Assembly (NCBI GenBank): GCA_964036045.1
Contig: OZ038388.1
Span: 31,641,759 to 31,705,758, forward strand
Length of the DNA stretch: 64,000 bases
Direction of reading: 5' to 3'
Origin: Eutreptiella sp. 'Long Island Sound 2002'
Taxonomy: Eukaryota > Euglenozoa > Euglenophyceae > Eutreptiales > Eutreptiaceae
Made by a program: the position numbers and the translations under genes. The first letter of the stretch is position 1; the number at the start of each line of letters is the position of its first letter. The notes below the pieces were generated by a model. It was given only the letters and a program-made list of their open reading frames with translations. It did not search any database and was not told the DNA's origin. This document shows, one piece after another, positions 1-64,000 of the stretch.

Positions 1-1740
1 TGATCAAAAACCTGATTGGAAACCTGATTAGAAAACCGATTAGAACCCTGATGAAAACCGGATCAAAAACCTGATCAAAAACCTGACCAAAAACCTGATC
101 AAAAACCTGACCAAAAACATGATCAAAAACCTGATTAAAAAATCTGATTCAAAACCTGATCAAAAACCTGATCAAAAACCTGATCAAAAACCTAATTCAA
201 AACCTAATTAAAAACCTGATCAAAAACCTGATCAAAAACCTGATCAGAAACCTGATCAAAAACCTGATCAAAAACGTGATCAAAAACGTGATTAAAAACC
301 TTAATGAAAAACCTCATCAAAAACCTCATCAAAAACCTCATCAAAAACCTGATCAAAAACCTGATTAAAAACCTGATCAAAAACCTGATCAAAAACCTGA
401 TTAAAAACCTTAATGAAAAACCTCATCAAAAACCTCATCAAAAACCTCATCAAAAACCTGATCAAAAACCTGATCAAAAACCTGATCAAAAACGTGATTA
501 AAAACCTGATCAAAAAAGTGATCAAAAACCTGATCAATAACGTGATTAAAAACCTGATCAAAAACCTGATCAAAAACCTGATCAAAAACCTGATTAAAAA
601 CCTGATCAAAAACCTGATCAAAAACCTGATCAGAAACCTGATCAAAAACCTGATTAAAAACCTGATCAAAATCCTGATCGAAAACCTGATTAAAAACGTG
701 ATTAAAAACCTGATCAAAAACCTGATCAATAACGTGATTAAAAACTTGATCAACAACCCAATTAAAAACCTGATTAGAAACCTGGTGAAAACCCCGATTA
801 AAACCCTGATCAAAAACCTGATCAAAACCTTGATTAAAAACCTGATCAAAAGCCTGATCAAAAACCTGATCAAAAACCGGATCAAAAACCTGATCAAAAT
901 CCTGATCAAAACCCTGATCAAAAACCTGATCAGACATCTGATTAAAAACCTGATTAAAACCCTAATTAAAAACCTGATTAAAAACCTGATCAAAAATCTG
1001 ATCAAAAACCTAATGAAAAACCTAAGTAAAAACCTGATTAAAACCCTGATTAAAACCCTGATTAAAACCCTGATTAAAACCCTGATCAAAAACCTAATTA
1101 AAAACCTAATCAAAAACCTGATTAAAAACCTGATCAAAAACCTGATCAAAAACCTGATCAATAACGTGATTAAAAACCTGATTAAAAACCTGATCAAAAA
1201 CCAGATCAAAAACCTGATCAAAAACCTGATGAAAAACCTGATCAAAAACCTAATTAAAAACCTGATTAAAAACCTGATCAAAAAACTGATCAAAAACCTG
1301 ATTAAAAACCTGATCAAAAACCTGATCAAAAAACTGATCAATAACGTGATTAAAAACCTGATCAAAAACCTGATCAAAAACCTGACCAAAAACCTGATCA
1401 AAAACCCGATCAAAAACCTGATTAAAAACCCGATCAAAAACCTGATCAAAAACGTGATCAAAAACGACATTAAAAATTTGATTAGAAACCTGAGTAGAAA
1501 ACTGATTAGACACCTGATAAAAACGTGAATAAAATCGTGATTAAAAACCTGATCAAAAACCTGATCAAACACCCGATCAAAAACCTGATTGAAAACCCGA
1601 TCAAAAACCCGATCAAAAATCTGATTAAAAACCTAATTAAAAAACGGATTAAAAAACGTGATCAAAAACCTGATCAAAAACCGGATTAAAAACCTGATCC
1701 AAAACCTGATAAAAAACCTGATCAAAAACCTGATCAAAAA
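1..1740. repeat. 12-bp minisatellite array, left copy
   Basis: Uninterrupted tandem array of a 12-base unit, CCTGATCAAAAA or CCTGATTAAAAA, with scattered point variants (CCTCATC, CGTGATT, CCTAATT). The unit often contains the palindrome TGATCA. A local block beginning TTAATGAAAAACC at about 301 recurs at about 411, showing a short higher-order duplication. Because 12 is divisible by three and the unit lacks stops in several frames, it gives long open frames of NLIK or FLIR repeats, which I do not regard as genes. The array ends in the middle of a satellite unit at 1741. Confidence 0.97.
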
Positions 1741-4700
1741 CTCGGTCCTAGTTCGAGTCTTGATTACCGAGCTGGGTTTACCCTGTCGAGGTTTTACACC
1801 ACCCTTCAGGGGCCAAGGCCGAGCTACACGTTTTAGCAACCAACAGCAAGCAGCAAGCAGCAGCAGCAAGCAGCAGGCGCATAAAAAGTCCTTGCGACCA
1901 CACCTGGCTCAAAACCGGCATCCAAGTAGCTCAAAACGACCGGGGAGCCAAGGCGCATCACCACAAACAACTTTGGTTGCATTTCGAGCCGTCTAGCCCG
2001 TTCTACGGCCGATTTAGTGTCCAAAAATGGCCGTTTTTGGGCTGTTTTTGGCTGTTTTCAGGACGATCGTCCTGAAAGTTCAGGACGATCGCCGCTACGC
2101 CAAGGAGGTGTTTCCAATGAGGGCCGTTGTTCTTTCATGGCGATTGGGCTATCAAACGATGGCAAATGGGTGTTCAATAAGGCGTGTACCACACCGTGGT
2201 GCCACGCGGTGGTCCATTTTGAGGTTAAAACGAGCCGTTTTTTAGCCCTGTTTGAAGAAGATCGTCCTGCCTGTGCAGTCAAATCTGCACAGCAAGCGGT
2301 CTTTCACCTGCATGGATCTCCAAGGCGTTACGCAAGACTAGGACCCAGCTCGGTCCTAGTTCGAGTCTTGATTACCGAGCTGGGTTTACCCTGTCGAGGT
2401 TTTACACCACCTTTTAGGTGCCAAGGCTGAGCAACACATTTTAGCAGCAGCAGCAGCAAGCAGCAGCAGCAGGCGCTTAAAAAGTCCTTGCGACCACACC
2501 GCGGCTCAAAACCGGCATCCAAGTAGCTCAAAACGACCGGGGAGCCAAGGCGCATCACCACAAACAAGTTTCGTTGCGTTTTGAGCCGTCTAGCCCGTTC
2601 TACGGCCGATTTAGTGTCCAAAAATGCCCGTTTTTGGGCTGTTTTCGGCTGTTTTCAGGACGATCGTCCTGAAATTTCAAGATATGCCAAGCAGGTGTTT
2701 CCGATGAGGGCCGTTGTTCTTTCATGGCGATTGGGCTGTCAAAGGATGGCGAATGGGTGTTCAATAAGGCGTGTACCACGCCGTGGTGCCACGCAGTGGT
2801 CCATTTTGAGGTGAAAATGAGCCGTTTTTCAGCTGTGTTACAGGACAATCGCCCCGACCGTGGAGCCACAACGCTAAAGCAAGCGGTGTTTCTTCAACGG
2901 TGATTTCCCATGCGTTACGCAAGACTAGGACCCAGCTCGGTCCTAGTTCGAGTCTTGATTACCGAGCTGGGTTTACCCTGTCGAGGTTTTACACCACCTT
3001 TTAGGGTTCAAGGCTGAGCTACACGTTTTAGCAGCAGCAGCAAGCAGCAAGCAGCAAGCGCTTAAAAAGTCCTCGCGACCACACCAAGGCTCAAAACCGG
3101 CATCCAAGTAGCTGAAAACGACCGGGGAGCCAAGGCGCATCACCACAAACAAGTTTCGTTGCATTTCGAGCCGTCTAGCCTGTTCTACGGCCGATTTAGT
3201 GTCCAAAAATGGCCCTTTTGGGGCTGTTTTCGGCTGTTTTCAGGACGATCGTCCTGAAAGTTCAGGACGATCGCCGCTACGCCAAGCAGGTGTTTCCGAT
3301 GAGGGCCGTTGTTCTTTCATGGCGATTGGGCTATCAAAGGATGGCAAATGGGGGTTCAATAAGGCGTGTACCACGCTGTGGCGCCACTCGGGGGTCCATT
3401 TTGAGGTGAAAATGAGCCGTTTGTGACCCGTGTTTCAGGACGATCGTCGTGACCGTGGAGGCATATCTCTAAAGCAAGCGGTGTTTCTTCAACGGTCATT
3501 TCCAATGCGTTACACAAGACTAGGACCCAGCTCGGTCCTAGTTCGAGTCTTGATTACCGAGCTGGGTTTACCCTGTCGAGGTTTTACACCACCTTTTAGG
3601 GTCCAAGGGTGAGCAACACGTTTTAGCAAGCAGCAGCAGCAGCAGCAGCAGCAGCAAGCAGCAAGCCGAAGGTCCAAAAGTCCTTGTCACCACACCGTGG
3701 CTCAAAACCGGCATCCAAGTAGCTCGAAACGACCGGGGAGCAAATGCGCATCACCACAAACAAGTTTCGTTGCGTTTTGAGCCGTCTAGCCCGTTCTACG
3801 GCCGATTTAGTGTCCAAAAATGGCCGTTTTTGGGCTGTTTTCAGGACGATCTTCCTAAAAGTTCAGGACGACCACCGGTGTGTCAAGTGGGCGTTTGCAA
3901 TGCGGTCTTTCCTCAACGGTGATTTCCAATGCGTTACGCAAGACTAGGACCCAGCTCGGTCCTAGTTCGAGTCTTGATTAAAAACCTGATTACCGAGCTG
4001 GGTTTACCATGTCGAGGTTTTACACCACCTTTTAGGGGCCAAGGCTGAGCAACACGTTTTAGCAAGCAACAAGCAGCAGCAAGCAGCAGCACAAGCAGCA
4101 GGCGCATAAAAAGTCCTTGCGACCACACCGCGGCTCAAAACCGGCATCCAAGTAGCTCAAAACGACCGGGGAGCCAAGGCGCATCACCACAAACAAGTTT
4201 CGTTGCGTTTTGAGCCGTGTAGCCCATTCTACGGCCGATTTAGTGTCCAAAAATGGCCGTTTTTGGGCTGTTTTCGGCTGTTTTCAGGACGATCGTCCTG
4301 AAAGTTCAAGACGATCGCCGCTGCGCCAAGCAGGTGTTTCCGATGAGGGCCGTTGTTCTTTCATGGCGATTGGGCCATCGAAGGATGGCAAATGGGTGTT
4401 CAATAAGGCGTGTACCACGCCGTGGTGCCACGCGGTGGTCCATTTTGAGGTGAAAATGAGCCGTTTCTGAGCCGTGTTTCAGCACAATCGTCCTGACCGT
4501 GGAGGTACATCTGCAAAGCAAGCGGTCTTTCTTCAACGGTGATTTCCGATGCATTATGCAAGACTAGGACCCAGCTCGGTCCTAGTTCGAGTCTTGATTA
4601 CCGAGCCGGGTTTACCCTGTCGAGGTTTTACACCACCTTTTAGGGTCCAAGGGTGAGCAACACGTTTTAGCAAGCAGCAGCAGCAAGCAGCAAGCAGCAG

Positions 4701-7700
4701 CAGCAAGTAGGCGCATAAAAAGTCCTTGTGACCACACCGCGGCTCAAAACCAGCAGCCAAGTAGCTCAAAACGACCGGGGAGCCAAGGCGCATCACCACA
4801 ATCAAGTTTCGTTGCATTTCGGGCCGTCTAGCCCGTTCTACGGCCGATTTAGTGTCCAAAAATGGCCGTTTTTCGGCTGTTTTCAGGACGATCGTCCTGA
4901 AAATTCAGGACGATCGCCGGTGTGTCAAGTGGGCGTTTGCAATGAGGGCCGTTGTTCTTCCATGGCGATTGGGCTATGAAATGATGGCAAATGGGTGTTC
5001 AATAAGGCGTGTACCATGCCGTGGTGCCACACGGTGGTCCATTTTGAGGTGAAAATGAGCCGTTTTTGAGCCATGTTTCAGGACAATCGTCCTGACCGTG
5101 GAGGCACATGTGCAAAGCAAGCGGTCCTTCTTCAACGGTGATTACCGAGCTAGGTTTACCCTGTCGAGGTTTTACACCACCTTTTAGGGGCCAAGGCTGA
5201 GCAACACGTTTTAGCAGCAACAGCAGCACCAAGCAGCAAGCAGCAGGCGCCCCAAAAGTCCTTGGGACCACACCGCGGCTCAAAACCGGCATCCAAGTAG
5301 CTCAAAACGACCGGGGAGGTAAGGCGCATCACCACAAATAAGTTTCGTTGCGTTTCGAGCCGTCCAGCCGGTTCTACAGCCCATTTAGTGTCCAAAAATG
5401 GCCGTTTTTGGGCTGTTTTCGGCCGTTTTGAGGACGATCGTCCTGAAAGTTCAGGACGATCGCCGCTACGTCAAGCCGGTGTTTCCGATGAGGGCCGTTG
5501 TTCTTTCATGACGATTGGGGTATTAAACGATGGCAAATGGGTGTTCAATAAGGCGTGTACCACGGCGTGGTGCCACGCGGTGGTCCATTTTGAGGTGAAA
5601 ATGAGCCGTCTTTGAGCCGTGTTTCAGGACAATCGTCCTGACCGTGCAGGCAAATCTGCACAGCAAGCTGTCTTTCACCCACAGCGATCTCCAAGGCGTT
5701 ACGCAAGACTAGGACCCAGCTCGGTCCTAGTTCGAGTTTTGATCACCGAGCTGGGTTTACCTTGTCGAGGTTTTACACCACCTTTTAGGGGCCAAGGATG
5801 AGCAACACGTTTTAGCAGCAGCAGCAAGCAGCAGCAGCAGCAGGCGCCCCAAAAGTCCTGGCGACCGCACCGTGGCTCAAAACCGGCATCCAAGTAGCTC
5901 AAAACGACCGGGGAGCGAAGGCGCATCACCACAAACAAGTTTCGTTGCGTTTCGAGCCGTCTAGCCGGTTCTACAGCCCATTTAGTGTCCAAAAATGGCC
6001 GTTTTTGGGCTGTTTTCGGCCGTTTTGAGGACGATCGTCCTGAAAGTTCAGGACGATCGCCGCTACGTCAAGCCGGTGTTTCCGATGAGGGCCGTTGTTC
6101 TTTCATGACGATTGGGGTATTAAACGATGGCAAATGGGTGTTCAATAAGGCGTGTACCACGGCGTGGTGCCACGCGGTGGTCCATTTTGAGGTGAAAATG
6201 AGCCGTTTTTGAGCCGTGTTTCAGCACAATCGTCCTGACCGTGCAGGCAAATCTGCACAGCAAGCGGTCTTTCACCCACAGCGATCTCCAAGGCGTTACG
6301 CAAGACTAGGACCCAGCTCGGTCCTAGTTCGAGTTTTGATCACCGAGCTGGGTTTACCTTGTCGAGGTTTTACACCACCTTTTAGGGGCCAAGGGTGAGC
6401 AACACGTTTTAGCAGCAGCAGCAAGCAGCCGCAGCAGCGGCAGGCGCCCCAAAAGTCCTGGCGACCGCACCGTGGCTCAAAACCGGCATCCAAGTAGCTC
6501 AAAACGACCGGGGAGCGAAGGCGCATCACCACAAACAAGTTTTGTTGCGTTTCGAGCCGTCTAGCCGGTTCTACGGCCGATTTAGTGTCCAAAAATGGCC
6601 GTTTTTGGGCTGTTTTCGGCTATTTTCAGGACGATCGTCCTGAAAGTTCAGGACGATCGCCGCTACGCCAAGCAGGTGTTTTCGATGAGGGCCGTTGTTC
6701 TTTCATGGCGATTGGGGTATTAAAGGATGGCAAATGGGTGTTCAATAAGCCGTGTATCACGCCGTGGTGCCACGCGGTGGTCCATTTTGTGGTGAAAATG
6801 AGCCGTTTTTCAGCCGTGTTTCATGACAATCGCCGTAACCATGCAGGCACATTTCTAAAGCAAGCGGTCTTTCCTCAACGGTGATTTCCAATGCGTTATG
6901 CAAGACTAGGACCCAGCTCGGTCCTAGTTCGAGTCTTGATTACCGAGCTGGGTTTACCCTGTCGAGGTTTTACACCACCTTTTAGGGTCCAAGGGTGAGC
7001 AACACGTTTTAGCAAGTAGCAGCAGCAGCAGCAAGCAGCAGCAAGCAGCAAGCAGCAGCAGGCGCCCCAAAAGTCCTTGCGACCACACCGTGGCTCAAAA
7101 CCGGCATCCAAGTAGCTCAAAACGACCTTCAAGCCAAGGCGCATCCTAATAAACAAGTTCGGTTGCATTTCGAGCCGTCTAGCCCGTTCTACGGCCGATT
7201 TAGTGTCCAAAAATGGCCGTTTTTGTGCTGGTTTCGGCCGTTTTCAAGACGATCGTCCTCAAATTTCAGGACGATCGCCGCTACGCCAAGCAGGTGTTTC
7301 CGATGAGGGCCGTTGCTCTTTCACGGCGATTGGCCTATCAAAGGATGGCAAATGGGTGTTAAATAAGGCGTGTACCACGCCGTTGTGCCACGCGGTGGTC
7401 CATTTTGAGGTGAAAACAAGCCGTTTCTGAGCCCTGTTTCAGGATGATCGTCCCGACCGTGGAGGCACATCTCGAAAGCAAGCAGTGTTTCCTCAACGGT
7501 GATCTCCAATGCGTTACGCAAGACTAGGACCCAACTCGGTCCTAGTTCGAATCCTGATTACCGAGCTGGGTTTACCCTGTCGAGGTTTTACACCACCTTT
7601 TAGGGGCCAAGGCTGAGCAACACGTTTTAGCAGCAGCAGCAAGCAGCAAGCAGCAGGCGCTTAAAAAGTCCTTGTGACCACACCGTGGCTCAAAACCGGC

Positions 7701-9040
7701 ATCCAAGTAGCTCAAAACGACCGGGGAGCCAAGGCGCATCACCACAAACAAGTTTCGTTGCGGTTCGAGCCGTCTAGCCCGTTCTATGGCCGATTTAGTG
7801 TCCAAAAATGGCCGTTTTTGGGCTGTTTTCGGCTGTTTTCAGGACGATCGTCCTGAAAGTTCAAGACGATCGCCGCTGCGCCAAGCAGGTGTTTCCGATG
7901 AGGGCCGTTGTTCTTTCATGGCGATTGGGCTATCAAAGGATGGCGAATGGGTGTTCAATAAGGCGTGTTCCACGCCGTGGTGCCAAGCGGTGGTCCATTT
8001 TGAGGTGAAAACAAGCCGTTTTTGAGCCGTGTTTCAGGACGATCGCCCCAACCGTGGAGCCACAACGCTAAAGCAAGCACTCTTTCCTCAACGGTGATTT
8101 CCAGTGCGTTACGCAAGACTAGGACCCAGCTCGGTCCTAGTTCGAGTCTTGATTACCGAGCTGGGTTTACCCTGTCGAGGTTTTACACCACCTTTTAGGG
8201 GCCAAGGCTGAGCTACACGTTTTAGCAAGCAGCAGCAGCAGCAAGAGCAGCAAGCAGCAGGCGCTTAAAAAGTCCTTGAGACCACACTGCGGCTCAAAAC
8301 CGCCATTCAAGTAGCTCAAAACGACCGGGGAGCCAAGGCACATCACCACAAACAAGTGTCGATGCGTTTCGAGCCATCTAGCCCGTTCTACGGCCGATTT
8401 AGCGTCCAAAAATGGCCATTTTTAGGCAGTTTTCGGCTGCTTTCAGGACGATCGTCCTGAAAGTTCAAGACGATCGCCGCTACGCCAAGCAGGTGTTTCC
8501 GATGAGGGCCGTTGGTTTTCCATGGCGATTGGCTTATGAAAGGATGGGAAACGGGTGTTCAAGACGGCGTGTACCACGCCGTGGCGTCAAGCGGTGGTCC
8601 ATTTTGAGGTGAAAATGAGCCGTTTTCCAGCCGTGTTTCAGGACAATCGCCGTAACCATGGACGCACATCTCTAAAGCAAGCGGTCTTTGCTCAACGGTG
8701 ATTTCCCATGCGTTACGCAAGACTAGGACCCAGCTCAGTCCTAGTTCGAGTCTTGATTACCGAGCTGTGTTTACCCTGTCGAGGTTTTACACCACCTTTT
8801 AGGGGCCAAGGCTGAGCAGCACGTTTTAGCAAGTAGCAGCAGAAGCAAGAGCAGCAAGCAGCAGGCGGCTAAAAAGTCCTTGCCAGCACAGTGCGGCTCA
8901 AAACCGGCATCCAAGTAGCTCAAAACGACCGGGGAGCCAAGGCGCATCACCACAACCAAGTTTCGTTGCATTTTGAGCCGTCTAGCCCGTTCTACGGCCG
9001 ATTTAGTGTCCAAAAAAGGCCGTTTTTGAGCTCTCTTTGG
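1741..9040 (+). repeat. ~600-bp satellite array, block 1
   Basis: About twelve direct copies of a roughly 600-base unit. The landmark GGACCCAGCTCGGTCC starts at 2341, 2928, 3523, 3947, 4567, 5712, 6309, 6909, 7527 (one base variant), 8122 and 8726 (one variant). Most spacings are 587-620; one unit is about 170 bases short, and the unit near 5142 lost the landmark by deletion. Each unit holds a variable CAG/CAAG microsatellite and several palindromes, including CAGGACGATCGTCCTG and ACCACGCCGTGGT. Open frames of 60-105 codons recur on both strands, but the microsatellite shifts them between units and I see no protein family in them. Confidence 0.95.
3979..3990 (+). repeat. Single 12-mer insertion inside a satellite unit
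   Basis: In this unit the usual GTCTTGATTACCGAGC reads GTCTTGATTA, then AAAACCTGATTA, then CCGAGC. One copy of the 12-bp minisatellite is therefore inserted at the same point where the right-hand 12-mer array begins (43986). Confidence 0.85.
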
Positions 9041-9840
9041 CCGTTTTCAGGACGATCGTCCTGAAAGTGCAGGAAGATCCTTCGCTTGTCCGCACCGCGG
9101 CTCAAAACCAGCATCCAAGTAGCTCAAAACGACCGGGGAGCCAAGGCGCATCACCACAAACAACTTTCGTTGCGTTTTGAGCCGTCTAGCCCGTTCTACG
9201 GCCGATTTAGTGTCCAAAAAAGGCCGTTTTTGGGCTCTTTTTGGCCGTTTTCATGACGATCGTTGGTTTGTCCAGTAGCCGCTACATTGTGGCTCAAAAC
9301 CGGCATCCAAGTAGCTCAAAACGACCGGGAAGCAACCGCGAATCACGGGAAACAGGTTTTGTGCCGTTTCTAGCCGTCTAGTCCGTTTCACGGCCGATTT
9401 AGTGTCCAAAAATGGCCGTTTTTGGGCTGTTTTCGGGCGATCGTCGTGAAAACTCACAACAATCCTTTGTTTGTCCATTAGGGGATACACCGTGGCTCAA
9501 AACCGGCATCCAAGTAGCTCAAACCGACCGGGGAGCAAAGGCGCATGACGGCAAAAAGGTTTCGTGCCGTTTCGAGCCGTCTACTCCGTTCTAGGGCCGA
9601 TTTAGCATCCAAAAATGGCCGTTTTTGGGTGGTTTTCAGGACAATTGTCCTGAAAACTCAGGACGATCGTTGGTTTGTCCAGTCAACGCCGTTGTTCTCG
9701 CACAACGATTAGACAATCAAATGATTGCAAATCAGTGATGAAGATGGCATCTTCCGCACCGCGGTGTCTTCCCGTGGTCCATTTGGGGTGAATAATGAGC
9801 GTTTTTGAGTTAGTGGTCAAGAGCGTACATGGTAGGAGCA
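9041..9840 (+). repeat. Decayed satellite tail and spacer, copy 1
   Basis: Three or four shortened, diverged satellite pieces of about 200-250 bases, recognisable from GGCTCAAAACCGGCATCCAAGT and GCCGATTTAGTGTCCAAAAA, with internal deletions. The same series is found at 24326-25020, so the decay predates the large duplication. I see no gene here. Confidence 0.8.
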
Positions 9841-9877
9841 AGCAACTCTCAACACCCGTCAATCCATATGTGGCTTT

Positions 9878-10257
9878 GTTGCCATGTAGGCTTTCTCATG
9901 GCATCCAAGCGGATTGTTATGTACGTTCCTTGGTTGCCGTGTAGGCTTTCTCACAGCAATCAAACTAATATTGACTTTGTCCGATGAGGGAACACAAGTG
10001 TTTGTTTGATGAGTGCACTTGCTCCATATGTGCCTTTGTTGCCATGTAGGCTTTCTCATGGCATCAAAACGTGCTTGTTATGTGGGTACCTTGGTTGCCG
10101 TGTAGGCTTTCTCACGGCAATCAAGCCATTTCACTTTCCAACGAGGAACACCTATGATGTTTGCCTTTGTTGCCATGTAGGCTTTCTCATGGCATCAAAA
10201 CGTGCTTGTTATGTGGGTACCTTGGTTGCCGTGTAGGCTTTCTCACGGCAATCAAGC
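9878..10257 (+). repeat. Hairpin cluster upstream of Helitron copy 1
   Basis: Six hairpins share the layout arm, unpaired T, AG, loop GCTTT, CT, second arm. Arms are TGCCATG with CATGGCA at 9880-9903, 10039-10062 and 10171-10194. They are TTGCCGTG with CACAGCAA (one mismatch) at 9934-9959. They are TTGGTTGCCGTG with CACGGCAATCAA, a 12-pair stem with one G-T, at 10091-10124 and 10222-10255. A ~131-bp unit holding two hairpins is duplicated in tandem (about 10026-10156 and 10157-10287). Confidence 0.9.
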
Positions 10258-10391
10258 CATTTCACTTTCCAACGAGGAACACCTATGATGTTTGACCATG
10301 CTATGGTTAGTTCCCAATTTGTGTCCCTTTATGGACGCTTAGTTGCTTTTTTTGTCACCATCCTTTGGTGTGGATTTTATTATTTGGACAC

Positions 10392-11369
10392 ATGCCGACG
10401 CCTTCACTGACCGACAAAGATTGTCATGATGTGGCTCGCCTATGGGGATGGTAGTGGGTACGCCAAGACAACCAAGACATGAAGGCCAAGGCGGTCATGC
10501 GGTGGAGTTGTGCATCTTGTGGAGAATCCAAGAATGTACGGTTTGATAACATGAAGAAGTTTGGTCCGAGAAAGCACAAGTGTTCAAAACAATCTCCACC
10601 ACAAGGGAATGAGGATAATGCGAACGCAAAAGACGGTCGCCCATCCGTCAGCACGTTGCATTGCAATCAACTTGCGGCCGAATATGGATGTGATTGGTTG
10701 GGGGTGCTTGTGGACAACGTCGTGCATGTAAACGACTCGCTCATTTCCTCAATTTGTGTGATGCGTTGGCAATGCTGGGGTTGTACCACCAATTTCGATC
10801 GTACATACAACAAGATGAAGAGTCGAGGCTTTGTTTGCTCCACCTGTAACGCATCACAATGTAAGGAGGACAAAAAGCGCGCAAAGAATGTGGGCTCCAA
10901 GGAGAAAAAGCAACGGGCGGGGCAAGCGGGTGGTGTGGTGGCATCCCGAGAGGACAAGGAGCGGGCAGGGCAAGCGGGCTCCAAGGAGAACAAGCAGCGG
11001 GCAAGGCAAGCGGGCTCCAAGGAGGACAAGCAGCGCGCAGGGCAAGCGGGCTCCAAGGAGAACAAGCAGCGGGCAGGGCAAGCGGGCTCCAAGGAGGACA
11101 AGCAGCGGGCAGGGCAAGCGGGCTCCAAGGAGAACAAGCAGCGGGCAGGGCAAGCGGGCTCCAAGGAGGACAAGCAGCGCGCAGGGCAAGCGGGCTCCAA
11201 GGAGAACAAGCAGCGGGCAGGGCAAGCGGGCTCCAAGGAGGACAAGCAGCGGGCAGGGCAAGCGGGCTCCAAGGAGGACAAGCAGCGGGCGGGACAGGCT
11301 AGCCCTAAGGAGGACAAGCAACGGGCGGGGCAAGCAGGCTCTAAGGAGGATAAGCAACGGGCAGGGTAA
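10392..11369 (+). pseudogene. Helitron zinc-ribbon ORF with 12-residue repeats, copy 1
   Basis: Counterpart of the ORF at 25576, counted from the matching ATG. Here a TAG at 10452-10454 replaces the lysine codon of WGWKW, so the longest open piece starts at Met 10479. It has two CxxC...CxxC zinc-ribbon-like modules: CASC with a later KC near the start, and RWQCWGC paired with VCSTC. After these comes a run of 12-residue repeats of the type AGSKEDKQRAGQ, with KENK and KEDK alternating, from about 10910 to the end. It stops at TAA 11367-11369 and the same frame stays open beyond. Related Helitrons often have zinc-binding and basic N-terminal regions; a nucleic-acid-binding role is inference. 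Confidence 0.75.
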
Positions 11370-11390
11370 TCTGGGGCCGTTCGGCGTGCT

Positions 11391-12956
11391 TTGAATTATG
11401 CACGTGAAACCTTGGCAAGCCAATCAACACAAGCCATTCAGCACATGTGGGAGAGAGGCGATGAGATAGAACCGCCCGGATCCGTTGTGGATGAAGATGA
11501 GGAAGCCATGCTGCAATCGGTTGCAGGCCCATCACCTGATGAGTTTACGAGATCAAAGGTTGGCACATCTCTTGCTTCAACTGTGAGAGGCTTTTGGGAG
11601 CAAACTGGAATGGATAGATTTCCGGTTCAACCTGCAGCCAATTTGGAGAGTTGTGAGTCTTTGGAGGCCTTGGTGCGAGCTATACTGGATGAGAAGGTGG
11701 ACACCGTAGATATGGTGGCGTTGGCCAAAGAGTGGCACAAAAAAGTCGGAGTATGCGAGGACATTCAATCTTGCGGGTGCTGCGGAGTGAGAGATTTCCA
11801 ACAAGTGAAGGAAGTGGAGGTATCCAAGTTGGACCTTTTAATGTTGGACACAGAACAAGTTTCATGGTACCATGGGATTCCCATTCAGTATCGCAAGTAT
11901 GCCGCGGTCTTTGAACAAGACACAACGCTATATTGGTTGCACCATGATCTTGTATCTAATGGTGCAGCGCAATTGTGTAATTCATGTCATCGGAGTTTGT
12001 TTCATCCAAAGAAAGGTCAAGTGCCACCAAATGCCATTGCTAGTGGCAAGCATTTTGGTAAGCGATGCGACTTACCAGAGTTAACGGATTTGGAGGAGCG
12101 TATGTTGGGACGAGTGCGGACGAAAGTAAACACCGTGAACCTTGTTAGTGCCAAGAATGGTGCAACATCGCAATGGGGTGTTCGAGGACATGCTATTTCT
12201 GTACCGCATGATGGTCCCGAAGTGTTGGCAGCACGTCTACCGGATGTAGAGGCTCTTGTGGGTACGAAGGTCATTTTTGTGGGACCGCGCCGTGATGCGG
12301 AGGCAATGCGTCGTGATCAACACTGCAAAGACCGAGTAGAGCGAATCTTCACACCGCGATTGGATCGATTGGTTCAATGGTTGCGACTTTTGAAAGTGAT
12401 CAATCCGGAATATGCCAACGTCGAAATCTTGGAGGTTGCACCACCTGAAGTGGTTGAGTTTCCAAATGCCGTATTTGACAATATGTCCATTGGTGATCAT
12501 CCAGACGTGATTGCAGCCGAAAAGCAATCCGGTGCGGACATTGCAGGAGCAAGAAAAGGTGACTTGGATGATGGTGAGGTAATATTCGATGCTGTTATGC
12601 TGTCGGATGGAGCATTATTGAATCGAGATGGGAACGATGTGCCACAAGTTCTTCAATCTATCAAGGAGGTGCTAGCGGACCGTCGTAACAGTATAGTTCG
12701 ACGAGAAGAGGTTGCCATGAACGAGTTTGAGGCCAATGACCGCCTTTTGACGTTGTCCTTTCCTTCGTTGTTTATGTTTGGAAGTGGTATAAAGCGGCCA
12801 TGTGGAGTTTCGGAAGTGGATACAAGGCACATGTTGTTGCAATATGATAATCGCTTTGCTGAAGCCCGGTCATTGGCCTCAAACTCGTTCATGGCAACTT
12901 CTTCTCGTCGAACTGAACTGTTACGACGGTCCGCTAGCATCTCCTTGATAGATTGA
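11391..12956 (+). pseudogene. Helitron Rep/helicase N-terminal part, copy 1, truncated by inversion
   Basis: In frame with the preceding zinc-ribbon ORF, separated from it only by the TAA at 11367-11369. The first ATG is 11445 (MWERGDEIEPPG). It contains a Cys-rich segment (SCGCCGVRDF, LCNSCHRSLFHP) and the conserved block LPELTDLEERMLGRVR with WGVRGHAISVPHDGP that usually precedes the Helitron Rep domain (a DUF6570-like region). Genuine sequence ends at 12868 (NRFAEAR); the last 29 codons read antisense through the inverted insertion. The rest of the protein resumes at 14733. Copy 2 shows the uninterrupted arrangement, so this is a disrupted copy. Confidence 0.85.
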
Positions 12957-13572
12957 AGAACTTGTGGCACATCGTTCCCATCTCGATTCAATAATGCTCC
13001 ATCCGACAGCATAACGGCATCCAATATTACCTCCCCATTATCCAAGTCACCTTTTCTTGCTCTTGCAATGTCCGCACCGGATTGCTTTTCGGCTGCAATC
13101 ACTTCTTGATGATCACCAATGGACATATTGTCAAATACGGCATTTGGAAACTCAACCACTTCAGGTGGTGCAACCTCCAAGATTTCGACGTTGGCATATT
13201 CCGGATTGATCACTTTCAAAACTCGCAACCATTGAACCAATCGATCCCATCGCGGTGTGAAGATTCGCTCTACTCGTTCTTTGCAGTGTTGATCACGACG
13301 CATAGCCTCCGCATCACGGCGCAGTCCCACAAAAATGACCTTCGTACCTACAAGACCCTCTACATCCGGTAGACGTGCTGCCAACACTTCGGGTCCATCA
13401 TGCGGTACAGAAATGGCATGTCCTCGAACACCCCATTGCGATGTTGCACCATTCTTGGCACTAACAAGCTTCACGGTGTTTACTTTCGTCCGCACTCGTC
13501 CAAACATACGCTCCTGCAAATCCATTAATTCCGGTAAGTCGCATCGCTTACCAAAATGCTTGCCACTAGCAA
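12869..13572 (-). pseudogene. Inverted duplicate of 12037-12740 (segment B')
   Basis: Reverse complement of 12037-12740, both 704 bases. On the minus strand it reads the block from GKHFGKRCDL to EAND, with a few differences such as LQERMF for LEERML. It begins directly after NRFAEAR of the forward copy and ends at TGCCACTAGCAA. The substitutions show it is not a simple perfect foldback error. Confidence 0.9.
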
Positions 13573-14730
13573 GGTTTCAACTACACGTCCATAACAAGGA
13601 TGTGGCCGTTGCAACTCCCATATGACGAGAACACAGCTTACCTTTTCATCATTGGCATCGAATTCTACTTCCGACTCATACATCCGGATGTTGTGCCTTC
13701 CTGAAGGGGTATGATACGCCACAAAGAAATGTGGCCGTGTTTCACTGTACCCTTCTCTTGCTGCACGAGGCAATCCAAAACGGCACCCGCTCTTTCCTGC
13801 TGGTGGTTTGCCGCAACTAGCAATGAGACACCTGTGGATTTGAATGTGTCCAAAGACCTTGGAGGCAAACTGTTCAATTTCCCGTGCCGCTTCATGGGGG
13901 TTGTCCGGCAATGGAGGCAAAAGTTGCTTCTCCTCTAGCATCCGTGGGGCTTCAACCTTGTGCTTTAGTCTATGCTCATAATCCTGGTGAATATGGGCAT
14001 CCAATGCGGCACATATTTGTTGATCCAACACCGTGGCAACAGCTTTCACAAGCTCCCTATTCCCCACAACCATGTCCAACAACCATGGGGGAATGCCACC
14101 CCAAAAGTCACTATGGAAATGGAGAGAGCCTCGGCCTTGGCACTCGTAGCATGTGCAATGGGCCATACATGTACCAAATAGACCCTTCTTACGGTTGCAC
14201 ACCGCACGATCTTTCTTGGTTTGCTTGGAACTCGGAAGACCTAGCCAAACCTCCAAGAAAGCCCGCACTTGTCACTCAAAAATGCGTGCGGGGCCACAGG
14301 GTTCTTGGATAACGCTTCAAATCGCCGCGAAACCTCCGGCAATGGAACACGGGCTTGGCGATCACCCATCGACAAACATAAAGACAACTCGTTGTCTATA
14401 TCATTTGGTGCAACCGTGTAGAAGAGACCTGGAGGCCCAAAGAACAGCATCATACTATTCATCTTCCCCATCACGGCATACCGCTCCGAAGTGCTGAAGG
14501 GCACCGCTGCATGGCAAGTCCGGAACAAAGGCATGAATGTGTGCACAAGGTGTCGCGCTTCTTTTCCTTGGGGGTTTGCTTCTGCCTTCTTCGAATCTGC
14601 CTCAAGACTGGGCGTGTTGATGGCCGTCTCAAATGCCTTCATTCGATTGGGATTGGCATAAATGGCGTCCCTGACGCTTCGCAATGCTGTGTGGCGAAAC
14701 TTTTGATTAAAGAGCAACAAACAAAAGTCG
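13573..14730 (-). pseudogene. Inverted duplicate of 14861-16019 (segment C')
   Basis: Reverse complement of 14861-16019, 1158 against 1159 bases. On the minus strand it carries the Rep region from the DFCLLLFNQ block through the HUH motif to PCYGRVVET, and is joined there to segment B'. A one-base deletion after SKNPVA shifts its frame, so it is non-functional. Differences from the forward copy include FLEVWLG for FLEILLG and LHFHSDFWGG for LHFHGHFWGG. Confidence 0.9.
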
Positions 14731-17700
14731 CGCGCCTTTTGACGTTGTCCTTTCCCTCGTTGTTTATGTTTGGAAGTGGTATCAAGCGGCCATGTGGAGT
14801 TTCGGAAGCGGATACAAGGCACATGTTGTTGCAATATGATAATCGCTTTGCTGAAGCCCGCGACTTTTGTTTGTTGCTCTTTAATCAAAAGTTTCGCCAC
14901 ACAGCATTGCGAAGCGTCAGAGACGCAATTTATGCCAATCCCAATCGAATGAAGGCATTTGAGATGGCCATCAACACGCCCAATCTTGAGGAAGATTTGA
15001 AGAAGGCAGAAGCAAACCCCCAAGGAAAAGAAGCGCGACACCTTGTGCACACATTCATGCCTTTGTTCCGGACTTGCCATGCAGCGGTGCCCTTCAGCGC
15101 TTCGGAGTGGTATGCCGTGATGGGGAAGATGAATAGTATGATGCTGTTCTTTGGGCCTCCAGGTCTCTTCTACACGGTTGCACCAAATGATATAGACAAC
15201 GAGTTGTCTTTATGTTTGTCGATGGGTGATCGCCAAGCCCGTGTTCCATTGCCGGAGGTTTCGCGGCGATTTGAAGCATTATCCAAGAACCCTGTGGCCG
15301 CCGCACGCATTTTTGAGCGACAAGTGCGGGCTTTCTTGGAGATTTTGCTAGGTCTTCCGAGTTCCAAGCAAACCAAGAAAGATCGTGCGGTGTGCAACCG
15401 TAAGAAGGGTCTATTTGGTACATGTGTGGCCCATTGCACATGCTACGAGTGCCAAGGCCGAGGCTCTCTCCATTTCCATGGTCACTTTTGGGGTGGCATT
15501 CCCCCATGGTTGTTGGACATGGTTGTGGGGAATAGGGAGCTTGTGAAAGCTGTTGCCACGGTGTTGGATCAACAAATATGTGCCGCATTGGATGCCCATA
15601 TTCACCAGGATTATGAGCATAGACTAAAGCACAAGGTTGAAGCCCCACGGATGCTAGAGGAGAAGCAACTTTTGCCTCCATTGCCGGACGACCCCCATGA
15701 AGCGGCACGGGAAATTGAACAGTTTGCCTCCAAGGTCTTTGGACACATTCAAATCCGCAGGTGTCTCATTGCTAGTTGCGGTAAACCACCAGAAGGAAAG
15801 AGCGGGTGCCGTTTTGGATTGCCTCGTGCAGCAAGAGAAGGGTACAGTGAAACACGGCCACATTTCTTTGTGGCGTATCATACCCCTTCAGGAAGGCACA
15901 ACATCCGGATGTATGAGTCGGAAGTAGAATTCGATGCCAATGATGAAAAGGTAAGCCGTGTTCTCGTCATATGGGAGTTGCAACGGCCACATCCTTGTTA
16001 TGGACGTGTAGTTGAAACCAACAAACTCTTGGCCTACCTGTATGCTAGCAACACAAATGTGCAATTCTTTGGAGGTGAGGACGTGCTAGTTGCTGTGGCC
16101 AAATACGTTGTTGGTTACTGTAGCAAGAATCCGGTAAGGATTGCCAATGTGTTGAGCACAATTCGTCAAGTGACTCGTGAGGTGGACAAAATGGACACCA
16201 CGGAGTTTGCACAACCCGGAGAGAAGGAGGCCTTGTTGCTAAAGCGCATCATCAACTCGTTGGACAAGAAGGTGGAATTTAGTGCGCAAATGGCAGCCGT
16301 CTCCTTGTTGGGATATCCCTCATGGCATTGCTCTCACACGTTTGCCGTTGTGCATCCTTGGAGCACTGTAACCACCATTCCTACTTTATTCAGTGGAATG
16401 TTGGAAGATGGAGGCGGGGAGAGTACAAGTGATGATGAAGGTCATGCAAACTTGCAGAATACTTGTGTGGATGCGCCATCCATTTCGTCATCTGGCTCAG
16501 ATGTGGTGGATGATGATCCCTTGGCAACATCAAATGTTGATATGCAGCAAGCATCACAAACGCCAACACATCCGCCTCCCAGTGACAATGGCAGAGGTTC
16601 TTCTGAGGATGACCAAGAAGACAACAATACTCTTGTGGAACACCTGAACTCTTTGACAATGGATGTGGCGCAATCCGATGCGGATGCAACATGCCGAGCG
16701 TACCTTTACACAATGGGTGAAGGATTGGAAGCCAGGCAAATTGCTATCACGCCCGCCATCAATTATGCTTGTCGTGGGAAGCGGCTTAGGGCCCTTTGCG
16801 CTCTTGAGTATTATTGTCTCATCAAAATAGAGCAACAGCGTGCAACGGACCCTATTGAAGTTACCGACGGTGTCAATGATGGGCGCCCTGAAAATGCCAT
16901 GTTTGATTTCCATCCCCGGCATGTGCTTGATGATAGTAATTACGTGCAATACCTAGTGTCACAATCTAGGTGCCCTATCTTGGCAGGGAAGCGCATGCCC
17001 GTGTGGCCCGGTGTGGATGGTAGTGCTCGCACAAGGAAGGCATGGGCCAAGTTTGTCATGTGCAATTTCGTTCCTTGGGATATCGAACTACCGCCCCAAA
17101 TCACTTGGAACGATTACTTGCAATGGGAGGAACATTGCAAGACCGCACATGCAAGCTACTTGGAGCGCAGTCGGCATTCCATGGTTGTCCGGTTGAAGAA
17201 GATTGGGCACTATGATCGCTTGCGAAAGTCATTAACGGATGACATTCGAAAGCGTTGTAGGAAGATTTGGGGTGTGAGGCACCCGTTGGATGTTGATTTC
17301 AACGCGGGTAAGGAGATGGCAGAGCTGAAGCAAACGAGAACGGAGGTGAAAGATACCAGGTTCGCCGAAGCGGTGCAGGATATGCAAGAAGCAATTCAAA
17401 AAGCCCAAAACGCAACTAAAAGAGGACGTTCGGCTTCAAGTGAGGAGGTTGATATCCTCAAAGAAGCCTTGAATTTGCAATTGGTGTTGGCACCGGCAAT
17501 GAGTCATGCCTCACGGGAAAAAGAAACAAAGTTTCTTTATGCTTTGGGAGATGATGATCATTACCCACATGGAGATGATATTTACTCCCATGCCCAAAGA
17601 GTATTCAATGATATCAAGGCTGAGGAGGAGTCACCGGAGACAGATGTTTCTTCCACATGTGCTAGTCACATTAGATCAACAGGAAGTCTAGATCAAGAAG

Positions 17701-20198
17701 AGATCATCGACAGGATCACAAATTACGTGAGGTTAGAGGCCACGTGCGACTCATCCGCAAAGCCAATTGCACCTTTAGTCTTCCTACATGCTGGCGGAGG
17801 ATCGGGAAAGAGTTGGGTGGCACGGGAAATCCATGCAAGATTACGACAAAGTTTTGGTTGGAACGTTGTGCGATTTGTTGCTCCATCAGGAATCGCCGCA
17901 AGTAATCTGGCAGAGGGATCTACCATCCATCATGCATTGGGCCTTGCTGTTTTTGATGGAGACAGTGAAACGCTACAATGCGAGAGCGACAAGGCAAAGT
18001 TGCACCGCTTGCGTAAACTTTTTGAAGGTTGCAAAGTGTTGATAGTGGATGAAGTCTCAATGGTTGGATGTCGCATGCTACGGGATATTCATAGCCGCCT
18101 ATGTGAGATCATGCAATGCCAAGATACACCATTTAGCGGTATGTGCGTGGTATTGATGGGTGATTTCGTGCAATTAACGCTTGTTGGTCAAACGGAATTG
18201 TTTGGATCCGTAAAAGTCCAAGTTGGTGGGCAAGACTTGAATGATGTATTTGGCCGGGAATTGTTCCAAAAGTTTGATGAGGTGAGTCTCGTGAAACAAC
18301 ATAGAGCCACGGATCCACAATACGCTGCATCGGTATCCGCCTTCCGTGAGTGGACCACTAGTGCTCTGCAAACACGCATGGAATTCTTGGATACCATTGT
18401 GGAAATCACCCCAGAGGAATTCAAGGACCCTACCTGGCAAGAAACCACAATTGTTAGCATTGATCAAAAGACCGTTCACGCTGTGAATGAAGTCATGCTT
18501 CAACGATTTGCTATTGCTCGAGGATTGCCCATTGTAGCTTGGAGGTTGCCAATGGTTGACAAGTATGAAAAGAAGTTTGGACACAATTCAAATTTCATCT
18601 ATGACACGGTGAAAGACATGACCGCATACTTTGTCCCACAAGCACCTTGTTGCCTCACAAGCAATTTAAGACCAGAGAAAGGATTGTCCAACGGCACCCA
18701 AGGACGGTTGCATAGCATTGTCCTGCATGCCGATGAAGCGCAAAGTAGAGCGCAAGAGATCCGTGATGCGCGTGCTGGTAACGTAGTGATGCTTGAGTTC
18801 CCACCATTTTGTGTCACCATTGCCATTGATGCTTCGGCCTTAAGTACAGGTGGAATGCAACATGACGATGCATCAAAGGTCGTTCTTCCTCTCATGCAAG
18901 TGCAACACAAGATCAACATTCATCGGTACATTGCTGTGCGCACCAAAGGTGGTGGGTCTTTGTACACTCACGCACATCCCTTCCGATTGACCTTTGGATC
19001 GACATATCATGGGGTGCAATGTAGGTCAATGGATAAAATCATCTTGGTCGTGGATGACAAGAGCCTACCTGCGTTGACGTACAACGCCTTCTACGTGGGC
19101 ATTAGCCGGGTTCGCACAGGTGATGGTCTTCGCGTTATTCGGTTGCGGAACCATGAAGAGGCACCGGAAGATTGGCGGGGTCGATTGAAGTCACTTGTTC
19201 CCAAAGTCATGGTTGTTCGATATATGTTGAAAACGAGCTATGAGAATGCTCACAATTTTTTGAAGGCCATGTACCGTGAATGGGATATTGACTACGACAT
19301 GAGAGGCCACGACAAGATAATCCGTCGCAAGGGATCCAAGAAGTCCCCTAAAAAAGGAACATTTCCTTGCGGCAAGCAATGTGGTCGGGTGTTCGCCACT
19401 CCACATCATCGACGACTGCATGAAGCAAGTTGCAAACATAATCCCAGCAATGCCGGCCAAGAAGAGAAAGTACAACATCTTTCCATCGTCGAGCCCCACT
19501 CGAGTGGCAAACGACCAATCAATACACCGTCTCCCGAACCCCGCAAAAGGCAATGTACGGGTACGGATACACACACCCGTGAAAGGCAACAAATGGAAGG
19601 GGATATCATTGACACTGTGCTACAACCCGCATTGGATGAAGACACTTTCATCAACGCCGCTTCCGAAGCACGAACGTTGCTAGATGAACGAGGACAACAA
19701 AGACTAGAACGGAAAGGAAAGCAACGTGTACGTGACAATGAAATCTCACCCACCGCACCTTCAAAGCGGAGACACCGCTCTTCCACATCAACACCGGCAA
19801 CAACATGCCATGCAACTTCACCTCCTAAAGCCTCCTCACTATCGCCACAAACCACCGCACCCCGTGCATGTGCAACGCCCATCCAATCATCGTCGTCATC
19901 TTCTTCTTCCTCCCAATCAATGCATGGTCCGCCCACACCTTGGGTTCCATGCCACATTTCCGCCGTGCCGGGATCCAGATTGGTTGAAATTGGATCACTA
20001 TTGTCAAAGTCCAAGGACAAGGTCACCATGGCTCAAACTCTACTGGGTGCCACAAGTGCTCAAGATGTTCGCAAACATTACTTGAAGCTCAGTGTTCAAC
20101 TGCATCCTGATAAGTCTAAAGACTCTTGGGCCACGGATCGCTTTCAATTGCTTTTGAAGGCATATAATCTCTTGAAGGACAAGTATAAATTGCATTGA
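14511..20198 (+). CDS. Helitron Rep-PIF1 helicase with C2H2-like finger and J-domain, copy 1
   Basis: Open frame of 1895 codons. The first 74 residues are antisense readthrough of the inverted insertion; real Rep/helicase sequence starts at 14733 (RLLTLSFPSLF). The HUH motif LHFHGHFWGG is near residues 320-329 and the two-tyrosine motif KYVVGYCSK near 531-539. An acidic Ser/Asp-rich linker follows. The PIF1-type helicase has Walker A GGGSGKS (Lys 1100), Walker B LIVDEVSMVG (Asp 1180, Glu 1181), GDFVQLTLVG and the arginine-finger motif YVGISRV near 1528. A C2H2-like finger starts near 1618 (CGKQCGRVF then HHRRLHEASCKH), followed by a basic and Ser-rich region. Residues about 1843-1893 form a J-domain with HPDK. 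Helitron proteins nick and unwind DNA for rolling-circle transposition. All helicase motifs look intact, but this copy lacks its collinear N-terminal part. Confidence 0.9.
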   Translation: MASPEQRHECVHKVSRFFSLGVCFCLLRICLKTGRVDGRLKCLHSIGIGINGVPDASQCCVAKLLIKEQQTKVARLLTLSFPSLFMFGSGIKRPCGVSEADTRHMLLQYDNRFAEARDFCLLLFNQKFRHTALRSVRDAIYANPNRMKAFEMAINTPNLEEDLKKAEANPQGKEARHLVHTFMPLFRTCHAAVPFSASEWYAVMGKMNSMMLFFGPPGLFYTVAPNDIDNELSLCLSMGDRQARVPLPEVSRRFEALSKNPVAAARIFERQVRAFLEILLGLPSSKQTKKDRAVCNRKKGLFGTCVAHCTCYECQGRGSLHFHGHFWGGIPPWLLDMVVGNRELVKAVATVLDQQICAALDAHIHQDYEHRLKHKVEAPRMLEEKQLLPPLPDDPHEAAREIEQFASKVFGHIQIRRCLIASCGKPPEGKSGCRFGLPRAAREGYSETRPHFFVAYHTPSGRHNIRMYESEVEFDANDEKVSRVLVIWELQRPHPCYGRVVETNKLLAYLYASNTNVQFFGGEDVLVAVAKYVVGYCSKNPVRIANVLSTIRQVTREVDKMDTTEFAQPGEKEALLLKRIINSLDKKVEFSAQMAAVSLLGYPSWHCSHTFAVVHPWSTVTTIPTLFSGMLEDGGGESTSDDEGHANLQNTCVDAPSISSSGSDVVDDDPLATSNVDMQQASQTPTHPPPSDNGRGSSEDDQEDNNTLVEHLNSLTMDVAQSDADATCRAYLYTMGEGLEARQIAITPAINYACRGKRLRALCALEYYCLIKIEQQRATDPIEVTDGVNDGRPENAMFDFHPRHVLDDSNYVQYLVSQSRCPILAGKRMPVWPGVDGSARTRKAWAKFVMCNFVPWDIELPPQITWNDYLQWEEHCKTAHASYLERSRHSMVVRLKKIGHYDRLRKSLTDDIRKRCRKIWGVRHPLDVDFNAGKEMAELKQTRTEVKDTRFAEAVQDMQEAIQKAQNATKRGRSASSEEVDILKEALNLQLVLAPAMSHASREKETKFLYALGDDDHYPHGDDIYSHAQRVFNDIKAEEESPETDVSSTCASHIRSTGSLDQEEIIDRITNYVRLEATCDSSAKPIAPLVFLHAGGGSGKSWVAREIHARLRQSFGWNVVRFVAPSGIAASNLAEGSTIHHALGLAVFDGDSETLQCESDKAKLHRLRKLFEGCKVLIVDEVSMVGCRMLRDIHSRLCEIMQCQDTPFSGMCVVLMGDFVQLTLVGQTELFGSVKVQVGGQDLNDVFGRELFQKFDEVSLVKQHRATDPQYAASVSAFREWTTSALQTRMEFLDTIVEITPEEFKDPTWQETTIVSIDQKTVHAVNEVMLQRFAIARGLPIVAWRLPMVDKYEKKFGHNSNFIYDTVKDMTAYFVPQAPCCLTSNLRPEKGLSNGTQGRLHSIVLHADEAQSRAQEIRDARAGNVVMLEFPPFCVTIAIDASALSTGGMQHDDASKVVLPLMQVQHKINIHRYIAVRTKGGGSLYTHAHPFRLTFGSTYHGVQCRSMDKIILVVDDKSLPALTYNAFYVGISRVRTGDGLRVIRLRNHEEAPEDWRGRLKSLVPKVMVVRYMLKTSYENAHNFLKAMYREWDIDYDMRGHDKIIRRKGSKKSPKKGTFPCGKQCGRVFATPHHRRLHEASCKHNPSNAGQEEKVQHLSIVEPHSSGKRPINTPSPEPRKRQCTGTDTHTRERQQMEGDIIDTVLQPALDEDTFINAASEARTLLDERGQQRLERKGKQRVRDNEISPTAPSKRRHRSSTSTPATTCHATSPPKASSLSPQTTAPRACATPIQSSSSSSSSSQSMHGPPTPWVPCHISAVPGSRLVEIGSLLSKSKDKVTMAQTLLGATSAQDVRKHYLKLSVQLHPDKSKDSWATDRFQLLLKAYNLLKDKYKLH
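14733..14860 (+). repeat. Second copy of the 128-bp D segment flanking the inversion
   Basis: Matches 12741-12868 in direct orientation (CGCCTTTTGACG to GCTGAAGCCCG), with a few substitutions. The two copies bracket the inverted B'C' block exactly, with two extra bases CG at 14731-14732. Confidence 0.9.
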
Positions 20199-20390
20199 AA
20201 AGCTTCATATGTGCTTCGCCTCAACCGACCGGACTCAAGTAATAGCAATGGCTTGAGCTTCGCAGCCGGTGGCGCCGGCAGCAATATAGTCATTTGCCGT
20301 TGCTTGCCAAAGGTCGAAGGGTGTTTCACATTTTGGACTTTGTAGGGTCAAGAAACATGGATATCGGCTTTTTACAAGTTGCACTCTTTT
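20199..20390 (+). other. 3' flank of Rep/helicase gene, copy 1
   Basis: About 190 bases between the TGA/TAA-terminated Rep/helicase frame and the hairpin array. It is nearly identical to 33397-33590 in copy 2. It contains GCAGCCGGTGGCGCCGGCAG, rich in inverted GCCGGC. I see no gene. Confidence 0.6.
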
Positions 20391-21760
20391 GAAGAAGGGA
20401 TGTTCAGAGTGGGCAAGTGGGCTTTCCCTTGCTGCTGAACAAAGCATTGGCTGGAGTCAAAAAGCAAGGAGTGGGCGTTTGGACAAGGTGGACTTTGTTC
20501 GGGCATGTTCAGAGTGGGCAAGTGGGCTTTCCCTTGCTGCTGAACAAAGCGTTGGCCGGAGTCAAGAACCATGGATTGGTTGATTGTACATGGTGGACTT
20601 TGTGAAAGAGGGGCATGTTCAGAGTGCGCAAATGGGCTTTCCCTTGCTGCTGAACAAAGCATTGCAGTGGGGTCAAGAAACATGGATATGGGCCGTTTAC
20701 AAGGTGCACCCTTTTGAAGAAGGCATGTTCTGAGTGGGCAAGTGGGCGTTCCCTTGCTGCTGAACAAAGCATTGAAGTGGGGTCAAGAAACATGGATATG
20801 GGCTTTTTACAAGTTGCACTCTTTTGAAGAAGGGATGTTCAGAGTGGGCAAGTGGGCTTTCCCTTGCTGCTGAACAAAGCATTGAAGCGGGGTCAAGAAA
20901 CATGGATATGGGCTTTTTACAAGTTGCACTCTCTTGAAGAAGGGAGTTCAGAGTGGGCAAGTGGGCTTTCCCTTGCTGCTGAACAAAGCATTGAAGTGGG
21001 GTCAAGAAACATGGATATGGGCGTTTTACAAGTGGCACTCTTTTGAAGAAGGGATGTTCAGAGTGGGCAAGTGGGCTTTCCCTTGCTGCTGAACAAAGCA
21101 TTGAACTGGGGTCAAGAAACATGGATATGGGCTTTTTACAAGTTGCACTCTTTTGAAGAAGGGATGTTCAGAGTGGGCAAGTGGGCTTTCCCTTGCTGCC
21201 GAACAAAGCATTGGCCGGAGTCAAGAAGCATGGATTGGACGATTGTACAAGGTGGGCTTTATAAGAGAGGGGCATGTTCAGAGTGGGCAAGTGGGCTTTC
21301 CCTTGCTGCTGAACAAAGCATTGAAGTGGGGTCAAGAAACATGAATATGGGCGTTTTACAAGTGGCACTCTTTTGAAGAAGGGATGTTCAGAGTGGGCAA
21401 GTGGGCTTTCCCTTGCTGCTGAACAAAGCATTGAAGTGGGCCTAAGAAACATGAATATCGGCTTTTGACAACTGGCACTCTTTTGAAGAAGGGATCTTCA
21501 GAGTGGGAAAGTGGGCTTTCGCTTGCTGCTAACCAAAGCATTGGCTGGAGTCAAAAAGCAAGGAGTGGGCGTTTGGCAAGGTGGACTTTGTTGGGGCATG
21601 TTCAAAGTGGGCAAGTAGGCTTTCCCTTGCTGCTGAACAAGCATTGGCCGGAGTTTAGAGCATGGATTGGACGATTCTACAAGGTGGACTTTATAAGAGA
21701 GGGGCATGTTCAGAGTGGGCACGTGGGCTTTCCCTTGCTGCTGAACAAAACTCGCAAGTG
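20391..21760 (+). repeat. ~109-bp tandem array built on the GCTTT hairpin, copy 1
   Basis: Thirteen units, with loop positions about 104-113 bases apart (first loop 20421-20425). The core hairpin has outer arms GTTCAG at 20402 and CTGAAC ending 20440, inner arms GCAAG and CTTGC, an unpaired T, then GG, GCTTT, CC. Spacers come in two types, one with AAACATGGATATGGGC and one with AGCATGGATTGGACG. Short open frames (GFPLLLNKAL) are repeat shadows. The array lies on the coding strand just downstream of the Rep/helicase gene. Confidence 0.92.
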
Positions 21761-21761
21761 G

Positions 21762-22081
21762 GTCGAGAAGTTTGGAACTGCTACTATCCATGTTGTAGGT
21801 GGTTCGTCGCAGCCATCATACTTCATGGGGCACATTTTGGAAGAACCTCATGAACATGCGGATGTCTCAACATATCTGGTTTCACCCGAACTTGTGGTTT
21901 TATTCCAACGGCACGGAGGCTGGGGGGCAACGGGTGCTATGCTTTTGGCCGATGGGAAGCGCCCCCTCCGGTACACAAACAACCCATTGGAGCAGCATAG
22001 CACCTAAGACCGGGGGATTTACTCTAGTCGGGGGAGTAGAGTTGGGTCATTATGACCTTATGGGCTGTATCCCGACATTCC
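21762..22081 (+). repeat. ~320-bp structured module, copy 1a
   Basis: One of four copies of a module with nested inverted repeats. The outer arms are GGTGCTATGC at 21933-21942 and GCATAGCACC at 21995-22004. The inner arms are CCGATGGG at 21949-21956 and CCCATTGG at 21983-21990 (one G-T). A hairpin with arms ACTCTA and TAGAGT spans 22021-22042, followed by GGTCATTATGACC at 22045-22057. Between the inner arms sits GCGCCCCCTCCGG, and the later hairpin loop contains CGGGGG, so a pseudoknot is possible. There is no coding potential. Confidence 0.8.
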
Positions 22082-22539
22082 AATCATTTTTCAATTTTCC
22101 AGGCCATTCGGTCCGGCTGTTTCTTTTATTCCAAAGTAAGTACAGGCACAAACGTCTTCAAGGCACGACCTTTTTAACACTCCGGCTTCGCCAAATTTTT
22201 TTGGTTCGTGGAACGTAGTAGGATTCTCTTGACTTGAATTACTACATGCTTTGAGCGCCAGATTGTGCCACACAAAATGTCGTTTGTTGCTCTTTGAAGA
22301 TCCCGCCCTCGAAGCTTAGCCCGGCACGAGGTAGCGGTTGTGTGGGGCGAAACGAGCCAATGGCCCACAATACCGTTGGACCCAGCGATCGTTTTACCGG
22401 TGTACATCGCCCTGAAGATCCCGTGGGTACGACGGGTATCGTACCGAACAAGTGGGGAGGTATTGTATGGTATTGTATGGCGTTCTTGAGTTGTTAAATG
22501 CGATCCTTGACATTAGGTGGGGTCATTAAGCATGGATTG
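22082..22539 (+). other. Intergenic spacer with SINE-like fragment and small hairpin
   Basis: Mostly unique sequence. Bases about 22248-22320 (ATGCTTTGAGCGCCAGATT ... TGAAGATCC) resemble 48484-48560 inside an HSP70 intron. A perfect short hairpin with arms GGTACGA and TCGTACC lies near 22426-22445. No gene was recognised. Confidence 0.5.
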
Positions 22540-22968
22540 AACGTTTATACAACGTGCATTTTGTGGGGGAATGTTCGGATGGGCAAGTGGGCTTTCCCTT
22601 GCTGCTGAACATAAGTTGCAATTTCACCAACTCTCACGTGGGGCAAGAGGTTTGGAAGTGTTCCTGTCCATGTTGTATGTGGTTTGGCGCAACCATCATA
22701 CGTCATGGGCCACATTTAGGAAAAACCTCTGCCATGGAAAATGTGCATGTCTCAAGATATCTAGGTTTACCAAGTCTTGTGGTTTGGTGCCAACGGCCAG
22801 AGGGTAGGGGGCAACGGGTGCTATGCTCTTGGCCAGTGGAAACCGCCCCCTCCGGTATACAAACAACCCATCGGAGCAGCGTAGCACCTAAGACCGGGGG
22901 ATTTACTCTAGTCGGGGGAGTAGAGTTACGTCATCGTGACCTTATGGGCTGTATCCCCACATTGTACT
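22540..22968 (+). repeat. Hairpin unit plus ~320-bp module, copy 1b
   Basis: A single GCTTT hairpin (GCAAG at 22583-22587, loop 22591-22595, CTTGC at 22598-22602) is followed by a second module copy from about 22640. The outer arms GGTGCTATGC and GCGTAGCACC are kept (T-G in place of T-A). The inner stem is damaged (CCAGTGG), and ACTCTA...TAGAGT and GTCATCGTGAC are present. It closely matches 40100-40542. Confidence 0.8.
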
Positions 22969-23216
22969 AATTTTCCAATTGTTCGTGTACATTTGTGTGC
23001 CCGACCATGTTATACCACAATGACAAGATTGCCACAAAACGTGGCACACAAAGCATGGCAAGTAGGCTTTCTCTTGCCATTTCATTGGGGAGTCAATGTA
23101 TATGATGTCTTTTCAGATGCCTTGACATGTTACAAATTTGATTACCAATTTTCGACTAGGGACTCACAACCACTCCCACCATCCATTACGTACAATCGCT
23201 TGGTATGCGTTGTGCA
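22969..23216 (+). other. Spacer with one GCTTT hairpin
   Basis: The hairpin has arms ATGGCAAG at 23055-23062 and CTTGCCAT at 23073-23080, unpaired T, AG, loop GCTTT, CT. The stretch is repeated with decay at 40543-40779. No gene was recognised. Confidence 0.7.
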
Positions 23217-24325
23217 AGACTAGGACCCAGCTCGGTCCTAGTTCGAGTCTTGATTACCGAGCTGGGTTTACCCTGTTGAGGTTTTACACCACCTTTTAGG
23301 GTCCAAGGCTGAGCAACACGTTTTAGCAGCAGCAAGCAGCAGCACCAGCAGCAGCAGGCGCATAAAAAGTCCTTGCGACCACACCGCGGCTCAAAACCGG
23401 CATCCAAGTAGCTCCAAACGACCGGGGACCTAAGCCGCATCACCACAAACAAGTTTCGTTGCGTTTTGAGCCGTCTAGCCCGTTCTACGGCCGATTTAGT
23501 GTCCAAAAATGGCCGTTTTTGGGCTGTTTTCGGCTGTTTTTAGGACGATCGGCCTGAAAGTTCAGGACGATCGCCGCTACGCCAAGCAGGTGTTTCCCAT
23601 GAGGGCCGTTGTTCTTCCATGGCGATTGGGCTATCAAATGATGGCAAATGGGTGTTCAATAAGGCGTGTGCCACGCCGTGGTGCCACGCGGTGGTCCATT
23701 TTCAGGTGAAAATGAGCCGTTTTTGAGCCGTATCTCAGGACAATCGTTGTAACCATGGAGGCACATCTCTAAGGCAAGCGGTCTTTCTTCAGCGGTGATT
23801 TCCAATGCGTTACGCAAGACTAGGACCCAGCTCGGTCCTAGTTCGAGTCTTGATTACCCAGCTGGGTTTACCCTGTCGAGGTTTTACACCAACTTTTAGG
23901 GTCCAAGGCTGAGCAACACGTTTTAGCAGCAGCAAGCAGCCGCAGCAGCAGCAGGCGCATAAAAAGTCCTTGCGACCACACCGCGGCTCAAAACCGGCAT
24001 CCAAGTAGCTCAAAACGACCGGGGAGCCAAGGCGCATCACCACAAACAAGTTTCGTTGCATTTCGAGCCGTCTAGCCCGTTCTACGGCCGATTTAGTGTC
24101 CAAAAAAGGCTGTTTTTGGGCTGTTTTCGGCTGTTTTCGGGACGATCGTCCTGAAAGTTCAGGACGATCGCCGCTGCGCCAAGCAGGTGTTTCCGATGAG
24201 GGCCGTTGTTCTTTCATGGCGATTGGGCTATCAAAGGGTGGCAAATGGGTGTTCAATAAGGCGTGTACCACGCCGTGGTGCCACGCGGTGGTCCATTTTC
24301 AGGTGAAAATGAGCCGTTTTTGAGC
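23217..24325 (+). repeat. ~600-bp satellite array, block 2
   Basis: Nearly two satellite units with the same landmarks as block 1 (GGACCCAGCTCGGTCC near 23223 and 23823), CAG microsatellite and CAGGACGATCG palindromes, some with one-base changes. It marks the start of the second macro-unit. Confidence 0.93.
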
Positions 24326-25020
24326 CGAGGCGCATCACCACAAAAAAGTCTCGTTGCGTTTTGAGCCGTCTAGCCCGTTCTGCGGCCGATTTAGTGTCCA
24401 AAAAAGGCCGTTTTTGGGCTCTTTTTGGCCGTTTTCATGACGATCGTTGGTTTGTCCAGTAGCCGCTACATTGTGGCTCAAAACCGGCATCCAAGTAGCT
24501 CAAAACGACCGGGTAGCAACCGCGCATCACGGGAAACAGGTTTTGTGCCGTTTCTAGCCGTCTAGTCCGTTTCACGGCCGATTTAGTGTCCAAAAATGGC
24601 CGTTTTTGGGCTGTTTTCGGGCGATCGTCCTGAAAACTCACAACAATCCTTTGTTTGTCCATTAGGGGATACACCGTGGCTCAAAACCGGCATCTAAGTA
24701 GCTCAAACCAACCGGGGAGCAAAGGCGCATGACGGCAAAAAGGTTTCGTGCCGTTTCGAGCCGTCTACCTCGTTCTAGGGCCGATTTAGCATCCAAAAAT
24801 GACCGTTTTTGGGTGGTTTTGAGGACAATTGTCCTGAAAACTCAGGACGATCGTTGGTTTGTCCAGTCAACGCCGTTGTTCTCGCACAACGATTAGACAA
24901 TCAAATGATTGCAAATCAGTGATGAAGATGGCATCTTCCGCACCGCGGTGTCTTCCCGTGGTCCATTTGGGGTGAATAATGAGCGTTTTTGAGTTAGTGG
25001 TCAAGAGCGTACATGGTAGG
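24326..25020 (+). repeat. Decayed satellite tail and spacer, copy 2
   Basis: Almost base-for-base the same as 9140-9840. It contains shortened satellite pieces and then AT-richer spacer, with no gene. Confidence 0.8.
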
Positions 25021-25061
25021 AGCAAGCAACTCTCAACACCCGTCAATCCATATGTGGCTTT

Positions 25062-25441
25062 GTTGCCATGTAGGCTTTCTCATGGCATCCAAGCGGATTG
25101 TTATGTACGTTCCTTGGTTGCCGTGTAGGCTTTCTCACAGCAATCAAACTAATATTGACTTTGTCCGATGAGGGAACACAAGTGTTTGTTTGATGAGTGC
25201 ACTTGCTCCATATGTGCCTTTGTTGCCATGTAGGCTTTCTCATGGCATCAAAACGTGCTTGTTATGTGGGTACCTTGGTTGCCGTGTAGGCTTTCTCACG
25301 GCAATCAAGCCATTTCACTTTCCAACGAGGAACACCTATGATGTTTGCCTTTGTTGCCATGTAGGCTTTCTCATGGCATCAAAACGTGCTTGTTATGTGG
25401 CTACCTTGGTTGCCGTGTAGGCTTTCTCACGGCAATCAAGC
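25062..25441 (+). repeat. Hairpin cluster upstream of Helitron copy 2
   Basis: The same six hairpins as in copy 1, shifted by 15184 bases (first arm TGCCATG at 25064-25070). The 131-bp tandem duplication is also kept, so it predates the large duplication. Confidence 0.9.
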
Positions 25442-25575
25442 CATTTCACTTTCCAACGAGGAACACCTATGATGTTTGACCATGCTATGGTTAGTTCCCA
25501 ATTTGTGTCCCTTTATGGACGCTTAGTTGCTTTTTTTGTCACCATCCTTTGGTGTGGATTTTATTATTTGGACAC

Positions 25576-26565
25576 ATGCCGACGCCTTCACTGACCGACA
25601 AAGATTGTCATGATGTGGCTCGCCTATGGGGATGGAAGTGGGTACGCCAAGACAACCAAGACATGAAGGCCAAGGCGGTCATGCGGTGGACTTGTGCATC
25701 TTGTGGAGAATCCAAGAATGTACGGTTTGATAACATGAAGAAGTTTGGTCCGAGAAAGCACAAGTGTTCAAAACAATCTCCACCACAAGGGAATGAGGAT
25801 AATGCGAACGCAAAAGACGGTCGCCCATCCGTCAGCACGTTGCATTGCAATCAACTTGCGGCCGAATATGGATGTGATTGGTTGGGGGTGCTTGTGGACA
25901 ACGTCATGCATGTAAACGACTCGCTCATTTCCTCAATTTGTGTGATGCGTTGGCAATGTTGGGGTTGTACCACCAATTTCGATCGTACATACAACAAGAT
26001 GAAGAGTCGAGGCTTTGTTTGCTCCACCTGTAACGCATCACAATGTAAGAAGGACAAAAAGCGCGCAGGGAATGCGGGCTCCAAGGAGAAAAAGCAACGG
26101 GCGGGGCAAGCGGGTGGTGTGGTGGCATCCCGAGAGGACAAGGAGCGGGCAGGGCAAGCGGGCTCCAAGGAGAACAAGCAGCGGGCAGGGCAAGCGGGTG
26201 GTGTGGTGGCATCCCGAGAGGACAAGCAGCGTGCAGGGCAAGCGGGCTCCAAGGAGAACAAGCAGCGCGCAGGGCAAGCGGGCTCCAAGGAGAACAAGCA
26301 GCGGGCAGGGCAAGCGGGCTCCAAGGAGGACCAGCAGCGGGCAGGGCAAGCGGGCTCCAAGGAGAACAAGCAGCGGGCAGGGCAAGCGGGCTCCAAGGAG
26401 GACAAGCAGCGCTTAGGGCAAGTGGGCTCCAAGGAGAACAAGCAGCGGGCAGGGCAAGCGGGCTCCAAGGAGGACAAGCAGCGGGCGGGACAGGCTAGCC
26501 CTAAGGAGGACAAGCAACGGGCGGGGCAAGCAGGCTCTAAGGAGGATAAGCAACGGGCAGGGTAA
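25576..26565 (+). CDS. Helitron zinc-ribbon ORF with 12-residue repeats, copy 2
   Basis: Intact counterpart of the copy 1 ORF. I chose ATG 25576 (MPTPSLTDKDC); the open frame reaches upstream to a TTG at 25549. Two zinc-ribbon-like modules are visible: CASCGE with KHKC, then CWGC with VCSTC. Between them is a conserved hydrophobic stretch (YGCDWLGVLVDN). About twelve 12-residue repeats (AGSKEDKQRAGQ type) follow, two of them replaced by GGVVASREDK. The frame ends at TAA 26563-26565 but continues in phase into the Rep/helicase frame (SGAVRRALNYARE). It may be the N-terminus of one large protein split by a shared stop. A DNA- or RNA-binding role is inference. Confidence 0.8.
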   Translation: MPTPSLTDKDCHDVARLWGWKWVRQDNQDMKAKAVMRWTCASCGESKNVRFDNMKKFGPRKHKCSKQSPPQGNEDNANAKDGRPSVSTLHCNQLAAEYGCDWLGVLVDNVMHVNDSLISSICVMRWQCWGCTTNFDRTYNKMKSRGFVCSTCNASQCKKDKKRAGNAGSKEKKQRAGQAGGVVASREDKERAGQAGSKENKQRAGQAGGVVASREDKQRAGQAGSKENKQRAGQAGSKENKQRAGQAGSKEDQQRAGQAGSKENKQRAGQAGSKEDKQRLGQVGSKENKQRAGQAGSKEDKQRAGQASPKEDKQRAGQAGSKEDKQRAG

Positions 26566-26586
26566 TCCGGGGCCGTTCGGCGTGCT

Positions 26587-29500
26587 TTGAATTATGCACG
26601 TGAAACCTTGGCAAGCCAATCAACACAAGCCCTTCAGCATATGTGGGAGAGAGGCGATGAGATAGAACCGCCCGGATCCGTTGTGGATGAAGATGAGGAA
26701 GCCATGCTGCAATCGGTTGCAGGCCCATCACCTGATGAGTTTACGAGATCAAAGGTTGGCACATCTCTTGCTTCAACTGTGAGAGGCTTTTGGGAGCAAA
26801 CTGGAATGGATAGATTTCCGGTTCAACCTGCAGCCAATTTGGAGAGTTGTGAGTCTTTGGAGTCATTGGTGCGAGCTATACTGGATGAGAAGGTGGACAC
26901 CGTGGATATGGTGGCGTTGGCCAAAGAGTGGCACAAAAAAGTCGGAGTATGCGAGGACATTCAATCTTGCGGGTGCTGCGGAGTGAGAGATTTCCAACAA
27001 GTGAAGGAAGTGGAGGTATCCAAGTTGGACCTTTTAATGTTGGACACAGAACAAGTTTCATGGTACCATGGGATTCCCATTCAGTATCGCAAGTATGCCG
27101 CGGTCTTTGAACAAGACACAAGGCTATATTGGTTGCACCATGATCTTGTATCTAATGGTGCAGTGCAATTGTGTAATTCATGTCATCGGAGTTTGTTTCA
27201 TCCAAAGAAAGGTCAAGTGCCACCAAATGCCATTGCTAGTGGCAAGCATTTTGGTAAGCGATGCGACTTACCGGAGTTAACGGATTTGGAGGAGCGTATG
27301 TTGGGACGAATGCGGACGACAGCAAACACCGTGAAGCTTGTTAGTGCCAAGAATGGTGCAACATCGCAATGGGGTGTTCGAGGACATGCCATTTCTGTAC
27401 CGCATGATGGACCCGAAGTGTTGGCAGCACGTCTACCGGATGTAGAGGCTCTTGTAGGTACGAAGGTCATTTTTGTGGGACTGCGCCGTGATGCGGAGGC
27501 AATGCGTCGTGATCAACACTGCAAAGAACGAGTAGAGCGAATCTTCACACCGCGATTGGATCGATTGGTTCAATGGTTGCGAGTTTTGAAAGTGATCAAT
27601 CCGGAATATGCCAACGTCGAAATCTTGGAGGTTGCACCACCTGAAGTGGTTGATTTTCCAAATGCCGTATTTGACAATATGTCGATTGGTGATCATCCAG
27701 ACGTGATTGCAGCCGAAAAGCAATCCGGTGCGGACATTGCAAGAGCAAGAAAAGGTGACTTGGATGATGGTGAGGTAATATTGGATGCTGTTATGCTGTC
27801 GGATGGAGCATTATTGAATCGAGATGGGAACGATGTGCCACAAGTTCTTCAATCTATCAAGGAGGTGCTAGCGGACCGTCGTAACAGTATAGTTCGACGA
27901 GAAGAGGTTGCCATGAACGAGTTTGAGGCCAATGACCGCCTTTTGACGTTGTCCTTTCCTTCGTTGTTTATGTTTGGAAGTGGTATCAAGCGGCCATGTG
28001 GAGTTTCGGAAGCGGATACAAGGCACATGTTGTTGCAATATGATAATCGCTTTGCTGAAGCCCGCGCCTATTGTTTGTTGCTCTTTAATCAAAAGTTTCG
28101 CCACACAGCAGCATTGCGAAGCGTCAGAGACGCCATTTATGCCAATCCCAATCGAATGAAGGCCTTTGAGACGGCCACCAACACGCCCAATCTTGAGGAA
28201 GATTTGAAGAAGGCAGAAGCAAACCCCCAAGGAAAAGAAGCGCGACACCTTGTGCACATATTCATGCCTTTGTTCCGGACTTGCCATGCAGCGGTGCCCT
28301 TCAGCACTTTGGAGCGGTATGCCGTGATGGGGAAGATGAATAGTATGATGCTGTTCTTTGGGCCTCCAAGTCTCTTCTACACGGTTGCACCAAATGATAT
28401 AGACAACGAGTTGTCTTTATGTTTGTCGATGGGTGATCGCCAAGCCCGTGTTCCATTGCCGCGGCGATTTGAAGCGTTATCCAAGAACCCTGTGGCCGCC
28501 GCACGCATTTTTGAGCGACAAGTGCGGGCTTTCTTGGAGATTTTGCTAGGTCTTCCGAGTTCCAAGCAAACCAAGAAAGATCGTGCGGTGTGCAACCGTA
28601 AGAAGGGTCTATTTGGTACATGTGTGGCCCATTGCACATGCTACGAGTGCCAAGGCCGAGGCTCTCTCCATTTCCATGGTCACTTTTGGGGTGGCATTCC
28701 CCCATGGTTGTTGGACATGGTTGTGGGGAATAGCGAGCTTGTGAAAGTTGTGGCCACGGTGTTGGATCAACAAATATGTGCCGCATTGGATGCCCATATT
28801 CACCTGGATTATGAGCATAGACTAAAGCACAAGGTTGAAGCCCCACGGATGCTAGAGGAGAAGCAACTTTTGCCTCCATTGCCGGACGACCCCCATGAAG
28901 CGGCACGGGAAATTGAACAGTTTGCCTCCAAGGTCTTTGGACACATTCAAATCCACAGGTGTCTCATTGCTAGTTGCGGTAAACCACCAGAAGGAAAGAG
29001 CGGGTGCCGTTTTGGGTTGCCTCGTGCAGCAGGAGAAGGGTACAGTGAAACACGGCCACATTTCTTTGTGGCGTATCATACCCCTTCAGGAAGGCACAAC
29101 ATCCGGATGTATGAGTCGGAAGTAGAATTCGATGCCAATGATGAAAAGGTAAGCCGTGTTCTCGTCATATGGGAGTTGCAACGGCCACATCCTTGTGATG
29201 GACGTGTAGTTGAAACCAACAAGCTCTTGGCCTACCTGTATGCTAGCAACACAAATGTGCAATTCCTCGGAGGTGAGGACGTGCTAGTTGCTGTGGCCAA
29301 ATACGTTGTTGGTTACTGTAGCAAGAATCCGGTAAGGATTGCCAATGTGTTGAGCACAATTCGTCAAGTGACTCGTGAGGTGGACAAAATGGACACCACG
29401 GAGTTTGCACAACCCGGAGAGAAGGAGGCCTTGTTGCTAAAGCGCATCATCAACTCGTTGGACAAGAAGGTGGAATTTAGTGCGCAAATGGCAGCCGTCT

Positions 29501-31116
29501 CCTTGTTGGGATATCCCTCATGGCATTGCTCTCACACGTTTGCCGTTGTGCATCCTTGGAGCACTGTAACCACCATTCCTACTTTATTCAGTGGAATGTT
29601 GGAAGATGGAGGCGGGGAGAGTACAAGTGATGATGAAGGTCATGCAAACTTGCAGAATATTTGTGTAGATGCGCCATCCATTTCGTCATCTGGCTCAGAT
29701 GTGGTGGATGATGATCCCTTGGCAACATCAAATGTTGATATGCAGCAAGCATCACAAACGCCAACACATCCGCCTCCCAATGACAATGGCAGAGGTTCTT
29801 CTGAGGATGACCAAGAAGACAACAATACTCTTGTGGAACACCTGAACTCTTTGACAATGGATGTGGCGCAATCCGATGCGGATGCAACATGCCGAGCGTA
29901 CCTTTACACAGTGGGTGAAGGATTGGAAGCCAAGCAAATTGCTATCACGCCCGCCATCAATTATGCTTGTCGTGGCAAGCGGCTTAGGGCCCTTTGCGCT
30001 CTTGAGTATTATTGTCTCATCAAAATAGAGCAACAGCGTGCAACGGACCCTATTGAAGTTACCGATGGAGTCAATGATGGACGCCCCGAAAATGCCATGT
30101 TTGATTTCCATCCCCGGCATGTGCTTGATGATAGTAATTACGTGCAATACCTAGTGTCACAATCTAGGTGCCCTATCTTGGCAGGGAAGCGCATGCCCGT
30201 GTGGCCCGGCGTGGATGGTAGTGCTCGCACAAGGAAGGCATGGGCCAAGTTTGTCATGTGCAATTTTGTTCCTTGGGATATCGAACTACCGCCCCAAATC
30301 ACTTGGAACGATTACTTGCAATGGGAGGAACATTGCAAGACCGCACATGCAAGCTACTTGGAGCGCAGTCGGCATTCCATGGTTGTCCGGTTGAAGAAGA
30401 TTGGGCACTATGATCGTTTGCGAAAGTCATTGACGGATGACATTCGAAAGCGTTGTAGGAAGATTCGGGGTGTGAGGCACCCGTTGGATGTTGATTTCAA
30501 CGCGGGTAAGGAGATGGCAGAGCTGAAGCAAACGAGAACGGAGGTGAAAGATACCCGGTTCGCCGAAGCGGTGCAGGATATGCAAGAAGCAATTCAAAAA
30601 GCCCAAAACGCAACTAAAAAAGGACGTTCGGCTTCAAGTGAGGAGTTTGATATTCTCAAAGAAGCCTTGAATTTGCAATTGGGGCTGGCACCGGCAATGA
30701 GTCATGCCTCACGGGAAAAAGAAACAAAATTTCTTTATGCTTTGGGAGATGATGATCATTACCCACATGGAGATGATATTTACTCCCATGCCCAAAGAGT
30801 ATTCGATGATATCAAGGCTGAGGAGGAGTCACCGGAGACAGTTGTTTCTTCCACATGTGCTGGTCACACCAGATCAACAGGAAGTCTAGATCAAGAAGAG
30901 ATCATAGACAGGATCACAAATTACGTGAGGTTAGAGGCCACGTGCGACTCATCCGCAAAGCCAATTGCACCTTTAGTCTTCCTACATGCTGGCGGAGGAA
31001 CGGGAAAGAGTTGGGTGGCACGGGAAATCCATGCAAGATTACGTCAAAGTTTTGGTTGGAACGTTGTGCGATTTGTTGATCCATCGGGAATCGCCGCAAG
31101 TAATCTAGCAAGGTGA
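26587..31116 (+). CDS. Helitron Rep and PIF1 N-terminal part, copy 2, ended by TGA
   Basis: The open frame begins at a TTG; the first ATG is 26641 (MWERGDEIEPPG). Unlike copy 1 it is collinear through the Cys-rich N-terminal segment, the DUF6570-like block (LPELTDLEERMLGR), the HUH motif LHFHGHFWGG near 28666-28695, the KYVVGYCSK two-tyrosine motif, an acidic linker, and Walker A GGGTGKS near 31000. It ends at TGA 31114-31116, where copy 1 reads AEGSTIHHA, by base substitution without change of length. Two indels relative to copy 1 (three bases gained near 28110, nine lost near 28460) both keep the frame. Together with the next frame it would give about 2268 residues. Rep nicks DNA and joins through the catalytic tyrosines. 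Confidence 0.9.
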   Translation: MNYARETLASQSTQALQHMWERGDEIEPPGSVVDEDEEAMLQSVAGPSPDEFTRSKVGTSLASTVRGFWEQTGMDRFPVQPAANLESCESLESLVRAILDEKVDTVDMVALAKEWHKKVGVCEDIQSCGCCGVRDFQQVKEVEVSKLDLLMLDTEQVSWYHGIPIQYRKYAAVFEQDTRLYWLHHDLVSNGAVQLCNSCHRSLFHPKKGQVPPNAIASGKHFGKRCDLPELTDLEERMLGRMRTTANTVKLVSAKNGATSQWGVRGHAISVPHDGPEVLAARLPDVEALVGTKVIFVGLRRDAEAMRRDQHCKERVERIFTPRLDRLVQWLRVLKVINPEYANVEILEVAPPEVVDFPNAVFDNMSIGDHPDVIAAEKQSGADIARARKGDLDDGEVILDAVMLSDGALLNRDGNDVPQVLQSIKEVLADRRNSIVRREEVAMNEFEANDRLLTLSFPSLFMFGSGIKRPCGVSEADTRHMLLQYDNRFAEARAYCLLLFNQKFRHTAALRSVRDAIYANPNRMKAFETATNTPNLEEDLKKAEANPQGKEARHLVHIFMPLFRTCHAAVPFSTLERYAVMGKMNSMMLFFGPPSLFYTVAPNDIDNELSLCLSMGDRQARVPLPRRFEALSKNPVAAARIFERQVRAFLEILLGLPSSKQTKKDRAVCNRKKGLFGTCVAHCTCYECQGRGSLHFHGHFWGGIPPWLLDMVVGNSELVKVVATVLDQQICAALDAHIHLDYEHRLKHKVEAPRMLEEKQLLPPLPDDPHEAAREIEQFASKVFGHIQIHRCLIASCGKPPEGKSGCRFGLPRAAGEGYSETRPHFFVAYHTPSGRHNIRMYESEVEFDANDEKVSRVLVIWELQRPHPCDGRVVETNKLLAYLYASNTNVQFLGGEDVLVAVAKYVVGYCSKNPVRIANVLSTIRQVTREVDKMDTTEFAQPGEKEALLLKRIINSLDKKVEFSAQMAAVSLLGYPSWHCSHTFAVVHPWSTVTTIPTLFSGMLEDGGGESTSDDEGHANLQNICVDAPSISSSGSDVVDDDPLATSNVDMQQASQTPTHPPPNDNGRGSSEDDQEDNNTLVEHLNSLTMDVAQSDADATCRAYLYTVGEGLEAKQIAITPAINYACRGKRLRALCALEYYCLIKIEQQRATDPIEVTDGVNDGRPENAMFDFHPRHVLDDSNYVQYLVSQSRCPILAGKRMPVWPGVDGSARTRKAWAKFVMCNFVPWDIELPPQITWNDYLQWEEHCKTAHASYLERSRHSMVVRLKKIGHYDRLRKSLTDDIRKRCRKIRGVRHPLDVDFNAGKEMAELKQTRTEVKDTRFAEAVQDMQEAIQKAQNATKKGRSASSEEFDILKEALNLQLGLAPAMSHASREKETKFLYALGDDDHYPHGDDIYSHAQRVFDDIKAEEESPETVVSSTCAGHTRSTGSLDQEEIIDRITNYVRLEATCDSSAKPIAPLVFLHAGGGTGKSWVAREIHARLRQSFGWNVVRFVDPSGIAASNLAR

Positions 31117-33396
31117 TCTACCATCCATCATGCATTGGGGCTTGCTGTTTTTGATGGAGACAGTGAAACGCTACAATGCGAGAGCGACAAGGCAAAGTTG
31201 CACCGCTTGCGTAAACTCTTTGAAGGTTGCAAAGTGTTGATAGTGGATGAAGTCTCAATGGTTGGTTGTCGCATGCTACGGGATATTCATAGCCGCCTTT
31301 GTGAGATCATGCAATGCCAAGATAAACCATTTGGTGGTATGTGTGTCGTATTGATGGGTTATTTCGTGCAATCAACGCTTGTTGGTCAAACGGAATTGTT
31401 TGGATCCGTAAAAGTCCAAGTTGGTGGGCAAGACTTGAATGATGTATTTGGCCGGGAATTGTTCCAAAAGTTTGATGAGGTGAGTCTCGTGAAACAACAT
31501 AGAGCCACGGATCCACAATACGCTGCATCGGTATCCGCCCTCCGTGAATGGACCACTAGTGCTATGCAAACACGCATGGAATTCTTGGATACCATCGTGG
31601 AAATCACCCCAGAGGAATTCAAGGACCCTACCTGGCAAGAAACCACAATCGTTAGCACTGATCAAAAGACCGTTCACGCTGTGAATGAAGTCATGCTTCA
31701 ACGATTTGCTATTGCTCGAGGATTCCCCATTATAGCTTGGAGGTTGCCAATGGTTGACAAGTATGAAAAGAAGTTTGGACACAATTCAAATTTCATATAT
31801 GACACGGTGAAAGACATGACCGCATACTTTGTCCCACAAGCACCTTGTTGCCTCACAAGCAATTTAAGACCAGAGAAAGGATTGTCCAACGGCACCCAAG
31901 GACGGTTGCATAGCATTGTCCTGCATGCCGATGAAGCGCAAAGTAGAACGCAAGAGATCCGTGATGCGCGTGCTGGTACTGTAGTGATGCTTGAGTTCCC
32001 ACCATTTTGTGTCACCATTGCCATTGATGCTTCGGCCTTAAGTACAGGTGGAATGCAACATGACGATGCATCAAAGGTCGTTCTTCCTCTCATGCAAGTG
32101 CAACGCAAGATCAACATTCATCGGTACATTGCTGTGCGCACCAAAGGTGGTGGGTCTTTGTACACTCACGCACATCCCTTCCGATTGACCTTTGGATCGA
32201 CATATCATGGGGTGCAATGTAGGTCAATGGATAAAATCATCTTGGTCGTGGATGACAAGAGCCTACCTGCGTTGACGTACAACGCCTTCTACGTGGGCAT
32301 TAGCCGGGTTTGCACAGGTGATGGTCTTCGTGTTATTCGGTTGCGGAACCATGAAGAGGCACCGGAAGATTGGCGGGGTCGATTGAAGTCACTTGTTCCC
32401 AAAGTCATGGTTGTTCGATATATGTTGAAAACGAGCTATGAGAATGCTCACAACTTTTTGAAGGCCATGTACCGTGAATGGGATATTGACTACCACATGA
32501 GAGGCCACAACAAGAGAATCCGTCGCAAGGGATCCAAGAAGTCCCCTAAAAAAGGAACATTTCCTTGCGGCAGGCAATGTGGTCGGGTGTTCACCACTCC
32601 ACATCATCGGCGACTGCATGAAGCAAATTGCAAACATGATCCCAGCAATGCCGGCCAAGAAGAGAAAGTACAACATCTTTCCATCGTCGAGCCCCACTCG
32701 AGTGGCAAACGACCAATCAATACACCGTCTCCCGAACCCCGCAAAAGGCAATGTACGGGTACGGATACACACACCCGTGAAAGGCAACAAATGGAAGGGG
32801 ATATCATTGACACTGTGCTACAACCCGCATTGGATGAAGACACTTTCATCAACGCCGCTTCCGAAGCACGAACGTTGCTAGATGAACGAGGACAACAAAG
32901 ACTAGAACGGAAAGGAAAGCAACGTGTACGTGACAATGAAATCTCACCCACCGCACCTTCAAAGCGGAGACACCGCTCTTCCACATCAACACCAGCAACA
33001 ACATGCCATGCAACTTCACCTCCCAAAGCCTCCTCACTATCGCCACAAACCACCGCACCCCCAGCAAGTGCAACGCCCATCCAATCATCGTCATCATCTT
33101 CTTCTTCCTCCCGATCAATGCATAGTCCGCCTACACCTTGGGTTCCATGCCACACTTCCGCCGTGCCGGGATCCAGATTGGTTGAGATTGGATCACTATT
33201 GTCGAAGTCCAAGGACAAGGTCACCATGGCTCAAACTCTACTGGGTGCCACAAGTGCTCAAGATGTTCGCAAGCATTACTTGAAGCTCAGTGTTCAACTG
33301 CATCCTGACAAGTCTAAAGACTCTTGGGCCACGGATCGCTTTCAATTGCTTTTGAAGGCATATAATCTCTTGAAGGACAAGTATAAATTGCATTGA
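31117..33396 (+). CDS. PIF1 helicase remainder, C2H2-like finger and J-domain, copy 2
   Basis: The same frame continues directly after the TGA at 31114-31116; no ATG starts it before the conserved sequence (HHALGLAVFDGD), so it is most likely a pseudogene half or needs readthrough. Walker B LIVDEVSMVG and YVGISRV are intact. The motif read as GDFVQLTLV in copy 1 is GYFVQSTLV here, losing the Asp and the Leu. The C2H2-like finger (CGRQCGRVF then HHRRLHEANCKH) and the terminal J-domain with HPDK are preserved, ending KDKYKLH. J-domains recruit HSP70 chaperones; the role here is unknown. Confidence 0.85.
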   Translation, partial: STIHHALGLAVFDGDSETLQCESDKAKLHRLRKLFEGCKVLIVDEVSMVGCRMLRDIHSRLCEIMQCQDKPFGGMCVVLMGYFVQSTLVGQTELFGSVKVQVGGQDLNDVFGRELFQKFDEVSLVKQHRATDPQYAASVSALREWTTSAMQTRMEFLDTIVEITPEEFKDPTWQETTIVSTDQKTVHAVNEVMLQRFAIARGFPIIAWRLPMVDKYEKKFGHNSNFIYDTVKDMTAYFVPQAPCCLTSNLRPEKGLSNGTQGRLHSIVLHADEAQSRTQEIRDARAGTVVMLEFPPFCVTIAIDASALSTGGMQHDDASKVVLPLMQVQRKINIHRYIAVRTKGGGSLYTHAHPFRLTFGSTYHGVQCRSMDKIILVVDDKSLPALTYNAFYVGISRVCTGDGLRVIRLRNHEEAPEDWRGRLKSLVPKVMVVRYMLKTSYENAHNFLKAMYREWDIDYHMRGHNKRIRRKGSKKSPKKGTFPCGRQCGRVFTTPHHRRLHEANCKHDPSNAGQEEKVQHLSIVEPHSSGKRPINTPSPEPRKRQCTGTDTHTRERQQMEGDIIDTVLQPALDEDTFINAASEARTLLDERGQQRLERKGKQRVRDNEISPTAPSKRRHRSSTSTPATTCHATSPPKASSLSPQTTAPPASATPIQSSSSSSSSSRSMHSPPTPWVPCHTSAVPGSRLVEIGSLLSKSKDKVTMAQTLLGATSAQDVRKHYLKLSVQLHPDKSKDSWATDRFQLLLKAYNLLKDKYKLH

Positions 33397-33590
33397 AAAG
33401 CTTCGTATGTGCTTCGCCTCAACCGACCGGACTCAAGTAGTAGCAATGGCTTGAGCTTCGCAGCCGGTGGCGCCGGCAGCAATATAGTCATTTGCCGTTG
33501 CTTGCCAAAGGTCGAAGGGTGTTTCACATTTTGGACTTTGTGGGGTCAAGAAACATGGATATCGGCTTTTTACAAGTTGCGCTCTTTTGA
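33397..33590 (+). other. 3' flank of Rep/helicase gene, copy 2
   Basis: Near-identical to 20199-20390. It contains the GCCGGTGGCGCCGGC inverted repeat and leads into the hairpin array. No gene was seen. Confidence 0.6.
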
Positions 33591-36500
33591 AGAAGGGATG
33601 TTCAGAGTGGGCAAGTGGGCTTCCCCTTGCTGCTGAACAAAGCATTGGCTGGAGTCAAAAAGCATGGATTGGACGATTGTACAAGGTGGGCTTTGTAAAA
33701 GAGGGGCATGTTCTGAGTGGACAAGTGGGCTTTCGCTTGTTGTTGAACAAAGCAGTGAAGTGGGGTCAAGAAACATGGATATGGGCTTTTCATAAGTTGC
33801 ACTCTTTTGAAAAGGGATGTTCTGAGTGGGCAAGTGGGCTTTCCCTTGCTACTCAACAAAGCCTTGGCTACAATCAAGAAGCATGTATTGGACGATTGTA
33901 CAAGGCGGACTTTGTAAAAGAGGGGCATGTTCAGAGTGCGCAAATGGGCTTTCCCTTGCTGCTGAACAAAGCATTGACGTGGGGTCAACAAACATGGATA
34001 TGGCCGTTTTACAAGTTGCACTCTTTTGAAGAAGGGATGTTCAGAGTGGGCAAGTGGGCGTTCCCTTGCTGCTGAACAAAGCATTGAAGTGGGGTCAAGA
34101 AACATGGATATGGGCTTTTTACAAATTGCACTCTTTTGAAGAAGGAACGTTCAAAGTGGGCAAGTGGGCTTTCCCTTGCTGCTGAACAAAGCATCGGCCG
34201 GAGTCAAGAAGCATGGATTGGACGATTGTACAAGGTGGATTTTGTAAGAGAGGGGCATGTTCAGAGTGGGCAAGTGGGCTTTCCCTTGCTGCTGAACAAA
34301 GCATTGAACTGGGGTCAAGAAACATGGATATGGGCTTTTTACAAATTGCACTCTTCTTAAGAAGGAACGTTCAAAGTGGGCAAGTGGGCTTTCCCTTGCT
34401 GCTGAACAAAGCATTGGCCGGAGTCAAGAAGCATGGATTGGACGATTGTACAAGGTGGATTTTGTAAGAGAGGGGCATGTTGAGAGTGGGCAAGTGGGCT
34501 TCCCCTTGCTGCTGAACAAAGCAATATGGATATGGGCGTTTTACAAGTTGCACTCTTTTGAAGAAGAAATGTTCAGAGTGGGCAAGTGGGCTTTCCCTTG
34601 CTGCTGAACAAAGCATTGACATGGGGTCATGAAATATGGATATGGACGTTTACAAGTTGCACTCTTTTGAAGAAGGGATTGTCACATTGGGCAAGTGGGC
34701 TTTCCCTTGCTGTTGAACAAAGCATTAGCCGAAGTCAAAAAGCATTGAACTGCGGTCAAGAGACATGGATATGGACTTTTAACGAGTTGCATTCTTTTGA
34801 AGAAGGGATGTTCAGAGTGGGCAAGTGGGCTTTCCCTTGCTGCTCAACAAAGCATTGGCCGGAGTCAAGAAGCATGGATTGCACGATTGTACAAGGTGGA
34901 CTTTATAAGAGTGGGGCATGTTGAGAGTGGGCAAGTGGGCTTTCCCTTGCTGCTGAACAAAGCATTGAACTGGGGTCAAGAAACATGAATATGGGCGTTT
35001 TACAAGTGGCACTCTTTTGAAGAAGGGATGTTCAGAGTGGGCAAGTGGGCTTTCCCTTGCTGCTGAACAAAGCATTGGCCGGAGTTTAGAGCATGGATTA
35101 GACGATTCTACAAATTGGACTTTGTGGAGAAGGGCATGTTAAGAGTGGGCAAGTGGGCTTTCCCTTGCTGCTGAACAAAGCATTGGCCGGAGTCAAGAAG
35201 CATGGATCGCACGATTGTACAAGGTGGGCTTTATAAGAGTGGGGCATGTTCAGAGTGGGCAAGTGGGCTTTCCCTTGCTGCTGAACAAAGCATTGAACTG
35301 GGGTCAAGAAACATGAATATGGGCGTTTTACAAGTGGCACTCTTTTGAAGAAGGGATGTTCAGAGTGGGCAAGTGGGCTTTCCCTTGCTGCTGAACAAAG
35401 CATTGGCCGGAGTTTAGAGCATGGATTAGACGATTCTACAAATTGGACTTTGTGGAGAAGGGCATGTTCAGAGTGGGCAAGTGGGCTTTCCCTTGCTGCT
35501 GAACAAAGCATTGGCCGGAGTTTAGAGCATGGATTAGACGATTCTACAAATTGGACTTTGTGGAGAAGGGCATGTTCAGAGTGGGCAAGTGGGCTTTCCC
35601 TTGCTGCTGAACAAAGCATTGGCCGGAGTCAAGAAGCATGGATCGCACGATTGTACAAGGTGGGCTTTATAAGAGTGGGGCATGTTGAGAGTGGGCAAGT
35701 GGGCTTTCCCTTGCTGCTGAACAAAGCATTGAACTGGGGTCAAGAAACATGAATATGGGCGTTTTACAAGTGGCACTCTTTTGAAGAAGGGATGTTCAGA
35801 GTGGGCAAGTGGGCTTTCCCTTGCTGCTGAACAAAGCATTGAACTGGGGTCAAGAAACATGAATATGGGCACTTTACAAGTGGCACTCTTTTGAAGAAGG
35901 GATGTTCAGAGTGGGCAAGTGGGCTTTCCCTTGCTGCTGAACAAAGCATTGGCCGGAGTTTAGAGCATGGATTAGACGATTCTACAAATTGGACTTTGTG
36001 GAGAAGGGCATGTTAAGAGTGGGCAAGTGGGCTTTCCCTTGCTGCTGAACAAAGCATTGGCCGGAGTTTAGAGCATGGATTAGACGATTCTACAAATTGG
36101 ACTTTGTGGAGAAGGGCATGTTAAGAGTGGGCAAGTGGGCTTTCCCTTGCTGCTGAACAAAGCATTGGCCGGAGTCAAGAAGCATGGATCGCACGATTGT
36201 ACAAGGTGGGCTTTATAAGAGTGGGGCATGTTCAGAGTGGGCAAGTGGGCTTTCCCTTGCTGCTGAACAAAGCATTGAACTGGGGTCAAGAAACATGAAT
36301 ATGGGCGTTTTACAAGTGGCACTCTTTTGAAGAAGGGATGTTCAGAGTGAGCAAGTGGGCTTTCCCTTGCTGCTGAACAAAGCATTGGCCGGAGTTTAGA
36401 GCATGGATTAGACGATTCTACAAATTGGACTTTGTGGAGAAGGGCATGTTCAGAGTGGGCAAGTGGGCTTTCCCTTGCTGCTGAACAAAGCATTGGCTGG

Positions 36501-37690
36501 AGTTTAGAGCATGGATTAGACGATTCTACCAATTGGACTTTGTGGAGAAGGGCATGTTCAGAGTGGGCAAGTGGGCTTTCCCTTGCTGCTGAACAAAGCA
36601 TTGGCCGGAGTCAAGAAGCATGGATCGCACGATTGTACAAGGTGGGCTTTATAAGAGTGGGGCATGTTCAGAGTGGGCAAGTGGGCTTTCCCTTGCTGCT
36701 GAACAAAGCATTGAACTGGGGTCAAGAAACATGAATATGGGCGTTTTACAAGTGGCACTCTTTTGAAGAAGGGATGTTCAGAGTGAGCAAGTGGGCTTTC
36801 CCTTGCTGCTGAACAAAGCATTGGCCGGAGTTTAGAGCATGGATTAGACGATTCTACAAATTGGACTTTGTGGAGAAGGGCATGTTCAGAGTGGGCAAGT
36901 GGGCTTTCCCTTGCTGCTGAACAAAGCATTGGCTGGAGTTTAGAGCATGGATTAGACGATTCTACCAATTGGACTTTGTGGAGAAGGGCATGTTCAGAGT
37001 GGGCAAGTGGGCTTTCCCTTGCTGCTGAACAAAGCATTGGCCGGAGTCAAGAAGCATGGATCGCACGATTGTACAAGGTGGGCTTTATAAGAGTGGGGCA
37101 TGTTGAGAGTGGGCAAGTGGGCTTTCCCTTGCTGCTGAACAAAGCATTGAACTGGGGTCAAGAAACATGAATATGGGCGTTTTACAAGTGGCACTCTTTT
37201 GAAGAAGGGATGTTCAGAGTGGGCAAGTGGGCTTTCCCTTGCTGCTGAACAAAGCATTGGCCGGAGTTTAGAGCATGGATTAGACCATTCTACAAATTGG
37301 ACTTTGTGGAGAAGGGCATGTTCAGAGTGGGCAAGTGGGCTTTCCCTTGCTGCTGAACAAAGCATTGGCCGGAGTCAAGAAGCATGGATCGCACGATTGT
37401 ACAAGGTGGGCTTTATAAGAGTGGGGCATGTTCAGAGTGGGCAAGTGGGCTTTCCCTTGCTGCTGAACAAAGCATTGAACTGGGGTCAAGAAACATGAAT
37501 ATGGGCGTTTTACAAGTGGCACTCTTTTGAAGAAGGGATGTTCAGAGTGAGCAAGTGGGCTTTCCCTTGCTGCTGAACAAGCATTGGCCGGAGTTTAGAG
37601 CATGGATTAGACGATTCTACAAGGTGGACTTTGTGGAGAGGGGCATGTTCAGAGTGGGCAAGTGGGCTTTCCCTTGCTGCTGAACAAAAC
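33591..37690 (+). repeat. ~109-bp hairpin tandem array, copy 2, with higher-order repeats
   Basis: About three dozen units of the same hairpin repeat as 20391-21760, three times as long. Early units (33600-34700) vary in spacer type and carry loop variants. From about 34900 to 37600 the units are nearly identical and fall into multi-unit blocks; for example, the block at 36432 recurs 436 bases later at 36868, four units. This points to recent unequal exchange or replication slippage. The hairpin has arms GTTCAG with CTGAAC and GCAAG with CTTGC, loop GCTTT. Confidence 0.93.
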
Positions 37691-37698
37691 TCAAAAAA

Positions 37699-38022
37699 GG
37701 GTCGAGAACTTTGGAAGTGCTACTATCCATGTTGTATGTGGTTTGACGCAACCATCATACTTCACGGGGCACATTTTCGAAGAACCTCATGAACATGCGG
37801 ATGTCTCAACATATTTGGCTTCACCCGAACTGGTGGTTTGATGCCAACGGCACGGAGGTTAGGGGGCAACGGGTGCTATGCTTTTGGCCGATGGGAAGCG
37901 CCCCCTCCGGTATACAAACAACTCATCGGAGCAGCGTAGCACCTAAGACAGGGGGATTTACTCTAGTCGGGGGAGTAGAGTTGGGTCATTATGACCTTAT
38001 GGGCTGTATCCCGACATTCCGA
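37699..38022 (+). repeat. ~320-bp structured module, copy 2
   Basis: The outer arms are GGTGCTATGC at 37872-37881 and GCGTAGCACC at 37934-37943. The inner arms are CCGATGGG at 37888-37895 and CTCATCGG at 37922-37929, pairing through a G-T where other copies have G-C. The ACTCTA...TAGAGT hairpin spans 37960-37981 and GGTCATTATGACC follows. Confidence 0.8.
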
Positions 38023-38149
38023 GCATTTTTCAACTTTCCAGGCCATTCGGTCCGACTGTTTCTTTTATTCCGAAAGTAAGTACAAGCACAAACGTCTTCA
38101 AGGCACGACCTTTTAACACTATGGCCTCTATGGCCTCTATTTCTCTCTA

Positions 38150-38824
38150 ATGAAGAAGCGGCAAAAAATACACTTCTTTCCACTCCAAGCGCACCACTCA
38201 GCCCCATTGCATGTGAAAACACAAATGGACCGTTTGTTTGGATGGCATGCCAAATTCCCGCACAGCCGTCATACAACCACTAGTAGTATCAATGCCTTTT
38301 TGCGCAAACATGGTGGGCATTTTGATGTGACAATGCTCTTGCAAAAATGTGCCAATGTAGAATTGGACATTGATATTTTCGAAGATCTTATCTCTCGGAT
38401 GTTACACGTCACCAATACCAATGACCGGGTTGATGTGCTCATGGCAAATCGCTCCAATTTTCCATTCCCGGAGTTGGAGGCGTTCTTAGATGGAATGACC
38501 GTAACATGCATGAACGATCTCATTCCCACACTGGCGCCACCGGTCACACCATCACCACAAACACCAAACACCCCGGGGAATCCGAGCTCCAAGATTTCAG
38601 TCATTCCTTTCGAACTCCCATCCGATGAGGATGGCAAGGAGGAGGACTCACCACAAAAGAGAGCATCCGAAAAGAAAAGTACTTCAACAGAAAAATCGCT
38701 AAAAAGGCCCTGTTTGGAAAAGGATCACGCACCTGCCATGTCCGCAACACAAAGGAAGACCGTCACACCCGAGAACTCCAAAAAAAAAAACTCCAAAAAT
38801 GTTAGAGGTCCCCAAAATGGGTGA
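38150..38824 (+). CDS. Hypothetical 224-residue protein, Lys/Ser-rich C-terminus
   Basis: Open frame with ATG (MKKRQKIHFF) and stop TGA. It is not built from the surrounding repeats and its base use resembles the Helitron ORFs. Residues about 25-125 look globular (FGWHAKFPHSRHTTTSSINA, then VELDIDIFEDLISRMLHV). Residues about 130-224 are Pro/Ser/Thr- and then Lys-rich (EKKSTSTEKSLKRP), suggesting a nuclear, disordered tail. No family was recognised. It lies after the copy 2 module and is absent from the matching place in copy 1 (about 22170). It could be an accessory transposon gene, a captured host fragment or a chance frame. Confidence 0.5.
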   Translation: MKKRQKIHFFPLQAHHSAPLHVKTQMDRLFGWHAKFPHSRHTTTSSINAFLRKHGGHFDVTMLLQKCANVELDIDIFEDLISRMLHVTNTNDRVDVLMANRSNFPFPELEAFLDGMTVTCMNDLIPTLAPPVTPSPQTPNTPGNPSSKISVIPFELPSDEDGKEEDSPQKRASEKKSTSTEKSLKRPCLEKDHAPAMSATQRKTVTPENSKKKNSKNVRGPQNG

Positions 38825-39960
38825 AGCCAATGATACGGATGATGAGTAGTTCGGTTCATCATTTGTGTCCCTCGCCACATGCGCATGTAGGCTTTCTCAT
38901 GTGCGTGTGAATGAGGTATCCAATCAAATACTAACATGTGTGCCTTACCATGTTAGGAATTTGAATGCAGCTACATGCCTAAAAGCAAGCCGACTGGGGT
39001 TTCTCCTGATGTTGACGGGAATTGATTCAATGATGCACACAACGCCACACATTCTCATGTACTTGTGGATGAAGTACCCGGTCAACAACTAACATGTGTG
39101 CCTTACCATGTTAGGAATTTGATTGCCGGGTGTTTTCATTTGGCTCCAATATGAGACCTTGAAAAATAGCTACATACCTAAAAGCTTGTTTTGGGTATCG
39201 GTCTGTTTACCGGGGTGACATGGTTGCACAACCAATGTGCCAATTTTCATCACCTTTGTCCCTTACCATTCCTACATGTAGGCTTTCTCATGTGGGTATG
39301 GAAGGTTTTTCAAACACATAGCATATGTGGTTTACCACGGTACGCTTTGATTACCAATTTTACTTTGAAGAGCACGGCAATCCGTTTTCTTTTCGCAGGT
39401 TTTACTTCAGATTCAACAATCACATGTGTGCGTGGGCATGAACTCCAAATTGATGTATGAGTGCCTCAGAAAGACCACATGTAGGCTTTCTCTTGTGGAT
39501 GTCGATGTCATTTCCTATGACTTGAGGCTAACCTACATGATACACCAATGGCTATTATTTGCATTATCTTGTGACACATATCAACGTGTGTGCCTTACCA
39601 CGTTGGTAGGTGTACAAACATGTGACTTTTAAGGTACCATGCACATGGCCCTTTCTCTTGCCACATGGTTGTGGTGCATTCAATTTCAAAGTTCAACCTC
39701 AAAGCAATTGCAACCACATATATGTACCATATGGCCAATCCGTTTCGCACCCCATGGGCTTCCCCCCATGGCTATTGTTGATGAAAACACAGAATGCCTT
39801 TCCAATGTCTGATTTGCCAATGCGCATTTGTGCATGCACACATAATAACAACATAGTCTCTTCCCATGGCATGTGGGCTTTCCCATGCCATTTCCGGTGA
39901 AGAATCCTAATTTTTGAACCAATTCACAACGTTATTCCAACCGTCACCAATCAAAATCAT
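38825..39960 (+). repeat. Spacer with four dispersed, covarying GCTTT hairpins
   Basis: No gene was seen. Hairpin 38876-38909 has arms CACATGCGCATG and CATGTGCGTGTG (12 pairs, two G-T). Hairpin 39266-39301 has arms CCATTCCTACATG and CATGTGGGTATGG (12 of 13 pairs counting one G-T). Hairpin 39475-39498 has arms CCACATG and CTTGTGG (6 of 7). Hairpin 39866-39891 has arms ATGGCATG and CATGCCAT (8 of 8) with GG and CC closing the loop. The motif GTGTGCCTTACCA also recurs near 38939, 39095 and 39587. Confidence 0.85.
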
Positions 39961-40542
39961 TTCTAGTTACCAATGAAAAAAAATTTTCTCTTGCTGCAGA
40001 ACAAAACATTGAGGTGGGGTCAACAGGCATGGATACACTCTTTTAAAAAAATGGCAAGTGGGCTTTCCCTTGCTGCTTAACAAAGCATTAGGTGAAGTCA
40101 ACAAGCATGGATTGAACGTTTGTACAACGTGCATTTTGTGGGGGAATGTTCGGATAGGCAAGTGGGCTTTCCCTTGCGACTGAACATAAGTTGCAATTTC
40201 ACCAACTCTCAAGTGGGGACAAGAGTTTTGGAAGTGTTCCTATCCATGTATGTGGTTTGGGGCAACCATCATGCATCATGGAGCACATTTAGTAAGAACC
40301 TCTACCGTGAAAAATGTGTATGTCTCAAGATATCTAGGTTTACCAAATCTTGTGGTTGTGTGCCAACGGCCAGAGGGTAGGAGGCAACGGGTGCTATGCT
40401 CTTGGCCGATGGGAAGCGCCCCCTCCGGTATACAAACAACCCATCGGAGCAGCGTAGCACCTAAGACCGGGGGATTTACTCTAGTCGGGGGAGTAGAGTT
40501 AGGTCATCGTGACCTTATGGGCTGTATCCCGACATTGTACTA
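39961..40542 (+). repeat. Two hairpin units plus ~320-bp module, copy 3
   Basis: GCTTT hairpins lie at 40054-40073 and 40158-40177 (arms GCAAG and CTTGC). The fourth module copy follows from about 40215. It keeps GGTGCTATGC with GCGTAGCACC, CCGATGGG with CCCATCGG (all Watson-Crick here), ACTCTA...TAGAGT and GGTCATCGTGACC. It is closest to the copy at 22540-22968. Confidence 0.8.
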
Positions 40543-40779
40543 ATTTTCCAATTGTCCGTGTACCATTGGGTGCCCGACCATGTTATACCCCAATGACAAG
40601 ATTGCCACAAAACATGGCACACAAAGCATGGCAAGCATTTTCGTGCCATGTGATTGGGGAGTCAATGTATATGATGTCTTTTCAAATGCCTTGACATGTT
40701 ACAAATTTGATTACCAATTTTCAACTAGGGACTCACAACCACAATCCATTACATACAATCCCTGGGTATGCGTTGTGCA
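40543..40779 (+). other. Spacer repeated from 22969-23216
   Basis: Collinear with 22969-23216 but with the hairpin decayed: the arms ATGGCAAG and the 3' arm remain near 40628, while the loop now reads CATTTTCG. No gene was seen. Confidence 0.65.
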
Positions 40780-43700
40780 AGACTAGGACCCAGCTCGGTC
40801 CTAGTTCGAGTCTTGATTACCGAGCTGGGTTTACCCTGTCGAGGTTTTACACCACCTTTTAGGGGCCAAGGGTGAGCAACACGTTTTAGCAGCAGCAAGC
40901 AGCAAGCAGCAGCAGCAGCAAGCAGCAGCAGCAGCAAGCAGCAGCAGCAGCAAGCAGGCGGTTAAAAAGTCCTTGCGACCACACCGTGGCTCAAAACCGG
41001 CATCCAAGTAGCTCAAAACGACCGCGGAGCCAAGGCGCATCACCACAAACAAGTTTTGTTGCGTTTTGAGCCGTCTAGCCCGTTCTACGGCCGATTTAGT
41101 GTCCAAAAAAGGCCGTTTTTGGGCTGTTTTTGGCTGTTTTCAGGACGATCGTCCTGAAAGTTCAGGACGATCGCCGCTACGCCAAGCAGGTGTTTCCGAT
41201 GAGGGCCGTTGTTCTTTCATGGCGATCGGGCCATCAAAGCATGGCAAATAGGGGTTCAATAAGGCGTGTACCACTCCGTGGTGCCACGCGGTGGTCCATT
41301 TTCAGGTGAAAATGAGCCGCTTTCCAGCCGCGTTTCAGGACCATCGCCGTAACCATGGAGGCACATCTCTAAAGGAAGCGGTCTTTCTTCAACGGTGATT
41401 TCCAATGCGTTATGCAAGACCAGGACCCAGCTCGGTCCTAGTTCGAGTCTTGATTACCGAGCTGGGTTTACCCTGTCGAGGTTTTACACCACCTTTTAGG
41501 GGCCAAGGGTGGGCAACACGTTTTAGCAAGCAACAGCAGCAGCAAGCAGCAGCAGCAGCAGGCGCATAAAAAGTCCTTGCGACCACACCGCGGCTCAAAA
41601 CCGGCATGCAAGTAGCGCAAAACAACCGGGGAGCCAAGGCGCATCACCACAAACAAGTTTCGTTGCGTTTCGAGCCGTCTAGCCCGTTCTACGGCCGATT
41701 TAGTGTCCAAAAATGGCCGTTTTTGGGCTGTTTTCGGCTTTTTTCAGGAAGATCGTCTTGAAAGTTCAGGACGATCGCCGCTACGCCAAGCAGGTGTTTC
41801 CCATGAGGGCCGTTGTTCTTTCATGGCAATTGGGCTATCAAAGGATGGCAAATGGGTGTTCAATGAGGCGTGTACCACGCCGTGGTGCCACGCGGTGGTC
41901 CATTTTGAGGTGAAAACGAGCCGTTTTTGAGCCGTGTTTCAGCACAATCGTCCCGACCGTGGAGGTACATCTCTAAAGCAAGCAGTCTTTCCTCAACGGT
42001 GATCTGCAATGCGTTACGCAAGACTAGGACCCAGCTCGGTCCTAGTTCGAGTCTTGATTACCGAGCTGGGTTTACCCTGTCGAGGTTTTACACCACCTTT
42101 TAGGGTCCAAGGGTGAGCTACACGTTTTAGCAGCAGCAAGCAGCAAGCAGCAGCAGCAGCAGCAAGCAGCAGCAGCAGGCGCTTAAAAACTCCTTGCGAC
42201 CACACCAAGGGTCAAAACCGGCATCCAAGTAGCTCAAAACGACCGGGGAGCAAACGCGCATCACCACAAACATGCTTCGTTGCATTTCGAGCCGTCTAGC
42301 CCGTTCTACGGCCGATTTAGTGTCCAAAAATGGCCGTTTTTAGGCTGTTTTCGGCTGTTTTCAGGACGATCGTCCTGAAAACCCAGGACGATCGCCGCTA
42401 CGCCAAGCAGGTGTTTCCCATGAGGGCCGTTGTTCTTTCATGGCGATTGGGCTATCAAAGGATGGCAAATGGGTGTTCAATAAGGCGTGTACCATACCGT
42501 GGTGCCACGCGGTGGTCCATTTTGAGGTGAAAACGAGCCGTTTTTGAGCCGTGTTTCAGCACAATCGTCCTGACCGTGGAGGTACATCTCTAAAGCAAGC
42601 GGTCTTTCTTCGACGGTGATTTCCAATGCGTTACGCAAGACTAGGACCCAGCTCGGTCCTAGTTCGAGTCTTGATTACCGAGCTGGGTTTACCCTGTCGA
42701 GGTTTTACACCACCTTTTAGGGTCCAAGGGTGAGCTACACGTTTTAGCAGCAGCAAGCAGCAAGCAGCAGCAGCAGCAGCAAGCAGCAGCAGCAGGCGCT
42801 TAAAAACTCCTTGCGACCACACCAAGGGTCAAAACCGGCATCCAAGTAGCTCAAAACGACCGGGGAGCAAACGCGCATCACCACAAAAATGCTTCGTTGC
42901 ATTTCGAGCCGTCTAGCCCGTTCTACGGCCGATTTAGTGTCCAAAAATGGCCGTTTTTAGGCTATTTTTGGCTGTTTTCACCTCAAAACGGACCACCGCG
43001 TGGCACCATGGCGTGGTACACGCCTTATTGAACACCCATTTGCCATCATTTGATAGCCCAATCGCCATGAAAGAACAACGGCCCTCATGGGAAACACCTG
43101 CTTGGCGTAGCGGCGATCGTCCTGAACTTTCAGGACGATTGTCCTGAAAACAGCCGAAAACAGCCCAAAAACGGCCCTTTTTGGACACTAAATCGGCCGT
43201 AGAACGGGCTAGACGGCTCAAAACGCAACGAAACTTGTTTGTGGTGATGCGCCTTGGCTCCCCGGTCGTTTTGAGCTACTTGGATGCCGGTTTTGAGCCG
43301 CGGTGTGGTCGCAAGGACTTTTTATGCGCCTGCTGCTTGCTTGCTGCTGCTGCTGCTGCTGCTGCTGCTAAAACGTGTAGCTCATCCTTGGCCCCTAAAA
43401 GGTGGTGTAAAACCTCGACAGGGTAAACCCAGCTCGGTAACCACCTTTTAGGGTCCAAGGATGAGCAACACGTTTTAGCAAGCAGCAAGCAAGCAAGCAG
43501 CAGGCGGTCCAAAAGTCCTTGCGACCACACCGTGGCTCAAAACCGGCATCCGAGTAGCTCAAAACGACTGGGGAGCAAACGCGCAGCGCCACAAACAGGT
43601 TTCGTGCCGTTTTGAGCCATCTAGCCCGTGCTACGGCCGATTCAGTGTCCAAAAATGGCCGTTTTGGGGCTGTTTTCAGGACGATTGTCCTGAAAACTCA

Positions 43701-43985
43701 GGACGATCGCCGGTGTGTCCAGTGGGCGTTGCCAATTAGGGCCGTTGTTCTTCCATAGCGATTGGGCTATCAAATGGTGGCAAATGGGTTTTCAATACGG
43801 CATGTACCATGCCGTGGTGCCACACGGTGGTCCATTTTGAGGTGAAAATGCGCCGTTTTCCAGCCGTGTTTCAGGACGGTCGTCCTGACCGTCGAAGCAC
43901 ATCTCTAAAGCAAGCGGTCTTTCTTCAACGGTGATCTCCAATGGGTTACACAAGACTAGGACCCAGCTCGGTCCTAGTTCGAGTC
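40780..43985 (+). repeat. ~600-bp satellite array, block 3
   Basis: Satellite units with landmarks near 40789, 41430 (ACCAGGACC variant), 42035, 42652 and 43967. Units starting near 42035 and 42652 are almost identical over more than 500 bases. Part of one unit is inverted (42977-43440). The last unit runs into the 12-mer array at GTCTTGATTA. Confidence 0.94.
42977..43440 (-). repeat. Inverted satellite unit
   Basis: The reverse complement of most of a unit sits inside the forward array. The left junction is within GGCTGTTTTCACCTC and the right junction is CAGCTCGGTAA followed by forward CCACCTTTTAGGG. At the right end the arms CCTAAAAGGTGG and CCACCTTTTAGG face each other about 33 bases apart. 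Confidence 0.88.
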
Positions 43986-45030
43986 TTGATTAAAAACCTG
44001 ATTAAAAACCTGATTAAAAACCTGATTAAAAACCTGATTAAAAACCTGATTAAAAACCTGATTAAAAGCCTGATTAGAAACCGGATTAAAAACCTGATAA
44101 AAAACCTGATTAAACACCTGATAAAAAACCTCATTAAAACCTGATTAAAAACCTGATCAAAAACCCGATTAAAACCCTGATAAAAAAACCTGATCAAAAA
44201 CCTGATTAAAAGCGTGATAAAAAACCTGATTAGAAACCTGATTAAAAACCCGATTAAAAACCTGATTCAAAACCTGATTCATAACCTGATCAAAAATCTG
44301 ATTAAAAACCTCATTAAAACCTGATAAAAAACCTGATCAAAAACCTGATTAAAAACCTGATCAAAAACCTGATTAAAACCCTGATAAAAAAACCTGATCA
44401 AAAACCTGATTAAAAGCGTGATAAAAAACCTGATTAAAGACCCGATTAAAAACCTGATTAAAAACCTGATTCAAAACCTGATTCATAACCTGATGAAAAA
44501 TCTGATTAAAAACCTGATAAAAAACCTGATCAAAAACCTGATTAAAAACCTGATAAAAAACCTGATTAAAAACCTGATTAAAAACCTGATAAAAAACCTG
44601 ATAAAAAACCTGATCAAAAACCTAATCAAAAACCTGATCAAAAACCTGATCAAAAACCTGATCAAAAACCTGATCAAAAACCTGATCAAAAACCTGATCA
44701 AAAACGTGATCAAAAACCTGATCAAAAACCTGATAAAAAACCTGATCAAAAACCTGATAAAAAACCTGATTGAAAACGTGATAAAAAACCTGATTAAAGA
44801 CCTGATTAAAAACCTGATCAAAAACCTGATGAAAAACCTGATTAAAAACGTGATTAAAAACCTGACAAAAACCTGACAAAAAACCCCATTAGAAACCTGA
44901 TCAAAAACCTGATTAAAAACCTGATTAAAAACCTGACAAAAACCTGACAAAAAACCCCATTAGAAACCTGATCAAAAACCTGATTAAAAACCTGAAAAAA
45001 AACCTGAAAAAAAACCTCATAAAAAACGTG
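43986..45030. repeat. 12-bp minisatellite array, right copy
   Basis: Same orientation as the left array, with more CCTGATTAAAAA and CCTGATAAAAAA variants and fewer TGATCA. It starts exactly after GTCTTGATTA of a satellite unit. A block of about 110 bases (GATAAAAAAACCTGATC ... AAAAGCGTG) is repeated near 44178 and 44391. It ends in decayed A-rich units near 45030. Confidence 0.96.
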
Positions 45031-46049
45031 ATTTACACGACTTACCGCAAAAAAAAAATTACACGCATTTACCCCAAAAAAAATTACATGACTAGACGAT
45101 TTCTCTGTGCACGACTTACATTTTGCACGGTTTTTCTTAGTGTGTGTCCTATCCTACGGGGTTGGGGGGATGGGTGTGTGGGGTTTTCAGAAATTCTCGG
45201 TGGGTGGGTGTTCAACTCACCCCCCAACCCCCTTCCCCCGTGGTGTAGCATATTTTGGGGTTGGTGGGTCGGCACCAAAGGCGCCGGAACACAACCTCCC
45301 ACCCATCACCCTGCATGGCACCCATGCCACGCGAGGGAAGGGACACACAAAACATACACAAGGGGGGCTGTGGGCAGGGTGGGGCACATGATGCACTCGC
45401 CACAAAGAGGACTGCGCGAGGGAACAGACAGGTGGAAGGTTGTTATGTGTCCCCGTCAGGGACGTGACCCTGCAAGTAGACTGGGGCCCAAAAGCCGCCG
45501 TTGGGGAGGGTTCCCCTACCACCGGAATGGGGTGCCCACTTGGACGCACCTGGCCAACGAACGATGGCAGTTGCCGTCCTTTGTGTGGACCCGACAGAGA
45601 GCAGGGAAACGGGGACAGTCCGGGGGCTCTGTTGGCACAACCTACCAAGGGAAAGGAAGGGTGAATGGGAAGGTGGGGATAGGCCAGGCACCGAGAGGTA
45701 GGGCACAAGGTGGTAAGAGGCTGATGGGCGCCGCCACCTACGGAGGGACGGGGCAAGGAAAGGGCAGCATTAAGTGGCGAGAGGCCAATAGGCGACGCCA
45801 GCTGCAGACAGCAATCCAACCTTGCGTGATGCCACCCCCCTGGTTTGGACCCCAAAGCTCTCCGTTGACCAAAGCCTTAGGCACCAACACATTTCTGGGA
45901 TGGTCCGTGGAATTTGCCGCAGCTTTTTTTGGCAACCTCTGGGATTTGCTTTGCCACTGCAAAGCAGACCCCCCCCCCCCCCTCTACCTTTCTGAATTTT
46001 GGTGTGGGGCTGGCAATCTTTTGACCAAGCCTACAACTGTCCATGTCAG
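45031..46049 (+). other. GC-rich sequence upstream of the first visible HSP70 exon
   Basis: Composition changes sharply from A-rich repeats to GC-rich sequence. It has a long open frame on + (45028-46083), but the translation is Gly/Arg/Pro-rich without any recognisable domain, and the opposite strand is open too. A poly-C run is at 45969-45980. No exon for the HSP70 N-terminus (phosphate-1 loop) was recognised. It probably is intron or flanking sequence. Confidence 0.5.
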
Positions 46050-46145
46050 GTCACCAACTCAAAGAATACCCTGTACGCTGTGAAGCGGCTGATTGGTAGG
46101 AGGCACAGTGACATCAAGAGCGAGTTGAAGAACCTGCCCTACAAG
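46050..46145 (+). CDS. Mitochondrial-type HSP70, exon A (partial gene)
   Basis: Reads VTNSKNTLYAVKRLIGRR and continues to LKNLPYK, matching the early nucleotide-binding-domain segment of DnaK/HSP70 that follows the AKRQA position. Splice acceptor CATGTCAG precedes 46050 and donor GTGTGT starts at 46146; both ends are in phase 0, 32 codons. The wording NTLYAVKRLIGRR is typical of mitochondrial and bacterial DnaK rather than cytosolic HSP70. Upstream exons with the start codon, targeting peptide and first phosphate loop were not found in the window. Confidence 0.88.
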
Positions 46146-46393
46146 GTGTGTCGGAGCATATGTGTTTTAGGGGCATTCTTGAGCACTTGCACGTCTCCCT
46201 GCACTGTTCTGCAACAGCGCCCCCCCCCCCCCACCCCACCCCAAAGTCGGCCTATGGGGTATCGTCACAGCGCCATTTTAACCAGACTTTGCTTTCATCG
46301 TCAGTGTTGACATTTGTGTGCTCAGATGACAGGAATTTCTTTTCGCTCACACATGCATGTTCCCCTTCCAACCTGTCAAGCGAGTCGAAGAGG

Positions 46394-46446
46394 GTTGGGT
46401 TGGGTTGGGTTGAGTTGGGTTGGGTTGGGTTGGGTTGGGTTGGGTT
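46394..46446 (+). repeat. TTGGG pentamer repeat
   Basis: About ten copies of GGGTT with one GAGTT variant, inside HSP70 intron 1. It is G-rich on the + strand and resembles a telomere-like motif, but is not the plant TTTAGGG type. Confidence 0.9.
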
Positions 46447-46654
46447 GGATGGAGTTGGGAACGGCAAGAGAGGAAGAGGGCTGATAAGGGTGGGCGGGGG
46501 TTAGGAATGATCATTTTGCATTGGACAAAGGCAAAGGGTTGGAATGTGTTGAGGATGTTGCAGAGCATTCCAGAGGGTTCGAAACACCAACCACAGCGAC
46601 ACCGACCACAACAACACCAACCAGAACAACAACCCAACAAAAACTGCAGCAACC

Positions 46655-46807
46655 ACCACCACCACCACCACCACCACCACCACCACCACCACCACCACCA
46701 CCACCACACCACCAACTACAACAACAACCACAGCAACAACAACAAGAACAACAACAACCACAACAACACCAACCGCCACCACCACCACCACCACCACAAC
46801 AGAACCC

Positions 46808-46880
<73 letters not shown>
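46655..46880 (+). repeat. CAC and CAA trinucleotide microsatellites
   Basis: Two neighbouring trinucleotide tracts: (CAC)n at about 46655-46708 and (CAA)n at about 46805-46880, with mixed CAA/CAC between. Poly-Gln, poly-Thr, poly-His and poly-Pro frames follow from the repeat and are not taken as coding, since the tract sits within an intron. Confidence 0.92.
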
Positions 46881-47679
46881 TTCGTAGCCAATTTGTGCAA
46901 AGCACATGGCTTAGGTACCATGCGTTCGAAACCTAGGTTTCGAAACGGACAGGCCTGGGGAGGCCTGACCAGCTCTGGCCAACCCTCTCCACTCCTCCCC
47001 AACCATCTCCAGTGCTCCTCAACCCTCCGCCACTCTCCGGTCCCTCCGACGCCCCTCCAATACTGTCCCAACCAGACCCAGCAACATTCCCCTGCCATTC
47101 CACAGGCAGCATTGCATCTCATGGGACTTTCCATCGTGTTTGTACGGCTTGTAATACCTTTGTTGAAAGCACCATATGTTCATTCGGTGGGTAAAGTGTG
47201 TGTGCCGGACATGTGTCATCACCCCAAGGCGGGAACCAGGCAAGATGACACAATGTCACCGGCCATTTTCTCGTTCATGTCGTCTTTTGTGTTGTACTTA
47301 CTGCGTCTTTGGTGATGATGATGATGTATGCTCATGGTCTTATTTATTGTTAAGGTCAGGTAAACTCGGAGCTGGTGCACCAAGTATGGAGGGTGTTGAG
47401 GGTATTTGGTCAAGTATTGGGTTTTGAGTGCAGCATTGCTAACGTCTGGAATGCGAAAATCATCACATGAAAGGAAGGAAAAGGCAAAAATTGATATTAT
47501 TCTGTTATTAAAAAAAACCACTGAAAAATGGCCATCCAGCATTAGCCTCAGGAACTGAATCCTTCGCATGTTCCGCAACGCGCGTTTTGGTCCATTAGTC
47601 GCTGGATTCCAGAGCACCCGGTTTTCCCAGGTAACAACAGATACCGTGGTCGGCCACTCACGACACATTGTTCTGTCAG

Positions 47680-47884
47680 GTCGTAGATCAGGGCGGCGAT
47701 GCATGGGTTGAAGTCAAAGGCAAGCCATACTCCCCCGCCCAAGTCGGGGCGTTCGTGCTGCAGAAGATGAAGGAGACCGCAGACGAATACTTGCAGAAGA
47801 GCGTGTCCAAGGCTGTCATTACAGTGCCAGCTTACTTCAACGACGCCCAGCGCCAGGCCACCAAAGACGCTGGCAAAATTGCAG
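47680..47884 (+). CDS. Mitochondrial-type HSP70, exon B
   Basis: Reads [15 protein letters not shown], then [19 protein letters not shown], then [20 protein letters not shown] and GKIAG, the hallmark nucleotide-binding-domain block of DnaK-type chaperones. Acceptor TTCTGTCAG precedes 47680 and donor GTGTCG starts at 47885. It begins in phase 0 and ends after the first base of a Gly codon (phase 1), 205 bases. The protein would act as an ATP-driven chaperone, by family most likely in the mitochondrial matrix. Confidence 0.93.
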
Positions 47885-51416
<3,532 letters not shown>

Positions 51417-51673
51417 ATCTTCAAAGATCAATCTGGGAAGGATCTGTCCAGCGATTTGGTGAGCGCCAACCGCTTCCGTGAGGCCGCAGAGCAGGCAAAG
51501 AAGGAGCTGGACTCCCGGGAGATGGTGAGTGTCGAGATTCCCTTCATCACGAGCGACGGTGATAACTTCTCTTACGAGTTCACGCGGGAAAAGTTTGACG
51601 ACATCATTGACGACATCGTGACGCGGTGCGTGGAGCCGTGCAAGAAGTGCTTGAAAGATGCAGGGATCGACAG
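51417..51673 (+). CDS. Mitochondrial-type HSP70, exon D (last visible)
   Basis: Reads IFKDQSGKDLSSDLVSAN, then RFREAAEQAKKELDSREM, then VEIPFITSDGD and TREKFDDIIDDIVTR to EPCKKCLKDAGID. This is the helical lobe of the nucleotide-binding domain; EPCKKCLKDAG is typical of mitochondrial HSP70. Acceptor CGCTTTCAG precedes 51417 and donor GTGTAC starts at 51674, ending in phase 2. The four exons keep one frame over 788 bases. The adenosine motif, linker and substrate-binding domain are not found downstream, where repeats take over. Confidence 0.92.
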
Positions 51674-52109
51674 GTGTACCCCACCTCCTGGAACTTGAGC
51701 TTCGTGATTTGCAGGGACAGTGCCTGATTTCAGCATGGCATGACATTGTGTGGATGGTGTGGCTTGGCATGCCATACCACAAATACCGTGCCATACCATA
51801 CCGTACCATTTTGTGCTACACCCTATTCTGGCATACCGTACCATCCCATCCCATCCCATACCATGCCATACCTTAACATCCCATACCATGGGAACAAGAA
51901 TTGGAATGATCAGTTATCATGGCGTCTACTGGTGTTACTGGCCACCACGCCCGGGCAGGTGGTCCCCATCCTAACGCGGTGCTACCACCATAGCATACCG
52001 TGAGCATGCCATACCTTATGCCTGGGACCTTGCTCTGTGTGTTTCTCAATTCCAAATGCAAAACACCTAGTCCAGCCCTCAGAGCCACTTAAATATTTCC
52101 AGACCCTCC
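51674..52109 (+). other. CCATA-rich sequence after the last HSP70 exon
   Basis: Loose repeats of CCATACC and CCGTACC type from about 51765 to 51895, the reverse complement of the GGTATGG array that begins at 52110. The remainder to 52109 is unique. It may belong to an intron, but no further HSP70 exon was recognised. Confidence 0.6.
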
Positions 52110-52212
52110 ATGGTATGGCATGGCATGGCATGGTACAGTTTGGGATGGTATGGTATGGTATGGTATGGTATGGTATGGTATGGTATGGTATGGTATGGTA
52201 TGGTATGGTATG
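52110..52212 (+). repeat. ATGGT pentamer array 1
   Basis: It begins with GGTATGGCATGGCATGG variants, then pure TATGG repeats to 52212, directly followed by a GTT trinucleotide run to about 52233. Confidence 0.93.
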
Positions 52213-52233
52213 TTGTTGTTGTTGTTGTTGTTG

Positions 52234-52755
52234 GGGGCACCCAGCACGTGCCGGCGGGAGAAATTGCCAGACACGCTCTCCCTGGGCAGGGCGCAAGGGA
52301 GCAGTCGGCCGGCGTCACGCTGGCCGGGCGTGTGCCGACGACGACCGAGGGGGGGGGGGGCGCCGTGGTGTGGGGGGGGGGGTGGGGCGCGCGCGCGAGG
52401 AGGAGGGTGGGGCTACCTGTGGATGTTACCCTGGAGCCCTCCCCCGCTGCTGGGGGAGGGTGACCCGACCTGTGAGAAGCGGTGGAGGAGGGGGGGGCAG
52501 GATGGAGGGACCACCTGTCCGGGGACATGCGGGGCCCCGTCTCCCCGCACTTCCAGCCGCCGCTCCCCCACGACAGGGGAGGGGGCTACCTCCTGTGCGA
52601 AGGTGGTGTAAGGGGGTGGAGGGAGCGGGGTTTATGTATGGTCTATTCCCTACGCTAGGGCGCAGCGGCTGCGGAAGGGTGCACGTCTGGGGTGGGGGCG
52701 TTCTGCCTGCGTGCCCCTGTCCGCACGAGCGCGGGCGCGGTGGGGCGCTGCCCGT
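52234..52755 (+). other. GC-rich segment with partner at 54600-55060
   Basis: Starts GCACCCAGCACGTGCCGGCG and runs through GGGCGTGTGCCGACGACGAC (to about 52350); the same text lies at 54600-54716. A second shared part (about 52515-52660, GGGGAGGGGGCTAC, GGTGTAAGGGGGTGGAGGG) matches 54913-55055. Open frames are Arg/Gly/Pro-rich on both strands and I do not call any of them. Confidence 0.65.
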
Positions 52756-53402
52756 GTCCTGTGGGGCCTGCACAGCACTGCTGGTGCGGCCCTGGCGTGC
52801 GGGGGTCCCTGCGGGGCCTGCACAGCACAGCTGGTGCGGCCCTGGCGTGCGGGGGTTCCTGTGGGGCCTGCACAGCACAGCTGGTGAGGCCCTGGCGTGT
52901 GGGGGTTCCTGTGGGGCCTGCACAGCACAGCTGGTGAGGCCCTGGCGTGTGGGGGTGCCTGCGGGGCCTGCACAGCACAGCTGGTGAGGCCCTGGCGTGT
53001 GGGGGTGCCTGTGGGGCCTGCACAGCACTGCTGGTGCGGCCCTGGCGTGCGGGGGTTCTCGTGGGGCCCGCACAGCACTGCTGGCGCGGCCCTGGTGTGC
53101 GGGGGTTTCTGTGGGGCCTGCACAGCACGCTGGTGCGGCCCTGGCGTGTGGGGGTGCCTGCGGGGCCTGCACAGCACTGCTGGTGCGGCCCTGGCGTGCG
53201 GGGGTTCCTGTGGGGCCCGCTCAGCACAGCTGGTGCGGCCCTGGCGTGCGGGGGTTCCTGTGGGGCCTGCACAGCACTGCTGGTGCGGCCCCAGCGTGCG
53301 GGGGTTCTCGTGGGGCCTGCACAGCACAGCTGGTGCGGCCCTGGTGTGCGGAGGTTCCCGTGGGGCCTGCACAGCACTGCTGGTGCGGCCCTGGCGTGTG
53401 GG
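52756..53402 (+). repeat. 50-bp GC-rich minisatellite
   Basis: About thirteen copies of a 50-base unit (GTGGGGCCTGCACAGCAC, then AGCTGGTGCGGCCCTGGCGT, then GCGGGGGTTCCT). For example, the unit at 52861 repeats at 52911. All six frames are largely open, which is a composition effect. Confidence 0.93.
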
Positions 53403-54414
53403 GGGGGGGGTTGCAGGAGAGAGGGAGTAGGCCTGGGACCCCCGCCGGCGGTGGGGGGCCCGTAGTTGTCTTGACGTCCCGACGCGAGGTTGGTTCTCTC
53501 GCTGCACCTGTGAGGCGAAAAGGAAGGGAGGGGACAGGGAGGGAGGGGTGGCGTGTGCGCGGAGGGGGGGGGGGGGCGTGGGAGGGGCGTGTGCGCGCGC
53601 GTGAGGGGGAGGGGGTGAGGTGAGCTCAGCCGCAGAGCGTCACCGGGCGGCTGACCGGGGCAGAGGAGCGGTCGGGGCTTACCAAAGTCGGCCGGGGAGC
53701 CCAGGGCGCTCGCGGAGTTGGGGGGCCGCGGTCAGCGGTGGGGCCCGCACCCCGCTCGGCGGGGACGAATCCCGCCGAGCATCATCCACGGGGGCGAATC
53801 CTGGTGGAGGCGGGGGGAAGCGCCACGCCGTCCCCTCGCGGCCGAACCGGACCGGGACGGGCCCCGCCGGATGGATACCGGGGGGGCGGGCGGGGCTGGG
53901 CTCCGGGGCTCCGAGGCCCGGGACCCTGGTGGCTGTGGGCCGGCGCGGGGGGGACCGGGCGGGCCTCTGGGCTGCGGCTGGTGAGGGGGGGGGCGTGGAA
54001 GGGCCGGGCGGGCTCGGGGGCGAACCCCGAGAGGCCCCCGGGGGCTGGGCGAGGGCTCCCGAGGGCGGCCGTTCCTTGAGGGGGGGGGGGGGGTTGCTCC
54101 CTGCCCGGGGGACGACGGGGGCCCCTCTTGAGCGAGGGCGGGGGGTGGGCGTGTATTGCCCGGTGTAGGGCCATGTCGATTCATGGCCGCGCGGCATGGG
54201 ACTATATCCCCAACCCTCCGCGCCGGAGTCCCTTTTTTGGGGGGGCTGTGGGGGGGGGGGGGGGGCTGGCGGTTGTTGTGTGCACCCTCCCATGCGGGGG
54301 GGGGGGTCGCCGGTGGGAGCTCCGTCCGGCGTGGCCGAAAATACCCGGTGGCGTCCCCTGGGCTGGTGGGCCCCTTCGAGGAAGAACCTCGGATTCGCCG
54401 GGGGGGACTCCGCT
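53403..54414 (+). other. GC-rich sequence, first copy of a duplicated ~470-bp segment
   Basis: Poly-G tracts and GC-rich sequence with no recognised gene. Bases about 53619-54085 (GAGCTCAGCCGCAGAGCGTC ... GGCGAGGGCTCCCGAGGGC) recur at about 55618-56080, with insertions and substitutions, about 2.0 kb downstream. Confidence 0.7.
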
Positions 54415-54575
54415 ATATGGTATGGTATGGTATGGTATGGTATGGTATGGTATGGTATGGTATGGTATGGTATGGTATGGTATGGTATGGTATGGTATGG
54501 TATGGTATGGTATGGTATGGTATGGTATGGTATGGTATGGTATGGTATGGTATGGTATGGTATGGTATGGTATGT
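54415..54575 (+). repeat. ATGGT pentamer array 2
   Basis: About 32 perfect TATGG copies with almost no variation, ending in TATGTTGTTG and a GTT run to 54595. The same order (TATGG array, GTT run, GCACCCAGCACGTGCC flank) occurs at 52110-52260. Confidence 0.96.
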
Positions 54576-54595
54576 TGTTGTTGTTGTTGTTGTTG

Positions 54596-56109
54596 TGAAG
54601 GCACCCAGCACGTGCCGGCGGGAGAAATTGCCAGACACGCTCTCCCTGGGCAGGGCGCAAGGGAGCAGTCGGCCGGCGTCACGCTGGCCGGGCGTGTGCC
54701 GACGACGACCGAGGGGGGGGGGGGGGGGCGCCGTGGTGTGGAGGGGGGGGGGGCGCGTGTGCGTGGGGGAGGGTGTGGCTACCTGGGGGCGCGCGTCGCT
54801 GTGAGAGGGACCACCTGTCCGTGTGACCCTGGTTCCCTCCCCCGCCGTGGGGGGAGGGCGTGCGCACCTGTGCGAAACGGAGGCGGGATGGGGGGCGGGA
54901 TGCAGGGACCACCTGTCCGGGGTGCCGCAGGGCCCCGGTTCCCCTTGCTTCCAGCCGCCACTCCCCCGCGACAGGGGAGGGGGCTACGTCCTGCGTGGAG
55001 GTGGAGTAAGGGGGGTGGAGGGGGCGGGGACTATGTATGGTCTATCCCCTGGTGCCCGTCCCTGTGTCCCGTGTGCGGGAGGCCGCGAGGCACGGCCGGC
55101 GGGGGGGTTCAGGCCTGGGCCGGGCGCGTGGGTAGCGGCGGGCGGCCGAGGCGGAGGCGGCGCCATGCGGGTGCGGGGCCCGTGGCGGTCGCGGGGCGGT
55201 GTGGGCGGACCGGCCGGCGGCCGGCGGTGGCATCGAGAGCCCCACTCCATGGGGTCGGCGGGCGCGCTTGGGGCACGCGCGCTGCGCAGGCCTGGCCGTG
55301 GGGGGCGTGTGTGCAAGGGCATCGGCGCGCCCGATGCGGGCCCCACTGTGGGCCGCGGGACCAGCGGCAAGCTGGAAGCGTGGCCTGGGGGCCGAGGCCT
55401 GGGCCGGGCGCGTGGGTAGCGGCGGGCGGCCGAGGCGGAGGCGGCGCCATGCGGGTGCGGGGCCCGTGGCGGCCGCGGGGCGGCGCAGGCGGACCGGCCG
55501 GTGGTCGGCGGCGGCCCTGAGAGCCCCACTCCATGGGGTCGGCGTGCACGTTGGGGGGGGGGGGGGGGGCTGTGGGCGGGCGGGTGGGTGCGCGCGCGAG
55601 GGGGACGGGGGTGCAGTGAGCTCAGCCGCAGAGCGTCACCGTGCGGCCGACCGGGCGGAGGAGCGGCCGGGGGTGGCCAAAGTCGGACGGGGAGCCCGGG
55701 GCGCTCGAGGTGTCGGCGGGGCCGCGGTCGGCGGTGGGGCCCGCACCCCGCTCAGCGGGGACGAATCCCGCCGAGCATCATCCACGGGGGCGAATCCTGG
55801 TGGAGGCGGGGGGGGAGCGCCACGCCGTCCCCTCGCGGCCGAACCGGACCGGGACGGGCCCCGCCGGAGGGATACCGGGGGGGCGGGCGGGGCTGGGCAC
55901 CGGGGCTCCGGGGTCCGGGTCCCTGGTGGTTGTGGGCCGGCGCGGGGGAGACCGGGCGGGCATCTGGGCTGTGGCTGGTGAGGGGGGGCGTGGAAGGGCC
56001 GGGCGGGCTCGGGGGCGAACCCCGGGAGGCCCCCGGGGGCTGGGCGAGGGCTCCCGAGGGCGGCCGTTCCTTGAGGGGGGGGCGGGGGTTGCTCCCCGCC
56101 CGGGCTGCG
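54596..56109 (+). other. GC-rich duplicated segments
   Basis: It contains the second copy of the 52234 segment (54600-54716, 54913-55055). A ~140-base piece (GGCCTGGGCCGGGCGCGTGG ...) is repeated about 292 bases apart (about 55108 and 55400). The second copy of the 53619 segment is at 55618-56080. No gene was recognised; long Gly/Arg/Ala-rich frames are compositional. Confidence 0.7.
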
Positions 56110-59100
56110 CAGGGGCGCCGCGTGGTGCGGTGCAGGGGCGCAGCCGTGTGGGGCGGCGCAGGGGCGCAGCAGTGTGGGGCCGCGCAGGGGTGCAGGGGGT
56201 GGAGGGGTGCAGCGTGCGGCCGCGCAGGGGTGCAGCGTGGGGCCGCGGAGGAGCGCAGCGTGGGGCCGCGTATGGGCGCGGCATGGGGCCGCGCAGGGGC
56301 GCGGCGCGGGGCTGCGCAGGGGTGCAGCGTGGGACTACGCAGGGGCGCAGCGCGGGGCCGCGCATGGGCGCGGCATGGGGCTGCGCAGGGGCGCAGTAGC
56401 GTGGGGCCGCGCAGGGGCGCAGCGTGGGGCTGCGCAGCGGCGCAGCGCGGGGCTGAGCAGGGGCGCGGCATGGGGCTGCGCAGGGGTGCAGTAGCGTGGG
56501 GCTGCGCAGGGGCACAGCGCGGGGCTGAGCAGGGGCGCAGCGTGGGGCTGCGCAGCGGCGCAGCGCAGGGCTGAGCAGGGGCGAAGCGTGGGGCTGCGCA
56601 GGGGCGCAGTAGTGTGGGGCTGCGCAGGGGCGCAGCGCGGGGCAGCGCATGGGCGCGGCATGGGGCTGCGCAGGGGTGCAGTAGCGTGGGGCTGCGCAGG
56701 GGGCAAGGTGGGGCTGCGCAGGGGCGCAGCGCGGGGCTGAGCAGGGGCGCAGCGTGGGGCTGCGCAGGGGCGCAGTAGTGTGGGGCTGTGCAGGGGCGCA
56801 GCGCGGGGCAGCGCATGGGCGCGGCATGGGGCTGCGCAGGGGTGCAGTAGCGTGGGGCTGCGCAGGGGGCAAGGTGGGGCTGCGCAGGGGCGCAGCGTGG
56901 GGCTTCGCAGGGGCGCAGCGCGGGGCTGAGCAGGGGCGCAGCGCGGGGCTGAGCAGGGGCGCAGCGTGGGGCTGCGCAGGGGCGCAGCGCGGGGCTTAGC
57001 AAGGGCGTAACGTGGGGCTGCGCAGGGGCGCAGTAGTGTGGGGCTGCGCAGGGGCGCAGCGTGGGGTTGGGCAGGGGCGCAGCGTGGGGTCGCGCCGGAG
57101 TGCAGCGTGGGTCCGCGCATGGGCGCGGCATGGGACCGCGCAGGGCCCCAGCGCGGGGCCGCGTAGGGGCGCGGCATGGGGCTGCGCCGGGGCGCAGCAG
57201 CGCTGGGCTGCGCAGGGGCGCACCGTGGGGCTGCGCGGGGGCGCGGCATGGGGCCGTGAAGGGGCGCAGCAGCGTGGGGCTGCGCAGGGGCGCAGCGTGG
57301 GGCTGAGTAGGGGCGCAGCGTGGGGCTGCGCAGGGGCGCAGCGTGGGGCGGCGCAGGGGCGTAGCAGCGTGGGGCTGCGCAGGGGCGCAGCAGCGTGGGG
57401 CTGCGCCGGGGCGCGGCATGGGGGCGTGAAGGGGCGCAGCAGCGTGGGGCTGCGCAGGGGCGCAGCGTGGGGCTGAGTAGGGGCGCAGCGTGGGGCTGCG
57501 CATGGGCAGGCGCGGTGCGGCGCAGGGGCGCAGCAGTGTGGGGCGGCGCAGGGGCGCAGCAGTGTGGGGCTGCGCGGGGGCGCAGCGCGGGGCCGCGCAG
57601 GGGCGCAGCAGCGTGGGGCTGCGCAGGGGCGCAGCTAGGGGCCGCGCATGGGCGCGGCATGGGGCCGTGGAGGGGTGCAGCAGCGTGGGGTTGCGCAGGG
57701 GCGCAGCGTGGGGCCGCGTATGGGCGTGGCATGGGGCCGTGAAGGGGCGCGGCGCGGGGCCGCGCAGGGGCGCAGCAGCGTGGGGCTGCGCAGGGGCGTA
57801 GCAGCGCGGGGCTGCGCCGGGGCGTAGCATGGGGCCGCGAATGGGGCGCAGCGGTGGGCTGCGTAGGGGCGCAGCAGCGTTGGGCTGCGCTGGGGCGCAG
57901 CGTGGGGCTGCGCGGGGGCGCGGCAAGGGGCCGTGTAGGGGCGCAGCAGCGTGGGGCTGCGCAGGGGCGCAGCGTGGGGCTTAGTAGGGGCGCAGCGCGG
58001 GGCTGCGCAAGGGCGCAGCGTGGGGCGGCGCAGGGGCGTAGCAGTGTGGGGCTGCGCAGGGGCGTAGCGCGGGGTTGCGCAGGGGCGCAGCAGCGTGGGG
58101 CTGCGTAGGGGCGCAAAGGTTTGGGGCGGCGGGGGGTCGTAGGCTGCGCCGGGGCGCAGCAGCGTGGGGCTGCGCTGGAGGGCAGCGTGGGGCTGCGCCG
58201 GGGCGCGGCATGGGGGCGTGAAGGGGCGCAGCAGCGTGGGGCTGCGCAGGGGCGCAGCGTGGGGCTGAGTAGGGGCGCAGCGTGGGGCTGCGCATGGGCA
58301 GGCGCGGTGCGGCGCAGGGGCGCAGCAGTGTGGGGCGGCGCAGGGGCGCAGCAGTGTGGGGCTGCGCGGGGGCGCAGCGTGGGGCCGCGCAGGGGCGCAG
58401 CAGCGTGGGGCTGCGCAGGGGCGCAGCTAGGGGCCGCGCATGGGCGCGGCATGGGGCCGTGGAGGGGTGCAGCAGCGTGGGGCTGCGCAGGGGCGCAGCG
58501 TGGGGCCGCGTATGGGCGTGGCATGGGGCCGTGAAGGGGCGCGGCGCGGGGCCGCGCAGGGGCGCAGCAGCGTGGGGCTGCGCAGGGGCGTAGCAGCGCG
58601 GGGCTGCGCCGGGGCGTAGCATGGGGCCGCGAATGGGGCGCAGCGGTGGGCTGCGTAGGGGCGCAGCAGCGTTGGGCTGCGCTGGGGCGCAGCGTGGGGC
58701 TGCGCGGGGGCGCGGCAAGGGGCCGTGTAGGGGCGCAGCAGCGTGGGGCTGCGCAGGGGCGCAGCGTGGGGCTTAGTAGGGGCGCAGCGCGGGGCTGCGC
58801 AAGGGCGCAGCGTGGGGCGGCGCAGGGGCGTAGCAGTGTTGGGCTGCGCAGGGGCGTAGCGCGGGGTTGCGCAGGGGCGCAGCAGCGTGGGGCTACGTAG
58901 GGGCGCAAAGGTTTGGGGCGGCCTGGGGTCGTAGGCTGCGCCGGGGCGCAGCAGCGTGGGGCTGCGCTGGAGGGCAGCGTGGGGCTGCGCAGGGGAGCAG
59001 CAGCGTGGGGCTGCGCAGGGGCGCAGCAGCGTGGGGCTGCGCAGGAGGGCAGCGTGGGGCTGCGCAGGGGAGCAGCAGCGTGGGGCTGCGCAGGGGCGCA

Positions 59101-62100
59101 GCAGCGTGGGGCTGCGCTGGAGGGCAGCGTGGGGCTGCGCAGGGGCGCAGCAGCTTGGGGCTGCGCTGGAGGGCAGCGTGGGGGTGCGCAGGGGCGTAGC
59201 AGCCCGGGGCTGGGCAGGGGCGTAGTAGCGTGGGGCTGCGCAGGGGCGCGGCAGCCAGGGCTGTGCAGGGGCGCAGCGGCGTGGGGCTAGGCAGGGGCGT
59301 GGCAGCGTGGGCGCAGCAACCTTGGGCTGCGTAGGGGCGCAGTAGTGCGGGGCTGCGCAGGGGCGCAGCGCGGAGTTGCGCAGGGGCGCAGCGTGGGGCT
59401 GCGCAGGGGCGCAGCGCGGGGTTGCGCAGGGGCGCCACAGCGTGGGGCTGGGCAGGGGCGTAGCAGCGTGGGCGCGGCAACCTGGGGCTGCGCCGGGGCG
59501 CAGCAGCGTGGGGCCGCGCTGGAGGGCAGCTCGGGGCTGCGCAGGGGCGCAGCAGCGTGGGAGCAGCGTGGGGCTGCGCTGGAGTGCAGCGTGGGGCTGG
59601 GCAGGGGCGCAACAGCGTGGGGCTGCGCCGGGGCGCAGCAGCGTGGGGCTGCGCTGGAGGGCAGCGTGGGGCTGCGCAGGGGCGCAACGGCGTGGGGCTG
59701 TGTAGGGGAGCAGCAGCGTGGGGCTGCGCAGGGGCGTAGCAGCCCGGGGCTGGGCAGGGGCGTAGTAGCGTGGGGCTGCGCAGGGGCGCGGCAGCCAGGG
59801 CTGCGCAGGGGCGCAGCTGCGTGGGGCTGGGCAGGGGCGTGGCAGCGTGGGCGCAGTAACCTGGGGCTGCGTAGGGGCGCAGCAGCGTGGGGCTGCGCTG
59901 GAGTGCAGCGTGGGGCTGCGCAGGGGCGCAGCAACGTGGTGCTGCGTAGGGGCGCAGCAGCCCGGGGCTGGGCAGGGGCGCAGTAGCGTGGGACTGCGCA
60001 GGGGCGCAGCAGCGTGGGGCTGCGCTGGAGTGCAGCGTGGGGCTGCGCAGGGGTGCAGCAGCGTGGGGCTGCGCAGGGGCGTAGCAGTGTGCAGCTGCGC
60101 TGGAGGGCAGCGTGGGGCTGCACAGGGGTGCACTAGCGTGGGGCTGCGCAGGGGCGCGGCAGCCAGGGCTGTGCAGGGGCGCAGCAGCGTGGGGCTGTGC
60201 AGGGGCGTAGCAGCGTGGGCGCAGCAACCTGGGGCTGCGTAGGGGCGCAGCAGCGTGGGGCTGCGCTGGAGTGCAGCGTGGCGTTGCGCAGGGGTGCAGC
60301 AGCGTGGGGCTGCGCAGGGGCGTAGCAGTGTGCAGCTGCGCTGGAGGGCAGCGTGGGGCTGCGCAGGGGTGCAGTAGCGTGGGGCTGCGCAGGGGCGCGG
60401 CAGCCAGGGCTGTGCAGGGGCGCAGCCGCGTGGGGCTGTGCAGGGGCGTAGCAGCGTGGGCGCAGCAACCTGGGGCTGCGTAGGGGCGCAGCAGCGTGGG
60501 GCTGCGCTGGAGTGCAGCGTGGGGTTGCATAGGGGCGCAGCAGCGGAGGGCTGCGTTGGAGTGCAGCGTGGGGCTGCGCAGGGGTGCAGCAGCGTGGGGC
60601 TGCCCTGGAGTGCAGTGTGGGGCTGCGCAGGGGCGCAGCAGCGTGGGGCTGCCCTGGAGTGCAGCGTGGGGCTGCGTAGGGGCGCAGCAGCGCGGGGCTG
60701 CGGTGGAGTGCAGCGTGGGGCTGCGTAGGGGCGCAGCAGCGTGGGGCTGCACTGGGGTGCAGCGTGGGGCTGCGCTGGAGTGCAGCGTGGCGCTGCGTAG
60801 GGGCGCAGCAGCGTGGGGCTGCGCTGGAGTGCAGCGTGGGGCTGCGTAGGGGCGCAGCAGCGTGGGGCTGCGCTGGAGTGCAGTGTGGGGCTGCGTAGGG
60901 GCGCAGCAGCGTGGGGCTGCGTTGGAGTGCAGCGTGGGGCTGCGTAGGGGCGCAGCAGCGTGGGGCTGCGTTGGAGTGCAGCGTGGGGCTGCGCAGGGGC
61001 GCAGCAGCGTGGGGCTGCGAAGGGGCGCAGCAGCGTGGGCGCAGCAACCTGGGGCTGCGCAAGGGCGCAGCAGCGCGGGGCTGCGCTGGAGTGCAGCGTG
61101 GGGCTGCGTAGGGGCGTAGCAGCGTGGGGCTGCGCTGGAGTGCAGCGTGGGGCTGCGTAGGGGCGCAGCAGCGTGGGGCTGCGCTGGGGTGCAGCGTGGG
61201 GCTGCGTAGGGGCGCAGCAGCGTGGGGCTGCGCTGGAGTGCAGCGTGGCGCTGCGTAGGGGCGCAGCAGCGTGGGGCTGCGCTGGAGTGCAGCGTGGGGC
61301 TGCGTAGGGGCGCAGCAGCGTGGGGCTGCGCTGGAGTGCAGCGTGGGGCTGCATAGGGGCGCAGCAGCGTGGGGCTGCGTTGGAGTGCAGCGTGGGGCTG
61401 CGTAGGGGCGCAGCAGCGTGGGGCTGCGTTGGAGTGCAGCGTGGGGCTGCGCAGGGGCGCAGCAGCGTGGGGCTGCGCAGGGGCGCAGCAGCGTGGGCGC
61501 AGCAACCTGGGGCTGCGCAGGGGCGCAGCAGCGCGGGGCTGCGCTGGAGTGCAGCGTGGGGCTGCGTAGGGGCGTAGCAGCGTGGGGCTGCGCTGGAGTG
61601 CAGCGTGGGGCTGCGTAGGGGCGCAGCAGCGTGGGGCTGCGCTGGGGTGCAGCGTGGGGCTGCGTAGGGGCGCAGCAGCGTGGGGCTGCGCTGGAGTGCA
61701 GCGTGGCGCTGCGTAGGGGCGCAGCAGCGTGGGGCTGCGCTGGAGTGCAACGTGGGGCTGCGTAGGGGCGCAGCAGCGTGGGGCTGCGCTGGAGTGCAGC
61801 GTGGGGCTGCGTAGGGGCGCAGCAGCGTGGGGCTGCGCTGGAGTGCAGCGTGGGGCTGCGTAGGGGCGCAGCAGCGTGGGGCTGCGTTGGAGTGCAGCGT
61901 GGGGCTGCGTAGGGGCGCAGCAGCGTGGGGCTGCGCTGGAGTGCAACGTGGGGCTGCGTAGGGGCGCAGCAGCGTGGGGCTGCGCTGGAGTGCAGCGTGG
62001 GGCTGCGTAGGGGCGCAGCAGCGTGGGGCTGCGTTGGAGTGCAGCGTGGGGCTGCGTAGGGGCGCAGCAGCGTGGGGCTGCGTTGGAGTGCAGCGTGGGG

Positions 62101-62900
62101 CTGCGCAGGGGCGCAGCAGCGTGGGCGCAGCAACCTGGGGCTGCGTAGGGGCGCAGCAGCGCGGGGCTGCGCTGGAGTGCAGCGTGGGGCTGCGTAGGGG
62201 CGCAGCAGCGTGGGGCTGCGCTGGAGTGCAGCGTGGGGCTGCGTAGGGGCGCAGCAGCGTGGGGCTGCGCTGGAGTGCAGCGTGGGGCTGCGTAGGGGCG
62301 CAGCAGCGTGGGGCTGCGTTGGAGTGCAGCGTGGGGCTGCGCAGGGGCGCAGCAGCGTGGGGCTGCGCAGGGGCGCAGCGCGGAGCAGCCCCGGGGGGCA
62401 GCGTGGGGCCGTGGAGGGGTGCGGCGTGGGGCTGCGCAGGAGCGCAGCAGCGTGGGGCTGCGCGGGGGCGCAGCGAGCGGCGGCGCAGTGGCGGGAGTCT
62501 GCGCAGGGGCACATCATGGGGCTGCGTATGAGCGCGGCGCGGAGCTGCGCAGGGGCGCAGCAGTGTGGGGCTGCACAGGGGCGCAGCAGCGTGGGGCTGC
62601 GCAAAGGTGTTGTATGTGGCTGCATAGGGGCGCAGCGTGGGGCTGCGCGGGGGCGCAGTGGCGTGGGGCCGCGCACGGGCGCAGCAGCGTGGGGCTGTGC
62701 AGGGGCGCAGCAGCGTGGGGCCGCGCGGGGGCGCTGCAGCGTGGGGCTGCGCAGGGGTGCTGCAGTGTGGGGATGCGAAGGGGCGCAGCATGGGGCTGCG
62801 CATGGGCGCGGCAGCATGGGGCTGTGCAGGGGCGCAGCAATGCGGGGCCACGCAGGGGCGCAGCAGCGTGTGGCTGCGCAGGGGCGCAGCGGCGTGGGGC
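56110..62900 (+). repeat. G-rich minisatellite array with higher-order periods
   Basis: Built from short words GGGGCTGCGCAGGGGCGCAGC and GCGTGGGGCTGCGCTGGAGT, giving units of roughly 24-26 and 49 bases. Higher-order copies are visible: a ~792-base tandem pair (about 57340-58131 and 58132-58923, compare CGCAAAGGTTTGGGGC at 58113 and 58905) and a ~458-base period around 60860-61780. The + strand is strongly G-rich throughout. Very long open frames on the minus strand (hundreds to 1511 codons of Ala/Pro/Arg/Cys) come from the repeats and have no domain. Confidence 0.93.
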
Positions 62901-64000
62901 TGTCGTGTAGGGTAGAGGAAGGGGTGGCGTGAGGGCGGCGGGGGGTGTGGGGCCCTGCTCAATAGACAACGGTCCAGAGTCGGGCCCCTGGTGGGCGGTC
63001 GGGGGCGGCGTGGGGTGCGTTGGGGGCGTGCCGTGGGGTGGTGTGGGGGTGTGGCCTGCTACCTAGCCTTTCACTACGAGGATGTGGCGAGGAAGACGCA
63101 GGGGAACTGAGGCCGGAAAGCCTGGGGATGGGGGCTGGGGCGCTGGCGGCGGGTTATCCCTGGCTGGGATGGCCGGGGTGCCCTGGGGTCCCGTGGGGGC
63201 GGAGGCTCCCCACGTCGGCCGGGTGAGAAACCACGACCTGTGTTTCCGTCACCGAAGTTCTTAGGTTTCTACCCCAGGAACTTACCCGCCGCGGGGACTG
63301 TGGGCCGGGACGGCCAAGGGGGATGACAATGAAGAGGAAATGGGGGGCCAGGATGAGCCTGGCGGTCGGCACCTTCCCGCGGCCTGGGGGAGGCCGTTGC
63401 CCGGGGCTATTCCCTTCCTCCCGTGGCCGTGGTGCTGTGGTGGGTGGTGGTGTGGTTACCTCCCAACGGGTGTCTGTGCCCGGTGCCGTGGGTACAGACC
63501 CCCGTTGGGGGCGGGTACGAAGCGCCCGGTCGCCTCGCCCCCCTTGCACAACAGCCCGCCAGGCGCCGGTTGGCCGGTGGCGCCAGCTGTCGTGGGGGGG
63601 GGCGCTCGGGGCAGTGCGGGGCCCCTCCGCTCTCCTGGCGGCCCGCACTGCCCATATAATGCATCAAGGAGCGGCGCGGGCTCGTACCGCACGCGCGGGC
63701 CGCGCCGCCCCAGCCGGGGTGGGGGACAGGGGGGGGTCAAAGGGGTCGCGGCAGGCGGATGGAGGGTGGCGGGGGCTCGTACCGCGCACCGGCGGGCCCC
63801 ACCACCCTCCAGTCGGGTGGCGCAGCTGCTGGGGTTCTGGGGGCCCCACCCAGGGGCCTTCGGCCCCCCCCGTGCGGTTTTGGTGTGGGGGAGGGGAGGC
63901 AAAGGCCACTCGCGGCCATGACACATGGTGCATAGGGCATAGGGAGGGAGGTATGACACATGCAACGCCATGATGCGTTATGGCAGGGGGAAGGGGTGCA
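62901..64000 (+). other. GC-rich non-repetitive right end
   Basis: After the G-rich array the sequence is less repetitive. It includes ACCGAAGTTCTTAGGTTTCT near 63252 and two GGGGCTCGTACCGC-like pieces (about 63675 and 63771). Open frames overlap on both strands and none shows a recognisable family, so I call no gene. I looked for rRNA landmarks and saw none. Confidence 0.5.

Follow-up and report, generated by a model that had tools for sequence, protein, structure and literature searches.

Strand-specific hairpins with covarying arms around the genes of a Helitron2-like element in Eutreptiella

Results

The carrier element and its genes

The window, meaning the whole stretch of 64,000 nucleotides analysed here, carries two copies (A and B) of an element that, judged by its sequence, is Helitron2-like. 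The element encodes a predicted Rep HUH nuclease and a PIF1-like helicase, recognised by Helitron_like_N and PIF1 domains and by HFH and YVVGY motifs, together with a DnaJ domain. Relatives of this Rep at ~70% (P0002-P0004) exist in other genomes. Its genes and 3' ends are the following.

10479..20198, + strand: gene 1 of copy A, broken and rearranged; frames 10479-11369, 11391-12956 (DUF6570) and 14511-20198 (Helitron_like_N, PIF1, DnaJ)
23225..23255, + strand: 3' end of copy A; ACCCAGCTCGG within a hairpin, then GAGTCTTGATT
25663..33396, + strand: gene 1 of copy B, interrupted by stops; frames 25663-26565, 26587-31116 (DUF6570, Helitron_like_N) and 31135-33396 (PIF1, DnaJ)
38150..38824, + strand: ORF2, an open reading frame of 224 aa
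40788..40818, + strand: 3' end of copy B, identical in kind to that of copy A (ACCCAGCTCGG, GAGTCTTGATT)

Like Helitron2 elements, both copies have a 3' hairpin as well as an inverted repeat some 20-30 bp from the 3' end: in each, the distance from the start of ACCCAGCTCGG to the end of GAGTCTTGATT is 31 bp. In one Helitron2 description (PMC3627910) the inverted repeat lies upstream of the 3' hairpin, whereas here ACCCAGCTCGG lies inside it. Units of about 600 bp share the element ends; most of them begin with ACCGAGCTGGG, but no exact match to it was seen where the two full-length copies start.

ORF2 is harder to place. Two longer relatives of it (P0023 and L052) give weak matches to an RPA C-terminal domain, below the cut-off (E 0.12 and 0.022), models of the protein are of low confidence (mean pLDDT 37.9 and 34.5), and a profile search of solved structures with the ORF2 protein found nothing.

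A hairpin family on one strand

The two elements share a hairpin built of an arm, a bulged T, an upper stem of two pairs, a GCYTT loop and the second arm. In the folds as in the covariance alignment, a small loop sits on two base pairs, with a single bulge beneath them on the 5' side; under RNA folding the GCCTT class forms three pairs and a 3-nt loop. The motif TRGGCTTTCYC occurs 65 times on the + strand of the window and never on the - strand, where 0.14 occurrences are expected. A covariance model made from 16 of these sites gives 74 matches in the window at E < 0.02, all of them on the + strand. This bears out the first-pass annotation, which had put every hairpin on the strand of the Rep and helicase genes, and the same uniformity of strand is seen inside each of 11 other genomic loci.

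An open scan of the first 45 kb for the structure alone (stem, 5' bulge, 2 bp, 5-nt loop, stem) returned 24 sites on the + strand and one on the - strand. The family accounts for 23 of the 24, two of them set aside by an arm filter; the sites outside it are 31321 on the + strand and the single - site. A more relaxed version of the scan was too permissive and was discarded. Rfam gave no match in the window at the gathering cut-off, in agreement with the earlier remark that no named family has this pattern, and a tRNA search of the window had no matches.

The hairpins are distributed as follows.

9875..10255, + strand: 5' cluster of copy A, six hairpins (9875, 9930, 10035, 10091, 10166, 10222; model matches and folds)
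20402..21749, + strand: array of copy A, 13 hairpins, unit about 110 bp; arms GCAAG/CTTGC, outer stem GTTCAG/CTGAAC
22576..22609, + strand: single hairpin in a second copy of the 3' module (model match and fold)
23051..23084, + strand: hairpin ATGGCAAG-T-AG-GCTTT-CT-CTTGCCAT, about 170 bp from the 3' end of copy A
25059..25439, + strand: 5' cluster of copy B, six hairpins (model matches)
33600..37688, + strand: array of copy B, 38 hairpins (model matches)
38876..38960, + strand: two hairpins 51 nt apart, of classes AG-GCTTT-CT and GT-GCCTT-AC (structure scan and model)
39085..39118, + strand: hairpin of class GT-GCCTT-AC (structure scan and model)
39267..39300, + strand: hairpin AG-GCTTT-CT (fold and model)
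39470..39503, + strand: imperfect hairpin (39482), AG-GCTTT-CT, one arm mismatch; 45 of 200 shuffles fold equally well as RNA
39577..39610, + strand: hairpin of class GT-GCCTT-AC with 10-pair arms (structure scan, fold and model)
39862..39895, + strand: hairpin GG-GCTTT-CC, arms ATGGCATG/CATGCCAT (fold and model)
40047..40080, + strand: hairpin GG-GCTTT-CC, weak fold; 27 of 200 shuffles equally good
40151..40184, + strand: hairpin GG-GCTTT-CC, homologue of 22576 (model match)

The copy B counterpart of the hairpin at 23051..23084 is decayed and lies near 40635. In the 5' cluster of copy A two arm classes alternate, A-T versus G-C at the third arm pair. The 'dozens of sites' first described stand as a count of matches. 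As independent sites they are overstated, because 51 of the 74 belong to the two tandem arrays of one unit of about 110 bp and the 5' cluster is duplicated in both Helitron copies; about ten distinct classes remain. That the array might be CRISPR-like was considered and dismissed, since its 35 distinct spacers sort into 4 groups of relatives.

None of the 74 hairpins lies inside the seven gene frames tested, although these cover 16,515 of the 30,826 bases that the two elements span between their approximate bounds. The nearest are 245 nt upstream and 220 nt downstream of gene 1, and 64 nt downstream of ORF2.

Covariation of the arms

The arms were said to differ between sites and yet remain complementary, and this survives the collapse of related copies. 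Across 10 collapsed classes, 8 of the 10 stem pairs vary on both sides, and the covariation score is 0.767 against 0.249 for shuffled alignments, with none of 500 shuffles as high. The closing pair does switch as a unit, as had been proposed: one homologous hairpin has A-T in the window, L051 and L052 and G-C in L054.

The loop and bulge are less rigid than the first-pass annotation had it, which described them as never changing in well-formed copies. Sites 38939, 39097 and 39589 have a GT/AC closing and the loop GCCTT. Among 35 distinct array monomers the loop is GCGTT in two and GCTTC in two, and the closing pair is broken in two; the bulge is T in all 35. Elsewhere a C takes its place in 2 of 92 distinct matches from the 11 other loci and in 4 of 57 matches from eight further loci. 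Between classes the loop is better conserved than the arms. Within the arrays it is not: mean pairwise differences are 0.044 for the loop, 0.045 and 0.011 for the two inner arms and 0.287 for the spacer. Array hairpin segments differ by 0-11% against 29% for the spacer.

Could such hairpins arise with no function, tandem duplication and template switching keeping palindromes complementary and shared ancestry doing the rest? Most copies are indeed tandem duplicates, and many genomic copies have broken pairs. However, template switching should erase the bulge, yet T is kept in 90 of the 92 distinct matches; nor does this account explain why hairpins with unrelated flanks share one loop. It further predicts no excess of G.U over A.C pairs, and we consider it improbable.

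At one arm position G.U outnumbers the mirror-image A.C by 70 to 5 sites, or 28 to 5 clusters. At the closing pair the numbers are 48 to 21, falling to 32 to 18 after clustering (p 0.065), and across seven inner pairs of the 92 distinct matches they are 23 to 11 (p 0.058). One count, of 20 sites, covered the G.U form of a pair whose A.C partner is CAAGTRGGCTTTCYCCTG. Since G.U exceeds A.C, the molecule that folds seems to be the + single strand. The 70 sites at the one arm position may derive from few inherited variants, and G.T pairing favours the + strand as single-stranded DNA too.

The hairpin family is real. Selection on a folded shape plus a loop, as first suggested, is supported by the collapsed covariation, the compensatory change, the G.U excess and the conservation of array hairpins relative to their spacer.

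Occurrence in the host genome

In the 2.28-Gb host genome the core has 4,150 matches, compared with 59 for the reversed pattern. Core matches in L009-L012 were judged to be chance, having no similarity to the elements of the window, as were those in L055 and L057, where the arms are weak. One alignment contains a misplaced row (L060). A scan of viral contigs had no matches to CATGTAGGCTTTCTCATG and eight to AAGTGGGCTTTCCCTT, which a rough estimate attributes to chance for a 16-mer; no relatives of Rep were found in these contigs.

Accessory genes in other loci are also adjoined by hairpins, far from the element ends. In L053, whose DNA shows no match to the window at the threshold applied, there are three good hairpins, one of them 22 nt past the stop of a third gene and two more upstream. 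Hairpins on the gene strand, between genes and so close behind a stop codon, would suit a role in RNA processing or in forming 3' ends, with a long element transcript cut or terminated at each. The hairpins also lie upstream of the first gene, however, and in arrays of 13 and 38, and we give this explanation very little credence. The related idea of a ribozyme or processing site found nothing in its favour as such.

Discussion

Terminal hairpins and gene capture are familiar traits of Helitrons. Some other systems resemble the hairpins of the window. The MS2-type coat-protein operator of leviviruses has a lower stem, one 5' bulge, two base pairs, a small loop and arms that are largely free, all of which recur here; the bulge base, loop length and loop letters differ, and the hairpin of the window is many-copied. 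The iron-responsive element is one bulged hairpin type, read by protein, in the untranslated regions of several genes. It is similar in its place near several genes and different in bulge spacing, loop and setting.

In PMC3627910 and PMC5148889, the terminal hairpins and asymmetric inverted repeats of Helitron2 belong to the same kind of transposon, lie in noncoding parts and have compensatory changes noted for the end structures. They are, as described there, single and at the ends, whereas those of the window are internal and repeated, with a shared bulge and loop and variable arms. An internal, repeated hairpin with covarying arms in Helitrons was not found in the open-access full-text literature, nor were the loop letters as words.

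A parallel to a DNA site is offered by REP/TnpAREP and the ends of IS608, which according to PMC8266576 and PMC5934647 have strand-specific hairpins with irregular stems, an HUH protein in the element and, for REP, high copy number. By analogy, the hairpin might be recognised as single-stranded DNA by the HUH Rep, the helicase or an RPA-like protein of the element during rolling-circle transfer. The Rep, with its HFH and YVVGY motifs, suits this; further, PMC8266576 describes an HUH protein that depends on the unpaired state within the REP stem, with strand-specific recognition, and for IS608 contacts to an unpaired T and to a T of the loop. Hairpins are also found towards both element ends and in L039, an element of about 5 kb without a long Rep match. 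In contrast, the usual Helitron2 signals are already present at the element ends, hairpins surround accessory genes far from them, and the GTAG-like foot of REP, a fixed tetranucleotide, is not seen, alignment columns 1-4 being variable. The one-base 5' bulge and the eukaryotic host differ as well. The numerous repeats of about 600 bp have no model match at E < 0.02, therefore the hairpin is not required for the abundance of those short derivatives. We regard recognition as DNA as rather unlikely, and between an RNA-bound and a DNA-recognition element we lean towards RNA.

The reading that we prefer, while granting it slightly less than an even chance, is that the hairpins fold in the RNA of the element, in untranslated gene flanks, and would be bound there by a single protein. 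It is supported by their location on the gene strand and outside the gene frames, by the covarying arms and the compensatory change, and by the excess of G.U over A.C. With the leviviral operator as a working model, here in many copies, the hairpins would fold as RNA and not as single-stranded DNA. The protein would read the bulge, upper stem and loop, while the arms would chiefly need to pair, and binding would act on the messages of the element through their stability, translation or export. The first candidate for the partner is a protein encoded by the element itself.

Some observations count against an operator. An operator would not need as many as 38 tandem copies, neither bulge nor loop is fully fixed, and short repeats could spread by unequal exchange instead of transposition.

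A wider and more doubtful proposal, which we put forward only tentatively, is that a common RNA operator, this bulged hairpin whose arms covary freely, tags the genes of the Helitron, accessory genes among them; a single protein would recognise it on all of them, and the messages would make up a regulon. If true, phage operator arrays would have a natural counterpart in a eukaryote, in which as many as 38 copies stand one after another.

Should the hairpin prove to be bound by a protein of the element, the two would form a compact new hairpin-protein pair and would reveal what a Helitron does with its own messages or with its single-stranded DNA. With thousands of natural variants in one genome, the rules of recognition could then be read from sequence.

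Hairpins in the window

In the window, all hairpins of the family follow one strand. The core TRGGCTTTCYC occurs 65 times on the forward strand of the window and never on the reverse, against 0.14 expected. Further, all 74 matches (E < 0.02) of a covariance model trained on 16 hairpin sites are on the forward strand, as the first-pass annotation had proposed in placing the hairpins on the strand of the Rep/helicase genes. Twelve of these matches are found in two 5' clusters, 51 in two tandem arrays and 11 elsewhere; none lies inside the seven gene frames tested in the window, a set that leaves out mechanical ORFs crossing the arrays. When the first 45 kb are scanned for hairpins with a 5' bulge, whatever their sequence, 24 appear on the forward strand and 1 on the reverse, 23 being this family.

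Most of 12 hairpins folded are predicted to take the expected shape. At 39470 a mismatch breaks the stem, and when folded as RNA 45 of 200 shuffles do equally well; the hairpin at 40047 folds weakly, being equalled by 27 of 200.

Covariation and conservation

Covariation of the arms holds once related copies are collapsed into 10 classes: the score is 0.767 versus 0.249 in shuffled alignments, with 0 of 500 shuffles as high. In these classes 95% of the cells pair and 8 of 10 stem pairs have changed on both sides, while slid structures used as a control reach 35-57% pairing. For the 16 individual sites the score is 0.684 versus 0.233 (0 of 500 as high), with 92% pairing and both-sided changes again in 8 of 10 pairs. 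Two further measures, based on counts of pairs and of pair types, stand out less: 12 and 36 of 500 shuffles reach them for the classes, 33 and 41 for the sites.

Across the 10 classes no change is seen in the bulge T, in the loop letters G, C, T and T, or in stem pairs one and four, counted down from the bulge. The bulge T and the GCTTT loop had been described as constant, which is too strict. Three of the hairpins in the 5'-bulge scan (first 45 kb) form a second class, GT-GCCTT-AC, for which RNA folding predicts three pairs in the upper stem and a loop of 3 nt. Three other loci of the genome (L051, L052 and L054) contain ORF2-region relatives with homologous hairpins. In one such hairpin the loop reads GCTCT in L051 and the bulge is C in L052; its closing pair, A-T in the window and in these two loci, is G-C in L054. 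Hairpins of different class also stand in fixed pairs, with a spacing of 51 nt near ORF2 (38876-38960; also in L051, L052 and L054) and of 56 nt within the 5' cluster (10035-10124).

Among 35 distinct array monomers the spacer differs by 29% and the hairpin segments by 0-11%. Inside the arrays the inner arms are as conserved as the loop, and the outer 5' arm is the most variable.

Occurrence in the genome and the folding strand

The size of the genome (2,280,300,865 bases, 2,205 contigs), together with its Helitrons and exons that look spliced, points to a eukaryote. In it the pattern CNNGTRGGCTTTCYCNNG, which does not require complementary arms, has 4,150 matches versus 59 for its reverse, and CATGTNNGCYTTNNCATG has 797 versus 78; the first 100 CATGTNNGCYTTNNCATG matches listed include 3 G.U closings (GG..CT) and 0 A.C closings (AG..CC). 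Eleven fetched loci contain 156 model matches (E up to 0.05), on a single strand within each of these loci; L051 has two hairpin sets in facing orientation. L056, L061 and L062 have one clear hairpin apiece, with flanks alike by eye.

G.U and A.C arise from one A-T pair by complementary mutations, so equal counts are expected if the strand is irrelevant. At the third arm position there are 70 G.U versus 5 A.C sites. At the closing pair, sites with complementary arms number 48 (of 68) for G.U versus 21 (of 29) for A.C (p 0.0016), reversed controls of the two patterns giving 33 and 9. Clustered, the counts are 28 versus 5 at the third position (within 100 kb, p 7e-5) and 32 versus 18 at the closing pair (p 0.065), for clusters that may still have inherited variants in common. 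Over the seven inner pairs of 92 distinct hits, from a model that itself knows G.U, the counts are 23 versus 11 (p 0.058), or 19 versus 6 (p 0.015) when the bulge-adjacent pair is excluded, a choice made post hoc. The second arm position has 20 sites with G.U (the G.U side of the comparison only). Summed, these sequence counts favour the forward single strand as the one that folds. The excess of G.U fits RNA and DNA alike and does not discriminate between them.

The carrier elements

Two Helitron copies lie in the window, along with a 12-bp satellite and a ~600-bp repeat:

About 8.8 kb to about 23.2 kb (5' bound approximate), forward strand: Helitron copy A
About 24.5 kb to about 40.8 kb (5' bound approximate), forward strand: Helitron copy B
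1740-9800, 23256-24990 and 40819-43990: ~600-bp satellite, with the Helitron 3' end and its inverted partner at the start
21922-22085, 22790-22960, 37850-38015 and 40370-40535: conserved 3' module; a long stem is predicted around GGGTGCTATGCT/AGCRTAGCACC

In copy A the large frame encodes Helitron_like_N, PIF1 and DnaJ domains together with HFH and YVVGY motifs. Both copies end in ACCCAGCTCGG and GAGTCTTGATT, as do the copies at five other loci (L039, L042, L044, L046 and L049), with 1-2 letters differing in some; the flank beyond differs in L042. The inverted partner of this end, ACCGAGCTGGG in the ~600-bp satellite, was found at the start of neither copy A nor copy B. Except for this partner, the carrier agrees with the description of Helitron2 in PMC3627910. 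The satellite, since it has both the 3' end and the partner, resembles a tandem Helitron deletion derivative; L056 is 67% alike to it. The 3' module is almost invariant, and covariation is therefore not usable for its predicted stem.

A single unit of the 12-bp satellite lies at 3992, between two ~600-bp units. Nested inverted duplications of 444-719 bp occur within the Rep region of copy A (12037-16019), and 36-bp tandem repeats in the N-terminal frame of the Rep/PIF1/DnaJ gene (10863-11369 and 26047-26565). At 47700-51700 exons and introns resemble, by eye, an Hsp70 gene, next to a stretch of 71-80% GC with 23/26-bp repeats (52-64 kb).

Accessory genes and the reading of the hairpin

At a further locus, L053, three family hairpins surround a different gene, two before it and one 22 nt past the stop:

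1305-1860 of L053, reverse strand: gene flanked by three family hairpins

At the threshold used, the locus and the window share no DNA similarity, and the gene product has no Pfam or NCBIfam match. Its relatives form five clusters. One of these, P0019, represents 12 sequences, as does P0023, a cluster of ORF2 relatives, and both have the same longest-contig value (2,040,366); the two genes may thus sit on one shared element. P0023, longer than ORF2, contains CxxC pairs and weakly matches the RPA C-terminal domain, which would suit an element with a single-strand binding protein of its own.

The anatomy of a lower stem, one bulge, two pairs, a small loop and free arms is likely that of a protein-read hairpin. 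The forward-strand hairpin would fold as RNA and be read by a putative protein partner. The main rival is a single-stranded DNA hairpin read by the Rep of the element, because HUH proteins recognise IS608 and REP hairpins through unpaired bases and loops (PMC8266576). Folding as RNA is favoured from sequence, since the hairpins adjoin each gene outside its frame and since they are missing from the short derivatives.

That no named family fits, as first suggested, agrees with 0 Rfam matches in the window, and in open-access full text we found nothing resembling an internal, repeated hairpin with covarying arms. We rate the recognition hairpin as such and the transposon group as known, and the structure of this hairpin and its placement as new.
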